A stretch of 64,000 nucleotides of DNA from positions 1,860,001-1,924,000 of the forward strand of contig NZ_CP046977.1 in assembly GCF_030408455.1 (NCBI RefSeq), in the 5' to 3' direction. This stretch comes from Corynebacterium atrinae (GTDB lineage: Bacteria > Actinomycetota > Actinomycetes > Mycobacteriales > Mycobacteriaceae). The translations under genes and the position numbers were made by a program. This document shows, piece after piece, positions 1 to 64,000 of the stretch. The notes under the pieces were generated by a model. It was not told where the DNA came from and made no database searches. It was given only the letters and a program-made list of their open reading frames with translations. The number at the start of each line of letters is the position of its first letter. Position 1 is the stretch's first letter.

Positions 1-190
1 TCCTGTTGTCGATTCATGCCACTAACCCTAATGACGGAATCCGACACTAGATGACAAGCGGGGGTGAAAATTCCTCTCATCGTCGCTGTTCGCTCCGGAG
101 CAACCTGCGCGCGGGGGTAGCAATGTCGGGGGCGCCTGCTGAACTAGAACTACCAACCAATCGAACAAATAAACGAACAGGACCTCTTAC

Positions 191-1327
191 ATGCCTAACT
201 TCAGCGACGATGTAAAGCACAAGCTCCAGGCAGAAGCAGCTTCAGAGCTGGTCTACCGCCGCCAACTCAAAGGCGAAATCTCAGATCTCCTCATGATCAG
301 CGCCAGCCGAGGCTGGACGCCCGATGACCTCCGCCACGTGAGCGGCACCAACATTGATCCTCTCTTGCTCGAGGCCCAAAACCGCATTCACGGCTGCACA
401 ACCCCGGCAATCCGGGCGGCCTGGCAGCGGCATTGCCTGACTACCCAGGACGTCACCCTCCCCATCCCCGAACTGGAAATGATTAAAGCGCGCCTCGGCG
501 CTGTGCCTCGCCTGCGCGATGCAGACATCGTCACCGATGTCTCCTGCCTCGGGCTGCTTCGTGACGTTGCTTGTCAAGGCGCTCAAGGGACCACCACGAA
601 GCCATCCGCCGACGGAAGACCGTCCACAGCGGAGGCTCGCATCCGTCAAAGAATCGCCCTCCTCCTGAAAAAGGCCGAATCGACGAACTACGAAGCGGAG
701 GCCGAGTCCTTCATAGCCAAGGCCCAGCAACTCCGCCAGCGCTACCGTCTCGACTCAGCTACTGAGGATGACTCCACTTTTGCAGACTCCCAGCTGGTTT
801 CCGTGCGCATCCGACTAACCGGCACGTGGGTGCGATACCAATACCTGTTGCTATGCAATGTTGCGCGTCCCAACTCGTGTGAGAGCATCCTCATTCCTTC
901 AGTGGATATCGCGAGCGTTGTCGGCCACCCCGAGGATGTGTGGCACGTAGTCGAGCTTTTCGCTGAACTCAATCGTCAGCGGGACTTCTTCATGCGCACC
1001 TCGCCCGGTGCGCGCGAGGCGGCGCAGCTTCGCCAGACCGCCCCGTACCGTAGGTCCTTCCTCCTTGCCTTCGCCACCCGCATCGGCACCCTGCTCGCCG
1101 CCGCCAACAAGGAAGTCCCCGAGCCACAACCAAGTGACAGTATGGCTCTAGCTCTGCTCGTGCGCCGAGGTCAGGCCGCTAGCGACTTCATGGAAAGCGT
1201 CTTCGGATCGGCCCGCAGCATGACTTTTTCCCCCACACATCGGCGAGGATTTGAAGATGGCTTCAACGCCGCGACTAACTCCCACTTCTCTGCGAAAAGC
1301 CCGACTACCGCTCAGCGAGCCGGGTGA
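191..1327 (+). CDS. DUF2786 domain-containing protein
   Basis: A 378-residue soluble protein of unknown function. Residues around 150–190 (RIRQRIALLLKKAEST followed by EAEAESFIAKAQQL) match the DUF2786 helical motif found in actinobacterial and phage proteins. The N-terminal 120 residues and the C-terminal part carry no motif I recognise. It stands alone, 64 bases ahead of the CYTH–CHAD gene. The ATG follows an A-rich leader (caggacctcttac) with only a weak ribosome binding site. No signal peptide or membrane segment is visible. Confidence 0.75.
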   Translation: MPNFSDDVKHKLQAEAASELVYRRQLKGEISDLLMISASRGWTPDDLRHVSGTNIDPLLLEAQNRIHGCTTPAIRAAWQRHCLTTQDVTLPIPELEMIKARLGAVPRLRDADIVTDVSCLGLLRDVACQGAQGTTTKPSADGRPSTAEARIRQRIALLLKKAESTNYEAEAESFIAKAQQLRQRYRLDSATEDDSTFADSQLVSVRIRLTGTWVRYQYLLLCNVARPNSCESILIPSVDIASVVGHPEDVWHVVELFAELNRQRDFFMRTSPGAREAAQLRQTAPYRRSFLLAFATRIGTLLAAANKEVPEPQPSDSMALALLVRRGQAASDFMESVFGSARSMTFSPTHRRGFEDGFNAATNSHFSAKSPTTAQRAG

Positions 1328-1391
1328 GAGGAGCGGCGCTAAGCTAGAAATTGCACATAAGCCCTAGTAAAACTAATTATAGGAGTTCTTG

Positions 1392-3248
1392 ATGAGTACT
1401 CGTGCCTTTCTCGAGGTCGAAGCCAAGTTCGCCGTAGCCGATAACGCCACGTGCCCCGATTTGACCCAGATAGAGGGTGTCAAATCAGTAATGGCTACAG
1501 CTCATCACCAACTGTCTGCCATTTACTACGACACCGATGATCTCCGCCTCACCCGATCAAAGATCACTCTGAGGCGCCGTGAAGGCGGCAGCGATGATGG
1601 CTGGCACATAAAGTTCCCGGGTTCCGCCGGACGCTTAGAAGTGCACGCCCCCCTCGGCGAACCAATCGATGGGATTCTTCGGATACCAGAAGAACTCCGC
1701 GACCAGGTGCGCGCTTTAGTACGCAACAACGAGCTGAAACCCATTGCTCAAGTGGACAACCATCGCACAGAGATAACTCTTGGCGGCGAGGGGGGTGCCC
1801 CCGTGGCCGAGTTCTGTGACGATCACGTCTCCGCTTGGTCGCTACTTCCCGGCGGAGACAACACCACGTGGCGGGAATGGGAAGTCGAGCTTTCCGGAGA
1901 CGTCGCCGGGACGGATACTGCCGCCGACATCATGCCCTCCGCTACCTCCCTTCTCATCAGCGCAGGTGCCAAAGTATCTTCGTCACCGTCCAAGCTCGTC
2001 ATGGCCTTGGGCACTTCCGAAGCAGCGGCACCACTTCCTACCTTCTTCATCGACGCAGATCTTCCTGCCAACTCCCCCACTGCTGCAGTAATCGCCGCTC
2101 TGAAACTCAACCGGGACAAACTCCTTGAGTTTGATCCCAAAGTCCGACGCAACGAGTGGGACTCGGTACACCAAATGCGCGTAGCCACCAGGGAGTTACG
2201 CAGCCATTTGGAAACCTTCGATGACATTTTGGCCAGCGACAAAATTGGTCATATCGAAGAGGAGCTGAAGTTGCTGGCACGCATGCTCGGTCATGCCCGA
2301 GACGCAGAGGTAGTTGAGGAACGCTTTCTTCGACTGCTCGACTCTGAAGACTCCGGCGTCTTAGATGAAGCCACCCGCCAACACCTTCGAGAGGACATGG
2401 GCTCGGAATATCGCCGCGCGCACCGACGCGTCGTTGCCACCCTCAATTCGGAGCGCTACCTCAACCTTCTCGACGCAATCGATGACTTGCTCGCTCATCC
2501 CCCTGCAATCGGAGCACCAGCCCTGCAAACTCCCCCGGTAGATCCGGTCACCGAGGCGGATGCGGAAGAAGACCTCGACATGATTGCCGAAGGCGGACCT
2601 GGCGAACCTATCCTCCCGGTCTTCACCGATGGATTCGACCCGGAAGAAGACACCGAGGAGGAAGAGGAGGACATGATTGCCGAAGGCGCTCCTTCCACTG
2701 ACTCAGATTCGCATCCAGCCGCTGACCGCACTCCGCTCGAAGTGGAAGCCATCCTTTCTGAACACCTGGATCTGGCATACCGCAAGCTCATCAAACGCCA
2801 CCACAAGGCAATTGAGAACTGGGAAAACCCAGAACTGAGCCTGCACGAGCGGGAGGTGTTCTTCCACGACATGCGCAAGTCAGCTAAGAAGGTTCGCTAC
2901 GCCGCCGAAGCTGTTGGTGCAGCGACAAACTTGAAGACAAAGCGTCTCTACAACGCTTGCAAGGCAATGCAGGCAAGTTTGGGGGATTTCCAGGATTCTG
3001 TGACGTCGCGAGATCGTCTAGTCAAAATGGCTGAGCAGGCGCGTCGCCGTGGAGAAGACACCTTTGGCTATGGGCTGCTGTATCAACGTGAACGCACCCT
3101 CGGCCTGCGGGCGCTTGAGGCCTATACCCAAGAAGTCAAGGCGATTAAGGCGGCGTATGCGCGGCTACTGAAGTCGGCGGAAAAGTCAGCGAAACAAGCC
3201 GCCAAGCAGGCTTCCAAGCAGGCTAAGAAGAAGGGCAAGAAGAAGTAG
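1392..3248 (+). CDS. CYTH and CHAD domain-containing protein
   Basis: The N-terminal ~200 residues are a CYTH domain: FLEVEAKFAV gives the family ExExK signature, followed by the YYDTDDLRLTRSKITLRRR strand pattern. CYTH domains form a tunnel that binds triphosphates or polyphosphate. Residues from ~220 to 600 form a CHAD domain, a histidine-rich helical domain associated with polyphosphate granules, with VHQMRVATRELRSHL and FHDMRKSAKKVRYAAEA as its two conserved repeats. A very acidic insert (about residues 385–440) separates the CHAD halves and the tail is lysine/alanine-rich. The ATG at 1392 follows AGGAG at 1381–1385; a TTG one codon earlier is less likely. A polyphosphate-linked role is inferred from the family. 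Confidence 0.9.
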   Translation: MSTRAFLEVEAKFAVADNATCPDLTQIEGVKSVMATAHHQLSAIYYDTDDLRLTRSKITLRRREGGSDDGWHIKFPGSAGRLEVHAPLGEPIDGILRIPEELRDQVRALVRNNELKPIAQVDNHRTEITLGGEGGAPVAEFCDDHVSAWSLLPGGDNTTWREWEVELSGDVAGTDTAADIMPSATSLLISAGAKVSSSPSKLVMALGTSEAAAPLPTFFIDADLPANSPTAAVIAALKLNRDKLLEFDPKVRRNEWDSVHQMRVATRELRSHLETFDDILASDKIGHIEEELKLLARMLGHARDAEVVEERFLRLLDSEDSGVLDEATRQHLREDMGSEYRRAHRRVVATLNSERYLNLLDAIDDLLAHPPAIGAPALQTPPVDPVTEADAEEDLDMIAEGGPGEPILPVFTDGFDPEEDTEEEEEDMIAEGAPSTDSDSHPAADRTPLEVEAILSEHLDLAYRKLIKRHHKAIENWENPELSLHEREVFFHDMRKSAKKVRYAAEAVGAATNLKTKRLYNACKAMQASLGDFQDSVTSRDRLVKMAEQARRRGEDTFGYGLLYQRERTLGLRALEAYTQEVKAIKAAYARLLKSAEKSAKQAAKQASKQAKKKGKKK

Positions 3249-3262
3249 ATCGGACAAGACGA

Positions 3263-3293
3263 GAGCCCCGTTTCCAGCAGAAACCGGGGCCCT
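3263..3293. terminator. Hairpin between convergent genes
   Basis: GCCCCGTTTC pairs with GAAACCGGGGC across a short loop, 15 bases after the CHAD gene stop and 17 bases before the stop of the leftward gene. There is no clear T-run on either side, but its position between convergent stops fits a bidirectional terminator. Confidence 0.6.
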
Positions 3294-3309
3294 CACTCAG
3301 TGAACGTTT

Positions 3310-3522
3310 TTACTTTTCCCAGGAGGCAGGCTCTCCCCAGTCCTTGTCTTCCGAGTCTTCTTCGTCGGCCGCAGCATTGCGGGCAGCAGCGATCTTTAGG
3401 GCGTCAGCGGCTTCTTCGCGGGTGTCGTAAGGGCCCATGCGGTTCTCCCAGCCGCCTTCCTTACCCTGCTGGACGTCTCCGGTCTTCGGGTCAAAGAACC
3501 ACTTCTCGTCTTGTAGTGCCAT
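3310..3522 (-). CDS. Small conserved protein, SPOR-domain-like annotation
   Basis: A 70-residue acidic, tryptophan-containing protein (KWFFDPKTGDVQQGKEGGW, then MGPYDTREEAADAL and a charged tail). Proteins of this type are common in corynebacteria and usually labelled SPOR-domain or hypothetical. The pattern of aromatic residues then YDTREEA resembles one SPOR repeat, which in larger proteins binds denuded peptidoglycan, but there is no signal peptide here, so the cell-wall role is doubtful. The ATG is preceded by AAGGAGGA. Confidence 0.7.
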   Translation of the reverse strand: MALQDEKWFFDPKTGDVQQGKEGGWENRMGPYDTREEAADALKIAAARNAAADEEDSEDKDWGEPASWEK

Positions 3523-3656
3523 GCTGTCCTCCTTGTAGGAAATGTCAGTTTTGCCTCTTAGGCTACCTTCGCTCCGGCTCGACGGGGCGGGCTAGAGTAG
3601 AGAATCGCTAGAGAATTTGCCCCTGCTGCCCAGGCCCGATGAAGGAGTACTCCACC

Positions 3657-4895
3657 ATGCCGATCTGGCCCTCCGCCCCCAGCCCCATCCTCGACCGTGC
3701 CCGTCAATTGCATCGAGAGGAAACTGGGGTGGAAAGTACCCAGGTAGCGGATTGTCCAGGCACGTGGCTCGTGATGGGCGAGCATGTCGATTACGCCGGT
3801 GGAATAACGCTGGTCGCCCAGGTTTCACAGCGAGTTGCGGTCGCTTTCTCCCCCCGCCGAGATGATCTGATTAAGGTCACCACGCAGTCCACGACGCTCG
3901 AGGGAACAGGTACTACCACGGAGGAAATCAGCCTCGGCGCAATCGAAGAACGGGCGACGAATCAACGACTGGTTGACCACCAATGCGGCTTAGTCGCCGA
4001 GCGACTCGGCGGCATTGTGTGGACCATGATCCACCGCCAGCTACTCTCCCGCGACACGTCAGGCATGGACGTCACCGTGGTCAATGACATTCCTGCTGAT
4101 GCAGGGCTGGGGGCAATTGCCTCGACGGAGGCTGCCTTTGCCCTGGCCCTGCTCGGGTCTGCAGAAGATTGCGATGAGGCACCCCTGCGTGCTCGTCTAG
4201 CGGAGGTGTGCGCGCAAGCTGCCGAAGCTTTCTCCCCCGCCCCCGCGCTGCGCTCCCGCTATACGGCCGCGTTGCGCGGCACTGCCGGCCAGGTCGCGGT
4301 GATCAATTACGCAGATGGGTCCGTTACTCAGGCTCCCCACCCGGCATCCGCAGGGATGCGGGTATTCGCGGTCATTGGTCCGGAAGCTGATGTTGATCAG
4401 ACGTCGGCTATTCAAGGACGTCGTCGGTTCCTGGATGCGGCCTGCCGTGCCTTTGGCACGGAGTCGCTTCGCTTGCTTCCCGACGCCCCGACGCGCGTCC
4501 TCGACTGGCTCCGTGCGGTCCACAAGGTTCACGGCGCCGAGGGACAGCCCACCCTCGATCAGGCGGCGAGTTGGCTGACCTTCGACCAGGAGGAGACCGG
4601 ACGAGCCGAACAGCTCAGCCGATCCTTGCGCTCTCGCCGCGTCGAAGATTTGTGGTCTCTCATGGCCGAGTCTCAGGCGGGCCTAGAAAGCTACGGGCTC
4701 AATGCCCAACCCGACCTGGTGAAACTCATTCTTGTGCGCGGTGCTGCAGGGGCACGTGCGGCGGTGGCGGGAATGTCTGCGGCGGTGATCGCGGGCGTCG
4801 ATAAGCGCCACGCCGGCAACTTCTCGGCGGATCTGTCCGCCGATGGTTTCACTCTTGTGGACCTCGGCATCGGTTCCCCTGCCCAAGTTGGTTAG
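3657..4895 (+). CDS. Galactokinase-like GHMP-family protein, probably degenerate
   Basis: 412 residues with galactokinase architecture: GEHVDYAGG (41–49) is the sugar-binding signature (GEHTDYNGG in true galactokinases), and a GHMP motif region at ~143–156 reads NDIPADAGLGAIAS. The canonical P-x-x-x-G-L-S-S-S-A phosphate loop is not intact because the SSS run has become GAI. A C-terminal glycine/alanine-rich GHMP segment (RGAAGARAAVAGMSAAV) remains. No galT or galE lies nearby. The ATG at 3657 follows AAGGAG; an ATG six codons earlier precedes that site and is less likely. It ends tail-to-tail with the RNB gene, sharing TTAG. Activity on galactose is uncertain. Confidence 0.75.
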   Translation: MPIWPSAPSPILDRARQLHREETGVESTQVADCPGTWLVMGEHVDYAGGITLVAQVSQRVAVAFSPRRDDLIKVTTQSTTLEGTGTTTEEISLGAIEERATNQRLVDHQCGLVAERLGGIVWTMIHRQLLSRDTSGMDVTVVNDIPADAGLGAIASTEAAFALALLGSAEDCDEAPLRARLAEVCAQAAEAFSPAPALRSRYTAALRGTAGQVAVINYADGSVTQAPHPASAGMRVFAVIGPEADVDQTSAIQGRRRFLDAACRAFGTESLRLLPDAPTRVLDWLRAVHKVHGAEGQPTLDQAASWLTFDQEETGRAEQLSRSLRSRRVEDLWSLMAESQAGLESYGLNAQPDLVKLILVRGAAGARAAVAGMSAAVIAGVDKRHAGNFSADLSADGFTLVDLGIGSPAQVG

Positions 4896-6289
4896 TCAGC
4901 CGGCCAGGCGAAAACCACGTCTCGGGCTGTGATATCCGCCCTCACCAGCGACACCTTTGTGGCTGTGCTCTGAGGCGGGGCTCCGAGGCAATTGGCTAGG
5001 ACAGGCGGGTCCGTGACGAAAATCCGGGATTGCTCACGCTCAGCATCGGACGTGAGAACGAGGGCGTCAAAATTGTGGCCAACCCACGGGCTGAGGACTG
5101 TCGCCTCTGTGAGATCAAGAGCGGCGCGGTCAACGTTGTTGGCCAAGGTAGACGTGCGATTCATGGCTTCGATGACATCTTCGGCGCGGATACTGGCCCA
5201 CTCGGGCACGGCACTCCCCTGACACAGCGCCAGGCAGTACTCGGTGGCAAAGCGATCAATGAGCCGACGAAGCGGCGCCGTGACGTGCGAATAGTAGCCG
5301 CCGATACCGGCGTGGACCTCCGCATCGCCGCTTTCTACCAGCGCATAGCCGGAACCGCGAAGCAGCTTCTGAGCCTCACGCATCACGGCCATGCCGCGAG
5401 CATCGGTTGCATCAACGGTTTGAAGAAACTCGCCAAGCGGCTGTTCATCGGGACATTCGTAGCCCAAGGCACGAGACTCCGCCCGGAAGACGGCAAGCGA
5501 ATCCGAGTTTGCTGGGCGCAAGGTCCGCAGGAGTCCCGTGCCATGGGTGACCATGAGCCGTCCCGCACACATTCCCGTGAGCAGCGAGATCTCGGAATTC
5601 CAGTCCATGACCTCGTGACGTGGCTCAACGACGAGCTCATACGTGCCGTCCGCAAGATGGGACACGCTCTGGGCGGGCAGGCGCAAATTGATGGCGTCGC
5701 GCCGCAACGCGGATGCCTCCCGCAACCGACCGACCTCGGGAAGCAACTCGATAGACGGGTGCAAGCGTGAGTTGCGGAAATCCTCGTGGACGCCGTCATA
5801 ATCCAGGCGAGCCACACTCCTCACCAACGCGCGTTCGAGGTGGAAATCAATGACCTCTGCGGCCGAATCTAGCTCAAACGTCCACAGCACGGCCGGCCGA
5901 TCGACACCAGGCAGCAGCGACGCCTCCCCTTCCGACAATGCCGGCGGATGGAGGCGAACGGGCTCATCGGGTAGGTAAATCGTCTGTCCGCGACGAAAAG
6001 ACTCGGCCTCCAGCACCGAGCCCGGCTCCACGAAAGCGGCCACATCGGCGATCGCGTAGCGAACTCGAAAGCCGGTATCGGTGGCCTCGATGAACACCGC
6101 CTGATCCAAATCCATGGAGCCGACCGGGTCAATGGTGACCAGCGGAATATCTCGGGCATCCCGTCGCTGGCTGGCATAGCGATCCCGAACAGTGGCGGCC
6201 TCAGCGAGCACCTCCGGCGGAAATTCCGTCGGCAGGGAAAATTCTTCCGCGATGCCGCGGAAGTCGAGCTGCGCTGCGTAGAGCTTCAT
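4892..6289 (-). CDS. RNB-domain ribonuclease (RNase II/R family)
   Basis: 465 residues dominated by an RNB catalytic domain. The signature VTIDPVGSMDLDQAVF supplies D54, D60 and D62; the fourth position of the RNase II acid cluster is glutamine (Q63), a variant I associate with short actinobacterial members. GYYSHVTAPLRRLIDRFATEY is the conserved RNB helix. The N-terminal cold-shock domains and the C-terminal S1 domain of full-length RNase R are absent, so it is a short-form 3′–5′ exoribonuclease. The frame stays open upstream to 6397, but that part overlaps RNase P RNA, so I start at the ATG at 6289 (MKLYAAQLDF). Confidence 0.85.
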   Translation of the reverse strand: MKLYAAQLDFRGIAEEFSLPTEFPPEVLAEAATVRDRYASQRRDARDIPLVTIDPVGSMDLDQAVFIEATDTGFRVRYAIADVAAFVEPGSVLEAESFRRGQTIYLPDEPVRLHPPALSEGEASLLPGVDRPAVLWTFELDSAAEVIDFHLERALVRSVARLDYDGVHEDFRNSRLHPSIELLPEVGRLREASALRRDAINLRLPAQSVSHLADGTYELVVEPRHEVMDWNSEISLLTGMCAGRLMVTHGTGLLRTLRPANSDSLAVFRAESRALGYECPDEQPLGEFLQTVDATDARGMAVMREAQKLLRGSGYALVESGDAEVHAGIGGYYSHVTAPLRRLIDRFATEYCLALCQGSAVPEWASIRAEDVIEAMNRTSTLANNVDRAALDLTEATVLSPWVGHNFDALVLTSDAEREQSRIFVTDPPVLANCLGAPPQSTATKVSLVRADITARDVVFAWPAD

Positions 6290-6340
6290 GGGGACCCATT
6301 GTTCCACGATCGGACAGTTGGCGGTGCAGGAGGAGAGTGG

Positions 6341-6753
<413 letters not shown>

Positions 6754-6795
6754 GGAGTGAGTCTACCTCGCGGACTCAGCCGGACAGGAATCTCG

Positions 6796-7944
6796 TTATG
6801 CGCGCAGGTGGGAGGTGTCATTGAACACGCGGAGGCAGGAGCCGACGCGGGCATCGGTATCGAAGAACTCGACGATGCTGATGGAGGCCAGGTCGAGGAA
6901 CATCCTGTTCACCACGTGTGGTCCGGCATCCAGGGCCTGCCGCACAAGGGACTTAATGGGGGTGACGTGGCTGACCACGAGGACAGTTTTGCCAGGGTAC
7001 TTCTGGGTCAACTCGCGTCGCACTGCCCGCACGCGCTTGTGCATGGCCGTGAGCTCCTCGCCGCCTGGTGGACAAACGGTAGGGTCGGCGATCCACTCGG
7101 CATGGAGCCGGGGGTCTTGGTCGTGGGCTTCGTCGAAGGTGAGGCCTTCCCACGTGCCGAAGTCTCGCTCGGTGAGGTCGTCGATGATCTCGACATCAAG
7201 TTCCAGGGCCTCCCCGGCTGCCGAGGCAGTCTGGACGCAGCGGCGCATGGGCGAGGAGACGATGGCGTCGATAGTTTCTCCGGCGGCCAGGTGTGCGGCG
7301 GCGGCGCGGACCTGCTCTAGTCCGATGTCGGTGAGCTCGGCATCCGTCCGGCTGGCGTATTGTTTCGCGGCGGACATGGCGGTCTGGCCGTGTCGAAGGA
7401 GGATGAGCTTGGTGGGTGGTGTGGAGGCTCCGGTCCAGTGCGAGGGGGTGCCCACTTTGACGTCGCAGTCACCATCAGCGACCTCCTCACCCGAAGCTTC
7501 CCCGCCAACGATTCCCGGCGGGTGACCTTCCGCAGCGGCGTCCATGGCGAGGTTGGAGAGGTGATCGGCTTCTTTGTTTTTGGCCCGCGGCACCCACGTG
7601 AAGGTGACGTGGTCGAGGCTCTTCATTAAATCGCGCGCCTCGAGTGCCAGCGCCTGCATGTCGGGGTGTTTGATTTTCCACCGGCCGCTCATTTGCTCCA
7701 CGACGAGCTTGGAGTCCATGCGGACTTCCACGTCGCGGGCACCAAGTTCTACGGCGGCTTCGAGTCCGCGGAGCATTCCGTGATACTCGGCAACGTTGTT
7801 CGAGGCCTTCTGCCCCACGACGTAGATGATCTCGCGGAGCAGCGTCCCATCAGCCGCGTACACCACGGTTCCGGAGCCGGCGATGCCGGGGTTGCCGCGC
7901 GATCCGCCATCGGTATAAATCAGTACCTTCGACATGTCGGCCAC
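6796..7944 (-). CDS. Bifunctional RNase HI / histidine phosphatase
   Basis: 382 residues made of two enzymes. Residues ~5–130 are type I RNase H: YTDGGSRGNPG, NNVAEYHGMLRGLEAA and VRMDSKLVVEQ supply the acidic metal ligands that cut RNA in RNA:DNA hybrids. Residues ~175–382 are a histidine phosphatase with the LRHGQT catalytic motif and VVSHVTPIK. This fusion is the actinobacterial type known from Mycobacterium tuberculosis Rv2228c (RNase H plus acid/α-ribazole phosphatase). It follows the zinc-ribbon gene by 3 bases. The start may be GTG 7944 or ATG 7935; an AGGAAG lies 12 bases before the GTG. Confidence 0.93.
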   Translation of the reverse strand: MADMSKVLIYTDGGSRGNPGIAGSGTVVYAADGTLLREIIYVVGQKASNNVAEYHGMLRGLEAAVELGARDVEVRMDSKLVVEQMSGRWKIKHPDMQALALEARDLMKSLDHVTFTWVPRAKNKEADHLSNLAMDAAAEGHPPGIVGGEASGEEVADGDCDVKVGTPSHWTGASTPPTKLILLRHGQTAMSAAKQYASRTDAELTDIGLEQVRAAAAHLAAGETIDAIVSSPMRRCVQTASAAGEALELDVEIIDDLTERDFGTWEGLTFDEAHDQDPRLHAEWIADPTVCPPGGEELTAMHKRVRAVRRELTQKYPGKTVLVVSHVTPIKSLVRQALDAGPHVVNRMFLDLASISIVEFFDTDARVGSCLRVFNDTSHLRA

Positions 7945-7947
7945 GAG

Positions 7948-8670
7948 CTAGGCCGTCTTCCTAATGAGGTAGGTGCCGCATTCCGGGCATTGCGGCAGCT
8001 CATCGGCGGCGGCCTTGCGCACCCGATTCTGGTCGGCCGCGCCGAGCACCATGAAGCAGCCTCCGCACGTGCGTCCGTTGAAGTCCGCGGCGCCGACGCC
8101 GGAGTCCTTCTTCTGCAGGTCATACTCGGCGACGACATCGGCCGGCAGTTGCCCGCGCAGCTCAGCTATGCGCTGCTCGGGGGTGGTTTGAATGGTGTGG
8201 GCGGCGTTGGCTGCCTCGGCAGCACGGGCCGCCGCTTCGACCTGGCGGGTCAGTTCGTCGACGCGGGCGCCGTGCACGTCGCGGTTGTTGCGCAGGGCGT
8301 GGATCTGATTGTGCGTCTCCGCGAGTTCACTCATGAGGTCAGCGATGCGCGACTTCGCGGAATAGCGGTCGTGCTCGAGGTCTTTCCGGCGCTCGGGATC
8401 GGTTTCCGCCGTCAGCTGCGCCTTGTCATCTCGCTCGCGGCGGCGGAGCTTGCGCTCATCTTCCTGAATGCGCAGGATCTCCGCTTCCATGTCATCGACG
8501 GCCATCTGGGAGGAGCTGGCGGCGTTGCGCATCCGCGCGAGCTCTTTGGTCAGCCGGTCGAACTCCTTTTGTTCTTCGGTGACAAAGGCCGCGTCGCCGA
8601 CCACTTCAAGGGAGCGTTCGATAGAGGAGAGCTCCAAGAGGAGTTCCTGGAGGGAGGGATCGAGTTTCAT
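7948..8670 (-). CDS. Zinc-ribbon, coiled-coil protein (Rv2229c-like)
   Basis: 240 residues: a long charged coiled coil (about 1–170, rich in E, R, K, A and L) followed by a C4 zinc ribbon, CGGC then CPEC, at the C-terminus. This is the conserved partner between Nif3-like and RNase H genes across mycolic-acid actinobacteria. The molecular role is not established; the coiled-coil plus ribbon suggests nucleic acid or protein binding. It lies 11 bases after the Nif3-like gene, so the three genes are probably co-transcribed. Confidence 0.88.
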   Translation of the reverse strand: MKLDPSLQELLLELSSIERSLEVVGDAAFVTEEQKEFDRLTKELARMRNAASSSQMAVDDMEAEILRIQEDERKLRRRERDDKAQLTAETDPERRKDLEHDRYSAKSRIADLMSELAETHNQIHALRNNRDVHGARVDELTRQVEAAARAAEAANAAHTIQTTPEQRIAELRGQLPADVVAEYDLQKKDSGVGAADFNGRTCGGCFMVLGAADQNRVRKAAADELPQCPECGTYLIRKTA

Positions 8671-8681
8671 GGTTATCTTTC

Positions 8682-9815
8682 TTACTCGCTTGCGTGGGTG
8701 GACAGGGTCCAGGGGTCCGTGCGGATATCTAAAATATGCGTATCGACGCCCGCCTGTTCCCCCACGATCGCCGCCGCCTGCGACGTCCAGGGGAATTCGC
8801 TGGACCAGTGGGCGGTATCGATGACGGGCGGGCCGCCGGCCCTAAGGTACTCGTCGACGGGGTGGTGCCGGAGGTCAGAAGTAACGTACACGTCTACCCC
8901 TAGCCCGCGCACCGCGTCGAGGAAGCTGTCCCCCGAACCGGAGCTGACGGCGACCTTTTTCACCAGCGCCTCGGGATTACCCGCCGCGCGCACGCCCCAG
9001 GCGGTGGGTGGCAGGGCGTTGGCCACCTGTTGAGTAAATTCCCGCAAGGTCATTGCCTCGGGCAACTCACCGATGCGGCCGAGCCCATAGGCCTCATCGA
9101 GGTCTGAGGTGTCGGCCATTTCCACGATGTCGAAGGCGGGCTCCTCGTAGGGGTGGGCTGCGCGGAGCGCATCGATGAGACCTCGACGTCGATAAGCAGG
9201 GGCGACGAACTCCACCCGCAGTTCCGGCCCGCAGTGGGCGACCCCCATCTTTCCCTCGGCCGGTGAGGCGCCCTCTTGGGGCGTGAACTGGCCGACGCCT
9301 TCAATGGTGAAGGCACACTCGGAGTAGTCCCCGATGGTGCCCGCCCCGGCGGCGAACAATGCTTCCTTTACCGTCGACGCAGCCACGGAGGGCACGTGCA
9401 CTCCCCACTTATCTACGGCGCTGCCACTCTGCGGGAGGATAGGCCGACCGGGAGTAATGCCGACGAGCTCGGCGAGCACATCATTGACCCCGGGGCGCGC
9501 GGAATCGGCATTGGTGTGCGCGGCAAACAACGCCACTCCACCGGTGATGAGCGTGTGAATGACTTTGCCTTTGGGTGTATCGGCCGCCACGGAGGTCACG
9601 CCCCGCATGAGCAATGGATGATGCACCACGAGCATGTCTGCGCCCAGCCGCACAGCCTCTTCCGCCACGGATTGGGTGCAATCCAACGCGAAAGCGACCT
9701 TTGTCACACCAGCGTCCGGGTCGCCGCAGATAAGGCCGACCGCGTCCCAGCTCTCAGCAAGTTTTGGCGGGTAGGCGGACTCCAGGATCTGGCGGATATC
9801 AGCGACGGTCGTCAT
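8682..9815 (-). CDS. Nif3-like dinuclear metal centre protein
   Basis: 377 residues of the NIF3/YbgI (DUF34) family. LVVHHPLLMRG carries the paired histidines for the dinuclear metal site near the N-terminus, and SGSGDSFLDAV plus DLRHHPVDEYLRAG near the C-terminus complete the metal-binding half. Length above 300 residues indicates the form with the inserted PII-like domain. The family forms hexameric rings; the substrate is not settled. It is first in the Nif3–zinc ribbon–RNase H series and is divergent from the HAD phosphatase gene. Confidence 0.92.
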   Translation of the reverse strand: MTTVADIRQILESAYPPKLAESWDAVGLICGDPDAGVTKVAFALDCTQSVAEEAVRLGADMLVVHHPLLMRGVTSVAADTPKGKVIHTLITGGVALFAAHTNADSARPGVNDVLAELVGITPGRPILPQSGSAVDKWGVHVPSVAASTVKEALFAAGAGTIGDYSECAFTIEGVGQFTPQEGASPAEGKMGVAHCGPELRVEFVAPAYRRRGLIDALRAAHPYEEPAFDIVEMADTSDLDEAYGLGRIGELPEAMTLREFTQQVANALPPTAWGVRAAGNPEALVKKVAVSSGSGDSFLDAVRGLGVDVYVTSDLRHHPVDEYLRAGGPPVIDTAHWSSEFPWTSQAAAIVGEQAGVDTHILDIRTDPWTLSTHASE

Positions 9816-9870
9816 GGCTCCTTAGTGTAGACGGGCCGAAAGACACAGCCCGATGTGGCACATTGGGGCC

Positions 9871-10539
9871 GTGAGCATTCTCCTTCTTGATGTCGACGGC
9901 ACCCTCGTCGATTCCCTCCCCGGCATCCGCGCTGGTTTCCTGCACACCCTCGACGAGATGGGCTGGGACCATCCCTCCGAGGAGTTCATTAACCGAATCG
10001 CCGGCCCGCCGATGGAGATCACCCTGCAAAACGTGGGTATGAGCCCAGAACAGGCCCGGGAAGGTTTGGCCATCTACCTTGACTACACCGCCCGCGGCGG
10101 GTGGGCCGACGCGCAGGCTTTTCCCGGGATGCTTGAGTTGGTCCGCGAGTGGAAAGCCACCGGATTGACGGTGGCCACGGCGACGTCGAAAGGCGAGGGC
10201 TTCGCCCGGAAAATCCTGGACCGGGAGGGTTTTCTACCTTTCATCGACTTCCTCGGTGCGGCGGAAGAAGATGGGCCGCGGCGCTCCAAAACCGCCGTTA
10301 TCGACCATGTTCTGGCCTCCAATGGGTGGGAAGATCAGACATCCGATATCCTCATGGTCGGTGATCGCTCCCATGACATCGAAGGCGCCGCCCATTTCGG
10401 GATCGACACCACCGCCGTCACCTGGGGCTACGGCACCCCCGACGAGTGGGCCGAGGCCCGCTTCACCGCTCATACACCCAAGGAATTGGAAGGGATCGTC
10501 AATGACTGGCTCCACGTCCGGCACAGCACGCGAGGATAG
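9871..10539 (+). CDS. HAD-family phosphatase (phosphoglycolate phosphatase-like)
   Basis: 222 residues. LLLDVDGTLVDS is HAD motif I with the nucleophilic aspartate, TATSK is motif II, and MVGDRSHDIEGA is motif III/IV. The cap type and length resemble Gph/PhnX phosphatases, which dephosphorylate small metabolites; the substrate is not evident. The GTG at 9871 gives the expected N-terminus directly before VSILLLDVDG. There is no Shine–Dalgarno sequence, so a leaderless transcript is possible. It overlaps the next gene by 38 bases. Confidence 0.88.
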   Translation: MSILLLDVDGTLVDSLPGIRAGFLHTLDEMGWDHPSEEFINRIAGPPMEITLQNVGMSPEQAREGLAIYLDYTARGGWADAQAFPGMLELVREWKATGLTVATATSKGEGFARKILDREGFLPFIDFLGAAEEDGPRRSKTAVIDHVLASNGWEDQTSDILMVGDRSHDIEGAAHFGIDTTAVTWGYGTPDEWAEARFTAHTPKELEGIVNDWLHVRHSTRG

Positions 10540-11023
10540 CCGCCTTCACCTCGACTTCGTCTGCACCGGCAACATCTGCCGCTCCCCCATGGCCGAGGTC
10601 ATCATCCACGACGCCATCGACGCCGCCGGGCTTGGCGACGCCGTCCGCGTAAGCTCCTGTGGAATCGGCGGCTGGCACGTCGGACTCGGCGCCGACAAGC
10701 GCGCCGTCGCCGAACTCCGTTCCGCTGGACACGATGGCTCCGAACACGTCGCTTCGCAATTCGGCCCGGATGACTTCGACGCCGACCTACTCGTCGCCCT
10801 CGACACCGGCCACCGCTCCGAACTCATCGCCCGCGGAGTACCCGAAGAGCGCATCCGCCTCCTCCGGAGCTTCGACCCCACCGCCCCCGCGGAGGCGTCT
10901 GTGGCCGACCCTTATTACGGCGGGCCGGAGGGCTTTGTGGAAACCCGCGAGCAGATCGAAGCGTCCGTCAATGGCATCCTCGCGTGGGTCCGGGAGCGGG
11001 TTCAGGTCAACGCCGCCCGATAG
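10502..11023 (+). CDS. Low-molecular-weight protein-tyrosine phosphatase
   Basis: 173 residues. FVCTGNICRSPMAEV is the C-x5-R-[ST] P-loop of LMW-PTPs and DPYYGGPEGF near residue 140 carries the general-acid aspartate (DP[YF]). The enzyme dephosphorylates phosphotyrosine, acting in the cytoplasm or, in mycobacterial PtpA, after secretion. The ATG at 10502 lies inside the end of the HAD gene in another frame, giving a 38-base overlap and likely translational coupling. The family start a few residues before the P-loop supports this position. Confidence 0.9.
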   Translation: MTGSTSGTAREDSRLHLDFVCTGNICRSPMAEVIIHDAIDAAGLGDAVRVSSCGIGGWHVGLGADKRAVAELRSAGHDGSEHVASQFGPDDFDADLLVALDTGHRSELIARGVPEERIRLLRSFDPTAPAEASVADPYYGGPEGFVETREQIEASVNGILAWVRERVQVNAAR

Positions 11024-11038
11024 GTAGACTGGGCGGCT

Positions 11039-11959
11039 GTGAGCGGCACCATGGAGCGATACAACTCAACCCGGGCGACCAAGAAGGGCTGGAAGTCCTT
11101 CTTCAAGCCTGGGTGGATTCTCGCGCTGCTCGCCATCCTTGGCTTCTCCTACGCGGCGTTCACCGTGCTCGCCCCGTGGCAGCTGAACAAGGACGACCAG
11201 ATCGTCGAGCGCAACGAGCAGATTGACGCCGCCTTCCGCACCGATCCCGTCCCGGTGCAAGACATCTTCGGCACCGATGGGGCGATCAGCCCGGGTGACG
11301 AATGGCGGAGAGTCACCCTCACCGGCCACTACCTTCCCGCATCCGAGGTAGTCCTGCGCCTGCGCCCCGTCGACAGCCAGCCGGCCTTCCATGCTCTCAC
11401 CCCATTCCAACTCGATTCCGGTGAGACGATACTGGTCAACCGCGGTTTCTCCGCCCCACTCGAAGGCTCGATTCCGGATCTCGCACCCGCTCCCTCCGAG
11501 CACCTCACGATCCACGGCCACGCCCGCCTCAACGAGGCGCTACCCACCACCCCACCCTTGCTGGATCAAGGGGAGCCGCAGGTCTATGGCATCAACACCT
11601 CCCAGGTCGCCGAGCTAACCGGGTTGACCCTTGACCAGGATTACGTCCAACTCTCCGAAGGAGAACCCGGGGAAATCAACGCCATCCCCGTGCCCAAGCT
11701 CGATCGCGGCTCTCACCTCTCTTACGGCTTCCAGTGGATCGCCTTCGGCATCATGGCCCCCCTCGGCCTGGGCTACTTCATCTGGGCTGAGCTGCGCGAA
11801 CGCCGCCGCGTCCGCGATGAGAATGAAGAGCTTATCGACGTCGTCGAAGACATCGACACCGCACCCTCCACCACAACTTCCCGACGCCGCGCCCGCTACG
11901 GCGACGAAAGCCCCGACCACTACGACAAGTTCTCCCGCCGCAGCCGCGAGCGTTTCTAG
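11039..11959 (+). CDS. SURF1 family cytochrome oxidase assembly protein
   Basis: 306 residues with the SURF1 topology: a transmembrane segment near residues 25–45 (GWILALLAILGFSYAAF, then TVLAPWQLNKD), an extracytoplasmic domain with GDEWRRVTLTGHY and ETILVNRGF, and a second membrane helix (QWIAFGIMAPLGLGYFIWAEL). A charged cytoplasmic tail of about 65 residues follows. SURF1 proteins help insert haem into the aa3 oxidase. A GTG at 11039 or ATG at 11051 could start it; TAGACT about 12 bases upstream looks like a −10 element, which favours a near-leaderless message. Confidence 0.88.
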   Translation: MSGTMERYNSTRATKKGWKSFFKPGWILALLAILGFSYAAFTVLAPWQLNKDDQIVERNEQIDAAFRTDPVPVQDIFGTDGAISPGDEWRRVTLTGHYLPASEVVLRLRPVDSQPAFHALTPFQLDSGETILVNRGFSAPLEGSIPDLAPAPSEHLTIHGHARLNEALPTTPPLLDQGEPQVYGINTSQVAELTGLTLDQDYVQLSEGEPGEINAIPVPKLDRGSHLSYGFQWIAFGIMAPLGLGYFIWAELRERRRVRDENEELIDVVEDIDTAPSTTTSRRRARYGDESPDHYDKFSRRSRERF

Positions 11960-12011
11960 ATAGTCTGGTGCTCATAGCTATTGCTTGTCCCCTCCAACGG
12001 CAGGACTGATC

Positions 12012-12749
12012 ATGGGCTTCTGGAATAGATTTCTCGGAACTTCCGGCGCAGAGCAGAACGTCAACGCGGCTGGTGGCATCCTTTTCCCCCGCCACCGACG
12101 AAGGCACCATCACCCTGCGCACACGTCCTCGTGTGATCCACGACTCGCCGCCCAGGTCCTCCACATGGCTCTCGACCGAGCCGCAGCCTTAAGCTTCACC
12201 CCCACCCGCGACATCACCATCGACGACGTTGACTTTGACTACTACGGCGGCCCTCAAGGATTCCAAGCTGAGTTCCTCACGGCGCTGCTCAGCCTCGATG
12301 AGGAAGACGGCACCCCCCTCTTCCCCCGCGTCTTCTTCTTCGACCCCGAGTACATCCAATCCAACGACAGCTCCGCCACTCTCCTGTGGAGCATCGCTGA
12401 AGCTGCCTCGACCCGCTCTTCCTTCTCCGACGTCCACTGTGACCTCCACTTTGGCCCCGACTTCTACGACAACCCCGTTGGCGAACTCCACTACCGCCAC
12501 CATGGAGAAGAGGTCCATCACGACGTCGCCGTCGAAGGCGAGTGGGTGGACATCGACGCCATCACCCACGTCTTCATCCACGCGACGCCCGAGGGACACA
12601 AGTGGCTGACCAATAACGACTTCACCCTCCACGTATGGGCGCCCGAAAAGCATGCTCCCGAGGTGGCGCGTATCTTGAGCGAGGAAGACGCTGCCGCCGA
12701 CCACAGGCTGGCGCGCGAGACCCACCCACGAATGGACAGCACCGAATGA
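12012..12749 (+). CDS. Hypothetical protein
   Basis: 245 residues, no recognised domain. It opens with MGFWNRFLGTSG, has a histidine-rich stretch (RHRRRHHHPAH) and is strongly acidic and aromatic in the middle. The next gene opens with the similar MSIWNKLFGESE, hinting at a shared N-terminal segment. The frame extends 9 codons upstream to a TTG, but the ATG at 12012 has a weak purine run before it and is preferred. Its stop overlaps the next start (ATGA). Confidence 0.65.
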   Translation: MGFWNRFLGTSGAEQNVNAAGGILFPRHRRRHHHPAHTSSCDPRLAAQVLHMALDRAAALSFTPTRDITIDDVDFDYYGGPQGFQAEFLTALLSLDEEDGTPLFPRVFFFDPEYIQSNDSSATLLWSIAEAASTRSSFSDVHCDLHFGPDFYDNPVGELHYRHHGEEVHHDVAVEGEWVDIDAITHVFIHATPEGHKWLTNNDFTLHVWAPEKHAPEVARILSEEDAAADHRLARETHPRMDSTE

Positions 12750-13057
12750 GCATTTGGAACAAGTTGTTTGGCGAGTCGGAGCCCTCCCCGCCGCCACATA
12801 CTCCCGAGCCCGAGGCACACCCCGAAGAAGCCACCTTGCCTTCCACCCCCTCACAGCTGCGTCACTTCATCGAATCCACCGCCGCTGCCGCGGACGCCGA
12901 CGTGACCAACGTGCTCCTCATGCTCGACCCGGGCAGCTCTACCAGCGGCAGCCTGCGGCTGACCAAGAGCGACCAGGTCCACGATCTGTCGTTCGACTTG
13001 GCTACTCCCGCGGGCGCCCAGGCCGCGGTCGATCAGGTGCGCAGCATCATTAGCTAG
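12746..13057 (+). CDS. Hypothetical protein, coupled to the gene before it
   Basis: 103 residues, no recognised domain. A proline/glutamate-rich linker (about 15–35) separates the MSIWNKLFGESE opening from a C-terminal half that could be a small α/β domain (VTNVLLMLDPGSS, then a helical end). The start ATG overlaps the previous stop by four bases (ATGA), so the pair is co-translated. It ends 21 bases before the insertion sequence. Confidence 0.6.
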   Translation: MSIWNKLFGESEPSPPPHTPEPEAHPEEATLPSTPSQLRHFIESTAAAADADVTNVLLMLDPGSSTSGSLRLTKSDQVHDLSFDLATPAGAQAAVDQVRSIIS

Positions 13058-13111
13058 TCCGCGGCTCCGGGCGCTGGGTGTCAAGTAGTTGTGAAGAAAA
13101 AGGGGGGGTGA

Positions 13112-14188
13112 CTACTGGGCAAGGACGAACTCCTCAGGCGGCTTAGCAAGATTGATCGTCACCGCATGCGGCACCGTCCAGACCTTCGGCGGGGCATGAA
13201 ACCGCTGGCGATGATCACGGTAATAGACACCCTTACGACGCCGACGGTGCTCCAACGTCGCCACCCATTCACCGGTGAACACCTCCTCAGGAGTAAACGA
13301 CGCTATCCCCGAATGATGATCAGTAGTGTTGTACGCCTCGATAACAGCCGCGATAGTCTCATACGCCTGGGTGATATCGGTGTAGACCTCCAACGCCAAA
13401 CGGTGCCGCTTGACAGTACGGTGCAATGACTCACACTGCGGGTTATCGTTGCTCACCGACGGACGGATCAACGATTGAGTCACGTTGTACCTCCCCAGCA
13501 GGGCAGTCATGGCCTTGCTGGTCATGATGGACCCGTTATCTGAATGCACGATCTTCACCGTGCCGATCCCCTGATCAACGAGGCACTGCTCAATGAGGTC
13601 GGTAGCAATCACGGTGTCTTCACCAGGCTGGATTGTCCATCCAACGATCTTGCGCGAATACAAATCCATGACCTGATACAGTGCCCATTTCTGACGGACC
13701 AAGCTCCCTAGAATCCAGGTCACATCCCACACAAACACCTGCCCCGGTCCCGTCGCCGTGACCTGCGGTACCGGGCTGCGTGCCGGGCGGGTGCGTGCCC
13801 GTGGCACCGGTGTGAACGCGCGCATCATCCGGGCCAGACGGTAAAAACTTGACTGTGATCCCAGGTAGGGTTCCCGCCGGTCATCTACGTGACGCCAGTA
13901 GATCTCAGCCACGCTTAACCCTTCCGCCCTACCGGCGGTCAGCAGGGCGCGAATCTTGTCCTTTTCCTGATCACTGAGTCGAACTAACCCGCACCGCTGT
14001 GTATGCGGGATCGGGTTGGTTACGCGTGGTCGGGGACGGTGGCGGTAGTGGTAGGTCGATTCCGACAGGCCTACCAGGTCAAGGGCGTTTTTCTTCGTCC
14101 ACCCAGCAGTACGTAGCTTCGTGAGGATGTCTTCTTCCTGCTCTTGCAGGTGTTCTAGGGTTGTGTGCTCGGCTGGGGTGAGTTGTTT
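13112..14188 (-). CDS. IS3-family transposase OrfB, made by −1 frameshifting
   Basis: The DDE integrase-like half of the transposase. FVWDVTWI, IVHSDNGS and NPQCESLHRTVK supply D, D and E, with exactly 35 residues between the second D and E, the D(35)E spacing of rve domains. In this frame there is no ATG, GTG or TTG between the overlap with orfA and a GTG at 13912, so initiation within orfB would lose the N-terminal helix-turn-helix part. The frame is open up to the GGAAAAC at 14185–14191, where −1 slippage from orfA would give a fusion of about 500 residues. Confidence 0.85.
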   Translation of the reverse strand, partial: KQLTPAEHTTLEHLQEQEEDILTKLRTAGWTKKNALDLVGLSESTYHYRHRPRPRVTNPIPHTQRCGLVRLSDQEKDKIRALLTAGRAEGLSVAEIYWRHVDDRREPYLGSQSSFYRLARMMRAFTPVPRARTRPARSPVPQVTATGPGQVFVWDVTWILGSLVRQKWALYQVMDLYSRKIVGWTIQPGEDTVIATDLIEQCLVDQGIGTVKIVHSDNGSIMTSKAMTALLGRYNVTQSLIRPSVSNDNPQCESLHRTVKRHRLALEVYTDITQAYETIAAVIEAYNTTDHHSGIASFTPEEVFTGEWVATLEHRRRRKGVYYRDHRQRFHAPPKVWTVPHAVTINLAKPPEEFVLAQ

Positions 14189-14625
14189 TCCGCCACGTCG
14201 ACACGCGTGCCAGCTTCCTGCATGGTGGCGATAGCTTTTCCCAAGGCGCCGATCACTTCTTTAAGTTCGGTAATACTCGCCGAATCCGTCTCGGCTTGGG
14301 TGTCGCGTTGATGCTCAGCGGTAGTAGCACAGGCTTCGGCGGTAGCGAGTCTGTCGGTGAGGTCGGTGATGGTTGCCTCCAGCCGTCGGATTTCAGCGGC
14401 GTCATCGGTGGTCATGCTGCCAGTTAAACGTGGTCCACGCCCGGTGGCAAGATCCCCGTCGGCGGTCAGTGCCACGAACCGGCGCATCTGAAAGCGGGAA
14501 ATACCGTGGACGGCGAGGTAGGTGCCTTTGTACCCGTGGCGGGTGGTTGTGTAGGCCAGGGCGTGTTCCCTCATCTGCTCAGTTGTCCATTCCTGTTCGA
14601 TTGTGGGTGGGATGGTCACGGTCAT
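14155..14625 (-). CDS. IS3-family transposase OrfA
   Basis: 156 residues: a DNA-binding N-terminal half (EWTTEQMREHALAYTT, HGISRFQMRRFVAL) and a C-terminal coiled coil (EIRRLEATITDLTDRLATAE) that drives multimerisation. The frame is open up to 14754, but AAGGAG lies 7 bases before the ATG at 14625, inside the right end of the element, so I start there. It overlaps orfB by 34 bases in the −1 relation, with an A-rich slip site at 14185–14191. Confidence 0.85.
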   Translation of the reverse strand: MTVTIPPTIEQEWTTEQMREHALAYTTTRHGYKGTYLAVHGISRFQMRRFVALTADGDLATGRGPRLTGSMTTDDAAEIRRLEATITDLTDRLATAEACATTAEHQRDTQAETDSASITELKEVIGALGKAIATMQEAGTRVDVAENNSPQPSTQP

Positions 14626-14694
14626 GGTCGTCTCCTTAGAAGCGGGGGAAATAGCTTCACAACCAGACTGACAGCAAGGGGGGAGTTCCATGCG

Positions 14695-14780
14695 GAGCCC
14701 AAAACCAGCACTTCCTAACAACTCCGGGGTCAATCCCCCTTCCACACCCACCAAGTTGTTAGCGAGTGCCGGTTTCGCCC
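14695..14780 (+). repeat. Palindromic intergenic repeat, copy 1
   Basis: An imperfect inverted repeat with arms of about 28 bases: CACTTCCTAACAACTC in the left arm and AAGTTGTTAGCGAGTG in the right arm, flanked by AAAACC and GGTTT, around a loop of about 30 bases. A second copy lies at 49621–49700 in opposite orientation. This copy is 22 bases from the right end of the IS3 element. Its function is unknown. Confidence 0.8.
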
Positions 14781-14823
14781 ACTCGGGACGATGCCCAACA
14801 CGAAGATGTCGCGGAATTGGATG

Positions 14824-14857
14824 AAGGCCCTCCCCGCAGGACGCGGAAAGGGCCTTT
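14824..14857 (-). terminator. Hairpin downstream of tRNA-Val
   Basis: On the minus strand, AAGGCCCTTTCCGC pairs with GCGGGGAGGGCCTT around a 5-base loop, starting 5 bases after the tRNA 3′ end. It fits a factor-independent terminator for the tRNA, although the T-run is short. Confidence 0.6.
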
Positions 14858-14861
14858 GACC

Positions 14862-14937
14862 TGGTGCGGCCCGACGGGTTCGAACCGCCGACCTACTGGG
14901 TGTAAACCAGTTGCTCTTCCAGCTGAGCTAGGGCCGC
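14862..14937 (-). tRNA. tRNA-Val (anticodon TAC)
   Basis: A complete cloverleaf: acceptor GCGGCCC pairs with GGGCCGC, the D arm is TAGCTCAGCTGGAAGAGC, the anticodon loop TTTACAC reads TAC, and the T arm is GGCGGTTCGAACCCGTC. The CCA end is encoded. It decodes GTA and, by wobble, other valine codons. Confidence 0.95.
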
Positions 14938-15011
14938 TTGACGCTCGCCTCGGATGACGTGAGCACCGAGCGTCGAATTTACCACGCGAAGGTGGAAGCT
15001 TAAAAGTGGGG

Positions 15012-15443
15012 CTACTTCTTCGAGTAACCGCGGGCTACGAGGCAGCTGCCTTGCCATTCGCCGAGGCGGGTGGCGGTGGTTTGGACGAGGCCTGCGAGCT
15101 GGGCGGATTCGGAGATTTCTCCGGGGGCAATGGTGCCTTCTTTGCCGGCACCCGGGGTCAGGAGCCAGATGCTTCCGCTGTCGGAGAGGGGACGCAGGGA
15201 GTCGACGAGGCCGTCGACGAGGTCTCCGTCTTCTTCGCGCCACCACAGGAGGACGACATCGCAGAGTTCGTCGGTCTCTTCGTCGAGGAGGTCGTCGCCG
15301 ATGACCTGCTCGATGGCTTCTGAGATGCTGCTGTCGCTGTCTTCATCCCAGCCAACCTCCAGGACGGTCATCCCTGGTGTGATACCGAGAGTTTGTGCGT
15401 AGTCCTTGGCGTTTTGCCTAGCTACGCCCGGAGCATCCACCAC
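15012..15443 (-). CDS. DUF3052 domain-containing protein
   Basis: 143 residues of the DUF3052 family, the conserved actinobacterial neighbour of aceE (M. tuberculosis has such a gene beside its aceE). QTLGITPGMTVLEVGWDED and LLWWREEDGDLVDGLVDSL are the conserved segments, with a fold reminiscent of SAM-dependent methyltransferases but without a clear SAM loop. Start is one of two adjacent GTG codons after GAGGAGGAAT. It is divergent from aceE. Confidence 0.88.
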   Translation of the reverse strand: MVDAPGVARQNAKDYAQTLGITPGMTVLEVGWDEDSDSSISEAIEQVIGDDLLDEETDELCDVVLLWWREEDGDLVDGLVDSLRPLSDSGSIWLLTPGAGKEGTIAPGEISESAQLAGLVQTTATRLGEWQGSCLVARGYSKK

Positions 15444-15804
15444 TGATTTATTCCTCCTCGTTCCGGGCCGATGACTGTTTCATTGGCCCATCGATTTAGT
15501 TCCAACTGGCAATATACAAGGATTGGCCAGGAAATTCCTGTTTCTGGGCCCCGTGGCGCGTAGCGCTGACGGGGTGGGGTGGGGGACGCGGGGCGTCGAT
15601 ACGCTGTTTTATTCTTCGCATTCGCCGCAGAATGCGCCGCACGCTCGCACCCTCCCACCCCAGCGCGGTTTGCAACCTTCACAACCACCCGCCGGAACGT
15701 TGGCGAAGGAAAACACGTATCCTTGGTGGAGACATCTGGCTGCAATCGGACAAAACCGGGCGCAGCCAGTTCTTCCTAAAACGCCACAAACCAGGAGGCT
15801 AGCA
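15444..15804. promoter_or_regulatory. aceE upstream region with a candidate RamB-type site
   Basis: This 361-base stretch holds no convincing gene; an in-frame extension of aceE to 15523 is low-complexity and lies ahead of a strong aceE ribosome binding site. GGTTTGCAACC (15667–15677) resembles the TTTGCAAA core bound by RamB, a known regulator of aceE in C. glutamicum. TATACA (15513–15518) could be a −10 element but has no clear −35. A copy of the iterated word (GCGTATCGACG, minus strand) lies at 15594–15604. Assignment of RamB is inference. Confidence 0.35.
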
Positions 15805-18552
15805 ATGGCAGAAGATCGGATCGCGCACAGCCGGATGGACGACACTAATTATCCCGCGCTTCGCGACGGTGTCGCTTCTTACCTCAACGATTCGGATCCG
15901 GAGGAGACCCGCGAGTGGATGGATTCGCTCGATGGTCTGCTGGCGGAATCCTCTCCCGCCCGTGCCCGCTACCTCATGCTTCGCATGTTGGAGCGTGCCA
16001 CTGCGAAGCGCGTTCCCCTGCCTAACCTGACCTCGACTGACTTCGTGAATACGATCCCCACGACCATGGAGCCGGAGTTTCCGGGCGATGAGGAGATCGA
16101 GAAGCGTTACCGTCGGTGGATGCGCTGGAATGCGGCGATCATGGTGCACCGCGCTCAGCGTCCGGGCATTGGCGTGGGCGGCCATATTTCTACTTACGCC
16201 GGCGCCGCCCCGCTGTATGAGGTTGGGTTTAACCACTTCTTCCGCGGCAAGGATCACCCGGGCGGCGGTGACCACGTGTTCTTCCAGGGCCACGCCTCCC
16301 CCGGCATTTACGCCCGCGCCTTCCTCGAGGGTCGCCTGAGCGAGGATGACTTGGACGGCTTCCGCCAGGAAGTGTCCCGCGGCGAGGGCAATGGCATTCC
16401 TTCTTATCCGCACCCGCACGGCATGCCGGACTTCTGGGAGTTCCCCACGGTGTCGATGGGTCTGGGCCCGATGGACGCTATCTACCAGGCGCGATTCAAC
16501 CGCTACCTGCACAACCGCGGCATCAAGGACACCTCGGATCAGCATGTGTGGGCGTTCCTCGGCGACGGCGAGATGGATGAGCCGGAGTCCCGTGGTCTGC
16601 TGCAGCACGCGGCGTTGAATAACCTGGACAACCTCACTTTCGTGGTCAACTGCAACCTGCAGCGCTTGGATGGTCCGGTGCGCGGCAACACGCAGATCAT
16701 TCAGGAACTGGAGTCCTTCTTCCGCGGCGCAGGTTGGTCTGTCATTAAGGTCATCTGGGGCCGCGAGTGGGATGATCTGCTGGAAAAGGACGAGAGCGGC
16801 GCGCTGGTCAACGTCATGAACACCACTCCGGATGGTGATTACCAGACGTTCAAGGCCAACGATGGTGCTTACGTGCGTGAGCACTTCTTCGGCCGCGATG
16901 AGCGCACGCTCAAGCTCGTCGAGGACATGACCGATGAGGAGATCTGGGCGCTGCCGCGAGGTGGCCACGATTACCGCAAGGTCTACGCCGCGTACCAGCG
17001 CGCGATGGAGACGAAGGACCGCCCGACCGCGATCCTCGCCTTCACCATTAAGGGTTATGGCCTGGGGCATAACTTCGAGGGCCGCAATGCGACTCACCAG
17101 ATGAAGAAGCTCACGGCGGAGGATCTCAAGGCCTTCCGCGATAAGCAGGGCATTCCGATCTCTGATGAGCAGCTGGAAAACGATCCTTATCTGCCGCCGT
17201 ACTACCACCCCGGTGAGGACTCCGAGGAGATCAAGTACATGCAGGCCCGGCGCAAGGAGCTGGGCGGGTATGTTCCTACTCGTCGCCAGACCTACACGCC
17301 GCTGCCGGTTCCGGAGCTGGATAAGCTGCGCTCGGTGCGCAAGGGTTCCAAGCAGGAAGTCGCCACGACGATGGCGCTCGTGCGTACCTTCAAGGAGCTC
17401 ATGCGGGATGAGACCCTGGGTGAGCGCATTGTGCCGATCATCCCGGATGAGGCTCGTACCTTCGGTATGGATTCCTGGTTCCCGACGCTGAAGATTTACA
17501 ACCCGCACGGCCAGAACTACGTGCCGGTGGACCACGACCTCATGTTGTCCTACCGCGAGGCTACCGATGGCCAGATCCTCCACGAGGGCATCAACGAGGC
17601 CGGTTCCGTCGGTTCCTTCATGGCGGTCGGCTCGTCCTACGCCACCCACGGCGAGGCGATGGTGCCGCTGTACATCTTCTACTCGATGTTCGGGTTCCAG
17701 CGCACCGGCGACAGCATTTGGGCGGCCGCCGACCAGATGGCGCGCGGTTTCCTCATCGGAGCCACCGCCGGTCGCACCACCTTGACCGGTGAGGGCCTGC
17801 AGCACATGGACGGCCACTCTCAGATCCTGGCCTCCACGAACCCGGCCGTCGTGTCCTACGACCCGGCGTTCGCTTACGAGGTCGCGCACCTCCTCCGCGA
17901 GGGCATCGATCGCATGTACGGCGAGGGTCGCGGCGAAAACGTCATCTACTACCTCACCGTCTACAACGAGCCGACCCCGCAGCCGGCCGAGCCGGAGAAT
18001 CTCGACGTCGAGGGCCTGCACAAGGGCGTGTATCTCTTCTCCCCCGCCGCTGATGTCGACGCCGATGGGCACGAGGCATCCATCCTCGCCTCCGGCATTG
18101 GCATGCAGGCGGCCATCAAGGCGCAGGAGATACTGGCCGCGGACTACAACGTTCAGGCCAACATCTATTCCGTCACCTCCTGGGTCGAGCTGGCTCGCGA
18201 CGGTGCGGCGAAGAACAAGGCGCAGCTGCGCCACCCGGGCGAGGAGGTCGAGGAGGCTTTCGCTACCAAGCAGCTCAAGCAGTCTTCCGGCCCCTACGTT
18301 GCGGTCTCGGACTTCGCTACTGACCTGCAGGAGCAGATCCGCGCCTACGTTCCCGGCCAGTACATTGTCCTGGGCACTGATGGTTTCGGTTTCTCCGATA
18401 CTCGCCCGGCGGCTCGTCGTTACTTCAACACCGATGCTGAGTCCGTCGTCGTCGCCGTCCTCCTGGGCCTGGCCCGCGAGGAGAAGATCGACATTGAGGT
18501 CGCCGCGCAGGCGGCCGCCAAGTACCACTTGGATGATCCCACCAAGGCGTAG
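15805..18552 (+). CDS. aceE: Pyruvate dehydrogenase E1 component, homodimeric type
   Basis: 915 residues, the full length of the single-chain E1 found in actinobacteria and enterobacteria. It decarboxylates pyruvate with thiamine diphosphate and hands the acetyl group to lipoyl-E2. The motif [12 protein letters not shown]…[15 protein letters not shown] is the ThDP/Mg binding signature (GDG…NN form), and [22 protein letters not shown] is the conserved N-terminal segment. The ATG at 15805 has AGGAGG 6 bases upstream. In corynebacteria E1 works in a combined pyruvate/2-oxoglutarate dehydrogenase assembly; aceF and lpd are not in this window. A strong hairpin follows. Confidence 0.97.
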
Positions 18553-18562
18553 GCAGTGATGA

Positions 18563-18593
18563 GGCGGCAGTCCCCTTTAAGGGCGCTGCCGCC
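18563..18593 (+). terminator. aceE terminator
   Basis: GGCGGCAG pairs with CTGCCGCC around a 15-base loop, 10 bases after the aceE stop, followed by CTTTGCTT. The inner CCCTTTAAGGG can pair as well, extending the stem. Confidence 0.75.
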
Positions 18594-18635
18594 CTTTGCT
18601 TATCGACGCCCCCTTGTCACCGTTAGACTGTTGCC

Positions 18636-19244
18636 ATGAGCCGACCGATCCCACCCCGCGACGCCGACCGAGAAGACCTCCAGGCCAACCTCACGCGTTT
18701 GGTCGGTGCCGGCCGCCTCACTATCGCGGAGTTTGATGAGATCATGGACGTCGTCTGGTCAACCAATGACAAGGCGGTGCTGGATCAGATTCGCGCTCGG
18801 TATTTCACGTATCAGGGTCCCCCGGTCCCGATGTCCCAGCCGGGCCAGGTAGTCCAGCCTCCTCAGGCACCGTCGTCCCAGCCGGTCTCATCGACGATGG
18901 GCACGATCCGGCGCACCGGGCAATGGACCGTACCTGCCCATTCGGTATTCAAGCTCACCGGCTCGTCCATGTACTTGGACCTGCGCCAGGCTCAGGCTAC
19001 TAGCCCCGTGTGCACGTTTGACATCAACGCCACGGGGTCGTCGATTGAAGTTATCGTCCCGCCGGGCGTCTACGTAGAAAACCGCCTCCGCGACTTCTTG
19101 TCCTCCGTCGATGTGCAGACGACGTCGCCGGCGCCCGGCGCCCCACGGGTGATCCTCACCGGACGGGTCAAGGGCTCCAGCGTGACCGTGGTCACCCGCA
19201 ATGCCCAAGGCCCCGGCCTGTGGCAACGCATCATGGGTGGTTGA
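18636..19244 (+). CDS. DUF1707 (SHOCT-like) domain-containing protein
   Basis: 202 residues. The first 50 (RDADREDLQANLTRLVGAGRLTIAEFDE) are the DUF1707 domain, a small helical domain at the N-terminus of many actinobacterial membrane or envelope-stress proteins. A proline-rich linker (about 62–88) leads to a β-rich C-terminal half similar to LiaF-type cell-wall stress proteins. There are no membrane segments. TTGTCA (18614) and TTAGACT lie just ahead of the ATG, suggesting a near-leaderless promoter. It overlaps the convergent serine hydrolase gene by 14 bases. Confidence 0.82.
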   Translation: MSRPIPPRDADREDLQANLTRLVGAGRLTIAEFDEIMDVVWSTNDKAVLDQIRARYFTYQGPPVPMSQPGQVVQPPQAPSSQPVSSTMGTIRRTGQWTVPAHSVFKLTGSSMYLDLRQAQATSPVCTFDINATGSSIEVIVPPGVYVENRLRDFLSSVDVQTTSPAPGAPRVILTGRVKGSSVTVVTRNAQGPGLWQRIMGG

Positions 19245-20043
19245 GTTCCTGCCAGATTGCCTCGTTCGTCTCTGACCACAGTGGCTTAGCCCAGTCGCCA
19301 AAGGGTCGGTCGGTGAGGGCCACCATCGCGCGGCCCGTTCCGGGGGCAACCCACAGGTAGGTGCCGGACTGGCCGAAGTGCCCGAAAGTATCGGCGGGCA
19401 TCGACGCTCCCGTCCAGTGCGGGTCCTTGTCGCCCTTGATCTCAAATCCGAGGCCGAAGGGGCAGGGCTTCATCATGCCGTAGCCAGGGATGATGCCGTT
19501 GAGCTCCGGGAACTGGACAGTGATGGCCTCGGCCATCGTGGAGGGGTGCAGCAGCGTCGGGTGCATGAGCTCAAGCAGGAAGGTGATGAGGTCGTGGACC
19601 GTGCCTTCGGCCTGCCAGCCCGCGGAGCCCCGCAGCCTCGTCCACTGCATTCCCAGCGGTTCCATGACGCCTTCGCGGAGGTAGTCGGCGAAGGACATGC
19701 CGGCGGCGGAGGCGACGGCGTCGGCAAGCAGCTCGAAACCGTAATTGGAATACACCCGGCGCTGACCCACCGGGCGGACGCGATCGTCGGCGCGAAAGCC
19801 GACGCCGGAGGCGTGGGAGAGCAGGTGACGCACGGTGGATCCCTCCGGGCCAAGCGGAGTGTCGAGCTCGAAGATGCCCTCCTCGATGGCCATGAGGAAG
19901 CCATAGGCGCTTAAGGGTTTGGTGACGCTGGCCAGCTCAAAGACCTTGCCCAAGTCCCCCACCCGGTCGATGTCATCGCCGTTGATGACGGCGGCCGCGA
20001 CGTTGTCGACGGGCCAGTCCTTCAGCAGTTCCAGAGCGCTCAT
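19231..20043 (-). CDS. Serine hydrolase, class C β-lactamase fold
   Basis: 270 residues with the penicillin-binding/β-lactamase motifs S39-V-T-K42, Y98-S-N100 and HFGQSG near residue 220 (in place of KTG). No signal peptide is visible, so it is more likely a cytoplasmic esterase of the EstB type than a secreted β-lactamase. It follows the α/β hydrolase gene with a 4-base ATGA overlap, so the two hydrolases are co-expressed. The substrate is unknown. Confidence 0.85.
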   Translation of the reverse strand: MSALELLKDWPVDNVAAAVINGDDIDRVGDLGKVFELASVTKPLSAYGFLMAIEEGIFELDTPLGPEGSTVRHLLSHASGVGFRADDRVRPVGQRRVYSNYGFELLADAVASAAGMSFADYLREGVMEPLGMQWTRLRGSAGWQAEGTVHDLITFLLELMHPTLLHPSTMAEAITVQFPELNGIIPGYGMMKPCPFGLGFEIKGDKDPHWTGASMPADTFGHFGQSGTYLWVAPGTGRAMVALTDRPFGDWAKPLWSETNEAIWQELNHP

Positions 20044-21074
20044 TCGTCTGAGTCTAATGCCATGCCAACGAGGCGATCGATGGCGGCGTTAAGGATCCCG
20101 GGGGATTCTAGCGGGATCATATGCCCCGAGCCGCGTGAGATTTGCATCCACGCCTCGGGCCACACCTCGCAGAGGCGTTCGGCCTGGCTCAGTGGCGTGA
20201 CATCGTCCTTCTCACCGGCGATGACGTAGCCGGGGATGGCGTGCAGCTTCTCCCCGGCGGCGAGCTCGTCGTGGGATTGCAGGTCGTCGAAATATCCGAC
20301 GAAGGTCTCCAGCGGGGTCTCATGAATCATCGCGGCGTGGAATTCGATGACCTCGTAGTCGGTGGGCCGGTGGAACACCGCCACGGCGAGGCTCGGCGCG
20401 AGAAAGCGGGTGGCTTCTTCGCGGAACTTGTTGGCTTCCTCCGGGGAGGCTTCGACCGCCTGGTAGATCTTGTCGGCGACCGGGGAGGCGAGCAACTGCG
20501 GAACTCCTTGGGCCGACAGCGCCTCGATGGACGTGGCGACGAGGACCAGCCCAGCAATGTGCGCATATAACCCCGGCGGACAGCGGCGAATGAGATTGAG
20601 GGCCACCAATCCCCCAAGCGAATGCCCCACGAAGATGACCGGGCCGTGGATGTCGCGGGCGCGCAGGACGGCCATGACGTCATCGGCGGCGCCATCGACC
20701 GTGCATTGCTCGGGCCGAACCGTGCCGGTTTGGCCGTGACCGCGCAAATCAACCAGCAGGAAACGCGCCTGCGGCCACCGCTGCCGCAGGTAGTTCACCT
20801 GCCGATAGTAGGACTCGGCGGCGAGCGTGAATCCGTGGATGAATACCACGGTCACCGCGGTATCCCCCGGGGTAACGTCGCCATACTCGTACCAATGAAC
20901 AGAAATACCGTCGTTGTCCACGGCGCCGGTGCGGTCGATGTCCGTGAGGCCGGGTTCACGCTGCCCCGAATGCAGTGCCCCTTGTTCCAGTGCTAGGTGC
21001 CGGCGCCCCGAGGGGGTGAGGCGAAGCACCCAGCTGCGCAGGAGCGCTGGGACGTCGTGGAGCATGGGAGCCAT
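20040..21074 (-). CDS. α/β hydrolase
   Basis: 344 residues. GHSLGG (nucleophile elbow), FIHGFTLAAESYYRQ (oxyanion region) and GSGHMIPLESP (catalytic histidine) define the α/β-hydrolase fold; the acid is probably in GEKDDVTPL. The N-terminal 50 residues precede the core domain. It is coupled to the β-lactamase-like gene downstream and divergent from the acyl carrier protein gene 45 bases away. Lipase or esterase activity is likely but the substrate is unknown. Confidence 0.88.
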   Translation of the reverse strand: MAPMLHDVPALLRSWVLRLTPSGRRHLALEQGALHSGQREPGLTDIDRTGAVDNDGISVHWYEYGDVTPGDTAVTVVFIHGFTLAAESYYRQVNYLRQRWPQARFLLVDLRGHGQTGTVRPEQCTVDGAADDVMAVLRARDIHGPVIFVGHSLGGLVALNLIRRCPPGLYAHIAGLVLVATSIEALSAQGVPQLLASPVADKIYQAVEASPEEANKFREEATRFLAPSLAVAVFHRPTDYEVIEFHAAMIHETPLETFVGYFDDLQSHDELAAGEKLHAIPGYVIAGEKDDVTPLSQAERLCEVWPEAWMQISRGSGHMIPLESPGILNAAIDRLVGMALDSDE

Positions 21075-21119
21075 ATCTCGAGCGTACCCAGCCGGGGTGG
21101 GTGGCTTAAGCTAAGAGCC

Positions 21120-21374
21120 ATGACTTCACCGACGAGCCCCGCAGAACTGTCCCCCGAGCTGACCCAGATCATCGAGGACTCCTCCGGAGTAGACGCCGCG
21201 TCGCTCACCCCGGAGTCACGAATCGCCGACCTGGGGATCACGTCTTTGGCGATGATCGAGATCGCCGTGCGCATCGAAGATACCTTCAACGTTCGCCTCG
21301 ACGATCCGACGGTGTTTAGTGTGGGAACGATTGGCGATCTTGCGGAGCTCGTAGCCACACAAGATCCCGAGTAA
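21120..21374 (+). CDS. Acyl carrier protein
   Basis: 84 residues with the four-helix acyl carrier fold. The phosphopantetheine serine is S42 in LGITSLAMIEIAVRIED; the usual aspartate before it (DSL) is threonine here. The C-terminal helix FSVGTIGDLAELV is typical. It carries acyl intermediates for a fatty acid or other acyl-modifying enzyme. The only neighbours are hydrolases, so the partner is not evident. The ATG is preceded by TAAGCT at about −10, suggesting a leaderless or short-leader message. Confidence 0.88.
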   Translation: MTSPTSPAELSPELTQIIEDSSGVDAASLTPESRIADLGITSLAMIEIAVRIEDTFNVRLDDPTVFSVGTIGDLAELVATQDPE

Positions 21375-21383
21375 AGGGGCACA

Positions 21384-22193
21384 ATGGCGAGTATGACTGC
21401 CAGCATTTCTTATTTGACCGACATGGACGGTGTCCTCATCCGCGAGGGCGAGATGATTCCCGGGGCTGATCGATTCCTCGGTGAACTCATGGACAATGAC
21501 ATCGAGTTCATGGTGTTGACCAACAATTCGATTCATACCCCGCGGGACCTGTCCGCGCGTTTGGCTGCGACCGGCCTGCGCATTCCGCCGGAGCGCATCT
21601 GGACGTCGGGTACCGCCACGGCCCGCTTCCTCACCGACCAGCGCCAAGTGGGCACGGCCTATGTCGTCGGCGAGTCGGGTTTGACCACTCTGTTGCACAG
21701 CCAGGGCTGGATCCTCACGGATGTTGACCCGGAGTTCGTGGTGCTGGGTGAGACCCGGACCTACTCCTTCGAGTCGATCACCACTGCCATCAATCTCATC
21801 CTCGGCGGTTCCCGTTTCATCTGCACCAACCCCGATGTCACCGGCCCCGCCCCTCAGGGCATCCTCCCCGCCACGGGCTCGGTCGCGGCGCTCATTACGG
21901 CGGCGACGGGCCGGGACCCCTATTACATCGGTAAGCCGAATCCGGTGATGATGCGCTCGGCGCTTAACGTCATCGGTGCTCACTCCGAGCGTGCCGTCAT
22001 GATCGGCGATCGCATGGACACCGACGTCAAATCAGGCCTCGAGGCCGGCATGCGCACCATCCTCGTCCGCTCCGGCATTTCCGATGACTCCGAGGTCAGC
22101 AGGTACCCCTACCGTCCGACCCGGATCGCCGACAGTATTGCCGACGTCGCCGACAACATCCTCGACCCCTTCGGCGACGGCTACTACTCCTAA
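21384..22193 (+). CDS. HAD-IIA hydrolase, NagD-like
   Basis: 269 residues. YLTDMDGVLIREGEMIPGA is HAD motif I of the IIA subclass, VLTNNSIHTPRDL is motif II, and GKPNPVMMRSAL with MIGDRMDTDVKSGLEAG forms motifs III and IV. The C2-type cap lies between. NagD-type enzymes dephosphorylate nucleotides or small phosphates. It lies 9 bases after the acyl carrier gene and shares its stop tetranucleotide CTAA with the convergent nucleoside hydrolase. Confidence 0.92.
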   Translation: MASMTASISYLTDMDGVLIREGEMIPGADRFLGELMDNDIEFMVLTNNSIHTPRDLSARLAATGLRIPPERIWTSGTATARFLTDQRQVGTAYVVGESGLTTLLHSQGWILTDVDPEFVVLGETRTYSFESITTAINLILGGSRFICTNPDVTGPAPQGILPATGSVAALITAATGRDPYYIGKPNPVMMRSALNVIGAHSERAVMIGDRMDTDVKSGLEAGMRTILVRSGISDDSEVSRYPYRPTRIADSIADVADNILDPFGDGYYS

Positions 22194-23137
22194 GACAGTC
22201 GCCGCACGGCGTCGATGACGAGGTCCCAGAACTTGCGGTGGTCGAGGGTGGTTGCCACCTGCGTGTGGCACTCGTCCCCCGCCGGTGCGCGGAAATCCGC
22301 CACCGTCATGCCTGCTGTCAGCGTGCCATTCAGTTCCACGTCCACGGGCACCTTCTGCGTATCGACGACCGCGGGATCAATCAGGTAAGCCACCGCACAG
22401 GGGTCGTGCACCGGGGGGTGCTCAAAGCCCTGGTTGGCGCGATATGCCTTGCGGAAGGACCCAAACAGCGCAACGACGAAGTCCGCGATGTCGGAGCCGA
22501 TGGCCTTGACTTCCGCCTCGATTTCATCGGTGGCGAGGGCTTGGTGGGTGAGGTCCAAGCCCACCATGGTGACCTCCCACGGCTCGTTGAACACGATGTG
22601 CGCGGCCTCTGGGTCAACGAGGACGTTGAACTCCGCCACGGCGGAAGCATTTCCCTCGTGGTATCCCCCACCCATGAGCACCACCTCCGCGACTCGCTCC
22701 ACGATGCGGGGCTCCTTGCGTGCCGCCAGTGCGATATTGGTCAGGGGCCCAATCGGCACGAGAGTGATGCTGCCGGGTTCGGAGGCCATGACAGTGTCGA
22801 TGATGAAGTCGACGGCGTGGCCCGCCTCCACCTCGACGGTAGGATCAGGCAGCTCATAGCCTTCGACGTCCATCCCGCTATCGCCGTGGATATCACCGGC
22901 GGTACGTGGTGCCCGTACCAGCGGTCGGGCGCAACCCGCGTACACGGGAATGTCGTGCAGGTTGGCGATGGTGAACACGCGCTGAGCGTTGCGGGTGACC
23001 TTATCGAGGGTCTGGTTTCCACCAATCGTGGTCACCCCCACCAGGTCGATGGCGGGACTACCCGCGGCCAGCAACATGGCGACGGCATCGTCGTGGCCGG
23101 GATCGCAGTCGAGGATGATCTTTCGTGGCTGAGTCAT
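22190..23137 (-). CDS. Nucleoside hydrolase (inosine-uridine preferring type)
   Basis: 315 residues. IILDCDPGHDDA is the DxDPGxDD calcium-binding signature, VLMGGGYHEGNASAVAEFNVLVDPEA is the conserved central segment and HDPCAVAYL carries the second metal ligand region. The enzyme splits the N-glycosidic bond of ribonucleosides in salvage. I start at the ATG at 23137; the frame extends to a TTG at 23149 that overlaps the upstream gene's stop, which would also be plausible for coupling. Confidence 0.92.
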   Translation of the reverse strand: MTQPRKIILDCDPGHDDAVAMLLAAGSPAIDLVGVTTIGGNQTLDKVTRNAQRVFTIANLHDIPVYAGCARPLVRAPRTAGDIHGDSGMDVEGYELPDPTVEVEAGHAVDFIIDTVMASEPGSITLVPIGPLTNIALAARKEPRIVERVAEVVLMGGGYHEGNASAVAEFNVLVDPEAAHIVFNEPWEVTMVGLDLTHQALATDEIEAEVKAIGSDIADFVVALFGSFRKAYRANQGFEHPPVHDPCAVAYLIDPAVVDTQKVPVDVELNGTLTAGMTVADFRAPAGDECHTQVATTLDHRKFWDLVIDAVRRLS

Positions 23138-23141
23138 GCCT

Positions 23142-23549
23142 TCAGTCAACCAAAACCAGCTCCGCCGTGAAGTGGTGGCGGGTGGCGAGATTGCTCACCA
23201 CCGTGCTGAGGTGCGCCAACTCACCCGGCGTGCCGGTGATGACCTGCCGACAGGCGAGGTAGACGCCCTCGGTAGGGCCCGCGGAGCGTCGCCAAGCAGT
23301 AAACCACTCAGCGGTGAGCGGATCGGCCCCGGGGACGGACAACTGCGACCCGGAGGGGACGCAGACGACCATCGCCGTCTCGATGTCCCGGCGCAGAGCG
23401 CGCGGCATCCCCGTCACGGTGAGAACGGCGGCGGCAGCCGTGTCGGGCAGGTGCGCAGACACGTCGGAGTGCTCCCACGGGTGGTCATCAATGACCGAGG
23501 AGTCGGCCGCGCCGAGCCAGCGTGCGAGTTCTGGTGCAAGGGTGGTCAT
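23142..23549 (-). CDS. Hypothetical protein
   Basis: 135 residues, no recognised domain. It has no signal peptide or membrane segment. The ATG at 23549 follows GAAGGAA; an extension to 23660 precedes that site and looks like non-coding sequence. It is directly upstream of the nucleoside hydrolase, with 4 bases between the stop and the ATG, so the two are probably one transcript. A regulatory or scavenging partner role cannot be shown. Confidence 0.65.
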   Translation of the reverse strand: MTTLAPELARWLGAADSSVIDDHPWEHSDVSAHLPDTAAAAVLTVTGMPRALRRDIETAMVVCVPSGSQLSVPGADPLTAEWFTAWRRSAGPTEGVYLACRQVITGTPGELAHLSTVVSNLATRHHFTAELVLVD

Positions 23550-23724
23550 GTCGAATTTCCTTCGGCCAACACGAACACTGCCTAAGCAGTGCAAGACGAG
23601 GTTCGTCTTCCCCAACGGCCTCTCGTGCACCTTGCGATTGGCACCGAGTATTCTCCCCACCCGTCACACCGGCAACTCTAAACCTCCACTTCAACCCCCG
23701 TTTATTCAAGTAGAGGTTGAGGCT

Positions 23725-24516
23725 TTAGTGGGTCCAGATGGCCGGAGTGGTGACAGTGACCGGAACCAACCCGGCGCGCTGAAGGATTGGGCGCGAGTAC
23801 TCCGTGCAATCAACCTGGAGAAACTTCTTTCCCCGCTCCTGGGCCGAGCGCGCGCGTTGAGCAGTCAGCGCGCGATATATCCCCTGACCACGATGGGCCT
23901 CATTGCAGGCGCCGCCCCACAGCCCAGCGAAGTCAGTGTGTGCGACGAAATCAACCCGGCCGGTGCACACCACATCGCCCTCCGGCCCGCGGACCAGCCA
24001 CATCTCGAAGCTATCCGGCTCCGCGTTCGCCCGCGCGACAAGCTCCTCACACCTCCGCTGGGTCCGTTCGGGGGAATCCCCAAACACAGCGCCCGCCTGG
24101 GCCGATGCCTCGCGCAGGTCTTGTTCGTTTTCCGCCTTCTCAAGGCGGTAGCCAGTCGGCAGGTCGGCGCCCGCCCTGAGCGCCGACTCCACCGTGCCGA
24201 TCATCACCGTTTCCGGCTCATCGAAAACGAAGCCGTATTTGACCAGTAAGCGGGAAATATCCGGGAGATCATCGTGCTGGCGAGTTTTCCACTCAACTTC
24301 CTCAATGCTCGGATCCGCCGAGAAGTAGGCCAGCGCCTCCCCGATGAGCGCTTCCAGGTCAACCTCGGGCGCGATGGATCGATAAGTAATGAAGCCCTGG
24401 CCGGGGTACTTAGCCAGCCACAGCGGCCCCAGACGGATGTAACTGGAGGCCGAATCCACCTCTGCGGACGTGCGCAGCTGCAGGTCATAGAGGTCGCGAA
24501 AGAGTGCGTTATTCAT
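23725..24516 (-). CDS. GNAT-family N-acetyltransferase
   Basis: 263 residues. The C-terminal half is a GNAT domain: GGACNEAHRGQGIYRALTAQ has the R/Q-x-x-G-x-G/A acetyl-CoA loop, preceded by the VVCTGRVDFVAH strand and followed by KFLQVDCTEYSRPIL. The N-terminal half has a partly similar layout and may be a second, degenerate GNAT fold. The substrate is unknown. It is a single gene, 175 bases from the hypothetical gene downstream. Confidence 0.85.
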   Translation of the reverse strand: MNNALFRDLYDLQLRTSAEVDSASSYIRLGPLWLAKYPGQGFITYRSIAPEVDLEALIGEALAYFSADPSIEEVEWKTRQHDDLPDISRLLVKYGFVFDEPETVMIGTVESALRAGADLPTGYRLEKAENEQDLREASAQAGAVFGDSPERTQRRCEELVARANAEPDSFEMWLVRGPEGDVVCTGRVDFVAHTDFAGLWGGACNEAHRGQGIYRALTAQRARSAQERGKKFLQVDCTEYSRPILQRAGLVPVTVTTPAIWTH

Positions 24517-24745
24517 CGAGCGTCATCTTCACACTACGAACGAAGGGCGGTCAATAGCACCACCCGTTAACCCAATGGCCAGCTCTACGATCATCGCCAG
24601 CAGAAATCTCTAAGTTTGGGCGGGACATTCGGCATCTAAGAGGTTGATCCTTCCTACGTTCGATCTCTTGCGTTGGCATTGGAGACCAACGATAGTTCTT
24701 GTTAGAGCAGACAGGATTCCATTGCGAAGCCGAAGGAGGACGGAC

Positions 24746-25201
24746 ATGTACAAGCTGATCGTCAGGTCAAAGGTCCGGGAAATGTTCGACCAGATCAACT
24801 CAGGCAACTTTCAATCGATGGTGGACAAGCTGGCCCCATCCTTCAACTACCGTCTACACGGCGACCACGCGTTGGGAGGCCGTCGGACGACCCGGGCATC
24901 GATGATCACATGGTGGAACCGCGTCTTCGATCTTTTCCCCGGCGCACAGTATGAGATCCACGACATCCTTGTTAATGGTTGGCCGTGGCGCACGCGGATC
25001 GCCGTGCGAGCCCTTTTCTACGCTGATCTGCCCAATGGTGAGCGATATGAGAATACAGTTTTCGAGTTCTTGACACTCTCGTGGGGCAAAGTGATCGAAG
25101 TGGAAACTGTCGAAGACATCCAACTTCTTAAAAGAGCACTCGCCATAGTGGCGGATGCTGGAAATACAGACGCTCTCGCCGCCCCGATTTCAGACTTGTG
25201 A
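24746..25201 (+). CDS. NTF2-like/SnoaL-like protein
   Basis: 151 residues with the SnoaL/NTF2 cone fold pattern: KVREMFDQINSGNFQSMVDKLAPSF, WWNRVFDLFPGAQYEIHDIL and a β-rich end with RIAVRALFYADLP. Such proteins are small enzymes or binding proteins with diverse substrates. AAGGAGG sits 7 bases before the ATG at 24746; an extension to 24644 precedes it and is unlikely. It ends 52 bases from the tRNA gene. Confidence 0.82.
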   Translation: MYKLIVRSKVREMFDQINSGNFQSMVDKLAPSFNYRLHGDHALGGRRTTRASMITWWNRVFDLFPGAQYEIHDILVNGWPWRTRIAVRALFYADLPNGERYENTVFEFLTLSWGKVIEVETVEDIQLLKRALAIVADAGNTDALAAPISDL

Positions 25202-25252
25202 GACGACAAACCTCCCACCCAACTTCCGCGACTTGGAAGGGGAAACCCAAAG

Positions 25253-25326
25253 TGGGGCCGGCGGGGCTCGAACCCGCGACCTACGGATTATGAGTCCGCG
25301 GCTCTAACCGACTGAGCTACAGCCCC
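25253..25326 (-). tRNA. tRNA with anticodon CAT (Met, or Ile2 if lysidine-modified)
   Basis: A 74-base cloverleaf: acceptor GGGGCTG pairs with CGGCCCC, D arm TAGCTCAGTCGGTTAGAGC, anticodon arm GCGGACTCATAATCCGT and T arm GCGGGTTCGAGCCCCGC. CCA is not encoded. Anticodon CAT belongs to both elongator methionine and the isoleucine tRNA whose C34 is converted to lysidine; which one cannot be told from my reading. It is not the initiator type, since the first acceptor pair is a matched G–C. Confidence 0.9.
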
Positions 25327-25342
25327 CAGTAACAACGTGATC

Positions 25343-25373
25343 AGTATATCTACCCCTGTGAGCCTTCAGACAA
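25343..25373 (-). promoter_or_regulatory. Promoter of the CAT-anticodon tRNA
   Basis: On the minus strand, TTGTCT (25373–25368) and TATACT (25348–25343) are separated by 19 bases, and the tRNA starts 17 bases after the −10. The spacer is slightly long for a σ70-type promoter, but both hexamers are good. Confidence 0.55.
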
Positions 25374-25416
25374 TCCCCCACCTTCATCGGCGGGAATATG
25401 CCCGTGGCCAGGCGAT

Positions 25417-25446
25417 TTGCCACCATCAACGCTATCCCGTTATAGT
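25417..25446 (+). promoter_or_regulatory. Promoter of tRNA-Asn
   Basis: TTGCCA (25417–25422) and TATAGT (25441–25446) are 18 bases apart, about 50 bases ahead of the tRNA. Both hexamers are close to the σA consensus. Confidence 0.6.
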
Positions 25447-25495
25447 TATGTCTCGTTGCACAGCACCGATAAGGACTGAGCAGCGGACAACTTAA

Positions 25496-25568
25496 TCCTC
25501 CATAGCTCAGTTGGCAGAGCATTCGACTGTTAATCGAAGGGTCACTGGTTCGAGCCCAGTTGGAGGAG
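25496..25568 (+). tRNA. tRNA-Asn (anticodon GTT)
   Basis: A 73-base cloverleaf: acceptor TCCTCCA pairs with TGGAGGA, D arm TAGCTCAGTTGGCAGAGC, anticodon arm TTCGACTGTTAATCGAA with GTT, T arm ACTGGTTCGAGCCCAGT. The CCA end is not encoded. Confidence 0.95.
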
Positions 25569-25573
25569 CAAAG

Positions 25574-25604
25574 GAAAGGCCCCGGAAGAGATTCCGGGGC
25601 CTTT
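25574..25604. terminator. Terminator after tRNA-Asn, shared with the leftward membrane gene
   Basis: GAAAGGCCCCGGAA pairs perfectly with TTCCGGGGCCTTTC around a GAG loop, 5 bases after the tRNA. It lies 13 bases from the stop of the convergent YwiC-like gene and can serve both strands. Confidence 0.8.
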
Positions 25605-25617
25605 CCGCATGTCAAGG

Positions 25618-26508
25618 TTAAGTCACCGTCACCAAGACTGCCGCGCACGCGAGCAACAGGATCGGGACTTCGGCCATGCCCACGCGGCGCGCGGACCACG
25701 CCTCCCCTTTCTTGGCTGACCACGGGATGAAGCAAGCCCGGGCAAGAGCCACGAGCATGGTGGCAAGCATCAGCCCTGCTACCACGAGGCCGGGGCGCCA
25801 CATCATCACCAAGACGCTCATCGCCATTGCTGCCCCGACGTGATAGGCGATCGATCCGATCAGGTATCGGGTGTTGTTCTTCTCGCGGATCATGGTCTTA
25901 ACGAACGGAATGGTGCCCGTGAAGTAGAGAGCCAGAAAGGCCATCGACAACCAGGAGAATGAGGGTAGAGCAATCGGGGTTGTTGCCCCTATCCCCTGCC
26001 CTACCATCACTAAGGCGGGAAAGAGCAGCGCGGAAGCGACCGTCGTGGAAACTCCGGAGACGGTCGACCGAGGACGCCCTTGCAGCGTCTCCCACACCGC
26101 GATTGCGACCATCGGGGCGAAAGGGATCGCCCACCAGAGCAATACTGGCTGCAGTAGAAGAGCTACAGCGATGCCCACCAAGGAAACCCCGCCATAGACG
26201 TAGACCGGCGTGATGTACTGGGCCCGCCTTTCGGGGGTGCGGGCCTTAGCCACGAGGCCGAAAGCGAAGAACGCGAAGTAGCCAAAGAACCAGGCGATGA
26301 GGACGGCGGGAAGTACGAACACCGGCTGCCATCCCGGCACAGGTTCCCGCACCCAGGTCACAATCCCTGCAATCAACCCAAGGATGGCGGGGCTAATGAG
26401 CATCGCCCAGGCGCCGTGCTGGTTGGGCACCCAGGGGGAAATTCCTTTGCGACGTCTCTTCCCCGGGGCCGCAGGTCGGCGAGGGGTGGTGCTGGCACTT
26501 GCTTCCAT
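25618..26508 (-). CDS. YwiC-like integral membrane protein
   Basis: 296 residues. The motif PNQHGAWAMLISP near residue 26 is the YwiC signature, followed by about eight hydrophobic helices (for example ILGLIAGIVTW, VFVLPAVLIAWFFGYFAFF, LVGIAVALLLQPVLLWW). The family is uncharacterised; members sit in the plasma membrane. The ATG at 26508 is preceded by a lysine/arginine-rich N-terminal tail in the protein. The frame extends 27 codons further, but that segment has no ribosome binding site. Confidence 0.88.
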   Translation of the reverse strand: MEASASTTPRRPAAPGKRRRKGISPWVPNQHGAWAMLISPAILGLIAGIVTWVREPVPGWQPVFVLPAVLIAWFFGYFAFFAFGLVAKARTPERRAQYITPVYVYGGVSLVGIAVALLLQPVLLWWAIPFAPMVAIAVWETLQGRPRSTVSGVSTTVASALLFPALVMVGQGIGATTPIALPSFSWLSMAFLALYFTGTIPFVKTMIREKNNTRYLIGSIAYHVGAAMAMSVLVMMWRPGLVVAGLMLATMLVALARACFIPWSAKKGEAWSARRVGMAEVPILLLACAAVLVTVT

Positions 26509-26572
26509 GGGGCCAACTCTAACATCATCCAAAAGTTGGATACTTGATGTAGTAACCAGCCAAACCGAAAGG

Positions 26573-26740
26573 TCAGGGCTTAGTCTCACTCACAGCGGAA
26601 TGCGGATGGGCCACCGCCGAGGCGACCGAGGTGAGAGCAGATCGGTCATCGCCGACGTGGGCGTACAGCAAAGCAGTCAGCGCGAGTGTCGCCGACGCAT
26701 GCGCCGAGAGCTGGCTTGCACCACCGAATTCGCCAAACAT
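26573..26740 (-). CDS. Small open reading frame, 55 codons, coding status uncertain
   Basis: On the minus strand an ATG opens a 55-residue frame (MFGEFGGASQLSAHASATLA near the start, SAVSETKP at the end). It is alanine/serine-rich with no signal peptide and no strong ribosome binding site. The frame continues open 13 codons upstream of the ATG to a TAA without another start. It occupies an otherwise empty 390-base gap and could be a small protein or a remnant of a larger gene. I do not recognise it. Confidence 0.35.
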   Translation of the reverse strand: MFGEFGGASQLSAHASATLALTALLYAHVGDDRSALTSVASAVAHPHSAVSETKP

Positions 26741-26902
26741 CGATGCCCAATCCCTGGTTGAGTTCTCACTAAGAAGTTGTTATGGATATGAAACTAGCTG
26801 ATCGGGAGGCATTTGTCTCCCCTTTCATCCATGCTCTTGCTTCGGCACGCAGGTAGGCTTGTCCCCATTCCCGTCCGCACCACGTTGAGGAGCACTCACC
26901 CC

Positions 26903-27145
26903 ATGATCCAGTTCGTCATCGGAGCCGCCGCTGGCTACGTCCTCGGAACAAAAGCCGGCCGACGTCGATTCGAGCAGATCAAGAAGGGCTACTCGGCCGC
27001 GGTGAACTCACCGGTGGCTAAGTCGGCGGTGACGGCTACTCGCAAGGCCGTGGCCAACAAGCTTGACCCGCAACCGCGCATGCGTGAGGTGAAAAACGTC
27101 CGCCAGGCGGACGGCTCCCAGGTCCTCGAGCCCGATTCGGACTAG
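26903..27145 (+). CDS. Small YtxH-like protein next to primase (Rv2342-like position)
   Basis: 80 residues: an N-terminal glycine/alanine-rich hydrophobic segment (MIQFVIGAAAGYVLGTKAGR) followed by a basic helix (RRFEQIKKGYSAAVN). This layout matches small YtxH-type proteins, and an 80-residue gene facing dnaG is conserved in mycobacteria (Rv2342). Its function is unknown. GAGGAG precedes the ATG at 26903. Its TAG stop is shared with dnaG as CTAG. Confidence 0.8.
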   Translation: MIQFVIGAAAGYVLGTKAGRRRFEQIKKGYSAAVNSPVAKSAVTATRKAVANKLDPQPRMREVKNVRQADGSQVLEPDSD

Positions 27146-29055
27146 GCCGGGGTTCGGCCGCGGAAGGCTCGCTCGTGGAGTTCCCGGCGCGCCTGCTCCA
27201 ACGCCACCAGGTCGGCAAACAGGGTGTTGTAGGCCTCCGGGTCATCGGAGGGCCGCATGCGCTGCAAACGTGACTTCAACTGAGCAATGTGGTTGCCCAC
27301 CTGGGCCTCCTGCAGTCGGGACAACACTGAGTCGGTGTATTCCGCCCGCGCCTCGTCTTCGACCAGGATGTCCTCGACGGCCAGCTCGGACACCAACTGA
27401 CGGCCCGCGAGATCGGCCATGTCGCCCGCTACGGTGGCGATCCAGTCCACGCCGGTGTGCGCAGCTGCGCACCCGCCGTTGTTCTCAATGGCCTGACGAA
27501 CCATGCGATACGCCGGGTGGGTGTACGCATCCCGGCTGATCCCGTCGTAGTACGAACCTGCGAGCTCCGGATACTGCAGCGCTAATTTCAGAGATTCCCG
27601 CTCGGGCCACAAGAACGAATCACGGGGGTTGGGCAGCGGCATCGTCGGAGTGGTCTGCACCGGCGCGGACTGATCGCTATCAAATCGAGTAGCGCGGCGC
27701 TGCTTCATCTCCGGCTTGGGGCGGCGCGCCTCCTCCCGGACTTGTTGCAGTACCTCGTCGGTGTTGGACCAACCGATCCAGCCCGCCAGTTGGCGGGCGT
27801 ATTCCGTCTGCAGGACGGAGTCTTTGATGCCTGCGACGACGGGGACGGTGCGTCGCAAAGCTTGGAGGCGCCCTTCGACGGTGTCGAGATTGTGCTCCCG
27901 CAACATGGACTCGACGACGAATTGGAACATGGGGATGCGGTCGGCGACGAGATCGCGGACGGCGGCCTCGCCCTTCTCCAGGCGCAGGTCACAGGGGTCC
28001 ATACCGTCGGGGGCAACCGCCACGAAGGACTGGCCGGTGAACTTCTGGTCCCCCTCGAAGGCACGCATGGCCGCCTTCTGGCCGGCCTCATCGCCGTCGA
28101 AGGTGTAGATGAGCTCGCCGCGGAAGTAGTTATCGTCAAGCATGAGGCGCCGCAGGATCTGCAGGTGCTCCTCGCCGAAGGCAGTGCCACACGCGGCGAC
28201 GGCAGTGGTGACGCCAGCGGCGTGCATGGCCATGACGTCGGTGTATCCCTCGACCACTACCGCCTGGTGCCCCGCCGCGATGTGCTTTTTTGCCACGTCC
28301 AGGCCGAAGAGCACCTTGGACTTGTGATAGAGCATCGTGTCCGAGGTGTTCATGTACTTGCCCATGTTGTCATCATCAAAAAGCTTGCGAGCCCCAAAGC
28401 CGATGACGTTGCCCGAGAGGTCCTTGATCGGCCACAGCAGGCGCCGATGGAAACGGTCGATCGGCCCGCGCTGGCCCATCTTAGACAGGCCCGCCGCTTC
28501 CAGTTCCTTGAACTCGAAGCCCTTGCGCAGCAGGTGCTTGGTTAACGTGTCCCAGCCTTCGGGGGCATAGCCGCATTCGAAGGCGTAAATGTGCTCCTGC
28601 GAGAACCCGCGATCGAGCAGAAACTCGCGCGCCTTCTGCGCCCCCGGGGTTTCCAACTGCTCGCGGTAGAACTGATGGGCTGCGCGGTTGGCATCAATGA
28701 GCCGCTTACGGGTACCCGGCTCCTCACGACGCGCCCCCGTCGTACCCCCTTGGTAGTTAATGGTGTACCCGATTTCCTGGGCGACCTGCTCCACCGCCTC
28801 GGGAAAGGAAATGTGCTCCATCTCCATGAGGAACGTGAACACATCACCGCCCTTACCAGTGGAAAAGCAGTGAAAATAGCCACGGTTAGGCCGCACGTGG
28901 AAGGACGGCGTCTTCTCGTCCTTGAACGGACTCAAACCCTTCAGGGAATCGGCACCACCGGGCTTGAGCTGGACGTACTCGCCAACAATCTCCTCGATCG
29001 CAGCGCGCTCACGGATCGCCTGAATATCACTCTCCGGAATGCGTCCCTTAGCCAT
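27142..29055 (-). CDS. dnaG: DNA primase
   Basis: 637 residues with full DnaG layout: N-terminal CHC2-type region (about 38–75), Toprim domain with VVVEGYTDVMAMHAAG and YTFDGDEAGQKAAMRA, and a C-terminal helicase-binding domain. It makes RNA primers at the fork. The zinc ribbon has changed: the usual CPFH…CFGC positions are SPFK (S42, K45) and CFST (C63, T66), so three of four zinc ligands are missing, while the surrounding DEKTPSFHV and GGDVFTFLM motifs are intact. Toprim acids are present. Confidence 0.96.
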   Translation of the reverse strand: MAKGRIPESDIQAIRERAAIEEIVGEYVQLKPGGADSLKGLSPFKDEKTPSFHVRPNRGYFHCFSTGKGGDVFTFLMEMEHISFPEAVEQVAQEIGYTINYQGGTTGARREEPGTRKRLIDANRAAHQFYREQLETPGAQKAREFLLDRGFSQEHIYAFECGYAPEGWDTLTKHLLRKGFEFKELEAAGLSKMGQRGPIDRFHRRLLWPIKDLSGNVIGFGARKLFDDDNMGKYMNTSDTMLYHKSKVLFGLDVAKKHIAAGHQAVVVEGYTDVMAMHAAGVTTAVAACGTAFGEEHLQILRRLMLDDNYFRGELIYTFDGDEAGQKAAMRAFEGDQKFTGQSFVAVAPDGMDPCDLRLEKGEAAVRDLVADRIPMFQFVVESMLREHNLDTVEGRLQALRRTVPVVAGIKDSVLQTEYARQLAGWIGWSNTDEVLQQVREEARRPKPEMKQRRATRFDSDQSAPVQTTPTMPLPNPRDSFLWPERESLKLALQYPELAGSYYDGISRDAYTHPAYRMVRQAIENNGGCAAAHTGVDWIATVAGDMADLAGRQLVSELAVEDILVEDEARAEYTDSVLSRLQEAQVGNHIAQLKSRLQRMRPSDDPEAYNTLFADLVALEQARRELHERAFRGRTPA

Positions 29056-29107
29056 AACGAACAGGGTACCGCGCAGGTCAAACTAGTGCCTTCGTTAGGA
29101 TCGACCC

Positions 29108-29533
29108 GTGAAGAAGAACTCCACCCTCGCCGTCGCAGGCGCCATCGTGCTCGCCGTCGGCGCCGCCTGGTTCGGCGTCGATCTCACCACATCACCCCAG
29201 CGTATCGACGCCCCCGCCAGCACCAGCGGGCTCTCCACCTGTCCGGTGGACAGCCTCCCGGACCAGGCCCCGCCCGTCATCGATGACATCCTCGCCGGCG
29301 GGCCCTACGAGTATCCCGGCGAGGACGGCGGTCACTTCGGCAATTACGAAGGCGTGCTTCCCGACGAACGCAGCTCCTACTACCGCAGCTTCACCGTAGA
29401 CACCCCTGGCCTGCGGCACCGGGGCGAACGCCGCATCGTCGTCGGCGGAGGCTCGAAGTCAGACCCGGATGTCTGGTACTACAGCGACGACCATTACGGA
29501 TCATTCTGCGAGATCCCGGACGCAGAGAACTAG
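29108..29533 (+). CDS. Secreted guanyl-specific ribonuclease (barnase/RNase Sa type)
   Basis: 141 residues. An N-terminal signal or anchor (KKNSTLAVAGAIVLAVGAAW) is followed by a microbial ribonuclease domain. NYEGVLP gives the catalytic glutamate, TPGLRHRGERR the arginine and DDHYGSF the histidine of the RNase Sa/N1 triad. It should cleave RNA after guanosine outside the cell. No barstar-like inhibitor is adjacent, as expected for a secreted digestive enzyme. GTG at 29108 is the start; two cysteines (near positions 45 and 135) may form a disulphide. Confidence 0.88.
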   Translation: MKKNSTLAVAGAIVLAVGAAWFGVDLTTSPQRIDAPASTSGLSTCPVDSLPDQAPPVIDDILAGGPYEYPGEDGGHFGNYEGVLPDERSSYYRSFTVDTPGLRHRGERRIVVGGGSKSDPDVWYYSDDHYGSFCEIPDAEN

Positions 29534-29556
29534 CAGCGTCCGTGCAGGATGTTGCG

Positions 29557-31308
29557 TCATTGAGTTTTCGGAAGGTAGATGGTGTATCGGATTCCCTTCT
29601 CCTCGAGGAGGTCGAGCAAGGGATCACTAGCACCTAATTGGCTCGTGTGGGCACTGGGATAGAAATGCCAGTGGGCGCCTTTGATCTTTCCGGTTGAGAT
29701 CAGATACGCGTCTGATTCGATCTGCCTCCTGGTAGCAGAGTCAAGGATCTTAGACCCTACTTTTGCCTCATGTGCAATTCCTCTAGCTACGACATCAAAT
29801 CTCCTGATTTGAGGATTACAAACGGTAACGCACCCTTTGGTTGATTCAGAGAATTGAGTTTCCGCCTTAGCGAAGAACCTACTTCGATTTCTTTCTAAAA
29901 AGTCTTCTCCTGCTTTACCGTCAGACATAAACTGAACGGATCTGCCTGATACATGACCAGGTCGATCCAGCAGATTCTCCAATCGGTCGAGATTCATGCG
30001 GCCACTCGTGGCTAGGCGATACAAGCTCTCATCATCAGCCCCTGCCTTCTTCAGCGAATCCCAGCTGTCAGGCGAAATGGATTTCACAACCCTGATCCGA
30101 TCGGGGTCTGGAACATGATTGAGCTGTGAGACAATGCGCGCAACCTGCGGAGCTAAGTGGGGGCTAGTCGAAAGAAACTTCTCTACTTTTCTCGAGATCG
30201 CGGTAACGTCACCGACTATCGGGACGATTCCGACAACATTAACCCCAAGGCCGACCCAGTCTTTGTTGATCGCTGCGACAACCGCATCACGAATGTCCGA
30301 CATCCCGCCAATAATCCAACCGACCACCGGAAGAAAGCTCGCCCCACCGACTGCCAGGTTTCCGGCAAGCCAGGCGATAGAGTCCACCGGCATGGCATCG
30401 CCCGCAAACGCACCCTTGGCGAAGTCCGTGGCGTAGTCCCACCGCGGGACTTTCACATCTTCAAATAGTGGATCTAAACCATCGGAGTGGCGGTTTTCTT
30501 CTTCGTACTTGTCGGTGAATCCATCGCCATCGGTGTCTTCATTGGTGGGATCAGAACCAACCAGGTTGAGCTCTAAGAAATCAGAAAGACCATCTCCATC
30601 GGTGTCTTGGGAATGAGGATCGGTTCCCGAGTTGGCTTCCTCCGCATCCCCTACCCCATCACTATCAGTGTCGCCGAGAGTAGGGATCGAGAATCCGGCA
30701 TAGACTGTTTCATCCGCCTGGTCGTCGCCTACTTCGCCGGCTTCGTCTCCATCAGAAAGGCCGTCGTCGTCGGTATCCGGATTAATCGGGTTGGTGATGA
30801 ACGTTTCTCCCCGTTGTGTTGACCATCCGAGGACCTCTACTTTGTCATTAAGGCCGTCGTCGTCTGAGTCAGCTTTCAAAGGGTCGGAGACACCAGTGTA
30901 AAGCGACGTTTCTGCAAGATTCTCAGCACGCTGACCAGCCTCGACGCCGTCGGTCAGACTATCTCCATCGGTGTCGGGATTTTTAGGATCGGTGACATAG
31001 GTGTAACCGGCAAGTGTCGTCCACCCCTCTTCCTCCACAACATCGGGGATACCGTCACCGTCTGTGTCAAGGTTTGGATCGGCAGGCTCTAGCTGGATGG
31101 GTGCGGCTACCTCAGGAGAAGCTACTTCAGGTGCGTTGGGACGAAAGCTCGGAATAATCGCACTGACTGCTAGAACCGTCACCACGATTGCGGCAGCAAC
31201 TAGTACTTTTGTGGCTGCCACGTGGTTCTTTATCCAACGCTCTATGTGGCTCCGGAGGCTAACAGTTGTCAGATCCTGATCCGACGGCACATCGGTACGA
31301 CTATCCAT
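29557..31308 (-). CDS. Surface protein with calcium repeats and a C-terminal nuclease-toxin-like domain
   Basis: 583 residues in four parts. A cytoplasmic start and one membrane helix (VLVAAAIVVTVLAVSAIIP) anchor it. Seven thrombospondin type 3-like calcium repeats follow (DTDGDGIPD, DTDGDSLTD, DSDDDGLND, DTDDDGLSD, DTDSDGVGD, DTDGDGLSD, DTDGDGFTD). A hydrophobic glycine-rich region with GIVPIVGDV resembles pre-toxin segments. The last ~110 residues (FDVVARGIAHEAKVGS, later AHWHFYPSA) have the E-x-K core of restriction-endonuclease-fold toxins. The whole suggests a contact-dependent DNase. Base composition is more AT-rich than its neighbours. GGAG precedes the ATG at 31308. Confidence 0.75.
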   Translation of the reverse strand: MDSRTDVPSDQDLTTVSLRSHIERWIKNHVAATKVLVAAAIVVTVLAVSAIIPSFRPNAPEVASPEVAAPIQLEPADPNLDTDGDGIPDVVEEEGWTTLAGYTYVTDPKNPDTDGDSLTDGVEAGQRAENLAETSLYTGVSDPLKADSDDDGLNDKVEVLGWSTQRGETFITNPINPDTDDDGLSDGDEAGEVGDDQADETVYAGFSIPTLGDTDSDGVGDAEEANSGTDPHSQDTDGDGLSDFLELNLVGSDPTNEDTDGDGFTDKYEEENRHSDGLDPLFEDVKVPRWDYATDFAKGAFAGDAMPVDSIAWLAGNLAVGGASFLPVVGWIIGGMSDIRDAVVAAINKDWVGLGVNVVGIVPIVGDVTAISRKVEKFLSTSPHLAPQVARIVSQLNHVPDPDRIRVVKSISPDSWDSLKKAGADDESLYRLATSGRMNLDRLENLLDRPGHVSGRSVQFMSDGKAGEDFLERNRSRFFAKAETQFSESTKGCVTVCNPQIRRFDVVARGIAHEAKVGSKILDSATRRQIESDAYLISTGKIKGAHWHFYPSAHTSQLGASDPLLDLLEEKGIRYTIYLPKTQ

Positions 31309-31405
31309 TCGGGTCTCCACTAAGAAAACGGGGTTGCCGCCGGCTGGCCGTGCTCATCCCCTCATCGATACTGGCAATTCCGCAGATACTACCGCACCAC
31401 GCGGT

Positions 31406-31426
31406 GAATTGTTTTAGAATCAATTC
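31406..31426. promoter_or_regulatory. Palindrome upstream of the nuclease-toxin-like gene
   Basis: GAATTG and CAATTC form a perfect inverted repeat separated by nine AT-rich bases, about 100 bases upstream of the surface-protein start and 55 bases downstream of the dgt stop. It could be an operator; nothing else supports this. Confidence 0.3.
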
Positions 31427-31480
31427 AAAAGGTGCGCGGCATCATTCGTGAAACCTAGAGCGCTCAGTCAAATGGAGCTT

Positions 31481-32761
31481 TTAATCCATAAACGCAGCCA
31501 GATCAGCCGATCGCTTTGCCATCCGTTCCAGCCGCGATTCGGTCATGGAGGCAATCTGGTCGATGACGACTCGTTGGCGAGCGGCATCGGTTTCGGCTTC
31601 TTCCCACCATTGGCGGAACATGGGGTCGAGAGATCCAGGGGCACCGGCAGTGAGGTAGTCGAAGACACGATAGATGCGCTCGCGTTGGCGGTCCTGGCGG
31701 GCCAGGTGCGCGGGTTTGTCCATGACGTAGAGCACGGCGATGGTCTTCAGCAGTGTCACTTCGGCGAGGGCTTGGGGTGGCACAATCAGTTCACCGTGGT
31801 AGCGGCCGAGAGTCGTTCCGCCTATCGACGCCCCCTCTAGTGTTGCCTGCACCGTCGCCCCGACATAGCGTCCCACCAGCTCCGAGGTCATCTTTTTTAG
31901 GCCTGCGTAGCCGCGCAGGGTTTCGTCGAAGTCGGCGGCCGAAGCGACGACGGAGAGCTGGCGGAGGGAATCGGCGGCGTCGAGAAGCTCTTCGGGGGTG
32001 CCGCCGAAGGCGCGGGCACCCTTTTCCGCGAGGGCGGCGAGCTCGACGAGATCCCAGAGGACGTGGAGGTTGATGCGGCCGGAGACGATGCCGTCTTCGA
32101 CGTCGTGAACGGAATAGGCGATATCGTCTGACCAGTCCATGGCCTGGGCTTCCATCGCAGGACGCTCGTCGGTGTGGCCTTCGCGCAGCCAAGCGAGGAT
32201 CTCGGCGTCCTCGTCGTAGCAGCCGTATTTGCGGTTGATGCTGCCGTCGGAGTTGGTGCGGGTGCGCGGATACTTACAAGCTGCATCGAGGGCGGCTCGA
32301 GTGAGGTTGAGACCAAAACTTTCGCCGGAGGGGGAGACGATTTTCGGCTCGAGGCGAGTGAGGATGCGCAGGGTCTGGGCATTTCCCTCGAAGCCGCCGC
32401 AATCGCCGGCGACCTCGTTGAGTGCGACCTCGCCGTTGTGACCGTACGGCGGGTGTCCAATGTCGTGGGTGAGCCCGGCCATTTCACAGAGATCGGGATC
32501 CAAACCGAGACCGGTGCCAATCCCGCGGGAAATTTGCGCGACCTCCAGCGAATGCGTCAAGCGGGTGCGCGGGGTGTCCCCGTCGCGGGGGCCGACGACC
32601 TGGGTTTTATCGGCTAGCCGACGCAGGGCCGCAGAATGCAGCACCCGGGCCCGGTCGCGCCCAAAGGCACCGCGGTGGTCCGGAGTGCCGTTCGCTAAAT
32701 CGCTGCCCTTGGGGGCCTCGGCGAACCGGCGGGCGGTGTCGGCGGCATTATAGAGGTACAT
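31481..32761 (-). CDS. dgt: dNTP triphosphohydrolase, dGTPase type
   Basis: 426 residues of the HD-domain dGTPase family. TRLTHSLEVAQISRGIG, LTHDIGHPPYGHNGE and MDWSDDIAYSVHDVEDG supply the metal-binding histidines and aspartates; EGNAQTLRILTRLE is family-specific. It cleaves dNTPs to nucleoside and triphosphate, controlling dNTP pools. AAGGAG sits 4 bases before the ATG at 32761. Mycobacteria also carry it near dnaG, as here. Confidence 0.93.
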   Translation of the reverse strand: MYLYNAADTARRFAEAPKGSDLANGTPDHRGAFGRDRARVLHSAALRRLADKTQVVGPRDGDTPRTRLTHSLEVAQISRGIGTGLGLDPDLCEMAGLTHDIGHPPYGHNGEVALNEVAGDCGGFEGNAQTLRILTRLEPKIVSPSGESFGLNLTRAALDAACKYPRTRTNSDGSINRKYGCYDEDAEILAWLREGHTDERPAMEAQAMDWSDDIAYSVHDVEDGIVSGRINLHVLWDLVELAALAEKGARAFGGTPEELLDAADSLRQLSVVASAADFDETLRGYAGLKKMTSELVGRYVGATVQATLEGASIGGTTLGRYHGELIVPPQALAEVTLLKTIAVLYVMDKPAHLARQDRQRERIYRVFDYLTAGAPGSLDPMFRQWWEEAETDAARQRVVIDQIASMTESRLERMAKRSADLAAFMD

Positions 32762-32806
32762 CAGTCTCCTTTAAATCTCGTGCAACCAGCTTATTTGCCG
32801 CGGACC

Positions 32807-33499
32807 TCAGCAAGGATTCTCCCCCGCCGCCTTCTCGGCATCGAGTTGATCGTGACGGGCCTTCCGTGAGGGGCGCAGGGCAGACTGAATCCGCCGAAGC
32901 GCACCTTCCAGTTCCTCTGCCTTGTCGCGTCCGACGAGGAGGGAGGCATCGACGACGGCCAATCCTCCCAGCTCATGCGAGAGAGTTAACCACCACGACG
33001 GACGCGGAAAGCGCGACGGGCTCGTCTGCGTCGGCGAAGCATAAGCATCGATGCCCAGCTCCCGGGCAATCCTCTCCGCCCGCAGGCTGTGGTGGGGATC
33101 GGTGACTACCAAGGTCGGGCCGATATCGGGGCATACGTCAAGCAATGCGCAAAACGACCCCCGGGTGTCATTGCCCCGCCCCACCGCGCTCACCCGCTCG
33201 GCGGGCACGCCGTGATCAATCAGGTACGAACGCCCGACCTCGGCTTCAGTAAAGCGATCGCCGGGGAGATTCCCGCCGACGGGATAGAAATGCTCAACCT
33301 GGCCGGCCTCCCACAGCAGGACGGCGTGGTCGAGGCGGGCAGCGAATTGCCTTGAGGGACGACCATCATATTGGGCCGTACCGAGCACGACCGCGGAGCG
33401 GGCGTGCGGGAGGGGGAAACGGCGGCGTCGATAAGCATGAACGAGGATGCGCGCGGGACCCGCCGCTGCCGCAACTGCCAGGAAATAAAGAGCTTTCAC
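32807..33499 (-). CDS. YdcF/DUF218 family protein
   Basis: 230 residues. AVVLGTAQYDGRPS, PVGGNLPGDRFTEAEVGRSYLI and TLVVTDPHHSLRAERIARELG are the DUF218 segments, as in SanA, ElyC and YdcF, implicated in envelope integrity. An N-terminal hydrophobic stretch (FLAVAAAAGPARILV) may be an anchor. It ends 45 bases before the dgt start and is divergent from the TPM gene. Confidence 0.85.
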   Translation of the reverse strand: MKALYFLAVAAAAGPARILVHAYRRRRFPLPHARSAVVLGTAQYDGRPSRQFAARLDHAVLLWEAGQVEHFYPVGGNLPGDRFTEAEVGRSYLIDHGVPAERVSAVGRGNDTRGSFCALLDVCPDIGPTLVVTDPHHSLRAERIARELGIDAYASPTQTSPSRFPRPSWWLTLSHELGGLAVVDASLLVGRDKAEELEGALRRIQSALRPSRKARHDQLDAEKAAGENPC

Positions 33500-33538
33500 A
33501 TCGGACAGTCTGCCAGGATGGGCGGTAGTCTGGTGCGC

Positions 33539-35575
33539 ATGAAACCCTCGATGCCTCGCCCGAAGATCCTGGCCGCCGCCGCAGCCATTTCTGCCGCTGC
33601 ATTTTTAGGTGGCGCTCCTCTCGCGCTGGCGTTGAGTCCGACGACGGTGCTGGCGCAAGCAGTGGCCGCGGATACGCTCGCACCAGGACATCTGTCGGCA
33701 CCGGTGACGGACGTGTCAGGGGTGCTGGATGCCTCGCAGAGCGCGGACCTGGAATCGAAGATCCAGCAGTACAAGATCGACGGAAAAAAGACCATCTTCG
33801 TCGTGTACCTACCTAGCTTCGGTGACATGTCTCCCGAAGAGTGGACCAAGGCTGCCGTCGAGGCCAATGGTGGCGGAAACACTGGTGTGTTGGCCATCGC
33901 CACCGAGACCCGGCAATTCGGTATCAACGGCGGCTCCCAATGGACGGAGGCTGAGCTCGATGACGTTTACCAAGCCGCTTACCCCGAGCTGGTGAACAGC
34001 AATTGGTATGAGGCCGCCGCGGCAGCCATCGGCGGCGCATCCTCCTCGGGCGAGATGTCCGGCGAATCCGCTGCGTGGCTCGCCGGTGGAGCGGGAGCTG
34101 CCGTCGCTGCCGGCGGAGGCGTTTGGGCGTATACCCGCCGCAAGCGGAAGGCTACCGATGCGGCCGTGCTGGAGGATTCCCGCACCATCGACCCCTCCGA
34201 TACTCGCCGCATGCTCGAGCTGCCGATGGAAACCCTCGAGCACCGCGCGCAGGAAGAACTTGTCTCCACCGACGAATCGATCCGTCGCGGCCGCGAGGAA
34301 CTTGACCTGGCTATTTCCGAGTTCGGGCCCGAGCGCACCCGTTCCTTTACCCGCGCTATGAACCACTCGACGACGACGATGCAGAAAGCTTTTGCCCTGC
34401 AGCAACGACTCAATGATTCCATCCCGGAGACTCCTGCCGAGCGGCGCGCGATGCTCGTAGACATCATCTCCTCCTGCGGACAGGCCGATCGCGCGCTCGA
34501 CGCCGAAGCTGACGCCTTCGCCGAGATGCGTAACCTCTTGGCCACCGCCGACGTCAAAATTGGCGAGCTCACGCAGCGCACCATCGACCTCCGCGCTCGC
34601 CTCCCGCTGGCTACCGACACCATGGCTCAGCTGCGCGAACGATACACCCCTGAGGTGCTGGCCAGCGTCAACGACAATCTCGAGATGGCCTCCGCCTCCC
34701 TCGACGAAGCCGAGGGAGCCTTGGGCTCCGCCCGAGACCTGGAAGCCAAGCCAGCCGGCGAGCAGGGAGGGTTGGTCGAGGCCATCCGCCACTCCGAGCA
34801 CGCAATCGAGGTTGCCGATCGTCTGCTCAATGGCATCGAACACGCCGATGAGAACATCAACACCGCCCGCGCCAACGTCGGCGCCCTCATTGAGGAAGTC
34901 GAGCAGGAAATCGGGGAGGCGGGCGATCTCAAGCGCCGCGGCACCTCCCAGGGTGCACCCGCCGATTGGAACAAACTTGATAGCGTCGTCGGCCGAGCCA
35001 TCGCCGCCCTCGACCAGGCCCGTACGACCGCGGCCTCCGATCCGCTGGGTACCTACACTGCCCTGACTGCCATCGACGCTGAACTCGACGAGCAATTGGA
35101 TACCGTCCGCGAAACCACCGCCAACCAGGAACGTCAGCTCCAGATCCTGGCCAAGCAGCTCAACTCCGCAGCCGCCACTATCCAAGGCGCGGAGGACCTC
35201 ATCGCCTCCCGCGGCCGCGTGGTCAAAGCCCAGGCCCGCACGTACCTCGCGGACGCCAAACGCCTTCAAGCCCAGGCGATTCAGCAGCGCACAACCAACA
35301 CTCGTGGCGCCATTGAAGCAGCCCGCCAATCAACCGCCGCGGCGCAACACGCTTCTAAGCAGGCCCAATCCGACGTCGATGACTACCAGCGCCGCCAGTA
35401 CTCCAACCGCGGTGGAGGCTCCAACATGGGCGGCATCGTCACCGGCATGGTGATCAACGAGATTCTTTCCGGCGGTGGCCGCGGCGGAGGATTTGGTGGC
35501 GGCTTCGGTGGCGGCTTTGGCGGCGGAGGCTTCGGTGGCGGTGGAGGCGGCGGCTTCCGCGGCGGGTCTTTCTAG
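33539..35575 (+). CDS. TPM-domain membrane protein with coiled coil and glycine-rich tail
   Basis: 678 residues. A signal peptide (about 1–40, LAAAAAISAAAFLGGAPLALA) precedes a TPM (YgcG/Psb32-type) domain at about 55–165, with DVSGVLDASQSADLESKIQQY and TGVLAIATETRQFGINGG. A membrane helix (WLAGGAGAAVAAGGGVWAY) then leads to about 400 residues of glutamate/alanine-rich coiled coil in the cytoplasm and a terminal glycine/phenylalanine run (GGGFGGGFGG repeats). TPM proteins act in membrane-protein or phospholipid-linked maintenance. TAGTCT 8 bases before the ATG at 33539 suggests a leaderless message. Confidence 0.88.
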   Translation: MKPSMPRPKILAAAAAISAAAFLGGAPLALALSPTTVLAQAVAADTLAPGHLSAPVTDVSGVLDASQSADLESKIQQYKIDGKKTIFVVYLPSFGDMSPEEWTKAAVEANGGGNTGVLAIATETRQFGINGGSQWTEAELDDVYQAAYPELVNSNWYEAAAAAIGGASSSGEMSGESAAWLAGGAGAAVAAGGGVWAYTRRKRKATDAAVLEDSRTIDPSDTRRMLELPMETLEHRAQEELVSTDESIRRGREELDLAISEFGPERTRSFTRAMNHSTTTMQKAFALQQRLNDSIPETPAERRAMLVDIISSCGQADRALDAEADAFAEMRNLLATADVKIGELTQRTIDLRARLPLATDTMAQLRERYTPEVLASVNDNLEMASASLDEAEGALGSARDLEAKPAGEQGGLVEAIRHSEHAIEVADRLLNGIEHADENINTARANVGALIEEVEQEIGEAGDLKRRGTSQGAPADWNKLDSVVGRAIAALDQARTTAASDPLGTYTALTAIDAELDEQLDTVRETTANQERQLQILAKQLNSAAATIQGAEDLIASRGRVVKAQARTYLADAKRLQAQAIQQRTTNTRGAIEAARQSTAAAQHASKQAQSDVDDYQRRQYSNRGGGSNMGGIVTGMVINEILSGGGRGGGFGGGFGGGFGGGGFGGGGGGGFRGGSF

Positions 35576-35606
35576 TCCGACCACCACTGACGGCACCAGA
35601 TGGAAC

Positions 35607-36080
35607 CTACACCCGCGGTCGGCGGACCGGGGAATCCACCAGGACGCATCCCCAGCTGAGGAACACCGCGTCGACGGTGGGCAGTGAGGCGTAGACGGGT
35701 CCGGGTCGGAACTGGACCTTTCCGCTAATCAGCGGGCTGACGTAGGCAACAACGCCCTGCTCACCGACGATGTAGCGTTCTTTGCGCCAGATGCTGGTGC
35801 GACGGAGTTCGTAGGCTCGGCCGTCGCAGAGCGCATGGAGGACGCCGACGGTGAAGCCGGCTTGGGCGAGGGTGAACACGCGGCCGTCGCCGGTGGTGGC
35901 GCGGGCCCGGAATTTACGGGGGCCCGGTACGGACTCGACGAGGAGGCGCTCGGAATCGCAGTAGAGGACATCGGAGCGGACGCGGGCGATGGTGTCTCCC
36001 TCCGGGTCGATCAGCTCGTTGCCAATCCACTCCCATAGCCCCTCGGGGGCCGATCCGAAGAACCCCGCCGTGTCCGCCAT
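35607..36080 (-). CDS. Hypothetical protein, glyS-linked
   Basis: 157 residues, mostly predicted β-strands, no signal or membrane segment. Short repeats of tryptophan and basic residues (WEWIGNELIDPEGD, RRTSIWRKERYIV) suggest a β-barrel of the tubby/LURP-one type, but this is not established. It follows the related-looking membrane-anchored gene by 9 bases and is probably part of the glyS transcript. Confidence 0.65.
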   Translation of the reverse strand: MADTAGFFGSAPEGLWEWIGNELIDPEGDTIARVRSDVLYCDSERLLVESVPGPRKFRARATTGDGRVFTLAQAGFTVGVLHALCDGRAYELRRTSIWRKERYIVGEQGVVAYVSPLISGKVQFRPGPVYASLPTVDAVFLSWGCVLVDSPVRRPRV

Positions 36081-36089
36081 GCCGCAGCC

Positions 36090-36596
36090 TTAGAAAATGA
36101 ACGCCAGGATCGCAACGACGGTCATGATCGCCAGGGTGCCGATCACCGCCGTGGAGGATTTGGATAACCGGCTTTCCAGGATCAGCCGCGCGAACCAGGA
36201 CAAGGCGGCGACTTCTTCGACCGGCAGGGCCGCCTCACCCTCGAACTCGAGGATGGCCTTGCGCACGCCGTGGTTGGCGCCGGAAAACTGCGCCACTTTC
36301 TCAGAGGCGGCATCGTCAACGATCCAGTTGTTACTATTCTCATTGACAAAAGTGAACTGCCTGTCCCCCAGGACGACCTCGATGGTTTTGTCCTTGCGGA
36401 AGTTGCCGACGGCGCGGAAGACGCGGCCGTCGAGAAGCGTGGCGGTAGCCCCCGCATTCTTATCGAAGTCCAGCTTCCACGTGGAGCCGTTGACGGCAGC
36501 AGTCTCGGCGGTGAAGCGGCCGAGCTCCTGCGGTCCGTCCTCGACGAGGAGGACGGGGGCGTCGGTCTCACTGCGATCCCAACTGGTGTAATGCAT
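36090..36596 (-). CDS. Hypothetical protein with C-terminal membrane anchor, glyS-linked
   Basis: 168 residues. A β-rich soluble part (LGRFTAETAAVNGSTWKLDFD, AVGNFRKDKTIEVVLGDRQF) is followed by one C-terminal helix (TAVIGTLAIMTVVAILAFIF), i.e. a tail-anchored protein facing the cytoplasm. The ATG at 36596 lies two bases after the glyS stop, so translation is likely coupled. Its β-pattern resembles the gene that follows, suggesting a pair. Confidence 0.65.
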   Translation of the reverse strand: MHYTSWDRSETDAPVLLVEDGPQELGRFTAETAAVNGSTWKLDFDKNAGATATLLDGRVFRAVGNFRKDKTIEVVLGDRQFTFVNENSNNWIVDDAASEKVAQFSGANHGVRKAILEFEGEAALPVEEVAALSWFARLILESRLSKSSTAVIGTLAIMTVVAILAFIF

Positions 36597-36598
36597 TG

Positions 36599-37978
36599 CT
36601 AGCATCCCGCCAGGCGAGTTGCCAGGTAATTCTGCAGGTCATCCAGCTTCACGCGCTCCTGAGCCATGGTGTCACGCTCGCGAACGGTCACCGCCTGGTC
36701 CTCCAACGTGTCAAAGTCGACGGTGACGCAGAACGGCGTGCCGATCTCATCTTGACGGCGGTAGCGGCGACCGATTGCACCGGACGTGTCGTAGTCCACG
36801 TTCCACAGTCCGCGCAGCTGCGCGGCCACGGCCTGCGCCTGCTCGGTCAGCGGCTCCTTCTTCGACAGCGGCAGCACCGCCACCTTCACCGGGGCGAGGC
36901 GATAATCCAGCTTCAGCACAACTCGCTTATCGACGCCGCCCTTGCTGTTCGGAGCTTCATCCTCATGGTATGCGTCACACAGGAAAGCCATCATGGCCCG
37001 GCCAAGGCCGGCCGCCGGCTCGATGACGTAAGGGATCCAACGCTCGTTGGTCTCCTGATCGAAGTAGGACAGGTCCTCGCCGGAGCCCTCGGAGTGGACG
37101 CGGAGATCGTAGTCAGTGCGGTTGGCCACACCTTCCAGCTCGCCCCACTTGGAGCCAGCGAAATTGTAGGCGTACTCGACGTCGACCGTGCGCTTGGAAT
37201 AGTGCGAGAGCTTTTCCTGCGGGTGTTCGTACAGGCGCAGGTTCTCGGGACGAATTCCAAGGTCGATGTACCACTGGTAACGATCGTCGATCCAAGTCTG
37301 GTGCCATTCTTCGTCCTCGCCCGGCTTGACGAAGAACTCCATCTCCATCTGCTCGAATTCGCGGGTGCGGAAGATGAAGTTGCCCGGGGTGATCTCATTG
37401 CGGAAAGACTTGCCGATGTTGGCGATGCCAAACGGGGGCTTCATCCGCGCCGAGGTCATGACGTTTTTGAAGTTAACGAAGATGCCCTGGGCGGTCTCCG
37501 GGCGCAGGTAGTGCAGGCCCTCTTCATCATCGACCGGGCCGAGGAAGGTCTTAAGCAGGCCAGAGAAGGCACGTGGTTCGGTCCAGTTGCCGGGCTGCCC
37601 GGTCTCCGGGTCATTGATGTCTGCGAGGCCATTTGCCGGCGGGTGGCCGTGCTTCTCCTCGTAGGCCTCGAGCAGGTGATCTGCGCGGTATCGCTTGTGC
37701 GTGTGCAGGGACTCCACCAGCGGGTCGGTGAAGACCTCCACGTGGCCGGAGCTGACCCACACCTGGCGGGGCTGGATGATGGAGGTGTCCACGCCGACGA
37801 CATCAGCTCGAGAGGTGACCATGTGGCGCCACCACTGGCGCTTGATGTTTTCTTTGAGCTCCACGCCCAACGGACCGTAGTCCCATGCGGATCGGGAACC
37901 GCCGTAGATTTCACCGGCCTGATACACAAGGCCGCGGCGCTTGCACAGGTTAACGACGGTATCGATGACGGACGCCAT
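36599..37978 (-). CDS. glyS: Glycyl-tRNA synthetase, α2 type
   Basis: 459 residues, the single-chain class II glycyl-tRNA synthetase of actinobacteria and eukaryotes. [22 protein letters not shown] (motif 1 region), [29 protein letters not shown] (motif 2) and [18 protein letters not shown] (motif 3) are all present, with a C-terminal anticodon-binding domain. It charges tRNA-Gly. It is divergent from the zinc-regulator genes, as in C. glutamicum. Confidence 0.97.
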
Positions 37979-38138
37979 GCGGTTTCAGACTCCTCTGGTA
38001 GGGGATCAAAGTCGATTGCAGTACACCGAGTGTAGCGCCCCCGGCGTTTACGAGTCCGTATCGGGGCGAGCTGTGCTGTTCACTTAAGCGCAAGAAACCA
38101 GACGGGGGTGAAATGTCTAGAGTTAAGCATTTATTTTC

Positions 38139-38144
38139 TATACT
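38139..38144 (+). promoter_or_regulatory. −10 element of the zinc-regulator operon
   Basis: TATACT preceded by an AT-rich stretch (TTAAGCATTTATTTTC) lies about 46 bases ahead of the ArsR-family ATG at 38190. No matching −35 is evident. A transcript from here would exclude the GTG at 38145 as the start. Confidence 0.5.
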
Positions 38145-38189
38145 GTGAATTGTCATCAATGTGGGCAGGACTACTGTCCGAGTACCAAT

Positions 38190-38723
38190 ATGAAGGCTTC
38201 AGCGGATCGTCATCCTTCTGCCTTGAGCCTGCGTGAAGAGTTAGGTGTGGTAGCCATGAATCCTCTCTCGGACAGTGATCTCGCTGCTGCCGAGCTCGTC
38301 ATCGGAGCTCTTGATTCACGCTTGCGCCTGCAGATCATCCAGCGGTTGTCAGAGCGCGAACACTTCGTCCACGAACTCGTCGCCGGGCTGGGTAAGTCCC
38401 AACCATTGATCAGCCAGCACCTGCGCGTGCTGAAACGCTCCGGCATCGTCAACTCGGAGCGACGTGGACGGGAAGTCATTTACCGCCTCGCGGCTCCCGG
38501 GGCCGACGACCTCATCATGGCGGCCATTGAGCTTCACAACGAGGCCCCGACTGAGGTTGCTGCCGGGCAGGTCATCAATATCCACCGCGGGACCGAACCC
38601 GAAGGGGATGCGGGTACTGGCCAGATCGCCCACGCTCCCGCCGCCGCCTTGCCCGGGGAACCAACGCTCGATCCCATTCCCGACCCGGCACCGGTGCCTC
38701 CCACTCCGCAGAGTTTCTCCTAA
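38190..38723 (+). CDS. znr: ArsR/SmtB-family zinc-type regulator
   Basis: 177 residues. The ArsR winged helix spans about residues 22–105: LRLQIIQRLSEREHFVHELV, SQPLISQHLRVLKRSGIVNS and the wing RRGREVIYRLA. The C-terminal 60 residues are proline-rich. It is the ArsR member directly upstream of zur behind glyS, the arrangement described for znr–zur in C. glutamicum, where the product represses its own operon until zinc binds. ATG 38190 is chosen; ATG 38256 is possible. Zinc specificity is by analogy. Confidence 0.82.
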   Translation: MKASADRHPSALSLREELGVVAMNPLSDSDLAAAELVIGALDSRLRLQIIQRLSEREHFVHELVAGLGKSQPLISQHLRVLKRSGIVNSERRGREVIYRLAAPGADDLIMAAIELHNEAPTEVAAGQVINIHRGTEPEGDAGTGQIAHAPAAALPGEPTLDPIPDPAPVPPTPQSFS

Positions 38724-38796
38724 TCAGAACAAGAGCTTGCGTAAGTATGGATAATAGGATGATCGAACGATCACCTTCCAAAGAAAGCACTTGCTC

Positions 38797-39225
38797 ATGA
38801 CTCCCCTGCCGACCGCTACCCCGAAGTTGGGTGCCCGCAATACTCGCCAACGCACCGCGGTGGTGCAGGTTCTTTCCGAGATCGATACCTTCGCCTCTGC
38901 CAAAGAAATCTACCGAGAGCTGGATTCCCGCGATCTCAAAGTGGGGCTCACCACCGTTTATCGCACCTTGCAGTCCCTGGCCGACATCAATGCCGTCGAC
39001 GTGCTCCACATGAGCAACGGGGAAACCCTCTACCGGCAGTGCGTCAACGAATCCCACCACCATCACCTGGTGTGCACCCAGTGCGGGCGCACCGAGGAGA
39101 TTGACGGCGGGCCCGTGGAGACGTGGGCCAAGCGCGTCGCCGAGGAACACGGCTATTCTCTCTCCGGACACGACGCCGAGATTTACGGCACCTGTACAGA
39201 GTGCCAGCTCAAGGCCGCTGGCTAG
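38797..39225 (+). CDS. zur: Zinc uptake regulator, Fur family
   Basis: 142 residues. The winged helix is at about 10–80 (RNTRQRTAVVQVL, LTTVYRTLQSLADIN), followed by the metal domain: HHHHLVCTQCGRTEEIDGG and YGTCTECQ provide the regulatory histidines and the two structural CxxC pairs. It represses zinc uptake genes when zinc is bound. It lies 73 bases after the ArsR gene in the same orientation. CTAG at its stop is shared with the convergent iron transporter gene. Confidence 0.92.
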   Translation: MTPLPTATPKLGARNTRQRTAVVQVLSEIDTFASAKEIYRELDSRDLKVGLTTVYRTLQSLADINAVDVLHMSNGETLYRQCVNESHHHHLVCTQCGRTEEIDGGPVETWAKRVAEEHGYSLSGHDAEIYGTCTECQLKAAG

Positions 39226-40328
39226 CTCAGCACCGTTCCAAAAGCTAGGCCCAGAAGGTAGGTCACTCCCGCCGCCCCGAGGCCGATGGCCAATTGGCGC
39301 AGGGCCCGAGACAGCGGGGCCTTGCCTGATAGCACTCCCACGACTCCGCCGGTGATCATCAGCGCGCCGGAAACCAGCACGACGGCGATAAGGGCCCCGG
39401 TCACGGGAGACGCACCAAAGAGGAACGGGATAATGGGAATGAATGCTCCGGTGGCGAAGAAGAGGAAACTCGACGCCGCCGCCGTCCAGGCCGACCCCAC
39501 CACCTCTTCCGGGCGAGCCGGCTGCTCAACACCCTCTGGGTGGTCTTCCCTATCGAGGCCAATGGCCTGCTCCAGGGCCATGCGGGCGAACTCCGAGTTG
39601 GCCTTGGCTTGAGCCTCGTACTCGCTGAGGCCGCGGGCACGGTAGACCAGCTTGAGTTCGTTGGCGTTGACGTCAAGTTGAGGCAGCAGCGTGTGCGCCT
39701 TGGGGTGCGGAGTGGATGCCTCCAACAACTCCCCCTGAGATTTCACCGACACCCACTCGCCCGCCGCCATGGATAGCGCTCCGGCGAGCAGACCAGACAA
39801 GCCGGTCAGCAAAATCATGTTGGAGCTCACGCCGGAGCCCATGACACCGACGACGAGGGCAAGGTTGGACACCAGGCCGTCGTTGGCACCGAAGACGGCC
39901 GCACGGAAGCCACCGGACATCTTTTCACGGCCGCGCGTGGCTAAGCCCCGGACCACCTCGGCGTGGATGCGCTCGTCGGCGGCAATCTGCGGGGAGGCAT
40001 CCTCGTCCTTGAGGTAGGGGTTCCGCGACTCGGCGGTCTGCATGAGCGCGAGGGTAAACACTGACCCGAAACGCTTAGCCAGTACTCCCATGAAGCGAGT
40101 CTGCAGGTCAGGCTGGCGGGGAAAGCCCACGTAGTTGCCAAGTTTGGACCGCCAGTACTCCTCATGGCGGGCTTCCGAATCGGCCAATGCGAGAAGGATG
40201 TCCCGTTCCTCCCCCGTCTTGCGGCGAGCGAGCTCCCGGTAGACGGCCGCTTCGGCGCGTTCATTGGCCAGGTAGCGACGCCACCGAGCAATCTGCGCTT
40301 TCGTCGGCTCATCGACGTGGGATTCCAT
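39222..40328 (-). CDS. Ferritin-like / VIT1-CCC1 iron transporter (MbfA type)
   Basis: 368 residues. The N-terminal 145 residues are a rubrerythrin-like four-helix bundle (YLANERAEAAVYRELARRK, LADSEARHEEYW) with the E-x2-H di-iron signature. The C-terminal part is a VIT1/CCC1 channel with five helices, starting GFRAAVFGANDGLVSNLALVVG. This fusion exports iron or manganese and protects against oxidative stress. Its position next to zinc regulators is suggestive but regulation is not visible. Confidence 0.88.
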   Translation of the reverse strand: MESHVDEPTKAQIARWRRYLANERAEAAVYRELARRKTGEERDILLALADSEARHEEYWRSKLGNYVGFPRQPDLQTRFMGVLAKRFGSVFTLALMQTAESRNPYLKDEDASPQIAADERIHAEVVRGLATRGREKMSGGFRAAVFGANDGLVSNLALVVGVMGSGVSSNMILLTGLSGLLAGALSMAAGEWVSVKSQGELLEASTPHPKAHTLLPQLDVNANELKLVYRARGLSEYEAQAKANSEFARMALEQAIGLDREDHPEGVEQPARPEEVVGSAWTAAASSFLFFATGAFIPIIPFLFGASPVTGALIAVVLVSGALMITGGVVGVLSGKAPLSRALRQLAIGLGAAGVTYLLGLAFGTVLS

Positions 40329-40345
40329 GTGCCTGCCTCCCAGTT

Positions 40346-41095
40346 CTACTTCGTGCCGCCGAAGCGTCGGTCACGAGATGCATACTCTACTACTGCCGCG
40401 TACAAATCCTCCGGCGTGAAGTCGGGGAAGAGCTTCTCCTGGAACACCAACTCGGCATACGCCGATTGCCACGGCAGGAAGTTGGACGTGCGCTTCTCGC
40501 CGGAGGGCCGAAGGAAAAGATCGACGTCCGGCATGTCCGGCTCATCCAGCCACTGGGAGAAGTTCTTTTCGGTGATGTCCTCGGGACGCAGCTGGCCCGC
40601 TGCGGCGGCGCGGGCGATGTCCCGGGCGGCGTCGATAATCTCGGCTCGGCCACCGTAGTTGACGCACATGGCCAGGGTGAGGCGGTCGTTGACTTTAGTT
40701 TGTTCCTCGGCGATTTCGAATTCGCGGATGACGGAGCGCCAGAGGCGCGGTCGGCGGCCCACCCAGCGCACCCGCACCCCCTTGGCATCCAATTCGTCGC
40801 GCTGGCGGCGCAGCACATCGCGGTTGAAGCCCATGAGGAAGCGGACTTCCTCGGCCGAGCGGCGCCAGTTCTCAGTGGAGAAGGCGTAGGCGGAGAGGTA
40901 CGGCACGCCCAACTCCAGGCAGGCATCGACGACATCCATGAGGACGGCCTCGCCGCGTTTGTGCCCCTCGGTGCGTTTGAGGCCGCGCTCCTGCGCCCAA
41001 CGGCCATTGCCGTCCATCACCAAGGCAATATGACGCGGCAGACGTTCGGCGGGGATGGCGGGCACAGGTGGCATTGACTCAGTCACCTGTTCCAT
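40346..41095 (-). CDS. uppS: Isoprenyl (decaprenyl/undecaprenyl) diphosphate synthase
   Basis: 249 residues. [20 protein letters not shown] is the cis-prenyltransferase signature with the catalytic aspartate; [15 protein letters not shown] and [19 protein letters not shown] are also conserved. It elongates farnesyl diphosphate to the lipid carrier for cell-wall and arabinogalactan synthesis. It ends the leftward era–recO–uppS series, 16 bases after recO. Confidence 0.95.
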
Positions 41096-41111
41096 TCTGC
41101 CACTACCCCGG

Positions 41112-41849
41112 CTAGACCTGATCCATCACCGTCAAGCTGGTGACCTTTTGTTCCAGGTGCCACTGGAGGTGGGCGCGGGTGAGGCGGTGCGCGGCGTCGA
41201 TAAGCTCTGGCTGGGCCCGCTCCAGGGCGGCGGGCCAGTGCGAATGCGCCAGCAACCACATGAGGTGCAGGGCTTCCTCCGCGACCTCCGCCGAGCCTGG
41301 GGGGCGGCAGGTGACGCACGCCGCCCCACCGACGGCCGGGTGGAAGGCGTGGTGCGGCCCAGGGCTGCCGCACTGGGCGCAGTCGAACAGGCTGGGGGCC
41401 CACCCGGCGTGCGCCATCGCCTGGAGAAGGAAGGAATCCAGCACCATCGACGGGTGCTCCGTCTCCTGCATGCGGGCAAGGGTCTCGGTGAGGTGATCAA
41501 ACAACCAAGGATCATCGTCGCCATCGAGCACCGCGAGCCGCTCTGCTGATTCCAGGGCGGCGCAGGCGGCTGTGTAGCGCGGGTACTCGTCGATGATGCC
41601 GGACCCGTAGAACGCCACCGTGTCGGCCTCGGTGATCGTGGCGAGGTTGCGCCCGGGGTAGAGCGTGACGCTGTTGTCCACGAAGGGTTGCAGCCGGGAA
41701 CCGAAGCGCGACTTCGACCGCCTCACCCCCTTGGCCACACCGCGAACGATGCCGTGGTGGCGGGTGAGCAGCACGATGATGCGGTCGGCCTCGCCGAAAT
41801 CATAGGTCCGGATGACCAGTGCCCGGTCGCGGTAAGACTCACGCCTCAT
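41112..41849 (-). CDS. recO: DNA repair protein RecO
   Basis: 245 residues. The N-terminal OB fold begins [24 protein letters not shown], then [21 protein letters not shown]4 zinc site is formed by CAQC and CVTC. RecO loads RecA on SSB-coated DNA and anneals strands in gap repair. It lies 26 bases after era. Confidence 0.94.
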
Positions 41850-41875
41850 GAGCTCAACCCCACAGCTAGGAGCGC

Positions 41876-42796
41876 CTAGAACCCAAGCCGACCCAAGGAC
41901 TTGGGATCGGACTGCCAGTTCTTCAGCACCTTGATGCGCAGGTCCAGGTAGACATTCTGGCCGAGCAGTTTGATGATGCCCTGGCGGGAGTTGTGAATGA
42001 TCCGGCCGAAGCGACGCCCATTCTTGCCCTTGATGATGTCTTTTTGGCCCTCCCGCTCGAGGTACAGGATCGCGTGGATGTCCAGGACATCCGGGCGTTC
42101 CTCGTTGGGCAGAATTTCATCGACCTCGACGGCCACCGAGTGCGGCAGTTCATCTTTGAGGCCGTCCAGCGCGGCCTCGCGGATGAGCTCGGCGATCCGC
42201 ATTTCCTGGCCCTCATCGGTGAGGTGATCATCCGGGTAGAGCTTCGGCCCCTCCGGGAGGAGGCTGGCGATGACCTCGGCGAGGACATCCACCTGCGTGC
42301 CATCCTCCGCGGAGACGGGCACGACCTCACTGTCGCCGCCGAGCAGCTCGTGCAGCGCCATGAGCTGGGCCCCAACCTGGTCCTTGGATACCTTGTCGAT
42401 CTTGGTCACGATGCCCACGATCGGCGTATTGGGTGCCACCTTCCGGACGTTGTCCAAGATCCAACGGTCACCGGGGCCGATCTTCTCATCGGCGGGGATG
42501 GTGAGGCCGATGAGATCGACGTCAGCGTAGGTTTCTTTGACAACCTCGTTGAGACGCTCGCCCAGCAGCGTGCGCGGACGGTGCAGGCCGGGCGTGTCAA
42601 CGACGATGATCTGCGCATCCTCGCGATGCACCAACCCGCGGATGGGATGGCGGGTGGTTTCCGGCTGATCCGCGGTGATCGCGATCTTCTCCCCCACCAA
42701 CGCATTGGTGAGGGTCGACTTGCCCGTATTGGGCCGGCCGACGAAGCTGACGAAGCCGGAGCGGAAGCCGTCCGGGGTATCGATGAAACTGCTGAT
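41876..42796 (-). CDS. era: Ribosome-associated GTPase Era, apparent ATC start
   Basis: About 306 residues. GRPNTGKST is the P-loop, DTPGLHRPRTLLG is the G3 motif, TKID is G4, and a C-terminal KH domain (about 205–300, NSRQGIIKLLGQNVYLDLRIKVLKNWQ) binds 16S rRNA. Era helps 30S assembly. There is no ATG, GTG or TTG between the upstream TAG and a TTG at 42700 that would delete the P-loop. ATC at 42796 lies 6 bases after AGGAG (42803–42807) and one base change from ATG, so I place the start there. Confidence 0.85.
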   Translation of the reverse strand: MSSFIDTPDGFRSGFVSFVGRPNTGKSTLTNALVGEKIAITADQPETTRHPIRGLVHREDAQIIVVDTPGLHRPRTLLGERLNEVVKETYADVDLIGLTIPADEKIGPGDRWILDNVRKVAPNTPIVGIVTKIDKVSKDQVGAQLMALHELLGGDSEVVPVSAEDGTQVDVLAEVIASLLPEGPKLYPDDHLTDEGQEMRIAELIREAALDGLKDELPHSVAVEVDEILPNEERPDVLDIHAILYLEREGQKDIIKGKNGRRFGRIIHNSRQGIIKLLGQNVYLDLRIKVLKNWQSDPKSLGRLGF

Positions 42797-42829
42797 GAGT
42801 GACTCCTAGGTCCGAGGTTTAACTACAGG

Positions 42830-43681
42830 TTAGCGGACCTGCGTGACCTCGAACTGCATCCGCGGGTGGGCGTAGGCCTCCTGCGCATCAATGAGCAGGA
42901 GTTCGCGGGAATCAGCCTCGTAGGTTTTCTCCACCAGATCGAAGACGCTCGAGGCCGTCTTGGCCAAAGCATCGGCGGCGTTGCGGCTGGCCACGTAGTG
43001 CCCGGTGAACAGCGCGGCGGTGACATCGCCGGAGCCGTTGCGCTTAAACGGCAGGTAGGGGGTCTGCACGATCCAGGCGCCCTCGTCGTTGACGGCGAGC
43101 ATCTCGATGGTGCCTTCCGGGCGGTCGGGGCGCTCGACGGAGGTGACCAGCACGGTCGACGGGCCCATGTCGCGCGCCGCGTCGACGGCCGCCAGCGTGG
43201 ACTCCAGATCCCCAACTTCGAGGCCGGTGAGGTAGCCCAGCTCGAACTGGTTGGGGGTGATGATGTCGGCAACCGGCACGACGCGGTCGCGCAGCAGCGG
43301 CGGGATGAGGTCCGAGACGTGGCACCCGGACTTGGCGTTGCCCATGACCGGGTCGCAGGCATAGAGCGCATCGGGGTTGGCTGCCTTGACCTTGGCTACG
43401 GCTTCGATGATGACATCCGCAATGTCGGAGCCACCCTGGTAGCCGGAAAGGACGGCGTCGCAACGCTCGAACACTCCCCGATCCTCAATGCCGGCGATGA
43501 CGTCGGCGACGTCGGCAGCCGGGATCATCGGCCCGCGCCACGCGCCGTAACCGGTGTGGTTGGAGAAGTTGACGGTGGACACCGGCCACACCTCGTGGCC
43601 GAGGCGCTGCAGCGGGAACACGGATGCGGAATTACCGACGTGCCCGTAGGCGACGTGGGACTGAATGGAGAGGATATTCAC
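42830..43681 (-). CDS. pdxY: Pyridoxal kinase
   Basis: 283 residues of the PfkB-like pyridoxal kinase group. SIQSHVAYGHVGNSASVF and VSTVNFSNHTGYGAWRG bind pyridoxal, and RNGSGDVTAALFTG is the catalytic anion hole motif. It phosphorylates pyridoxal in the vitamin B6 salvage route. GTG at 43681 gives the expected N-terminus. It sits between the CNNM gene and era, where the usual actinobacterial operon has no such gene. Confidence 0.9.
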   Translation of the reverse strand: MNILSIQSHVAYGHVGNSASVFPLQRLGHEVWPVSTVNFSNHTGYGAWRGPMIPAADVADVIAGIEDRGVFERCDAVLSGYQGGSDIADVIIEAVAKVKAANPDALYACDPVMGNAKSGCHVSDLIPPLLRDRVVPVADIITPNQFELGYLTGLEVGDLESTLAAVDAARDMGPSTVLVTSVERPDRPEGTIEMLAVNDEGAWIVQTPYLPFKRNGSGDVTAALFTGHYVASRNAADALAKTASSVFDLVEKTYEADSRELLLIDAQEAYAHPRMQFEVTQVR

Positions 43682-43712
43682 CCGCCCAATTCTTCCACGT
43701 TCTACGGTCCAA

Positions 43713-45050
43713 CTACTTATCGACGTCCCCGTCAGCCACACCTGCCGGTTCCTCCAGCACATCAACCACCACGGAGCCCACCCGCACCCGCCCGCGGCGG
43801 TCACGCCCGCCCTCGGCGGTCAGCCGCAGGCCAGAGGTTTCCACGACCGAGTCGGGCAGCGGAACGCGCCCCAACTCATACGCCAGGAGACCGGCGACGG
43901 TGTCTACCTGCTCACTAATCTCCTCGCTGAATTCAATGTCGACGTCCCAGTCGTCCCCAATCCGCTCCGCCAGGTCCTCCAGCGTCAGCCGCGACACCAC
44001 GCGATAGCGCCCCCGGCCAATCGGCTCAATCGGCGCGACCTCGCGGGTGTCATACTCATCGGTGATCTCACCCACGATTTCCTCCAGGATGTCCTCGAGG
44101 GTAATCAGCCCCGCGATGCCGCCATACTCATCCACCAACACCGCCATGTGAATGTGGTCGCGCTGCATTTCATGCAGCAGCTCGTCCAGGTTCTTCGAGT
44201 CCGGCACCAACGTGGCCGGGCGCATCACGTCCGTCACGCTTACCGACGCCCCGCCATCCGTCAAGTGGTACGTCCGCCGCACCAAATCCTTGAGGTAGAC
44301 GATCCCGACGATATCGTCGAGGTTCTCCCCGATCACCGGGATGCGCGAGTAACCCGAACGCACGCACAGGGTCGTGGCCTGTCCGGCGTGCTTTTCGGAC
44401 TCGATCCACACCATCTCCGGGCGCGGCGACATCACCTGACGCGCCGTCGTGGAGGCCAGGTCGAAGACCGACTGGATCATCCGCCGCTCCGCCACCTCGA
44501 CGATGCCGTGCTCCTGGGCGATGTCGACCATCTCCCGCAGCTCGACCTCTGTCGCATACGGGCCATCGCGGAAGCCGTTGCCCGGGGCGATGAGGTTGCC
44601 CACCCAGATGAGCAGTTTGGACACCGGGCCGAGCACTATTGCCATCGCCTGCAGCACCATCGCCGAACGCAAGGACACCGAATAAGGGTTCTTGCGGCCC
44701 ATCGTCCGGCCGAACACGCCCACCACGGCATAACTGATCAGCGCGACGGAGACGATGGCGATGGAAATTGCCCAGACGTCCGACTCGAAATACTCCCGGG
44801 CGAGTATGGCGGCGAAGACGGCCGCCGAGACATCGAGAAGCGTCTTTAACAGAATGAGCAGGTTGATGTGATCCGCGCGGCGGTTGACCACCTGCAACAG
44901 CGTCCGCGCCCCGCGCACATCATCTTTGACCATGCCCTCCACGCGCGCCCGGGAAATCGAACTCACGGCGGATTCGACCGTGCCCAACAGGCCGGAGAAG
45001 GCCAGCGACAACAGAGTTAGTACAGCCAGCCAGACTAAACCCTCATCCAT
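43713..45050 (-). CDS. CNNM/CorC family hemolysin-like membrane protein
   Basis: 445 residues. A DUF21 domain with three or four membrane helices (about 1–180, starting WLAVLTLLSLAFSGLLGTVES) is followed by two CBS domains (VMSPRPEMVWIE, VTDVMRPATLVPD) and a C-terminal CorC/HlyC domain (DLAERIGDDWDVD). The family exports magnesium or related ions; M. tuberculosis Rv2366c is the positional counterpart. Its ATG directly abuts the ybeY stop, so the two are coupled. Confidence 0.92.
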   Translation of the reverse strand: MDEGLVWLAVLTLLSLAFSGLLGTVESAVSSISRARVEGMVKDDVRGARTLLQVVNRRADHINLLILLKTLLDVSAAVFAAILAREYFESDVWAISIAIVSVALISYAVVGVFGRTMGRKNPYSVSLRSAMVLQAMAIVLGPVSKLLIWVGNLIAPGNGFRDGPYATEVELREMVDIAQEHGIVEVAERRMIQSVFDLASTTARQVMSPRPEMVWIESEKHAGQATTLCVRSGYSRIPVIGENLDDIVGIVYLKDLVRRTYHLTDGGASVSVTDVMRPATLVPDSKNLDELLHEMQRDHIHMAVLVDEYGGIAGLITLEDILEEIVGEITDEYDTREVAPIEPIGRGRYRVVSRLTLEDLAERIGDDWDVDIEFSEEISEQVDTVAGLLAYELGRVPLPDSVVETSGLRLTAEGGRDRRGRVRVGSVVVDVLEEPAGVADGDVDK

Positions 45051-45674
45051 TTAGGCGTCCTTGGGTTCGGCCGGCTTAGCCGGCTCGCCGATGGCCGGGA
45101 TCCCCGGGAGCTTCCCATCCAGCGCTTCACGATCCGCCGCCGAGGGAAACGCCTGCGGGCCGGTCGGCTTCGGCTGGTAGGTCACGCCGCGCTTTTTCAC
45201 GTCGTCATACCAGTCGGCCAGCAACTCATTCTGCAGGGCGAACATCTCGCGCTCCTCCGGCGCCGTGGCGTGATCGTAGCCCAGCAGGTGCAGGCAGCCG
45301 TGGACGGTGAGCAACGCCAGCTCGTGGTCGAGCCCGTGACCGGCGGCCAGCGCCTGCTTCGCCGCGAACTCGGGGCACAGCACGATGTCGCCGAGCATCG
45401 CCGGACCGGGTTCGGGAGCGTCGGGGCGTCCGCCAGTGACGCTGCCGCTGCCGGGGGTGAGCTCATCCATCGGGAACGTCATCACGTCCGTGGGGCCGTC
45501 GAGATCGAGCCAGCGGACGTGGAGATCCTCAATGGTCGCTAGGTCGACGATGTGGAGGGATGCTTCGGCATCCGGATGGATGTCCATCTCGCCGAGGGCG
45601 AAGGAGGCGACGTCGATAAGCATCTCCTCATTGACGCCCTCATAACCGGACTCATTGAAGACTTCGATGCTCAT
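45051..45674 (-). CDS. ybeY: Endoribonuclease YbeY with long C-terminal tail
   Basis: 207 residues. [11 protein letters not shown] is the H-x3-H-x5-H zinc motif and the N-terminal part ([21 protein letters not shown]) is the standard fold. YbeY matures the 16S 3′ end and checks ribosomes. The tail after about residue 155 ([18 protein letters not shown], then AEPAKP-rich) is longer than in most members. Its start overlaps the PhoH stop by one base (TAATG). Confidence 0.93.
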
Positions 45675-46639
45675 TAGTGCTGCTTCTCCTCATAGGTGTC
45701 ATAAGCGTCGACGATGCGGCCCACCAGCGCGTGGCGGACCACGTCCTGGCTGGTCAGCTCCGAAAAGTGAATGTCCTCCACACCACGCAGGATGTGGCGG
45801 ACCAAGCGCAGCCCGGACTTCTGCCCCGTCGGCAGATCGACCTGGGTGATGTCCCCCGTCACCACCATCCGCGAGCCGAAGCCCAGGCGGGTGAGGAACA
45901 TCTTCATCTGCGCCGGGGTGGTGTTCTGCGCCTCGTCCAAAATAACGAAGGCGTCGTTGAGCGTGCGCCCGCGCATGTACGCCAGCGGCGCCACCTCGAT
46001 CACGCCGGCCTCCATGAGCTTGGGGATCATCTCTGGATCGAGCATGTCCCGCAGCGCATCGTAGAGCGGCCGCAGATACGGGTCGATCTTGTCATTGAGA
46101 GTGCCGGGCAAAAAGCCCAACTTCTCGCCGGCCTCGACCGCGGGGCGCGTGAGAATGATGCGGCTGACCTGCTTCGACTGCAGCGCCTGCACGGCCTTCG
46201 CCACGGCCAGGTACGTCTTGCCGGAGCCCGCAGGCCCGAGGCCGAAAACAATAGTGTTCTCGTCGATCGCATCGACGTAGGTTTTTTGCCCCAACGTCTT
46301 CGGTCTGACCGTCCTGCCCCGTCGACTCACAATGTCGCTGGCCAGGACCTCCGCCACCGACTGCGGCGCCTCGACCGTGACAATCGACACCGCGTGCTTG
46401 ACCGCATCAGCCGAGATGACGTGCCCGCGCCGCGCGATGGACTCCAACTCGTCCAGCACCTTGACGGCGCGCGCAACCTCATGATCGGGGCCTGTCACCC
46501 GCACGACGTGCCCGCGCGCGAAAATGTCGGCATCAATCTGGTTATTGAGCACCCGCAGGTTTTCATCATTGATGCCCAGCACCGTCTGCGCGTACGCGGA
46601 GTCAAGCTCCACCGTGTTCGTGATCACCTGTGTGGCCAT
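45674..46639 (-). CDS. PhoH-family ATPase
   Basis: 321 residues. [18 protein letters not shown] is the Walker A loop, [18 protein letters not shown] is Walker B, and an N-terminal KH-like segment is present. PhoH proteins are RNA-associated ATPases or helicases that pair with YbeY. It lies 10 bases after rsmE and is coupled to ybeY, the conserved order. Confidence 0.94.
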
Positions 46640-46649
46640 GCGTTGGACT

Positions 46650-47360
46650 CTACCAGCGCGAAGTCAGCACTCCGATGGCAGATAGGGCCACCATCGCCGC
46701 GCTCGCCGTCCGCAATACTTCCGGCCCCAGCTTCACGCTGCGCACACCGGCCTCGTTCAACTGCGCCAACTCTTCCTCGCCGATCCCGCCCTCGGGTCCG
46801 ACGATGAGGAAGATCTCCTCGGCACTGAGATCGACATCGCGCAACGGTGTCGCCGCCTCTTCGTGGAGGACATAGGCGGTCTTCCCGCGCACGAGCTCGG
46901 CCAGCTGCTTGGTGTTCACCGCCGGGTGGATTTCCGGGATCCGCGTGCGCCTCGACTGCTTTGCTGCCGCCAGCGCCGCCGCCTCCCATTTTTGCTGCTT
47001 CTTCTCTGCCCACTTGGCCACGCAGCGCTGTGCCTGCCACGGCACGAACGCATCGGCGCCCGCCTGCGTCGCCAAATCGATCGCCAACTCCGAGCGCTCC
47101 GCCTTGGGCAAGGCCTGCACGATCGTCACCGAAGGTGACGGTTGCTTGTCCGCGCCCACTTCGTCCACCACCCCCACCAACTCCGACTTGCCCGTGGTGG
47201 CGGTGACGGTGACGACGGCGCGGGTACCGCGGCCGTCGATAAGCATGATGCGCTCACCGGGTGCAATCCGCTTGACCGCAACCGCATGCCGGCCCTCCGG
47301 GCCGTCGAGGGTGACCGTGCCCGCGAAGGGGCCGGGGTGGACGAAGACCGGTAGGCTCAT
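46650..47360 (-). CDS. rsmE: 16S rRNA (uracil-1498-N3)-methyltransferase
   Basis: 236 residues of the SPOUT methyltransferase family. The PUA-like N-terminal domain ([27 protein letters not shown]) and the knotted C-terminal domain with [16 protein letters not shown] and [15 protein letters not shown] are clear. It methylates U1498 in the decoding centre. Its start overlaps the dnaJ stop by four bases (ATGA). Confidence 0.93.
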
Positions 47361-48481
47361 CGGCGGAACTTGCCCCGCAGGCGTGAGAAGAACGAGCTGT
47401 CCTCGTCGTCGCGCTGCACGTGCGTGGATTCCCCGCGATGGTCGCGGACCTGCTCTAAAAGCTTCCGCGTCTTCTCGTCGAGATCCGTCGGCACCACCAC
47501 GTTGACCTGGGCAATCAGATCACCACGGCCCTCTCGGCGCAGGCGCGGCATGCCTTGGCCGGCCAAGTGAATCTGCTCCAGCGGCTGGGTGCCCTGCGGG
47601 ATCTTGATGGTCAGTTTCTCCCCTTGCAGATCCTCGAGGCTCACCTCAGCGCCCAGGGCCGCGTTGATAGCCGGAACGACGACCGCCACGTGCAGCGAAT
47701 CACCCTCCCGCTCGAAGACCGGGTGCGGGCGCGTGGCCACCTCGACATAGAGATCGCCCGCCGGGCCACCGCCATGCCCGACCTCGCCCTGACCGGCCAT
47801 GCGAATACGCATCCCATTGGCGATACCCGCCGGAATGTTGCACACCAGATCACGGCGCTTCTTCATCCGACCATCGCCGCCACAGCGCGTGCACGGGTCC
47901 TCGATGATCTCTCCGAAACCACTACACACCGGACACGTCCGCGACGTCATGATGTTGCCCAGGAAGGAACGCTGCACCTCTTGTACCTCGCCCTGACCAT
48001 GGCAATTGCCACAGGTCACCGGCTTGGACTTCGACTCCGACCCCGTCCCCTCACAGTGATCACACACCACCGCCGTGTCCACGGTGATGTCCTTCTTCAC
48101 ACCCGCGAACGCCTCCTCCAAGGTGATCGACACCCGCAGCAACGCATCATTGCCCGGCTGCACCCGGCTCCGCGGGCCCCGCGACCCGCCGCCCATGCCG
48201 CCGCCGAAAAAGGCCTCGAAGATATCGCCGAAACCGCCGCCCCCACCGGGCATCCCCCCGGCCTGCTCCATCGGGTCCCCACCCATATCAACAATCCGCC
48301 GCTTTTCCGGATCAGTGAGCACCTCGTGCGCCACCGACGCCTCACGGAACTTCTCCGCCGCCTCCTCAGACGGGTTGATATCCGGGTGGTATTCACGCGC
48401 CAACTTGCGATAAGCCTTCTTGATCTCCGCATCGGAGGCCGACTTCGCTACACCCAGAATTCCGTAATAATCACGAGCCAC
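47357..48481 (-). CDS. dnaJ: Chaperone DnaJ
   Basis: 374 residues. J domain with H32-P-D34, glycine-rich region (about 70–100), four zinc-centre repeats [24 protein letters not shown] and CTRCGGDG, and a C-terminal substrate domain. It stimulates DnaK. In actinobacteria this is the second dnaJ (dnaJ2), placed after hrcA. GTG at 48481 is the start, with AAAGGAAG about 12 bases upstream. No CIRCE element was found in the hrcA–dnaJ gap. Confidence 0.95.
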
Positions 48482-48531
48482 GGTTAATTAGACTTCCTTT
48501 ACTCTTCATGTTTGTCAGGGCTATTCGCCCG

Positions 48532-49542
48532 CTATTCGCCTGCGAGGACACGGCTAACATACCGTGCAACGGCTGAGACCTTCGAAATTGTTCCCGAGTA
48601 GTCCATGAATGTGGGCCCGACCACTCCCAATCCGCCCAGCGTGTGGCCTTCCGAGCCATACCCCGTCGCCACAATCGACGCCTCGTGCAGGTCCTCGTCC
48701 TCATTCTCTTCCCCGATGAGGACATGCACACTGCCCAGGTCCGGCACGCTCGCCAGCAACTTCAGCACCGTGACCTGCTCCTCCAGCGCCTCAATAACAC
48801 TGGGCAGGCCCGGCCGCGTCAGGTTTGACGTCCCCGCCAGAATCAGCCGGTCACGCGGCTGCTCCACCAGCGTCTCAATCAACCGCGTCGCCGACTTCAC
48901 CAACGGATGCCGGATATCCTCCGGGGCATCCGCCGCCAACTGCACCAAGCTTGACGACGCCTCCGTCAACGTCTTTGCCTCCAAAGCACCGTTGAGCGCG
49001 TCCCGCAGACGCCTCACGGCATCCGCGTCCACCGCCTCATCGAGCTCCACGTTGCGTTGCTCGACCCGACCCGTGTCCGTGATCAACACCAGCAACAACC
49101 TGACGGGGCTCAGCGCCACCACCTCGCAGTGCTTCACTCGTGACACCTGCAGGTTCGGCAGCTGCACCACCGCAGCCTGCCGCGTCAGCTGGGCCAGCAA
49201 CTGCACCGACCTGCGCAGCACATCCTCCAGGTCGACCCCACCTTCCAAGAAGCTGAGAATCGCCCTGCGTTCCGGTACCGAGAGCGGCTTCACCCCGTGA
49301 ATGAGATCAACAAACTGCCGATACCCCTTCTCCGTAGGAATCCGCCCCGAGCTCGCATGCTGCTGCGCGATGAGCCCCTCCGCCTCGAGCACCGCCATAT
49401 CGTTGCGAATCGTCGCGCTCGACACATTCAACTTATGCCGCTCAAGCAGGGACTTTGACCCCACCGGCTCCTGGGAGGCGATGTAATCAGCCACGATCGC
49501 CTGCAGAACCTCTTGCCGGCGCCTATCTGTTGAACCAGCCAT
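48532..49542 (-). CDS. hrcA: Heat-inducible transcription repressor HrcA
   Basis: 336 residues. An N-terminal winged helix ([41 protein letters not shown]) is followed by the GAF-like and inserted dimerisation parts. HrcA represses chaperone genes through CIRCE operators with GroE as partner. GGGAGG lies before the ATG at 49542; an 11-codon extension precedes that site. It is upstream of dnaJ with a 50-base gap and downstream of a palindromic repeat. Confidence 0.94.
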
Positions 49543-49620
49543 CTGGCACTCACCTCCCTTGATTGCTAGAACCACCCTACCGATCCCCGGCTCGGATGTC
49601 CCTGAGATCGTCCGTTGAAA

Positions 49621-49700
49621 GCGGCGTTCGCTAACAACTTCGGGGGTTCGGGCGGGGGTTGAAGCCCAGAGTTGTTAGGAAGTGCGGGTTTTGGGCCCCA
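49621..49700 (-). repeat. Palindromic intergenic repeat, copy 2
   Basis: On the minus strand it opens with CCCAAAACCCGCACTTCC and TAACAACTC, and closes with GAAGTTGTTAGCGAACG, matching copy 1 at 14695–14780. It fills the space between the hemW stop and hrcA start. The loop sequences differ but both are C-rich on the same strand, while the arms agree closely. Confidence 0.8.
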
Positions 49701-49710
49701 ACGGGGCGCG

Positions 49711-50826
49711 TTAGCGCTCCTCGGCGACGAGGATGTCGGTGATGATGCCATCGGCGAGGAGGCGGCCGGCGTCGGTAAGCGCCACCCGATCGCCGACGAG
49801 CCGCAGCAGGCCGCGCTTGACGAAGCCGGAGACGACGGCCTGGCCGGCGGGGGCAATCGAGGCGAGGGGGACGCCTGCGCGGAGGCGAAGGCCGAGCATG
49901 AGGGCTTCGGTGTGCCGGTCGGCGTCGGAAAGCGTTTCGGAGCCGGCGATGGGCAGAGTGCCCTCGGCGAGCATCGCGGCGTAGCGGGCGGGGTGTTTGA
50001 CGTTGAAGAAGCGGCGGTTGCCCAGGTGGGAGTGGGCTCCGGGGCCGGCACCCCACCAGTCGCCGTCTTGCCAGTAGATCTCGTTGTGTCGGCACTCGCC
50101 GCCGGGGAGGGCCCAGTTGGAGACCTCGTACCAGGCGAGGCCGGCGCTTTCGAGGCGGGCGGCGATCATCTCGTAGCGGTCGGCAAAGACGTCGTCGGAG
50201 GGGGCGGGGAGTTCGCCGCGGCGGACTTTGCGGGCCATGGCGGTGCCGTCTTCGACGATGAGGGAGTAGGCGGAGACGTGGTCGACGCCGGTGGAGAGGA
50301 TGGCGTCGAGGGTGCGGGCGACGTCGTCGTCGGTTTCGGTAGGGGTGCCGTAAATCATGTCGAGGTTGACGTGGGCGAAACCTGCGGCGAGGGCTTCCTG
50401 GGCGGCGGCGACGGCACGGCCGGGGGTGTGGGTGCGGTCGAGGACGCGGAGGACGGAGGCGGAGGCGGACTGCATGCCGAGGGAGATGCGGGTGAAACCG
50501 GCATCGAGAAGCCCGGCGAAGAAGGCGGGCGAGGTGGATTCGGGGTTGGATTCGGTGGTGATTTCGGCGTCAGGCGCCAGCGTGAAGTTGTCGCGCACCG
50601 TGTCGAGGACTCGCCCCAGGCCGTCAGCGCCGAGAAGGGAGGGGGTGCCGCCGCCAATGAAGATGGTGTCGACGGGGCGATCGACGACGGTCATCGCTAG
50701 TTCACGGCTGAGGGAGTCGAGGTAGGAGCCGGGCGACATGTCGAGTTCGCCGGGCGTGTAGGTGTTGAAGTCGCAGTAACCGCAGCGGGTGGCGCAGAAG
50801 GGTACGTGGATGTAGAGGCCGAACAT
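49711..50826 (-). CDS. hemW: Radical SAM haem chaperone HemW
   Basis: 371 residues. FGLYIHVPFCATRCGYCDF gives C11, C15 and C18, the CxxxCxxC cluster; the fourth cysteine of true coproporphyrinogen dehydrogenase (HemN, CxxxCxxCxC) is absent, so this is HemW, a haem-binding chaperone. FIGGGTPSLL and SLGMQSASASVLRVLDR are the SAM-binding segments. The frame extends upstream to 51081 inside the preceding gene; the ATG at 50826 overlaps that gene's stop (TAATG). Confidence 0.92.
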   Translation of the reverse strand: MFGLYIHVPFCATRCGYCDFNTYTPGELDMSPGSYLDSLSRELAMTVVDRPVDTIFIGGGTPSLLGADGLGRVLDTVRDNFTLAPDAEITTESNPESTSPAFFAGLLDAGFTRISLGMQSASASVLRVLDRTHTPGRAVAAAQEALAAGFAHVNLDMIYGTPTETDDDVARTLDAILSTGVDHVSAYSLIVEDGTAMARKVRRGELPAPSDDVFADRYEMIAARLESAGLAWYEVSNWALPGGECRHNEIYWQDGDWWGAGPGAHSHLGNRRFFNVKHPARYAAMLAEGTLPIAGSETLSDADRHTEALMLGLRLRAGVPLASIAPAGQAVVSGFVKRGLLRLVGDRVALTDAGRLLADGIITDILVAEER

Positions 50827-51503
50827 TAGGAGGCGGCGTTCCGCGAGGCGCGCTTGGCGGCGACGCGGGCGACGACGGCGTCGATACGCGCACGTTCGAC
50901 GAGGAAGGCCGGAGGGTTCGCGCCGCGCATGGTGCGGGTATACGCGGGGTGTTCCTCGGCGACGCAGCTCAGCCAGGCGTCGACGACGCCGCGCACGAGA
51001 GTGCCTACTCGCCCGTAGAAGTGCGGGAGGCTGACGGCGTTGAGGTCGGTGGCGACGAGGTCGGTCTGGGTGAGGACCCATTCGACTGCATCGTCGAGTC
51101 GCTTGGCGACGTCCGCGGTCCGCCCGTCCAGGGCCTCCGACAGCACTGCGACGGTCACCGGTGTACCGGTGACGGGGTGTGCGGTGGTGAGGGAGAGGGC
51201 GTCGATAAGCTGAGGCTCCGGGAGGCGCACTGCGGTGGCAGCGGAGGCGGAGAGAGTGCCGGCGCGGACGCCGGAGATGAGCGCTTGGCGCAGGCCGAGG
51301 AGTTCGCCGACGATGGTGCGGGAGTCTCGGCGGGCGTCGTCAAGTATTTCGGAGAACTCGGCGAGGCAGTCTTCGACGAGTTCGGCGTCCCAGTCACGGA
51401 TGGCTTCGGCGAGGTGCTCGATGTACTCGGCTACCTCATCGCCAATGTTGTAGATTTCCTGGGTCAGTTCGCGGTGGCGCAGCTCAGCAGCGATCTTGTG
51501 CAT
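50826..51503 (-). CDS. Conserved hypothetical protein
   Basis: 225 residues, largely helical, no signal peptide or membrane segment. No domain is recognised. Segments such as RTIVGELLGLRQALISGVRAGTL and DDAVEWVLTQTDLVATDLN suggest two helical halves. It precedes hemW with a one-base overlap and is the first gene of the leftward series. A copy of the iterated word (51200–51210) lies in it, encoding QLIDAL. Confidence 0.65.
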   Translation of the reverse strand: MHKIAAELRHRELTQEIYNIGDEVAEYIEHLAEAIRDWDAELVEDCLAEFSEILDDARRDSRTIVGELLGLRQALISGVRAGTLSASAATAVRLPEPQLIDALSLTTAHPVTGTPVTVAVLSEALDGRTADVAKRLDDAVEWVLTQTDLVATDLNAVSLPHFYGRVGTLVRGVVDAWLSCVAEEHPAYTRTMRGANPPAFLVERARIDAVVARVAAKRASRNAAS

Positions 51504-51619
51504 CGGCTACCCCTTCAACATCGGTTTCAAGTTCAGGTTGAGAGTTTCCTGGACCGGTGCTGACTTTAGGCCACGAATATGGGCGAGTGTGTGAGACTCG
51601 CCGGGGTATCCTAGGTCGC

Positions 51620-52126
51620 ATGACCAACTCCGCGATGAAGGTGGCTCAAGCGCTCAAAGGTGATTTGTTCACCCGCGAGAACTTTCTGCTCCTCGGTGCT
51701 GCCGCGACGGTGGGGGTTTTGGGGATCTTTGGCGGATTCGCGGCGGCTGAGCCGGAGGTGGAGCGCGCGGAGTTGTCGTCGATCATCGGAGAGCCAGTCG
51801 CGGCCAGCCCGGTCGAAGTGACCGTCCTGGGCGCGGAGGAAGGTGTGCTGCGGGTGCGCGCGTTGAACACGGCGCAGCGTCCTGTCCAGGCGCTGACCTT
51901 GGGAAACATCATTGAGTTCCCTGGGGCGGAGAACTCCACGTATGCCTCGATGACCCGCGCCGATGGCTACCCGGTGCGCACGCTGAACCCGGGAGTTCCC
52001 GTGGATATTGTCATTCCGGTGGCGGGCGAATCCCTCGCCATCAACTCGATGACCTGGCGCCAGTCGCGCCTCGATGGGTCGATGCAGTGGTTCGACCCGA
52101 CTCCCGTCATGGAGGTATCGATGTGA
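51620..52126 (+). CDS. Membrane-anchored protein, first of a three-gene set
   Basis: 168 residues: cytoplasmic start, one membrane helix (NFLLLGAAATVGVLGIFGGFAAA, about 23–45) and an extracytoplasmic β-rich domain with no recognised family. The ATG at 51620 is used; an in-frame extension to 51557 lacks a ribosome binding site. Its stop overlaps the next GTG start by four bases (GTGA). The three genes share the same topology. Confidence 0.72.
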   Translation: MTNSAMKVAQALKGDLFTRENFLLLGAAATVGVLGIFGGFAAAEPEVERAELSSIIGEPVAASPVEVTVLGAEEGVLRVRALNTAQRPVQALTLGNIIEFPGAENSTYASMTRADGYPVRTLNPGVPVDIVIPVAGESLAINSMTWRQSRLDGSMQWFDPTPVMEVSM

Positions 52127-52587
52127 ATGCCATCACCCAGCGCACCGCCCTGGCAATCTTCGTGCTCACCGCCATCTCGCTGGGCACCTGGGTCAATGGC
52201 CTCTTCCCCAGCGAGGTCTTAACCAAGCCCTACGAGTACACCGGTGCGCACGCCCCGACGCTGGGCACGGTCAACATCACGGGCACCCGCACCGCCGACA
52301 ATGTCGATGGGGTGGGCACCCAGGGCACGTACCTATTCGTTGACGCGCAGGTCAGCGACATCCCGGAGGTCGAATCGCTTGACGCGACGCTTATCGACGC
52401 CGCCGGACGCAGCAATGCGTCCATGGGCACCGGCTGCGGGGTCCATCAGCCGGGGCTGCCCGCCCCGTGCACCTTCACCTTCGAGGTCGACCCGGCCCAG
52501 CTCGCCGGCTCCCACCTGCGGGTCCGAAACGCCATGACGGAGATGTCCGGAGCCGTGCTCATCCTGCCACTGGAGGACCTAAAGTGA
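52123..52587 (+). CDS. Membrane-anchored protein, second of the set
   Basis: 154 residues: an N-terminal helix (TALAIFVLTAISLGTWVNGLF) and an extracytoplasmic domain with two cysteines (TGCGVHQPGLPAPCTF) likely joined by a disulphide. GTG start at 52123 overlaps the previous stop, with GGAGG 7 bases upstream. The family is not recognised. Confidence 0.72.
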   Translation: MNAITQRTALAIFVLTAISLGTWVNGLFPSEVLTKPYEYTGAHAPTLGTVNITGTRTADNVDGVGTQGTYLFVDAQVSDIPEVESLDATLIDAAGRSNASMGTGCGVHQPGLPAPCTFTFEVDPAQLAGSHLRVRNAMTEMSGAVLILPLEDLK

Positions 52588-53240
52588 AGATGAACTGGTG
52601 GTACGTAGCGGTTGTCCCGGCGGTGGGATTCGCGTTGGCCGCGTCCTCGTTCCGCATGGTCGATGTGTATCTGCCGACGCAGTATCACCGGGCCCAGAGC
52701 GCTGTGGCCGGAGAGACGCTCAACTTCTCCCAGGTGGCGAAGGTCGAGGGGGAAAGCTACCCCATCGACGCTGCGATCACCGTGAACGGAGTCCATCGCC
52801 TGCGCGACGCCGATGAACCGACGATGGTGGAAGGCACCGCCATCGACGTCATCGCCATCGACCTGGACTGGGAAGCAGCCCCGGACGTTCCGCTCAAGTC
52901 GTGCTCAATGCGCCTGATCACGGAGGAGGGATTTGAGTATGTGTCCTCGCAGCAGGCAACCAGTACTTTTTCCAGCCCCTCCCCCGCCTTGGCGCAGCTT
53001 TACTCCTGCACGCCATCTGATGCGCCCGGACCGGGCTACGGAGTTATCGACGAGGCCTTCGGCCTGTTTGAAGAGGAGGCTCCCCGCCCGGAGTCGTGGA
53101 GCACCACGGTGTACTTCATTGTCCCCGACGGCGCTGAGCCTTCGCGGATGCAGGTGCGGTGGGTAGAGCCGGAGTACGCGGAATTCACCGACCTTAAAGC
53201 GGCCGGTGAAGTGGAGTTGCCGGGGCTATCCTTCGGCTGA
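52584..53240 (+). CDS. Membrane-anchored protein, third of the set
   Basis: 218 residues: an N-terminal helix (WWYVAVVPAVGFALAASSF) and an extracytoplasmic domain with two cysteines (near positions 103 and 142). GTG start at 52584 overlaps the previous stop (GTGA), with GGAGG ahead. Its end overlaps the convergent polytopic membrane gene by 15 bases. The family is not recognised. Confidence 0.72.
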   Translation: MKMNWWYVAVVPAVGFALAASSFRMVDVYLPTQYHRAQSAVAGETLNFSQVAKVEGESYPIDAAITVNGVHRLRDADEPTMVEGTAIDVIAIDLDWEAAPDVPLKSCSMRLITEEGFEYVSSQQATSTFSSPSPALAQLYSCTPSDAPGPGYGVIDEAFGLFEEEAPRPESWSTTVYFIVPDGAEPSRMQVRWVEPEYAEFTDLKAAGEVELPGLSFG

Positions 53241-54539
53241 TTCCTCGGTAAGGGCTAGGTCATCGAGCTCCACCGGGCCCTGGACCGGGGCCTGCGTCGG
53301 TCCCTCTTCCGGTGCGGTAGCTGCCAGCAAACGGTCGATAGCTGGCGCAATGAGCACGATGGCGACCATGAAGTAGACCATTCGGCCCACAATTTCGATG
53401 TAGGGATGGATGGCAGCGGCCTCCGTCATCGGGCGGGGACCAAGCAGCATCCGCCCACCGTAGAGCACGCCCACCTCCGCGGCCTTGGCCATGATGAATA
53501 GCACGCAGAAAGTCACCATCGGTGCCAGACCCGCGGCCGCCACCTTGGTCAGGCCTGACCAAGTGACTTTGAGGGGCCCGATGATGGGTTTGGCGGCGGT
53601 GTCGATGGTCGAACGGGCTTGCATGACCGCGAGCTCGCTGAATTGGCGTGGGCCGTCTTTGGCGTGGGCCCCGCCTTTCTTCTTCTTGGTGGCGCTGGGA
53701 ACGACCAAGGACGTGCCGTAGATCGTCGCCCCGAGCGTGAGCCAGGCGACGGGGATGATGATGACGTCGTCGGCGCGCGCGAGCAACGTAACGATCCAGC
53801 TAAGGATCGCACCGACTGGCCCAGCAAGCTCGAGGCTCCATTCCCGGAGGTTGGTGGCGGTATCGACAACGGGGGCGATGACAGCTCGGCTAGCCAACCA
53901 CTCGCGTCCGTTGGCCACCCAGGTGGTGAGCACCGTGGAAAAGGTGACCATCCACAGCACTTCCAGGTAGGCAGAGAGGCCGGCCCATCCGACTGACTTT
54001 TCTCCTAATGCGAAGACACCGATGAGCTTTCGCACGACGAGGGACACCAACACCAACGAGATGAGAAGCCAGCCGAATTCGAAGTTCACCCGCCCAAAAT
54101 CGGCCGTGAGAAAACGCGACGAGGCTTCCGCCAGCGTGGCGTTGTAGATGTACTCGCGGGTGTCCTCCTTGAGAAGGCCATTGGAGGCATAGACGGTGAG
54201 GAAGGGGATGAGGAGGCCGCCGATGGTGAGCATGCGGCCCTGGACCCCGCCCGCCGGGCTGGCCAGCGCCTTAGAGACATAAGGCAGCGAAGGCTTGACC
54301 AGCCACAGAGCCGAGATGAGAGAAGTCATCACGACGATGGGGGCCAGGGGCACGATTAGCGCGGCGGCGAGCGGCGAATAGTCCGACACAATGACAGCCA
54401 GCCAAATCACTAGCTGACGTAAACCCAAACCCAACGCCATCACCGTGAGCAGTGCCGGCCAGTGGCGGGCGAGGATGAGGAGGGCGTCGATAGGCACGGC
54501 GACGGCTCGTCGCAGTGCTGAACCTACATAGCTGCCCAC
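53226..54539 (-). CDS. Polytopic integral membrane protein beside fadD15
   Basis: 437 residues with about eight to ten hydrophobic helices (for example PIVVMTSLISALWLV, FGWLLISLVLVSLVV, YFMVAIVLIAPAIDRLL) and an acidic C-terminal tail. No transporter family is recognised. GTG at 54539 lies 7 bases after the fadD15 stop, with AAGAGG ahead, so it is probably co-transcribed with the ligase. It faces the three membrane-anchored genes tail to tail. A role in envelope assembly is inference. Confidence 0.75.
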   Translation of the reverse strand: MGSYVGSALRRAVAVPIDALLILARHWPALLTVMALGLGLRQLVIWLAVIVSDYSPLAAALIVPLAPIVVMTSLISALWLVKPSLPYVSKALASPAGGVQGRMLTIGGLLIPFLTVYASNGLLKEDTREYIYNATLAEASSRFLTADFGRVNFEFGWLLISLVLVSLVVRKLIGVFALGEKSVGWAGLSAYLEVLWMVTFSTVLTTWVANGREWLASRAVIAPVVDTATNLREWSLELAGPVGAILSWIVTLLARADDVIIIPVAWLTLGATIYGTSLVVPSATKKKKGGAHAKDGPRQFSELAVMQARSTIDTAAKPIIGPLKVTWSGLTKVAAAGLAPMVTFCVLFIMAKAAEVGVLYGGRMLLGPRPMTEAAAIHPYIEIVGRMVYFMVAIVLIAPAIDRLLAATAPEEGPTQAPVQGPVELDDLALTEESAEG

Positions 54540-54546
54540 CTTTGTC

Positions 54547-56376
54547 TTACCTCTTGTACAGGTGATTGATCGCGTCGGCGTAGCGCTGAGCCACAATGTT
54601 GCGCTTGACCTTCAGCGTCGGAGTGAGCTCGTTCTCCTCCTCGGTGAGATCGCGATCGAGGATGTAGAACTTCTTGATGCCCTCAGCATGCGAGACAGTG
54701 TTGTTCACGCTGTTGACGGCATCCTGGATCTCGGCGCGCAGATTCGGGTTCATCGCCAGATCAGACACCGACTTGTTCTCCGGAATGTTGTGATTGAGCT
54801 TCCAACGCGTCAAGGCGTCCTCGTCGAGGGTGACCAGCAAACCGATGAACGGCTTGCCATCGCCGACAACCATTGCCTGTGAAACCAACGGGTGCGAACG
54901 GAGGGAATCCTCCATCGGGCCGGGCGACACATTCTTGCCACCAGCGGTGACGATGAGATCTTTCTTCCGCCCGGTGACGACGAGGTGGCCCGACTCCAGC
55001 AACTCACCCAGATCGCCGGTGTTGTACCAACCATCCTCCATGGATTCCGCAGTGGCTTCGTCGTTGTTCCAATAGCCGTCAAAGACGATGTCGCCATTGA
55101 TGAGGATCTCGCCGTCCTCGTTGATGCGGATCGTCGTGCCACCAACGGGGCGACCAACGGTGCCGATCTTCTGATCATCGAAGTCGACGGCAGCGGCCGC
55201 GGCGGTCTCAGTGAGCCCATAGCCCTCATAGATGGTGACACCCAGGCCGCGGAAGAAGTGAAGCAGGTCGTGGCTCATGGCGGACCCACCCGTGATGCAG
55301 TACTTCACCGAGTCGCCGATAGCCGCCCGGATCTTGGAGTACACCAACCGGTCAAAGACCTTGTGCCGGGCGACAAGCACCCGCGAGGGACCTTCGGGAG
55401 TGTCCAGTGCCCGGGAGTATTCGATCGCCGTCTTCTCAGCGCCCGCGAAGATGCTGGACTTGAGGGCACCGCCATCGGCGGCATTCGCGGCCGCGGAGTT
55501 GCGGACCTTTTCAAACACGCGCGGGACACCGAGGATGAGGTTGGGGCGGGAACGGGCGAATTCGACCGACAGCGTAGAAAAATCTGACCAGTGGTTCTGG
55601 GTCGCCCCGCCGATGGCAACCGACAACGAGACGGCCCGGGCCAGCACATGCGCCAAGGGCAGGAAGGTGAGAACGCGGGTGCCGGGGACGGCGATGCCAC
55701 CGATGGGATGGGTCAGCAGCGCACGAACCTCCGAAAGCCAATTGCGGTGCGACAGGCGACAACCCTTCGGTCGGCCCGTCGTTCCCGAGGTGTAGACGAG
55801 GGAAGCCAGATCATCAGTGGAGGTGTCGGCGATCCGGGAGTTCACTTCCGCGTCCTCGATACCGCGGCCTTCGAACTTGAGGGTGGCAATCGCCGAGGAA
55901 TTGATCTCCAGGACCCTGCGCAGCTGCGAAGGCGAACCCTGCAAGCTCGGGGTGCCATCTTCCTGGAGCACCAAGTGCCCGATAAGCTCCGAGTGATCCC
56001 GCGTCTCTGTGATAGCCAGGACGGCACCGGAATCCTCGATGATCCACTGCATCTGCGACAGCGACGAGGACGGATACACCGGAACCGACACCGCGCCAGC
56101 GGCCCAAATAGCGAAATCGAGCAACGACCATTCGTAGCGCGTCGCGGACACCAAGGCCACCCGATCACCGTGTTCGACACCCGCGGCGATGAGTCCCTTC
56201 GCGACCTCGTAGACCTCATCGACGAACTCGCGGCTGGTGACGTTCACCCACTCGTAGTTGGCGGGGCGGGTGAACATCACGCCGTGGGGACGGGCCTTTG
56301 CCATATCCAACATGGCGGTGAGGCAGGTTTCGCCGGGGGCAATCTCAAATTCGGCCGGGGTGCTGTACTCCTGCAC
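54547..56376 (-). CDS. fadD15: Long-chain fatty-acid–CoA ligase (FadD15 type)
   Basis: 609 residues of the ANL adenylating family. YTSGTTGRPKGC is the P-loop-like AMP motif, YEGYGLTETAAAAAVD the A5 motif, WYNTGDLGELLESGHLVVTGRKKDLIVTAGGKNVSP the A7–A8 region with catalytic lysine in the C-terminal domain. It activates fatty acids to acyl-CoA. The GTG start at 56376 has AGAGG about 10 bases upstream. Naming follows M. tuberculosis FadD15 by similarity of length and order. Confidence 0.9.
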   Translation of the reverse strand: MQEYSTPAEFEIAPGETCLTAMLDMAKARPHGVMFTRPANYEWVNVTSREFVDEVYEVAKGLIAAGVEHGDRVALVSATRYEWSLLDFAIWAAGAVSVPVYPSSSLSQMQWIIEDSGAVLAITETRDHSELIGHLVLQEDGTPSLQGSPSQLRRVLEINSSAIATLKFEGRGIEDAEVNSRIADTSTDDLASLVYTSGTTGRPKGCRLSHRNWLSEVRALLTHPIGGIAVPGTRVLTFLPLAHVLARAVSLSVAIGGATQNHWSDFSTLSVEFARSRPNLILGVPRVFEKVRNSAAANAADGGALKSSIFAGAEKTAIEYSRALDTPEGPSRVLVARHKVFDRLVYSKIRAAIGDSVKYCITGGSAMSHDLLHFFRGLGVTIYEGYGLTETAAAAAVDFDDQKIGTVGRPVGGTTIRINEDGEILINGDIVFDGYWNNDEATAESMEDGWYNTGDLGELLESGHLVVTGRKKDLIVTAGGKNVSPGPMEDSLRSHPLVSQAMVVGDGKPFIGLLVTLDEDALTRWKLNHNIPENKSVSDLAMNPNLRAEIQDAVNSVNNTVSHAEGIKKFYILDRDLTEEENELTPTLKVKRNIVAQRYADAINHLYKR

Positions 56377-56632
56377 TTAAATGGTCCTCTCGATCATTGT
56401 CATTCGCGATTCGTTCACAGGGCGGTTCACGACTAATTAGGTGGATTCTTGTGTCCTGGCATGCCACGACAAAACGTGACATTTTCCTCATTACGCTACC
56501 CTTTCTCGCTCCAGTCCGGGACACCTCTGGGGTGTAAAACAGCACCCATAGTCACCTCCACGCTGTCCACCGGGGACCATCCGGGTCCCAAATTTCAGCA
56601 AAACAGCGCGCAAGGTGGCAGGATATGCAGGT

Positions 56633-58777
56633 GTGACTAACCAGGAAGTGTTGAGAGAACTTGCCGACGCCCACGGCGTCGCCACGCACTACACCGCCAG
56701 CAACGGTGAAGAGATCACGGTCTCGGACGACACCTTGCTCAAGACGCTCCGCGCCCTCGACGTCGATCTATCGCAACAACCCGACGACGCGGAATTACTT
56801 CGGGCCCTGGATGACTTCCGGCTCGCTGAAGCCACCCGGCCGTTGCCGCCGAGCATCGTGACCACGGAAGGAAACGCACTGGCCTTCCCCGTTCACGTCC
56901 ATGATGGCGCCCCGGCTGAGGTCCTCATCATTCTCGAAGACGGTTCGACCCGCGAGGTCTCCCAGGAAGAAAACTGGAACCCGCCTACCACCGATAACGA
57001 CGGTGCCACCTGGGGAGAAGCGACCTTCCGGCTGCCCGCCGACCTTCCGCTGGGTTGGCATCGCCTGCAGCTCAAGTCAAATGACCTCTTCAAAGAGTGC
57101 GCCCTCGTCATCACCCCACCGCGCCTGTCCACCACGGACCTCTACGTCGAGGAGCCCACGACAGGCGTCATGGCCCAGATGTACTCGGTGCGCTCCCGAG
57201 AATCCTGGGGCATCGGCGACTTCCACGACTTGGGTGAACTCGCCGAAATCCTGGCCACCGAAGCTGGAGCCGACTACCTCCTGATCAACCCGATGCACGC
57301 GGGAGAGCCCTTCCCCCCAGTGGAGGACTCCCCCTACTTGCCGACCACTCGTCGCTTCATCAACCCCATCTATCTCCGTATCGAAGACGTCCCCGAGCTG
57401 GAACAACTAGACGAGGAGACCCGCGCAGACATCACCGAGCTCGCAGCCGAACTCCGCGCCGACAACCGCTCGGGCGAGGTCATCGACCGCAACCCCGTGT
57501 TCCAGGCCAAGCTCGATGTCCTGCGGGAAGTCCACCACCTCCCCCGCACTCAGGAACGCACCGAGAAGTTCCTCGCCTACGTTGACCGCGAGGGCGGCGG
57601 CCTGATCGACTTCGCCTCTTGGTGTGCGCAGCGCGAATTCGACCTCATCCACGAAGCTGCCGCGCATTCCATTGCCCCAGCCGAAGACGACCTAGTCAGC
57701 TTCTACATGTGGCTGCAGTTCCTGTGTGACGAACAGCTGGCTGCTGCCCAGGCTCGGGCAAAAGCCGCCGGCATGAAGATCGGCATCATGGCTGACCTCG
57801 CCGTCGGTGTACACCCCGGCGGAGCCGATGCCCACAACCTCGCTGACTACCTCGCCCCGGACGCCTCCGTAGGAGCTCCGCCGGACGGCTACAACCAACA
57901 CGGCCAGGACTGGTCCCAACCACCCTGGCACCCCCGTAAGCTCGCCGAAGCCGGCTACCAACCGTGGAGAGATCTCCTACAGACCGTCCTGCGCCACTCC
58001 GGCGGCATCCGCGTTGATCACATCCTCGGCCTTTTCCGCCTCTACTGGATCCCGCGCATGCAGTCCCCCACCACGGGAACCTATGTCCGTTTCGACCACG
58101 AAGCCCTCGTCGGCATCCTCGCTTTGGAGGCAGAGCGCGCCGGAGCGGTCGTCATCGGAGAAGACCTGGGCACCTTCGAGCCGTGGGTTCAGGATGTGCT
58201 GGCCGCCAAGGGTGTCATGGGAACTTCCGTGCTGTGGTTTGAAGGCTCCCCCACCGTCAAAGGCCCCCGCCTCCAAAACGAATACCGCCAGCTAGCCCTG
58301 AGTTCCGTCACTACCCACGACCTCCCGCCCACTGCCGGCTACCTGGCCGGCGAGCACATCACGCTGCGAGAGGAGCTCGGGCTCTTCACCCGAGATGCCG
58401 CCGAGGAGGATAAAGACGACCTCGAGTGGCAAGCGGAAGTCCTCGATCGAGTCCGCGAGACGGGTTCCTTCGAGGGAACTGAGCTGGCTGAGGTGGAGTT
58501 CGCAGGTCTCGAACGCAACAAGCGTGGCGACGTCGCCGAACTCATCGCTGGTCTGCACCGCTTCATGGCGGGCACCCCATCCGCACTTACCTGCGTGTCC
58601 TTGGTGGACATGGTTGGCGATGTCCGGGCTCAAAACCAGCCGGGTACAACCCGCGACCAATACCCGAATTGGTGCATCCCCCTGTGCGATTTCAATGGCA
58701 CCCCCGTGCTCATTGAGGATCTGGCGGACAATGCAATGTTTAAGGTCATCGCGAAATCTGCCCGCCGCGAAGACTAA
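56633..58777 (+). CDS. malQ: 4-α-glucanotransferase
   Basis: 714 residues, the long actinobacterial amylomaltase (GH77). An N-terminal extension of about 150 residues precedes the catalytic barrel: GADYLLINPMHAGEPFPP, IMADLAVGVHPGGAD, GGIRVDHILGLFRLYWIP (nucleophile aspartate), VVIGEDLG (acid/base) and LSSVTTHDLPP (third acid). It transfers glucan chains between maltodextrins. GTG at 56633 is preferred; a GTG six codons earlier is possible. Its stop is shared with the small gene at 58774 as CTAA. Confidence 0.94.
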   Translation: MTNQEVLRELADAHGVATHYTASNGEEITVSDDTLLKTLRALDVDLSQQPDDAELLRALDDFRLAEATRPLPPSIVTTEGNALAFPVHVHDGAPAEVLIILEDGSTREVSQEENWNPPTTDNDGATWGEATFRLPADLPLGWHRLQLKSNDLFKECALVITPPRLSTTDLYVEEPTTGVMAQMYSVRSRESWGIGDFHDLGELAEILATEAGADYLLINPMHAGEPFPPVEDSPYLPTTRRFINPIYLRIEDVPELEQLDEETRADITELAAELRADNRSGEVIDRNPVFQAKLDVLREVHHLPRTQERTEKFLAYVDREGGGLIDFASWCAQREFDLIHEAAAHSIAPAEDDLVSFYMWLQFLCDEQLAAAQARAKAAGMKIGIMADLAVGVHPGGADAHNLADYLAPDASVGAPPDGYNQHGQDWSQPPWHPRKLAEAGYQPWRDLLQTVLRHSGGIRVDHILGLFRLYWIPRMQSPTTGTYVRFDHEALVGILALEAERAGAVVIGEDLGTFEPWVQDVLAAKGVMGTSVLWFEGSPTVKGPRLQNEYRQLALSSVTTHDLPPTAGYLAGEHITLREELGLFTRDAAEEDKDDLEWQAEVLDRVRETGSFEGTELAEVEFAGLERNKRGDVAELIAGLHRFMAGTPSALTCVSLVDMVGDVRAQNQPGTTRDQYPNWCIPLCDFNGTPVLIEDLADNAMFKVIAKSARRED

Positions 58778-58914
58778 ATGAGGCTGATCAACCAAGCCAC
58801 CAGAACAATCGCCAGCAGGATCCACAACGACTGCGTGACCCGCGACTGCGGGTACTTGCGCTTGGCTTTGGGCAGCTTCTGATCCTGCTTACGGAGTTCT
58901 TCGGGGTTGGCCAT
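58774..58914 (-). CDS. Small membrane protein, 46 residues
   Basis: On the minus strand, ATG at 58914 opens MANPEELRKQDQKLPKAKRK, then YPQSRVTQ and one hydrophobic helix SLWILLAIVLVAWLISLI. A basic cytoplasmic head and C-terminal anchor make a convincing small membrane protein. It is too short for a 60-codon cut-off. Its stop shares CTAA with malQ, and it follows another small membrane gene by 11 bases, suggesting a small operon with dcp upstream. Confidence 0.75.
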   Translation of the reverse strand: MANPEELRKQDQKLPKAKRKYPQSRVTQSLWILLAIVLVAWLISLI

Positions 58915-58925
58915 GGTTGGTCAGT

Positions 58926-59117
58926 CTACTCGCCGCGTCGATGAAGCGACTGTCGCGCCCGTCTAGTCCACACCGCACCTTGATCTATCACCCGTAGCAG
59001 GAGGATTGCTCCAGCGACCGCCAGCGGGACGACAATGACCATGACCAGTGGGATCTGGAGCCACAGGGGCGCAGTGACCACCACTTCGGCGATGCGGTCG
59101 AGGGCTTGATCAAGCAT
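58926..59117 (-). CDS. Small membrane protein, 63 residues
   Basis: An amphipathic start (MLDQALDRIAEVVVTAP) is followed by one membrane helix (IPLVMVIVVPLAVAGAILLL) and a basic tail (WTRRARQSLHRRGE). The function is unknown. It lies 9 bases after the Dcp-type peptidase gene and 11 bases before the 46-residue membrane protein gene, in the same orientation. Confidence 0.75.
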   Translation of the reverse strand: MLDQALDRIAEVVVTAPLWLQIPLVMVIVVPLAVAGAILLLRVIDQGAVWTRRARQSLHRRGE

Positions 59118-59126
59118 GGGACCAAT

Positions 59127-61133
59127 CTAGCGCACGTCGGATCCGGCCAGCCCGCGGCGGCGCAGGAGGGGGGCGACGTCTTTGTCGCGGCCGCGGAGGC
59201 TGCGGAAGGCATCGGTGTAGTCGAGGGTGGCTCCGCGGGAGAGGATGCGCTCGCGGAATGCCTGCCCTGCGGCGCGGACGTCGGGCTGGGCACTGAACCA
59301 GTCGAAGCCGTCGGCGTCGAGCGCCTCCGCCCACAGGTAGGAGTAGTAGCCGGCGGAGTAGCCGCCGCCGAAGATGTGGTTGAAGTAGGTCGATCGATAA
59401 CGGGGTGCCAGCTCGTCGACGATGAGGCCAGCTTCTTCCAGTGCGGCCTGCTCGAAGTCGCTTATCGACGTCCCCGTCTCCCCCACCTTCGCCGCCTCTG
59501 GCGGCGTCAGCGAATGCCATGCCAGGTCGATGATGGCGGCGGCGAGGTACTCGGACGTCGCAAAGCCTTGACCGAACTGGCGGGCGGCGATGATAGCGTC
59601 GACCAGCTCGTCGGGGATGATCTCGCCCGTGTCGACATGGTGAGCGTAGTGGCGCAGGACCTCGGGGTCGAAGCCCCAGTTCTCGTTGATCTGCGAGGGG
59701 AACTCGACCCAGTCGCGGGGGACGTTGGTGCCGGACAGCGTGGGGTAGCGGACCTTCGAGAGGAGGCCATGGAGCGCGTGCCCAAACTCGTGGAAGAGGG
59801 TGGTCACCTGGTCGATGGTGAGCAACGGCTCGGAGCCGTCGGTCGGGTGGGTAATGCTCATGACGTTGACCACGACGGGCTTGGTGCCCAGCAGGTCTGA
59901 CTGGTCGACGAAGGAGCTCATCCAGGCGCCGCCGCGCTTGGACGGCCGAGAGCGGTAGTCGGTGAGCAACAGGCCGATACCTTCGTCGCCGTCCTTGACC
60001 TCCCACACGTCAACGCCGTCGGCGTAACCCTGCAAGTCGTCGCGCTTATGCACCGTGATTCCGTAGAGTCGCTCAGCGGCGAAAAACACGCCCTTCTCCA
60101 GGACCCGGCGCAGCGGGAAGTAGCGCGAGACTTCTTCGTCATCGAGGGAGAAGTCTCGCTCGCGGACCTTGGCCTGCCAGAAGGGCCAATCGGCGCCCGT
60201 GACGGGCTCACCGGCCAGTTCAGAGGCGAGCTTGCGTTCAGCATCAGCGTTAGCTGCGGCGGCCGGGGCTAGATCGAAGAGCAGGTCGCGGGCGGCCTGG
60301 GCGGTGCGGGCGGTCTCCTCGGCGATGACGTAATCAGCGTGAGTGTCATACCCCAACAGCTGCGCCCGCTCGGCCCGCAATTGGACCTGCTCAAGGAGGT
60401 TGGCGGCGTTGGCGGTTTCCCCCCGCTGCTGCGACGCCTCGTAGAGTGCAGCGCGCGAGGCGGGATCGGTGAGCAATGCCTGGTCAGCCTGCACCGACGG
60501 CAGATCGAGGGGCAGCAGGTATCCCTCACCGCCCGCATCGGCGTGGGCGGAATCGATTCGAGATTCGCTCAGACCCGCCAACTGCTCGGCGTCGGAAAAC
60601 CGCACGGCGAGGCGCTTCGTATCGGCCAGGAGGGAGCGCCCAAACTCCTCCGAGAGCACGCTCAGGCGCTGGTTGATGTCAGCCAATCGCTGCTTACCCG
60701 CCTCGTCGAGAGCCGCACCGCGGCGCGTAAAGCGACGCAACAGCAATTCGTGCAGACGCTGAGATTCGGCATCGTCGGGGACGGTGACGTCGTAAAGCAG
60801 CTGGTAGAGGGCCGGATTCTGGTAAATCGCATCGGAATGGGCCGAGAGCTTAGGAACGATATCCGCGGCCACGGCATCCATCTCGTCCGTGGAATCGGTG
60901 CCCTGCAGGTTAAAAAACCACGCGGCCGTGCGCTCGAGAGTACGACCGGACTTCTCCAGCGCCTCGACCGTGCTTGCCCAGGAACCATCCGCTGCCAGGA
61001 TCTCGGCGACTTCCTCGCGTTGTTCCGCGAGTCCAATCTCGAAGGCCTCGGCGGCATGATCCAACGTGATCTCGGCGAAAGGCGGTAGCTGGTAGGGAAG
61101 GGAAGATGGTTGCAACAGGGGATTCACAGTCAT
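59127..61133 (-). CDS. dcp: M3-family peptidase (peptidyl-dipeptidase Dcp/oligopeptidase A type)
   Basis: 668 residues. TLFHEFGHALHGLLS is the HExxH zinc motif with the helical extension; the glutamate ligand is in the following helix (FPSQINENWGF). The N-terminal helical part (SLPYQLPPFAEITLDHAAEAFE) is the family pattern. It degrades oligopeptides in the cytoplasm; there is no signal peptide. The frame is open up to 61709 antisense to the esterase, but the ATG at 61133 gives the family start. Confidence 0.93.
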   Translation of the reverse strand: MTVNPLLQPSSLPYQLPPFAEITLDHAAEAFEIGLAEQREEVAEILAADGSWASTVEALEKSGRTLERTAAWFFNLQGTDSTDEMDAVAADIVPKLSAHSDAIYQNPALYQLLYDVTVPDDAESQRLHELLLRRFTRRGAALDEAGKQRLADINQRLSVLSEEFGRSLLADTKRLAVRFSDAEQLAGLSESRIDSAHADAGGEGYLLPLDLPSVQADQALLTDPASRAALYEASQQRGETANAANLLEQVQLRAERAQLLGYDTHADYVIAEETARTAQAARDLLFDLAPAAAANADAERKLASELAGEPVTGADWPFWQAKVRERDFSLDDEEVSRYFPLRRVLEKGVFFAAERLYGITVHKRDDLQGYADGVDVWEVKDGDEGIGLLLTDYRSRPSKRGGAWMSSFVDQSDLLGTKPVVVNVMSITHPTDGSEPLLTIDQVTTLFHEFGHALHGLLSKVRYPTLSGTNVPRDWVEFPSQINENWGFDPEVLRHYAHHVDTGEIIPDELVDAIIAARQFGQGFATSEYLAAAIIDLAWHSLTPPEAAKVGETGTSISDFEQAALEEAGLIVDELAPRYRSTYFNHIFGGGYSAGYYSYLWAEALDADGFDWFSAQPDVRAAGQAFRERILSRGATLDYTDAFRSLRGRDKDVAPLLRRRGLAGSDVR

Positions 61134-61175
61134 GGGGCCCGATGGTAGCGGCGCGCGGTTGGTAGCGTTAGCACC

Positions 61176-62438
61176 ATGTCCACCACCGTGCGCGTCAGCT
61201 GCCCCGCCGGCACCGTCGTCGGGCTCAGCGACGGCGACGTCACCCGATTCCACTCCATCCCCTACTCCGACATCCCCGGAGACTTCGCCAACGCCACGCG
61301 CCTTGCGCCCCAAGAGCTTATCGACGCCACCACCTACCGCCCCGAGACCATCGCCCTCACCGTCTTCACGCCGACAGGAGCACGCCCCCTCGCCGACCTC
61401 CCGGTCGTCGTCTACATCCACGGTGGACGCTTCGAGTACGGCACCCACGGCGATCGGCGAGCAGACGGCACCCCGAACGCCCTGGCCGACGTCGTGACCG
61501 TGCACATTGGCTACCGAGTGAAACTCGCAGGTTTCGCGCGTTTTCACGACGACGAGCCCAACCGCTACCGCGGCATAGACGACTGCCAACTCGGCCTCGA
61601 ATGGGTCCAACGCAACATCGAGTCCTTCGGCGGCGACCCCACCAATGTCACGCTCGTGGGTCAATCTGCCGGGGCCACCACGGCGCTGTGGCTGGCCCGG
61701 CGCGACCACTACCGCGGGGGCTTCCGCCGAATCTTGGCCATGTCTCCGTGCTTCCCGCGCGCCTCCTTCGGGGAGCGAAAAGCGTCGCTGCGAATGGCCA
61801 TAGGCAAACCCGTCACCCGCGACGCCCTAGCGCGCGTATCCCCGAAAACGCTGGATCGCGGCTATAACCGCTTCCGCACGATTCACGGCATGGACATGGC
61901 CCTCGGCCCCTCACCGTTAGAGCCCCAAGAGCAAGCCGATATCCCCCTGTGGATCACCTCGACCCGCGAAGAGTTCTATCACATGCCCGCCGGGCAGAAG
62001 GCAGATTCCCTGCGATGGCGAGAGGGCATCGCCCGCCGGATGAGCCGCCGCATGGGCATGTCCGGTTCCTTTAATACCTGGCTGGAGCACGCGCGCATGA
62101 TGGATCCCCAACGGATCGTCGGACGCCTCATCGGCGACGCCTCCAACCGCCGCTGGGTTTCCCAAGCCGCCGAAGAGGCACCAGGAAAAGTATGGATGAC
62201 CGAGTTCGTCCGCACCCGCGGCCCCGCCATTCACTGTTCTGAGATTCCGGCCGCTTTCGGGCTGGAACACGGCCCCCTGCACGATCTGCTCCTCGCGTTT
62301 GCGCGCGGCGAGGATCTCCCCTGGCCAGCCTTCTCCCCCGATGACAGCAGGCAGGCGCTTCGCTTCAACCTCGACAACGGTGACGCCGAGGTGATCAGTG
62401 ATCCCCTGCTGATGGTGCGAGAGGCGTTTAGCGGCTAG
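61176..62438 (+). CDS. Carboxylesterase, type B
   Basis: 420 residues. GQSAGATTALWLARRD is the nucleophile elbow of type B esterases, VVVYIHGGRFEYGTHGD the oxyanion loop and DCQLGLEWVQRNIESFGGDPTNVTLVG the conserved segment before the serine. No signal peptide is present. The catalytic acid and histidine lie in the less conserved C-terminal half and were not pinned down. It is divergent from dcp and ends 7 bases from idi. Confidence 0.9.
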   Translation: MSTTVRVSCPAGTVVGLSDGDVTRFHSIPYSDIPGDFANATRLAPQELIDATTYRPETIALTVFTPTGARPLADLPVVVYIHGGRFEYGTHGDRRADGTPNALADVVTVHIGYRVKLAGFARFHDDEPNRYRGIDDCQLGLEWVQRNIESFGGDPTNVTLVGQSAGATTALWLARRDHYRGGFRRILAMSPCFPRASFGERKASLRMAIGKPVTRDALARVSPKTLDRGYNRFRTIHGMDMALGPSPLEPQEQADIPLWITSTREEFYHMPAGQKADSLRWREGIARRMSRRMGMSGSFNTWLEHARMMDPQRIVGRLIGDASNRRWVSQAAEEAPGKVWMTEFVRTRGPAIHCSEIPAAFGLEHGPLHDLLLAFARGEDLPWPAFSPDDSRQALRFNLDNGDAEVISDPLLMVREAFSG

Positions 62439-62445
62439 AAAACCA

Positions 62446-62997
62446 TCACAGCAGCGCCTCACGCAGGCGCTGGTGAGCCAACTCCTCCGCCAACCAGGGG
62501 CTAAAGGCGAAGGGGGTGATCTCCACCGCCTGAATTAGCGCGGCGGGATCAACCCATTCCATCGAATCAACCTCGTCAGGCGAGGGAGCCGGCTCCTCCC
62601 CCTCCACCAGCCGAGCCACGAAGACGGGGCAGATCTCCCACTCCACAATTCCGCTGGAGTCAACGGCCCGATAGCTGAAGTCAGGCAGCACCTCAGTGAT
62701 CTCCTCGACCGCGCCTTCCCTCAGTCCGAGTTCCTCTACACTGCGCCGCGCCACTGCCTCGGCGGCCGTTTCCCCGGGACCGGGGTGGCCGCAGAAGCTA
62801 TTGGTCCAGATGCCGGGCCACGTCCGCTTGCCCAGCGCCCGGCGCGTCATCAACAGCTTCCCCTCGTGATTGAGCAGGAAGCAAGAAAACGCGAAATGCA
62901 GCGGGGTGTTTCTGGTGTGCACGGTCGCTTTGGGCGCAGTACCGACCGGTTTTCCGGAAGGATCGGCAAGAACAACCAGTTCCACGGCGTCAGTCAT
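62446..62997 (-). CDS. idi: Isopentenyl-diphosphate Δ-isomerase, type I
   Basis: 183 residues of the Nudix-fold isomerase. LHFAFSCFLLNHEGKLLMTRR, TWPGIWTNSFCGHPGPGE (catalytic cysteine) and the glutamate in the following metal-binding region (VEWEICPVFVA) are the conserved elements. It interconverts IPP and DMAPP for isoprenoid lipids, feeding uppS elsewhere in this window. Confidence 0.94.
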   Translation of the reverse strand: MTDAVELVVLADPSGKPVGTAPKATVHTRNTPLHFAFSCFLLNHEGKLLMTRRALGKRTWPGIWTNSFCGHPGPGETAAEAVARRSVEELGLREGAVEEITEVLPDFSYRAVDSSGIVEWEICPVFVARLVEGEEPAPSPDEVDSMEWVDPAALIQAVEITPFAFSPWLAEELAHQRLREALL

Positions 62998-63012
62998 GCA
63001 CCCAACTGTAGG

Positions 63013-63999
63013 TTATCCGCGCACCCACGCCCCGATCACGCCCGGGACCACCGGCGCACGCTCTCCAAGCAAAGCAGCCAGGTTCTCATCCTCCTCCACT
63101 GCCGATGTCACGGTTCGTACTTTCCCGCTGGCCTTTGATTGTTGCGCCCCACCAGCCATCGGGGCACCCATCATCGGCATCATTCCACGCCCCGCGCCCG
63201 CGCCGGGAGAGCGGGTCGATGCTGCCGTCCCCGCCACCATCGGGCTCGCCGCAGTACCAGGCACCGCTGGCCGGCTTGCTGCACCGTCGACGCCCGGCAG
63301 CACCCCCGCGCCACCGGCGCCACCGATGATCGCCCCCGATCCACTGCGACTACCAGCTGCACCTGCCCGGCCCATTCCAAGCGCTCCTAGGGGAGTACCC
63401 ATTCCGCTCTCCCCCATTCCAGGACGCAGCGGGGGCAGGCTTGCCGACGCCGCCGTCGTCCCCAGGTTGCCCAATGACGGCCGCTGCCCACCCATGGGGA
63501 GTGCACCCGCGGGGATTCCGCCGCCAAAGGCCTGCATCCCGGGCGCCCCGGCGCCCAAGCCGAGTCCACCGCTCATCGGCATTGGTGGTGCTGCCAAGGC
63601 TGACGTGCCCGCGTTGGCAGCAGCGGTGGTGACCCCATCAGCGCCGACACCGGCCAGATCATCCACCCCTTGCTCAACCGTTCCGAAGGAGCCCCCACCC
63701 ATGGCCTGGGTCGCGGCGTTCAGCATCTGCGTCATACCGTCCGGACGCATCCCCGTGGCGTCATGCTTGGACCCCTTCCCCTCGATATCTTCCATCCCCA
63801 GCGCGATCTCTCCGCCGCCATCCCCGGAGCCATCCATGACCATGAGGTTGCGGATCGGCGGTATGCCCGTGGTCACGAACGGGCTAAACGTCGCCGGGAA
63901 GGTTTGAAGGAAGGCCTGCTCAGCCGCCAGGCGCTGGACTGGGTCCGGGATGGGATAGATCTTCATCTTCGCCACATTCACGCGGTGCGCCCCCTGCGA
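63013..63999 (-). CDS. Glycine/alanine-rich protein, 5′ end beyond the window
   Basis: At least 322 residues visible; the frame is still open at the window edge, so the start is uncertain. The centre is a long G/A/P/M-rich low-complexity region, with a conserved-looking C-terminal stretch (SAVEEDENLAALLGERAP, then VVPGVIGAWVRG). Low-complexity proteins of this kind occur among actinobacterial type VII secretion-associated proteins, but no WXG, PE or PPE motif is visible in this part. The function is unknown. Confidence 0.6.
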   Translation of the reverse strand, partial: SQGAHRVNVAKMKIYPIPDPVQRLAAEQAFLQTFPATFSPFVTTGIPPIRNLMVMDGSGDGGGEIALGMEDIEGKGSKHDATGMRPDGMTQMLNAATQAMGGGSFGTVEQGVDDLAGVGADGVTTAAANAGTSALAAPPMPMSGGLGLGAGAPGMQAFGGGIPAGALPMGGQRPSLGNLGTTAASASLPPLRPGMGESGMGTPLGALGMGRAGAAGSRSGSGAIIGGAGGAGVLPGVDGAASRPAVPGTAASPMVAGTAASTRSPGAGAGRGMMPMMGAPMAGGAQQSKASGKVRTVTSAVEEDENLAALLGERAPVVPGVIGAWVRG

Positions 64000-64000
64000 C

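What the first reader, a model, noticed from the sequence alone, without database searches (positions are those of the whole stretch)
4796..61326. A highly iterated 11-base word, GCTTATCGACG, of unknown role
I count 13 exact copies of GCTTATCGACG and 20 of GCNTATCGACG in 64 kb, ten on each strand. Under equal base frequencies a given 11-mer is expected about 0.03 times on both strands of 64 kb. Protein constraint does not explain it: sense copies encode ELID/LLID (4 of them use the CTT leucine codon, uncommon in this GC-rich sequence), others encode AYRRR, antisense copies read as VDK or SIS, and two lie between genes. The context extends to GCTTATCGACGYCSCC. It is not a palindrome and not the DnaA box. 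The balanced strands argue against a polarised segregation motif. It recalls iterated words such as cyanobacterial HIP1 or DNA-uptake sequences, but the function is unknown.
Basis: partly seen in the sequence, partly recalled or inferred. Interest (0 to 1): 0.85.

Follow-up and report, generated by a model that had tools for sequence, protein, structure and literature searches.

The report
Genus-wide DNA word with species dialects
Many Corynebacterium chromosomes are sprinkled with hundreds of copies of a short DNA word that comes in different dialects in different species, which looks like a self-recognition mark of the kind some bacteria use when taking up DNA; that use has not been tested here.

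Summary
GCTTATCGACG occurs 13 times in the window and 439 times in the 2.81-Mb genome; the word read backwards, 0 times. The organism is a Corynebacterium. The motif is GCTT-NN-C-GACG-YC plus a C-rich, G-poor tail of about 40 nt, on sense and antisense copies alike. Of 242 Corynebacterium genomes, 162 hold at least 100 GCTTNNCGACGYC, 17 others at least 140 GCTTNNCGATGYC, none reaching both marks. Two genomes poor in both use a T-tract plus GACGCC. Silent sites follow the dialect: Asp codons inside the word are GAC 50:GAT 2 in one genome, 0:59 in a relative; elsewhere 251:276 and 167:383. Plasmid sequence (210 kb) holds one word, one phage none. No replichore polarity. Best reading: an uptake-sequence-like self mark kept up by natural transformation, the first candidate known to me in a Gram-positive genus. 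Uptake and receptor are not shown; competence genes do not separate word-rich from word-poor genomes.

The parts
4796..4806 (-). word GCTTATCGACG, antisense in 3639-4895
9187..9197 (-). word GCTTATCGACG, sense in 8682-9815
11830..11840 (+). word GCTTATCGACG, sense in 11039-11959
18598..18608 (+). word GCTTATCGACG, intergenic
33426..33436 (-). word GCTTATCGACG, intergenic
36925..36935 (+). word GCTTATCGACG, antisense in 36599-37978
41195..41205 (-). word GCTTATCGACG, sense in 41112-41849
45611..45621 (-). word GCTTATCGACG, sense in 45051-45674
47234..47244 (-). word GCTTATCGACG, sense in 46650-47360
51200..51210 (-). word GCTTATCGACG, sense in 50826-51503
52389..52399 (+). word GCTTATCGACG, sense in 52123-52587
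59460..59470 (+). word GCTTATCGACG, antisense in 59127-61664
61316..61326 (+). word GCTTATCGACG, antisense in 59127-61664
8738..8748 (+). variant GCGTATCGACG
15594..15604 (-). variant GCGTATCGACG, intergenic
22357..22367 (+). variant GCGTATCGACG
29200..29210 (+). variant GCGTATCGACG
31820..31830 (+). variant GCCTATCGACG
50879..50889 (-). variant GCGTATCGACG
54485..54495 (-). variant GCCTATCGACG
4475..4485 (+). family word GCTTCCCGACG(CC)
10630..10640 (+). family word GCTTGGCGACG(CC)
19719..19729 (-). family word GCTTGCCGACG(CC)
31978..31988 (-). family word GCTTCTCGACG(CC)
44238..44248 (+). family word GCTTACCGACG(CC)
48949..48959 (+). family word GCTTGACGACG(CC)
49770..49780 (-). family word GCTTACCGACG(CC)
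49923..49933 (-). family word GCTTTCCGACG(CC)
51101..51111 (+). family word GCTTGGCGACG(TC)
59556..59566 (-). family word GCTTTGCGACG(TC)
60788..60798 (-). family word GCTTTACGACG(TC)
63439..63449 (+). family word GCTTGCCGACG(CC)

Best explanation
The word is an uptake-sequence-like self mark. Shown: an asymmetric motif, GCTT-NN-C-GA(C or T)G-YC plus a C-rich tail (in two genomes a T-tract stands in place of GCTT), dispersed at hundreds of copies over many Corynebacterium chromosomes in both orientations, inside and outside genes, nearly absent from the plasmid sequence and the one phage examined, with dialects that exclude each other among species. Inferred: a surface or periplasmic DNA-binding protein of a competence apparatus (pilus, ComEA, ComEC) binds the word, so that free DNA of the own species is taken in preferentially and recombined; words arise by point mutation and spread because fragments that carry them are taken up more often. 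When the receptor's preference shifts, the words follow, mostly at silent sites, giving dialects.
For: Density and genome-wide spread. Core plus one-sided C-rich tail independent of coding sense. Dialects: 162 of 242 genomes GACG-rich, 17 GATG-rich, none over both marks (100 and 140), though G102 (250/109) and G193 (573/103) hold some of the second form; 4 changes of the GATG label on a ComEC tree of 73 genomes, at least 3 by starred branches; a T-tract form in G032 and G053, where GACGCC ranks first of the 6-mers seen after T-rich stretches. DNA-level rather than protein-level constraint: the silent Asp third base in the word is C 50:T 2 in G004 and C 0:T 59 in G006, elsewhere before GNC 251:276 and 167:383; in other reading phases 14:8 and 3:16, elsewhere 241:402 and 272:533; in the same-dialect pair G020/G021 the silent base diverges 3% and 2% against 15% and 11% in matched controls. 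Sites keep their place across the dialect switch: the 8 shared positions unchanged at 19 of 31 and 19 of 34 words against 35 of 157 and 48 of 232 controls. One word in 210 kb of plasmid or plasmid-like sequence and none in 43 kb of phage BFK20, against one per 3.1-3.6 kb in the G050 and G000 genomes (from counts). Fewer copies in DNA not shared by G020 and G021: 8 of 68 and 12 of 59 words not cleanly aligned, 26% of the sequence being unaligned. ComEC in 61 of 61 genus genomes, T2SSF (Tad-like by inference) in 59 of 61, 56 over the curated cut-off.
Against: No uptake, transformation or binding was measured, and the paper searches listed no report of natural competence or uptake words in Corynebacterium (listings, the longer ones cut). 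ComEC and T2SSF matches are also found in genomes without a recognised word, so they do not discriminate; conversely G196 (90% complete, GATG 153) gave no ComEC match, 29 of 30. Columns that separate the dialects perfectly among 27 related genomes: ComEA 2 of 203, ComEC 3 of 412, HolA 0 of 316, too few to tell. Identity around words is not raised between G020 and G021 (0.905 against 0.914). In that pair the 8-position conservation is clear in one direction only (41 of 49 against 218 of 418, p 1.5e-5; 39 of 64 against 215 of 420, p 0.18). 54 of 242 genomes have fewer than 40 GACG and 140 GATG copies; of four of these sampled at 94 kb, G014 and G029 show no T-tract form either. Antisense words, where the dialect base is not silent, are rarely switched between G004 and G006 (1 of 5 and 0 of 10 at codon position 1).
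Confidence: 0.55

Rival explanations
1. Binding site of a cytosolic chromosome-organising protein (a nucleoid-associated protein, a condensin loader or a domain boundary factor) that needs sites every few kilobases.
For: Chromosome-wide, slightly more even than random (variance/mean 0.73 in 44 bins of 10 kb), nearly absent from plasmid sequence, conserved in place.
Against: No polarity and no evident clustering toward origin or terminus in the sampled stretches; word changed or not found in many species of one genus; several hundred sites would each have to switch dialect under weak local selection (inference).
Confidence: 0.2
2. Chi-like recombination signal read by a RecBCD, AddAB or AdnAB-type helicase-nuclease, protecting own DNA and loading RecA.
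For: Dispersed at one per few kilobases, asymmetric, strand-specific one-sided tail, scarce in plasmid and phage sequence.
Against: Words run with replication in only 76 of 139 cases (my sums); 11-13 bp plus tail with variable middle exceed known Chi words (recalled); dialect switches would need changes in a central repair enzyme (inference).
Confidence: 0.12
3. HIP1-like by-product of a mutation, repair or methylation bias that favours the word.
For: HIP1 is also spread through genes and limited to some species (recalled).
Against: Plasmid and phage sequence of the genus does not share it; a bias would hardly hold a 40-nt tail and two separated half-words; the word is not palindromic; related genomes differ in one silent base inside the word far more than outside it.
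Confidence: 0.07
4. Coding artefact: the word is the commonest spelling of a frequent peptide such as LID(A/V).
For: 33 of 70 copies lie in one sense frame, and 31 of 38 and 34 of 46 aligned family words in G004 and G006 have GAC or GAT in frame.
Against: 33 of 70 copies are antisense (25) or intergenic (8); antisense copies have the same tail; codon choice in the word departs from the genome's choice elsewhere and flips between relatives.
Confidence: 0.01

Closest known systems
DNA uptake sequence (DUS) dialects of Neisseriaceae, receptor ComP (PMC3630211, passages read; PMC3868556, listing only)
   Same: Short asymmetric word in great number, an inner core kept by all dialects, dialects following the phylogeny
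   Different: Actinobacterial genus; C-rich tail of about 40 nt and a T-tract form; not enriched between genes here (8 of 70 copies intergenic, non-coding fraction 15%); uptake and receptor unknown
Uptake signal sequences (Hin- and Apl-USS) of Pasteurellaceae, predicted receptor PpdA/ComN (PMC12616744, passages read)
   Same: Core plus one-sided downstream extension, two dialects, a kept inner core
   Different: The extension there is A+T-rich (eHin-USS ends in CAATTTT), here C-rich; the cores are unlike; function untested here
HIP1 of cyanobacteria (recalled)
   Same: Highly iterated, mostly inside genes, limited to certain taxa
   Different: HIP1 is a palindromic octamer; this word is asymmetric, longer, with tail and dialects
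KOPS, AIMS and Chi (recalled)
   Same: Asymmetric, genome-wide words
   Different: No replichore polarity here, longer motif, dialect change within a genus

Membership tests
DNA uptake sequence (DUS/USS) | Hundreds to thousands of copies, far over expectation, genome-wide | tested here: met
   439 exact copies in G000; 781 of GCTTNNCGACGYC with 9 for the control; at least 100 copies in 162 of 242 genomes
DNA uptake sequence (DUS/USS) | Asymmetric word in both orientations without replication polarity | tested here: met
   34+/32- in the first and 31+/42- in the second replichore sample of G000 (my sums)
DNA uptake sequence (DUS/USS) | Dialects among relatives with a kept inner core | tested here: met
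   GACG, GATG and T-tract forms
DNA uptake sequence (DUS/USS) | Scarce in mobile and lineage-specific DNA | tested here: met
   1 word in 210 kb from five plasmids or plasmid-like contigs, all read in part, 0 in phage BFK20; fewer in unaligned DNA of one pair. Small sample
DNA uptake sequence (DUS/USS) | Organism holds a DNA-uptake apparatus | tested here: inconclusive
   ComEC in 61 of 61 and 29 of 30, T2SSF in 59 of 61, ComEA-like gene beside ComEC in G000; also present in genomes without a recognised word
DNA uptake sequence (DUS/USS) | Preferential uptake or transformation of DNA with the word | not testable with these tools
   needs experiment
DNA uptake sequence (DUS/USS) | Cognate receptor that co-varies with dialect | tested here: inconclusive
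   Perfectly separating columns: ComEA 2 of 203, ComEC 3 of 412, HolA 0 of 316; other candidates not tested
KOPS/AIMS | Strand polarity between origin and terminus | tested here: not met
   76 of 139 words run with replication (my sums; origin placed near base 1 by a noisy GC skew)
Chi | Recognition by a helicase-nuclease that then loads RecA | not testable with these tools
   needs experiment
Chi | Co-orientation with replication (recalled as usual, not universal) | tested here: not met
   76 of 139
HIP1 | Palindromic octamer (recalled) | tested here: not met
   GCTTATCGACG differs from its reverse complement CGTCGATAAGC (by inspection)

The most novel reading that the evidence does not exclude
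Corynebacterium, including the industrial species C. glutamicum, has a hidden natural-transformation system with species-specific self-recognition: a dialect-bearing DNA uptake sequence with its own receptor, evolved independently of Neisseria and Haemophilus and the first in a Gram-positive genus, that isolates species sexually and shapes several hundred sites per chromosome.
Probability: 0.5. Interest if true: 0.93.

Novelty: new variant of a known kind. Interest (0 to 1): 0.86.

Why it matters
If true, a genus of skin commensals, pathogens and industrial strains that I do not know to be counted among the naturally transformable bacteria has a self-recognising DNA uptake system. That would bear on gene flow and species barriers in the genus, give a third, independent case in which to study how uptake words and receptors co-evolve (with several dialect switches to compare), and might offer a simple route to transform C. 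glutamicum. Even if the function is another one, a motif with a tail of about 40 nt at hundreds of chromosomal sites, with dialects that show at silent positions, is an unexplained and easily testable system.

Tried and rejected
Replication-polarised motif (KOPS, AIMS): not supported, orientation is balanced. Chance or composition: rejected. Protein-coding artefact: rejected by antisense and intergenic copies and by silent-site behaviour. Terminator-linked repeat: 8 of 70 copies intergenic, no enrichment. Link 'short ComEC, word-rich': seen in 27 of 28 genomes with word/control ratio of 3.5 or more and 11 of 13 with 1.0 or less, three lying between; but these are two clades, three of the poor set turned out to use another form (G032 and G053 the T-tract, G052 GATG), and three GATG genomes show open frames of 727-728 aa around ComEC, so I do not use it. 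Pfam showed no metallo-beta-lactamase domain in the 10 ComECs tried, long or short, at E 0.001. Receptor search by columns in ComEA and ComEC: inconclusive. Higher identity near words: not seen. My first control for the dialect base (T at 86 of 327 non-word GACG sites, against 26 of 38 words) was too weak, because most words have that base at a silent Asp position; with the codon-matched control it is 76 of 157 against 23 of 31 words (Fisher p 0.010) and, in the other direction, 83 of 232 against 23 of 34 (p 0.0006). In one search a limit on offset left only 31 kb aligned; one search relaxed it (134 kb). One search left 82 of 242 genomes unscored. Searches (one paper; the 9-mer TTATCGACG in text; 69 papers, 20 listed, none opened) gave nothing that I followed. 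Genome names: G021, G050 and G034 were matched to named records by equal contig length; G113 as C. glutamicum ATCC 13032 and G012 as C. aurimucosum rest on contig lengths recalled by me. Papers: PMC3630211, PMC6667448, PMC12616744 and PMC5217627 were read in passages only; in the passages seen the last reports Corynebacterium CRISPR repeats, not this word.
Full report
Observation. GCTTATCGACG occurs 13 times and GCNTATCGACG 20 times in the window, ten on each strand. In the whole genome (G000, 2,809,195 bases, three contigs) there are 203 forward and 236 reverse copies, and none of the reversed control. The finding's own refuting test, absence outside the window, therefore fails. In 464 kb sampled there are 70 copies where Markov orders 2 to 5 predict 0.2 to 3.2; order 6 predicts 13.9, and orders 7 and 8 (43.6, 64.2) approach the count, I think because they already contain most of the word.

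Organism. A SURF1-like gene of the window finds mostly Corynebacterium in the genome collection, with more distant mycobacterial relatives at the end of the list, and 241 further genomes of the same genus are held.

The motif. Aligning the 70 copies shows YC[CG]NC after the word, little G just before it, and a C-rich, G-poor stretch downstream. Over 69 copies the tail has C 0.53, 0.45 and 0.39 at 11-26, 26-41 and 41-56, against 0.33 (sense) and 0.30 (antisense) at phase-matched random places; it is alike on 36 sense and 25 antisense copies, and the 8 intergenic copies are C-rich over the first part. The middle varies: GCTTNNNGACGYC occurs 790 times in G000 with 32 for the control; its commonest middle is ATC in G000 and G008, GCC in G004 and G006, GTC in G020/G021. 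GCGT in place of GCTT is a secondary form.

Where copies lie. Coding fraction by my caller is 0.85; of 70 copies 37 are sense (33 in one frame), 25 antisense and 8 intergenic. Taking the origin near base 1 from a noisy GC skew, words run with replication in 76 of 139 cases (my sums): no polarity. Spacing is slightly more even than random.

Mobile DNA. Phage BFK20 holds none. Between G020 and G021, 8 of 68 and 12 of 59 words are not cleanly aligned, though 26% of the sequence is unaligned.

Distribution. Of 242 genomes, 162 have at least 100 GCTTNNCGACGYC (control mean 12.6, maximum 25), 17 have at least 140 GCTTNNCGATGYC, none reaches both marks, 54 have fewer than 40 and 140, and 9 lie between; G102 (250/109) and G193 (573/103) hold some of both. 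In 140 genomes of 30 other genera of the family the GACG form is near its control, apart from about 2-4-fold excess in some genomes of two genera.

Dialect switch. G006 has 748 GCTTNNNGATGYC (control 3) and 49 of the GACG form; its relative G004 has 723 of the GACG form (control 28). Of 38 G004 words aligned to G006, 21 are GATG words there and 26 have T at the dialect base. That base is mostly the silent third base of an Asp codon. Inside the word Asp is GAC 50 and GAT 2 in G004, 0 and 59 in G006; elsewhere before GNC it is 251:276 and 167:383. At orthologous words the base is switched in 23 of 31 (control 76 of 157, p 0.010) and 23 of 34 (control 83 of 232, p 0.0006); the eight shared positions are unchanged in 19 of 31 and 19 of 34 (controls 35 of 157 and 48 of 232, p 4e-5 and 6e-5). 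In the same-dialect pair G020/G021 the silent base diverges 3% and 2%, against 15% and 11%; the eight positions are unchanged in 39 of 64 (control 215 of 420, p 0.18) and 41 of 49 (control 218 of 418, p 1.5e-5). On a ComEC tree of 73 genomes the GATG label needs 4 changes, at least 3 by starred branches. Words in antisense phase, where the base is not silent, were rarely switched.

A third form. In G032 and G053, both among the 54, GACGCC ranks first of the 6-mers that follow a T-rich dozen (22 against 0.83 and 19 against 0.92 expected), often followed by C-rich sequence, and mostly inside genes (18 of 24 listed sites in G032, 10 of 14 in G053). G014 and G029, sampled at the same depth, do not show it; the other genomes of this group were sampled at 11-14 kb or not at all.

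Machinery. ComEC (PF03772) is in 61 of 61 genus genomes and in 29 of 30 of a second set, the exception being the word-bearing, 90% complete G196; T2SSF, Tad-like by inference, in 59 of 61, 56 over the cut-off. In G000 genes that I read as comEA, comEC and holA adjoin (only ComEC was confirmed by Pfam). Presence does not separate word-rich from word-poor genomes, and ComEA and ComEC residues do not clearly follow dialect. The receptor is unknown.

Interpretation. A DNA-level, strand-specific signal with dialects and near-absence from plasmid sequence works most like the uptake sequences of Neisseriaceae and Pasteurellaceae (PMC3630211, PMC12616744, passages read). No defining feature tested was failed, but two were inconclusive and the decisive one, preferential uptake, is untested. 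Work on Micrococcus luteus shows that an actinobacterium can be transformable with tad and comEA/EC genes (PMC6667448, passages). Searches for Corynebacterium with uptake sequences, uptake signal sequences, natural transformation or natural competence listed no report of this (listings, two of them cut at 15 of 93 and 10 of 66 papers; passages of PMC5217627).

Noticed in passing
L100 (G000:C1:2490001-2510000), about 1-13250: A CRISPR-like array of 208 repeat matches, mostly with 61-base period; the repeat resembles the Corynebacterium repeat GGCTCATCCCCGCTGGCGCGGGGAGCAC quoted in PMC5217627.
   Followed up: partly
L219-L228 (G006:C1:1700001-1900000): About 100 copies of another CRISPR-like repeat (CCCCGCTCACGCGGGGAG).
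   Followed up: no
G102 (whole genome): GACG 250 and GATG 109 copies: perhaps a genome caught between dialects.
   Followed up: no
L113-L116, L181 (G014): No known form of the word, but TTTGTG-like 6-mers are enriched after T-rich stretches (11 against 0.32); perhaps a further dialect or an unrelated repeat.
   Followed up: no
L162-L170 and L145-L148 (G020): Other iterated words: TGTCACACTCA and TGACATCTGAC/TGTCACGGTCA, and copies of AACCGGACGAACCGG-like sequence.
   Followed up: no
window 13112-13912 (-): Reading frame that looks like an integrase/transposase of the IS3 type (by eye).
   Followed up: no
ComEC of 44 genomes: One deep clade of the genus has ComEC frames of 652-879 aa, the other 416-579 aa; the cause was not resolved.
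   Followed up: partly
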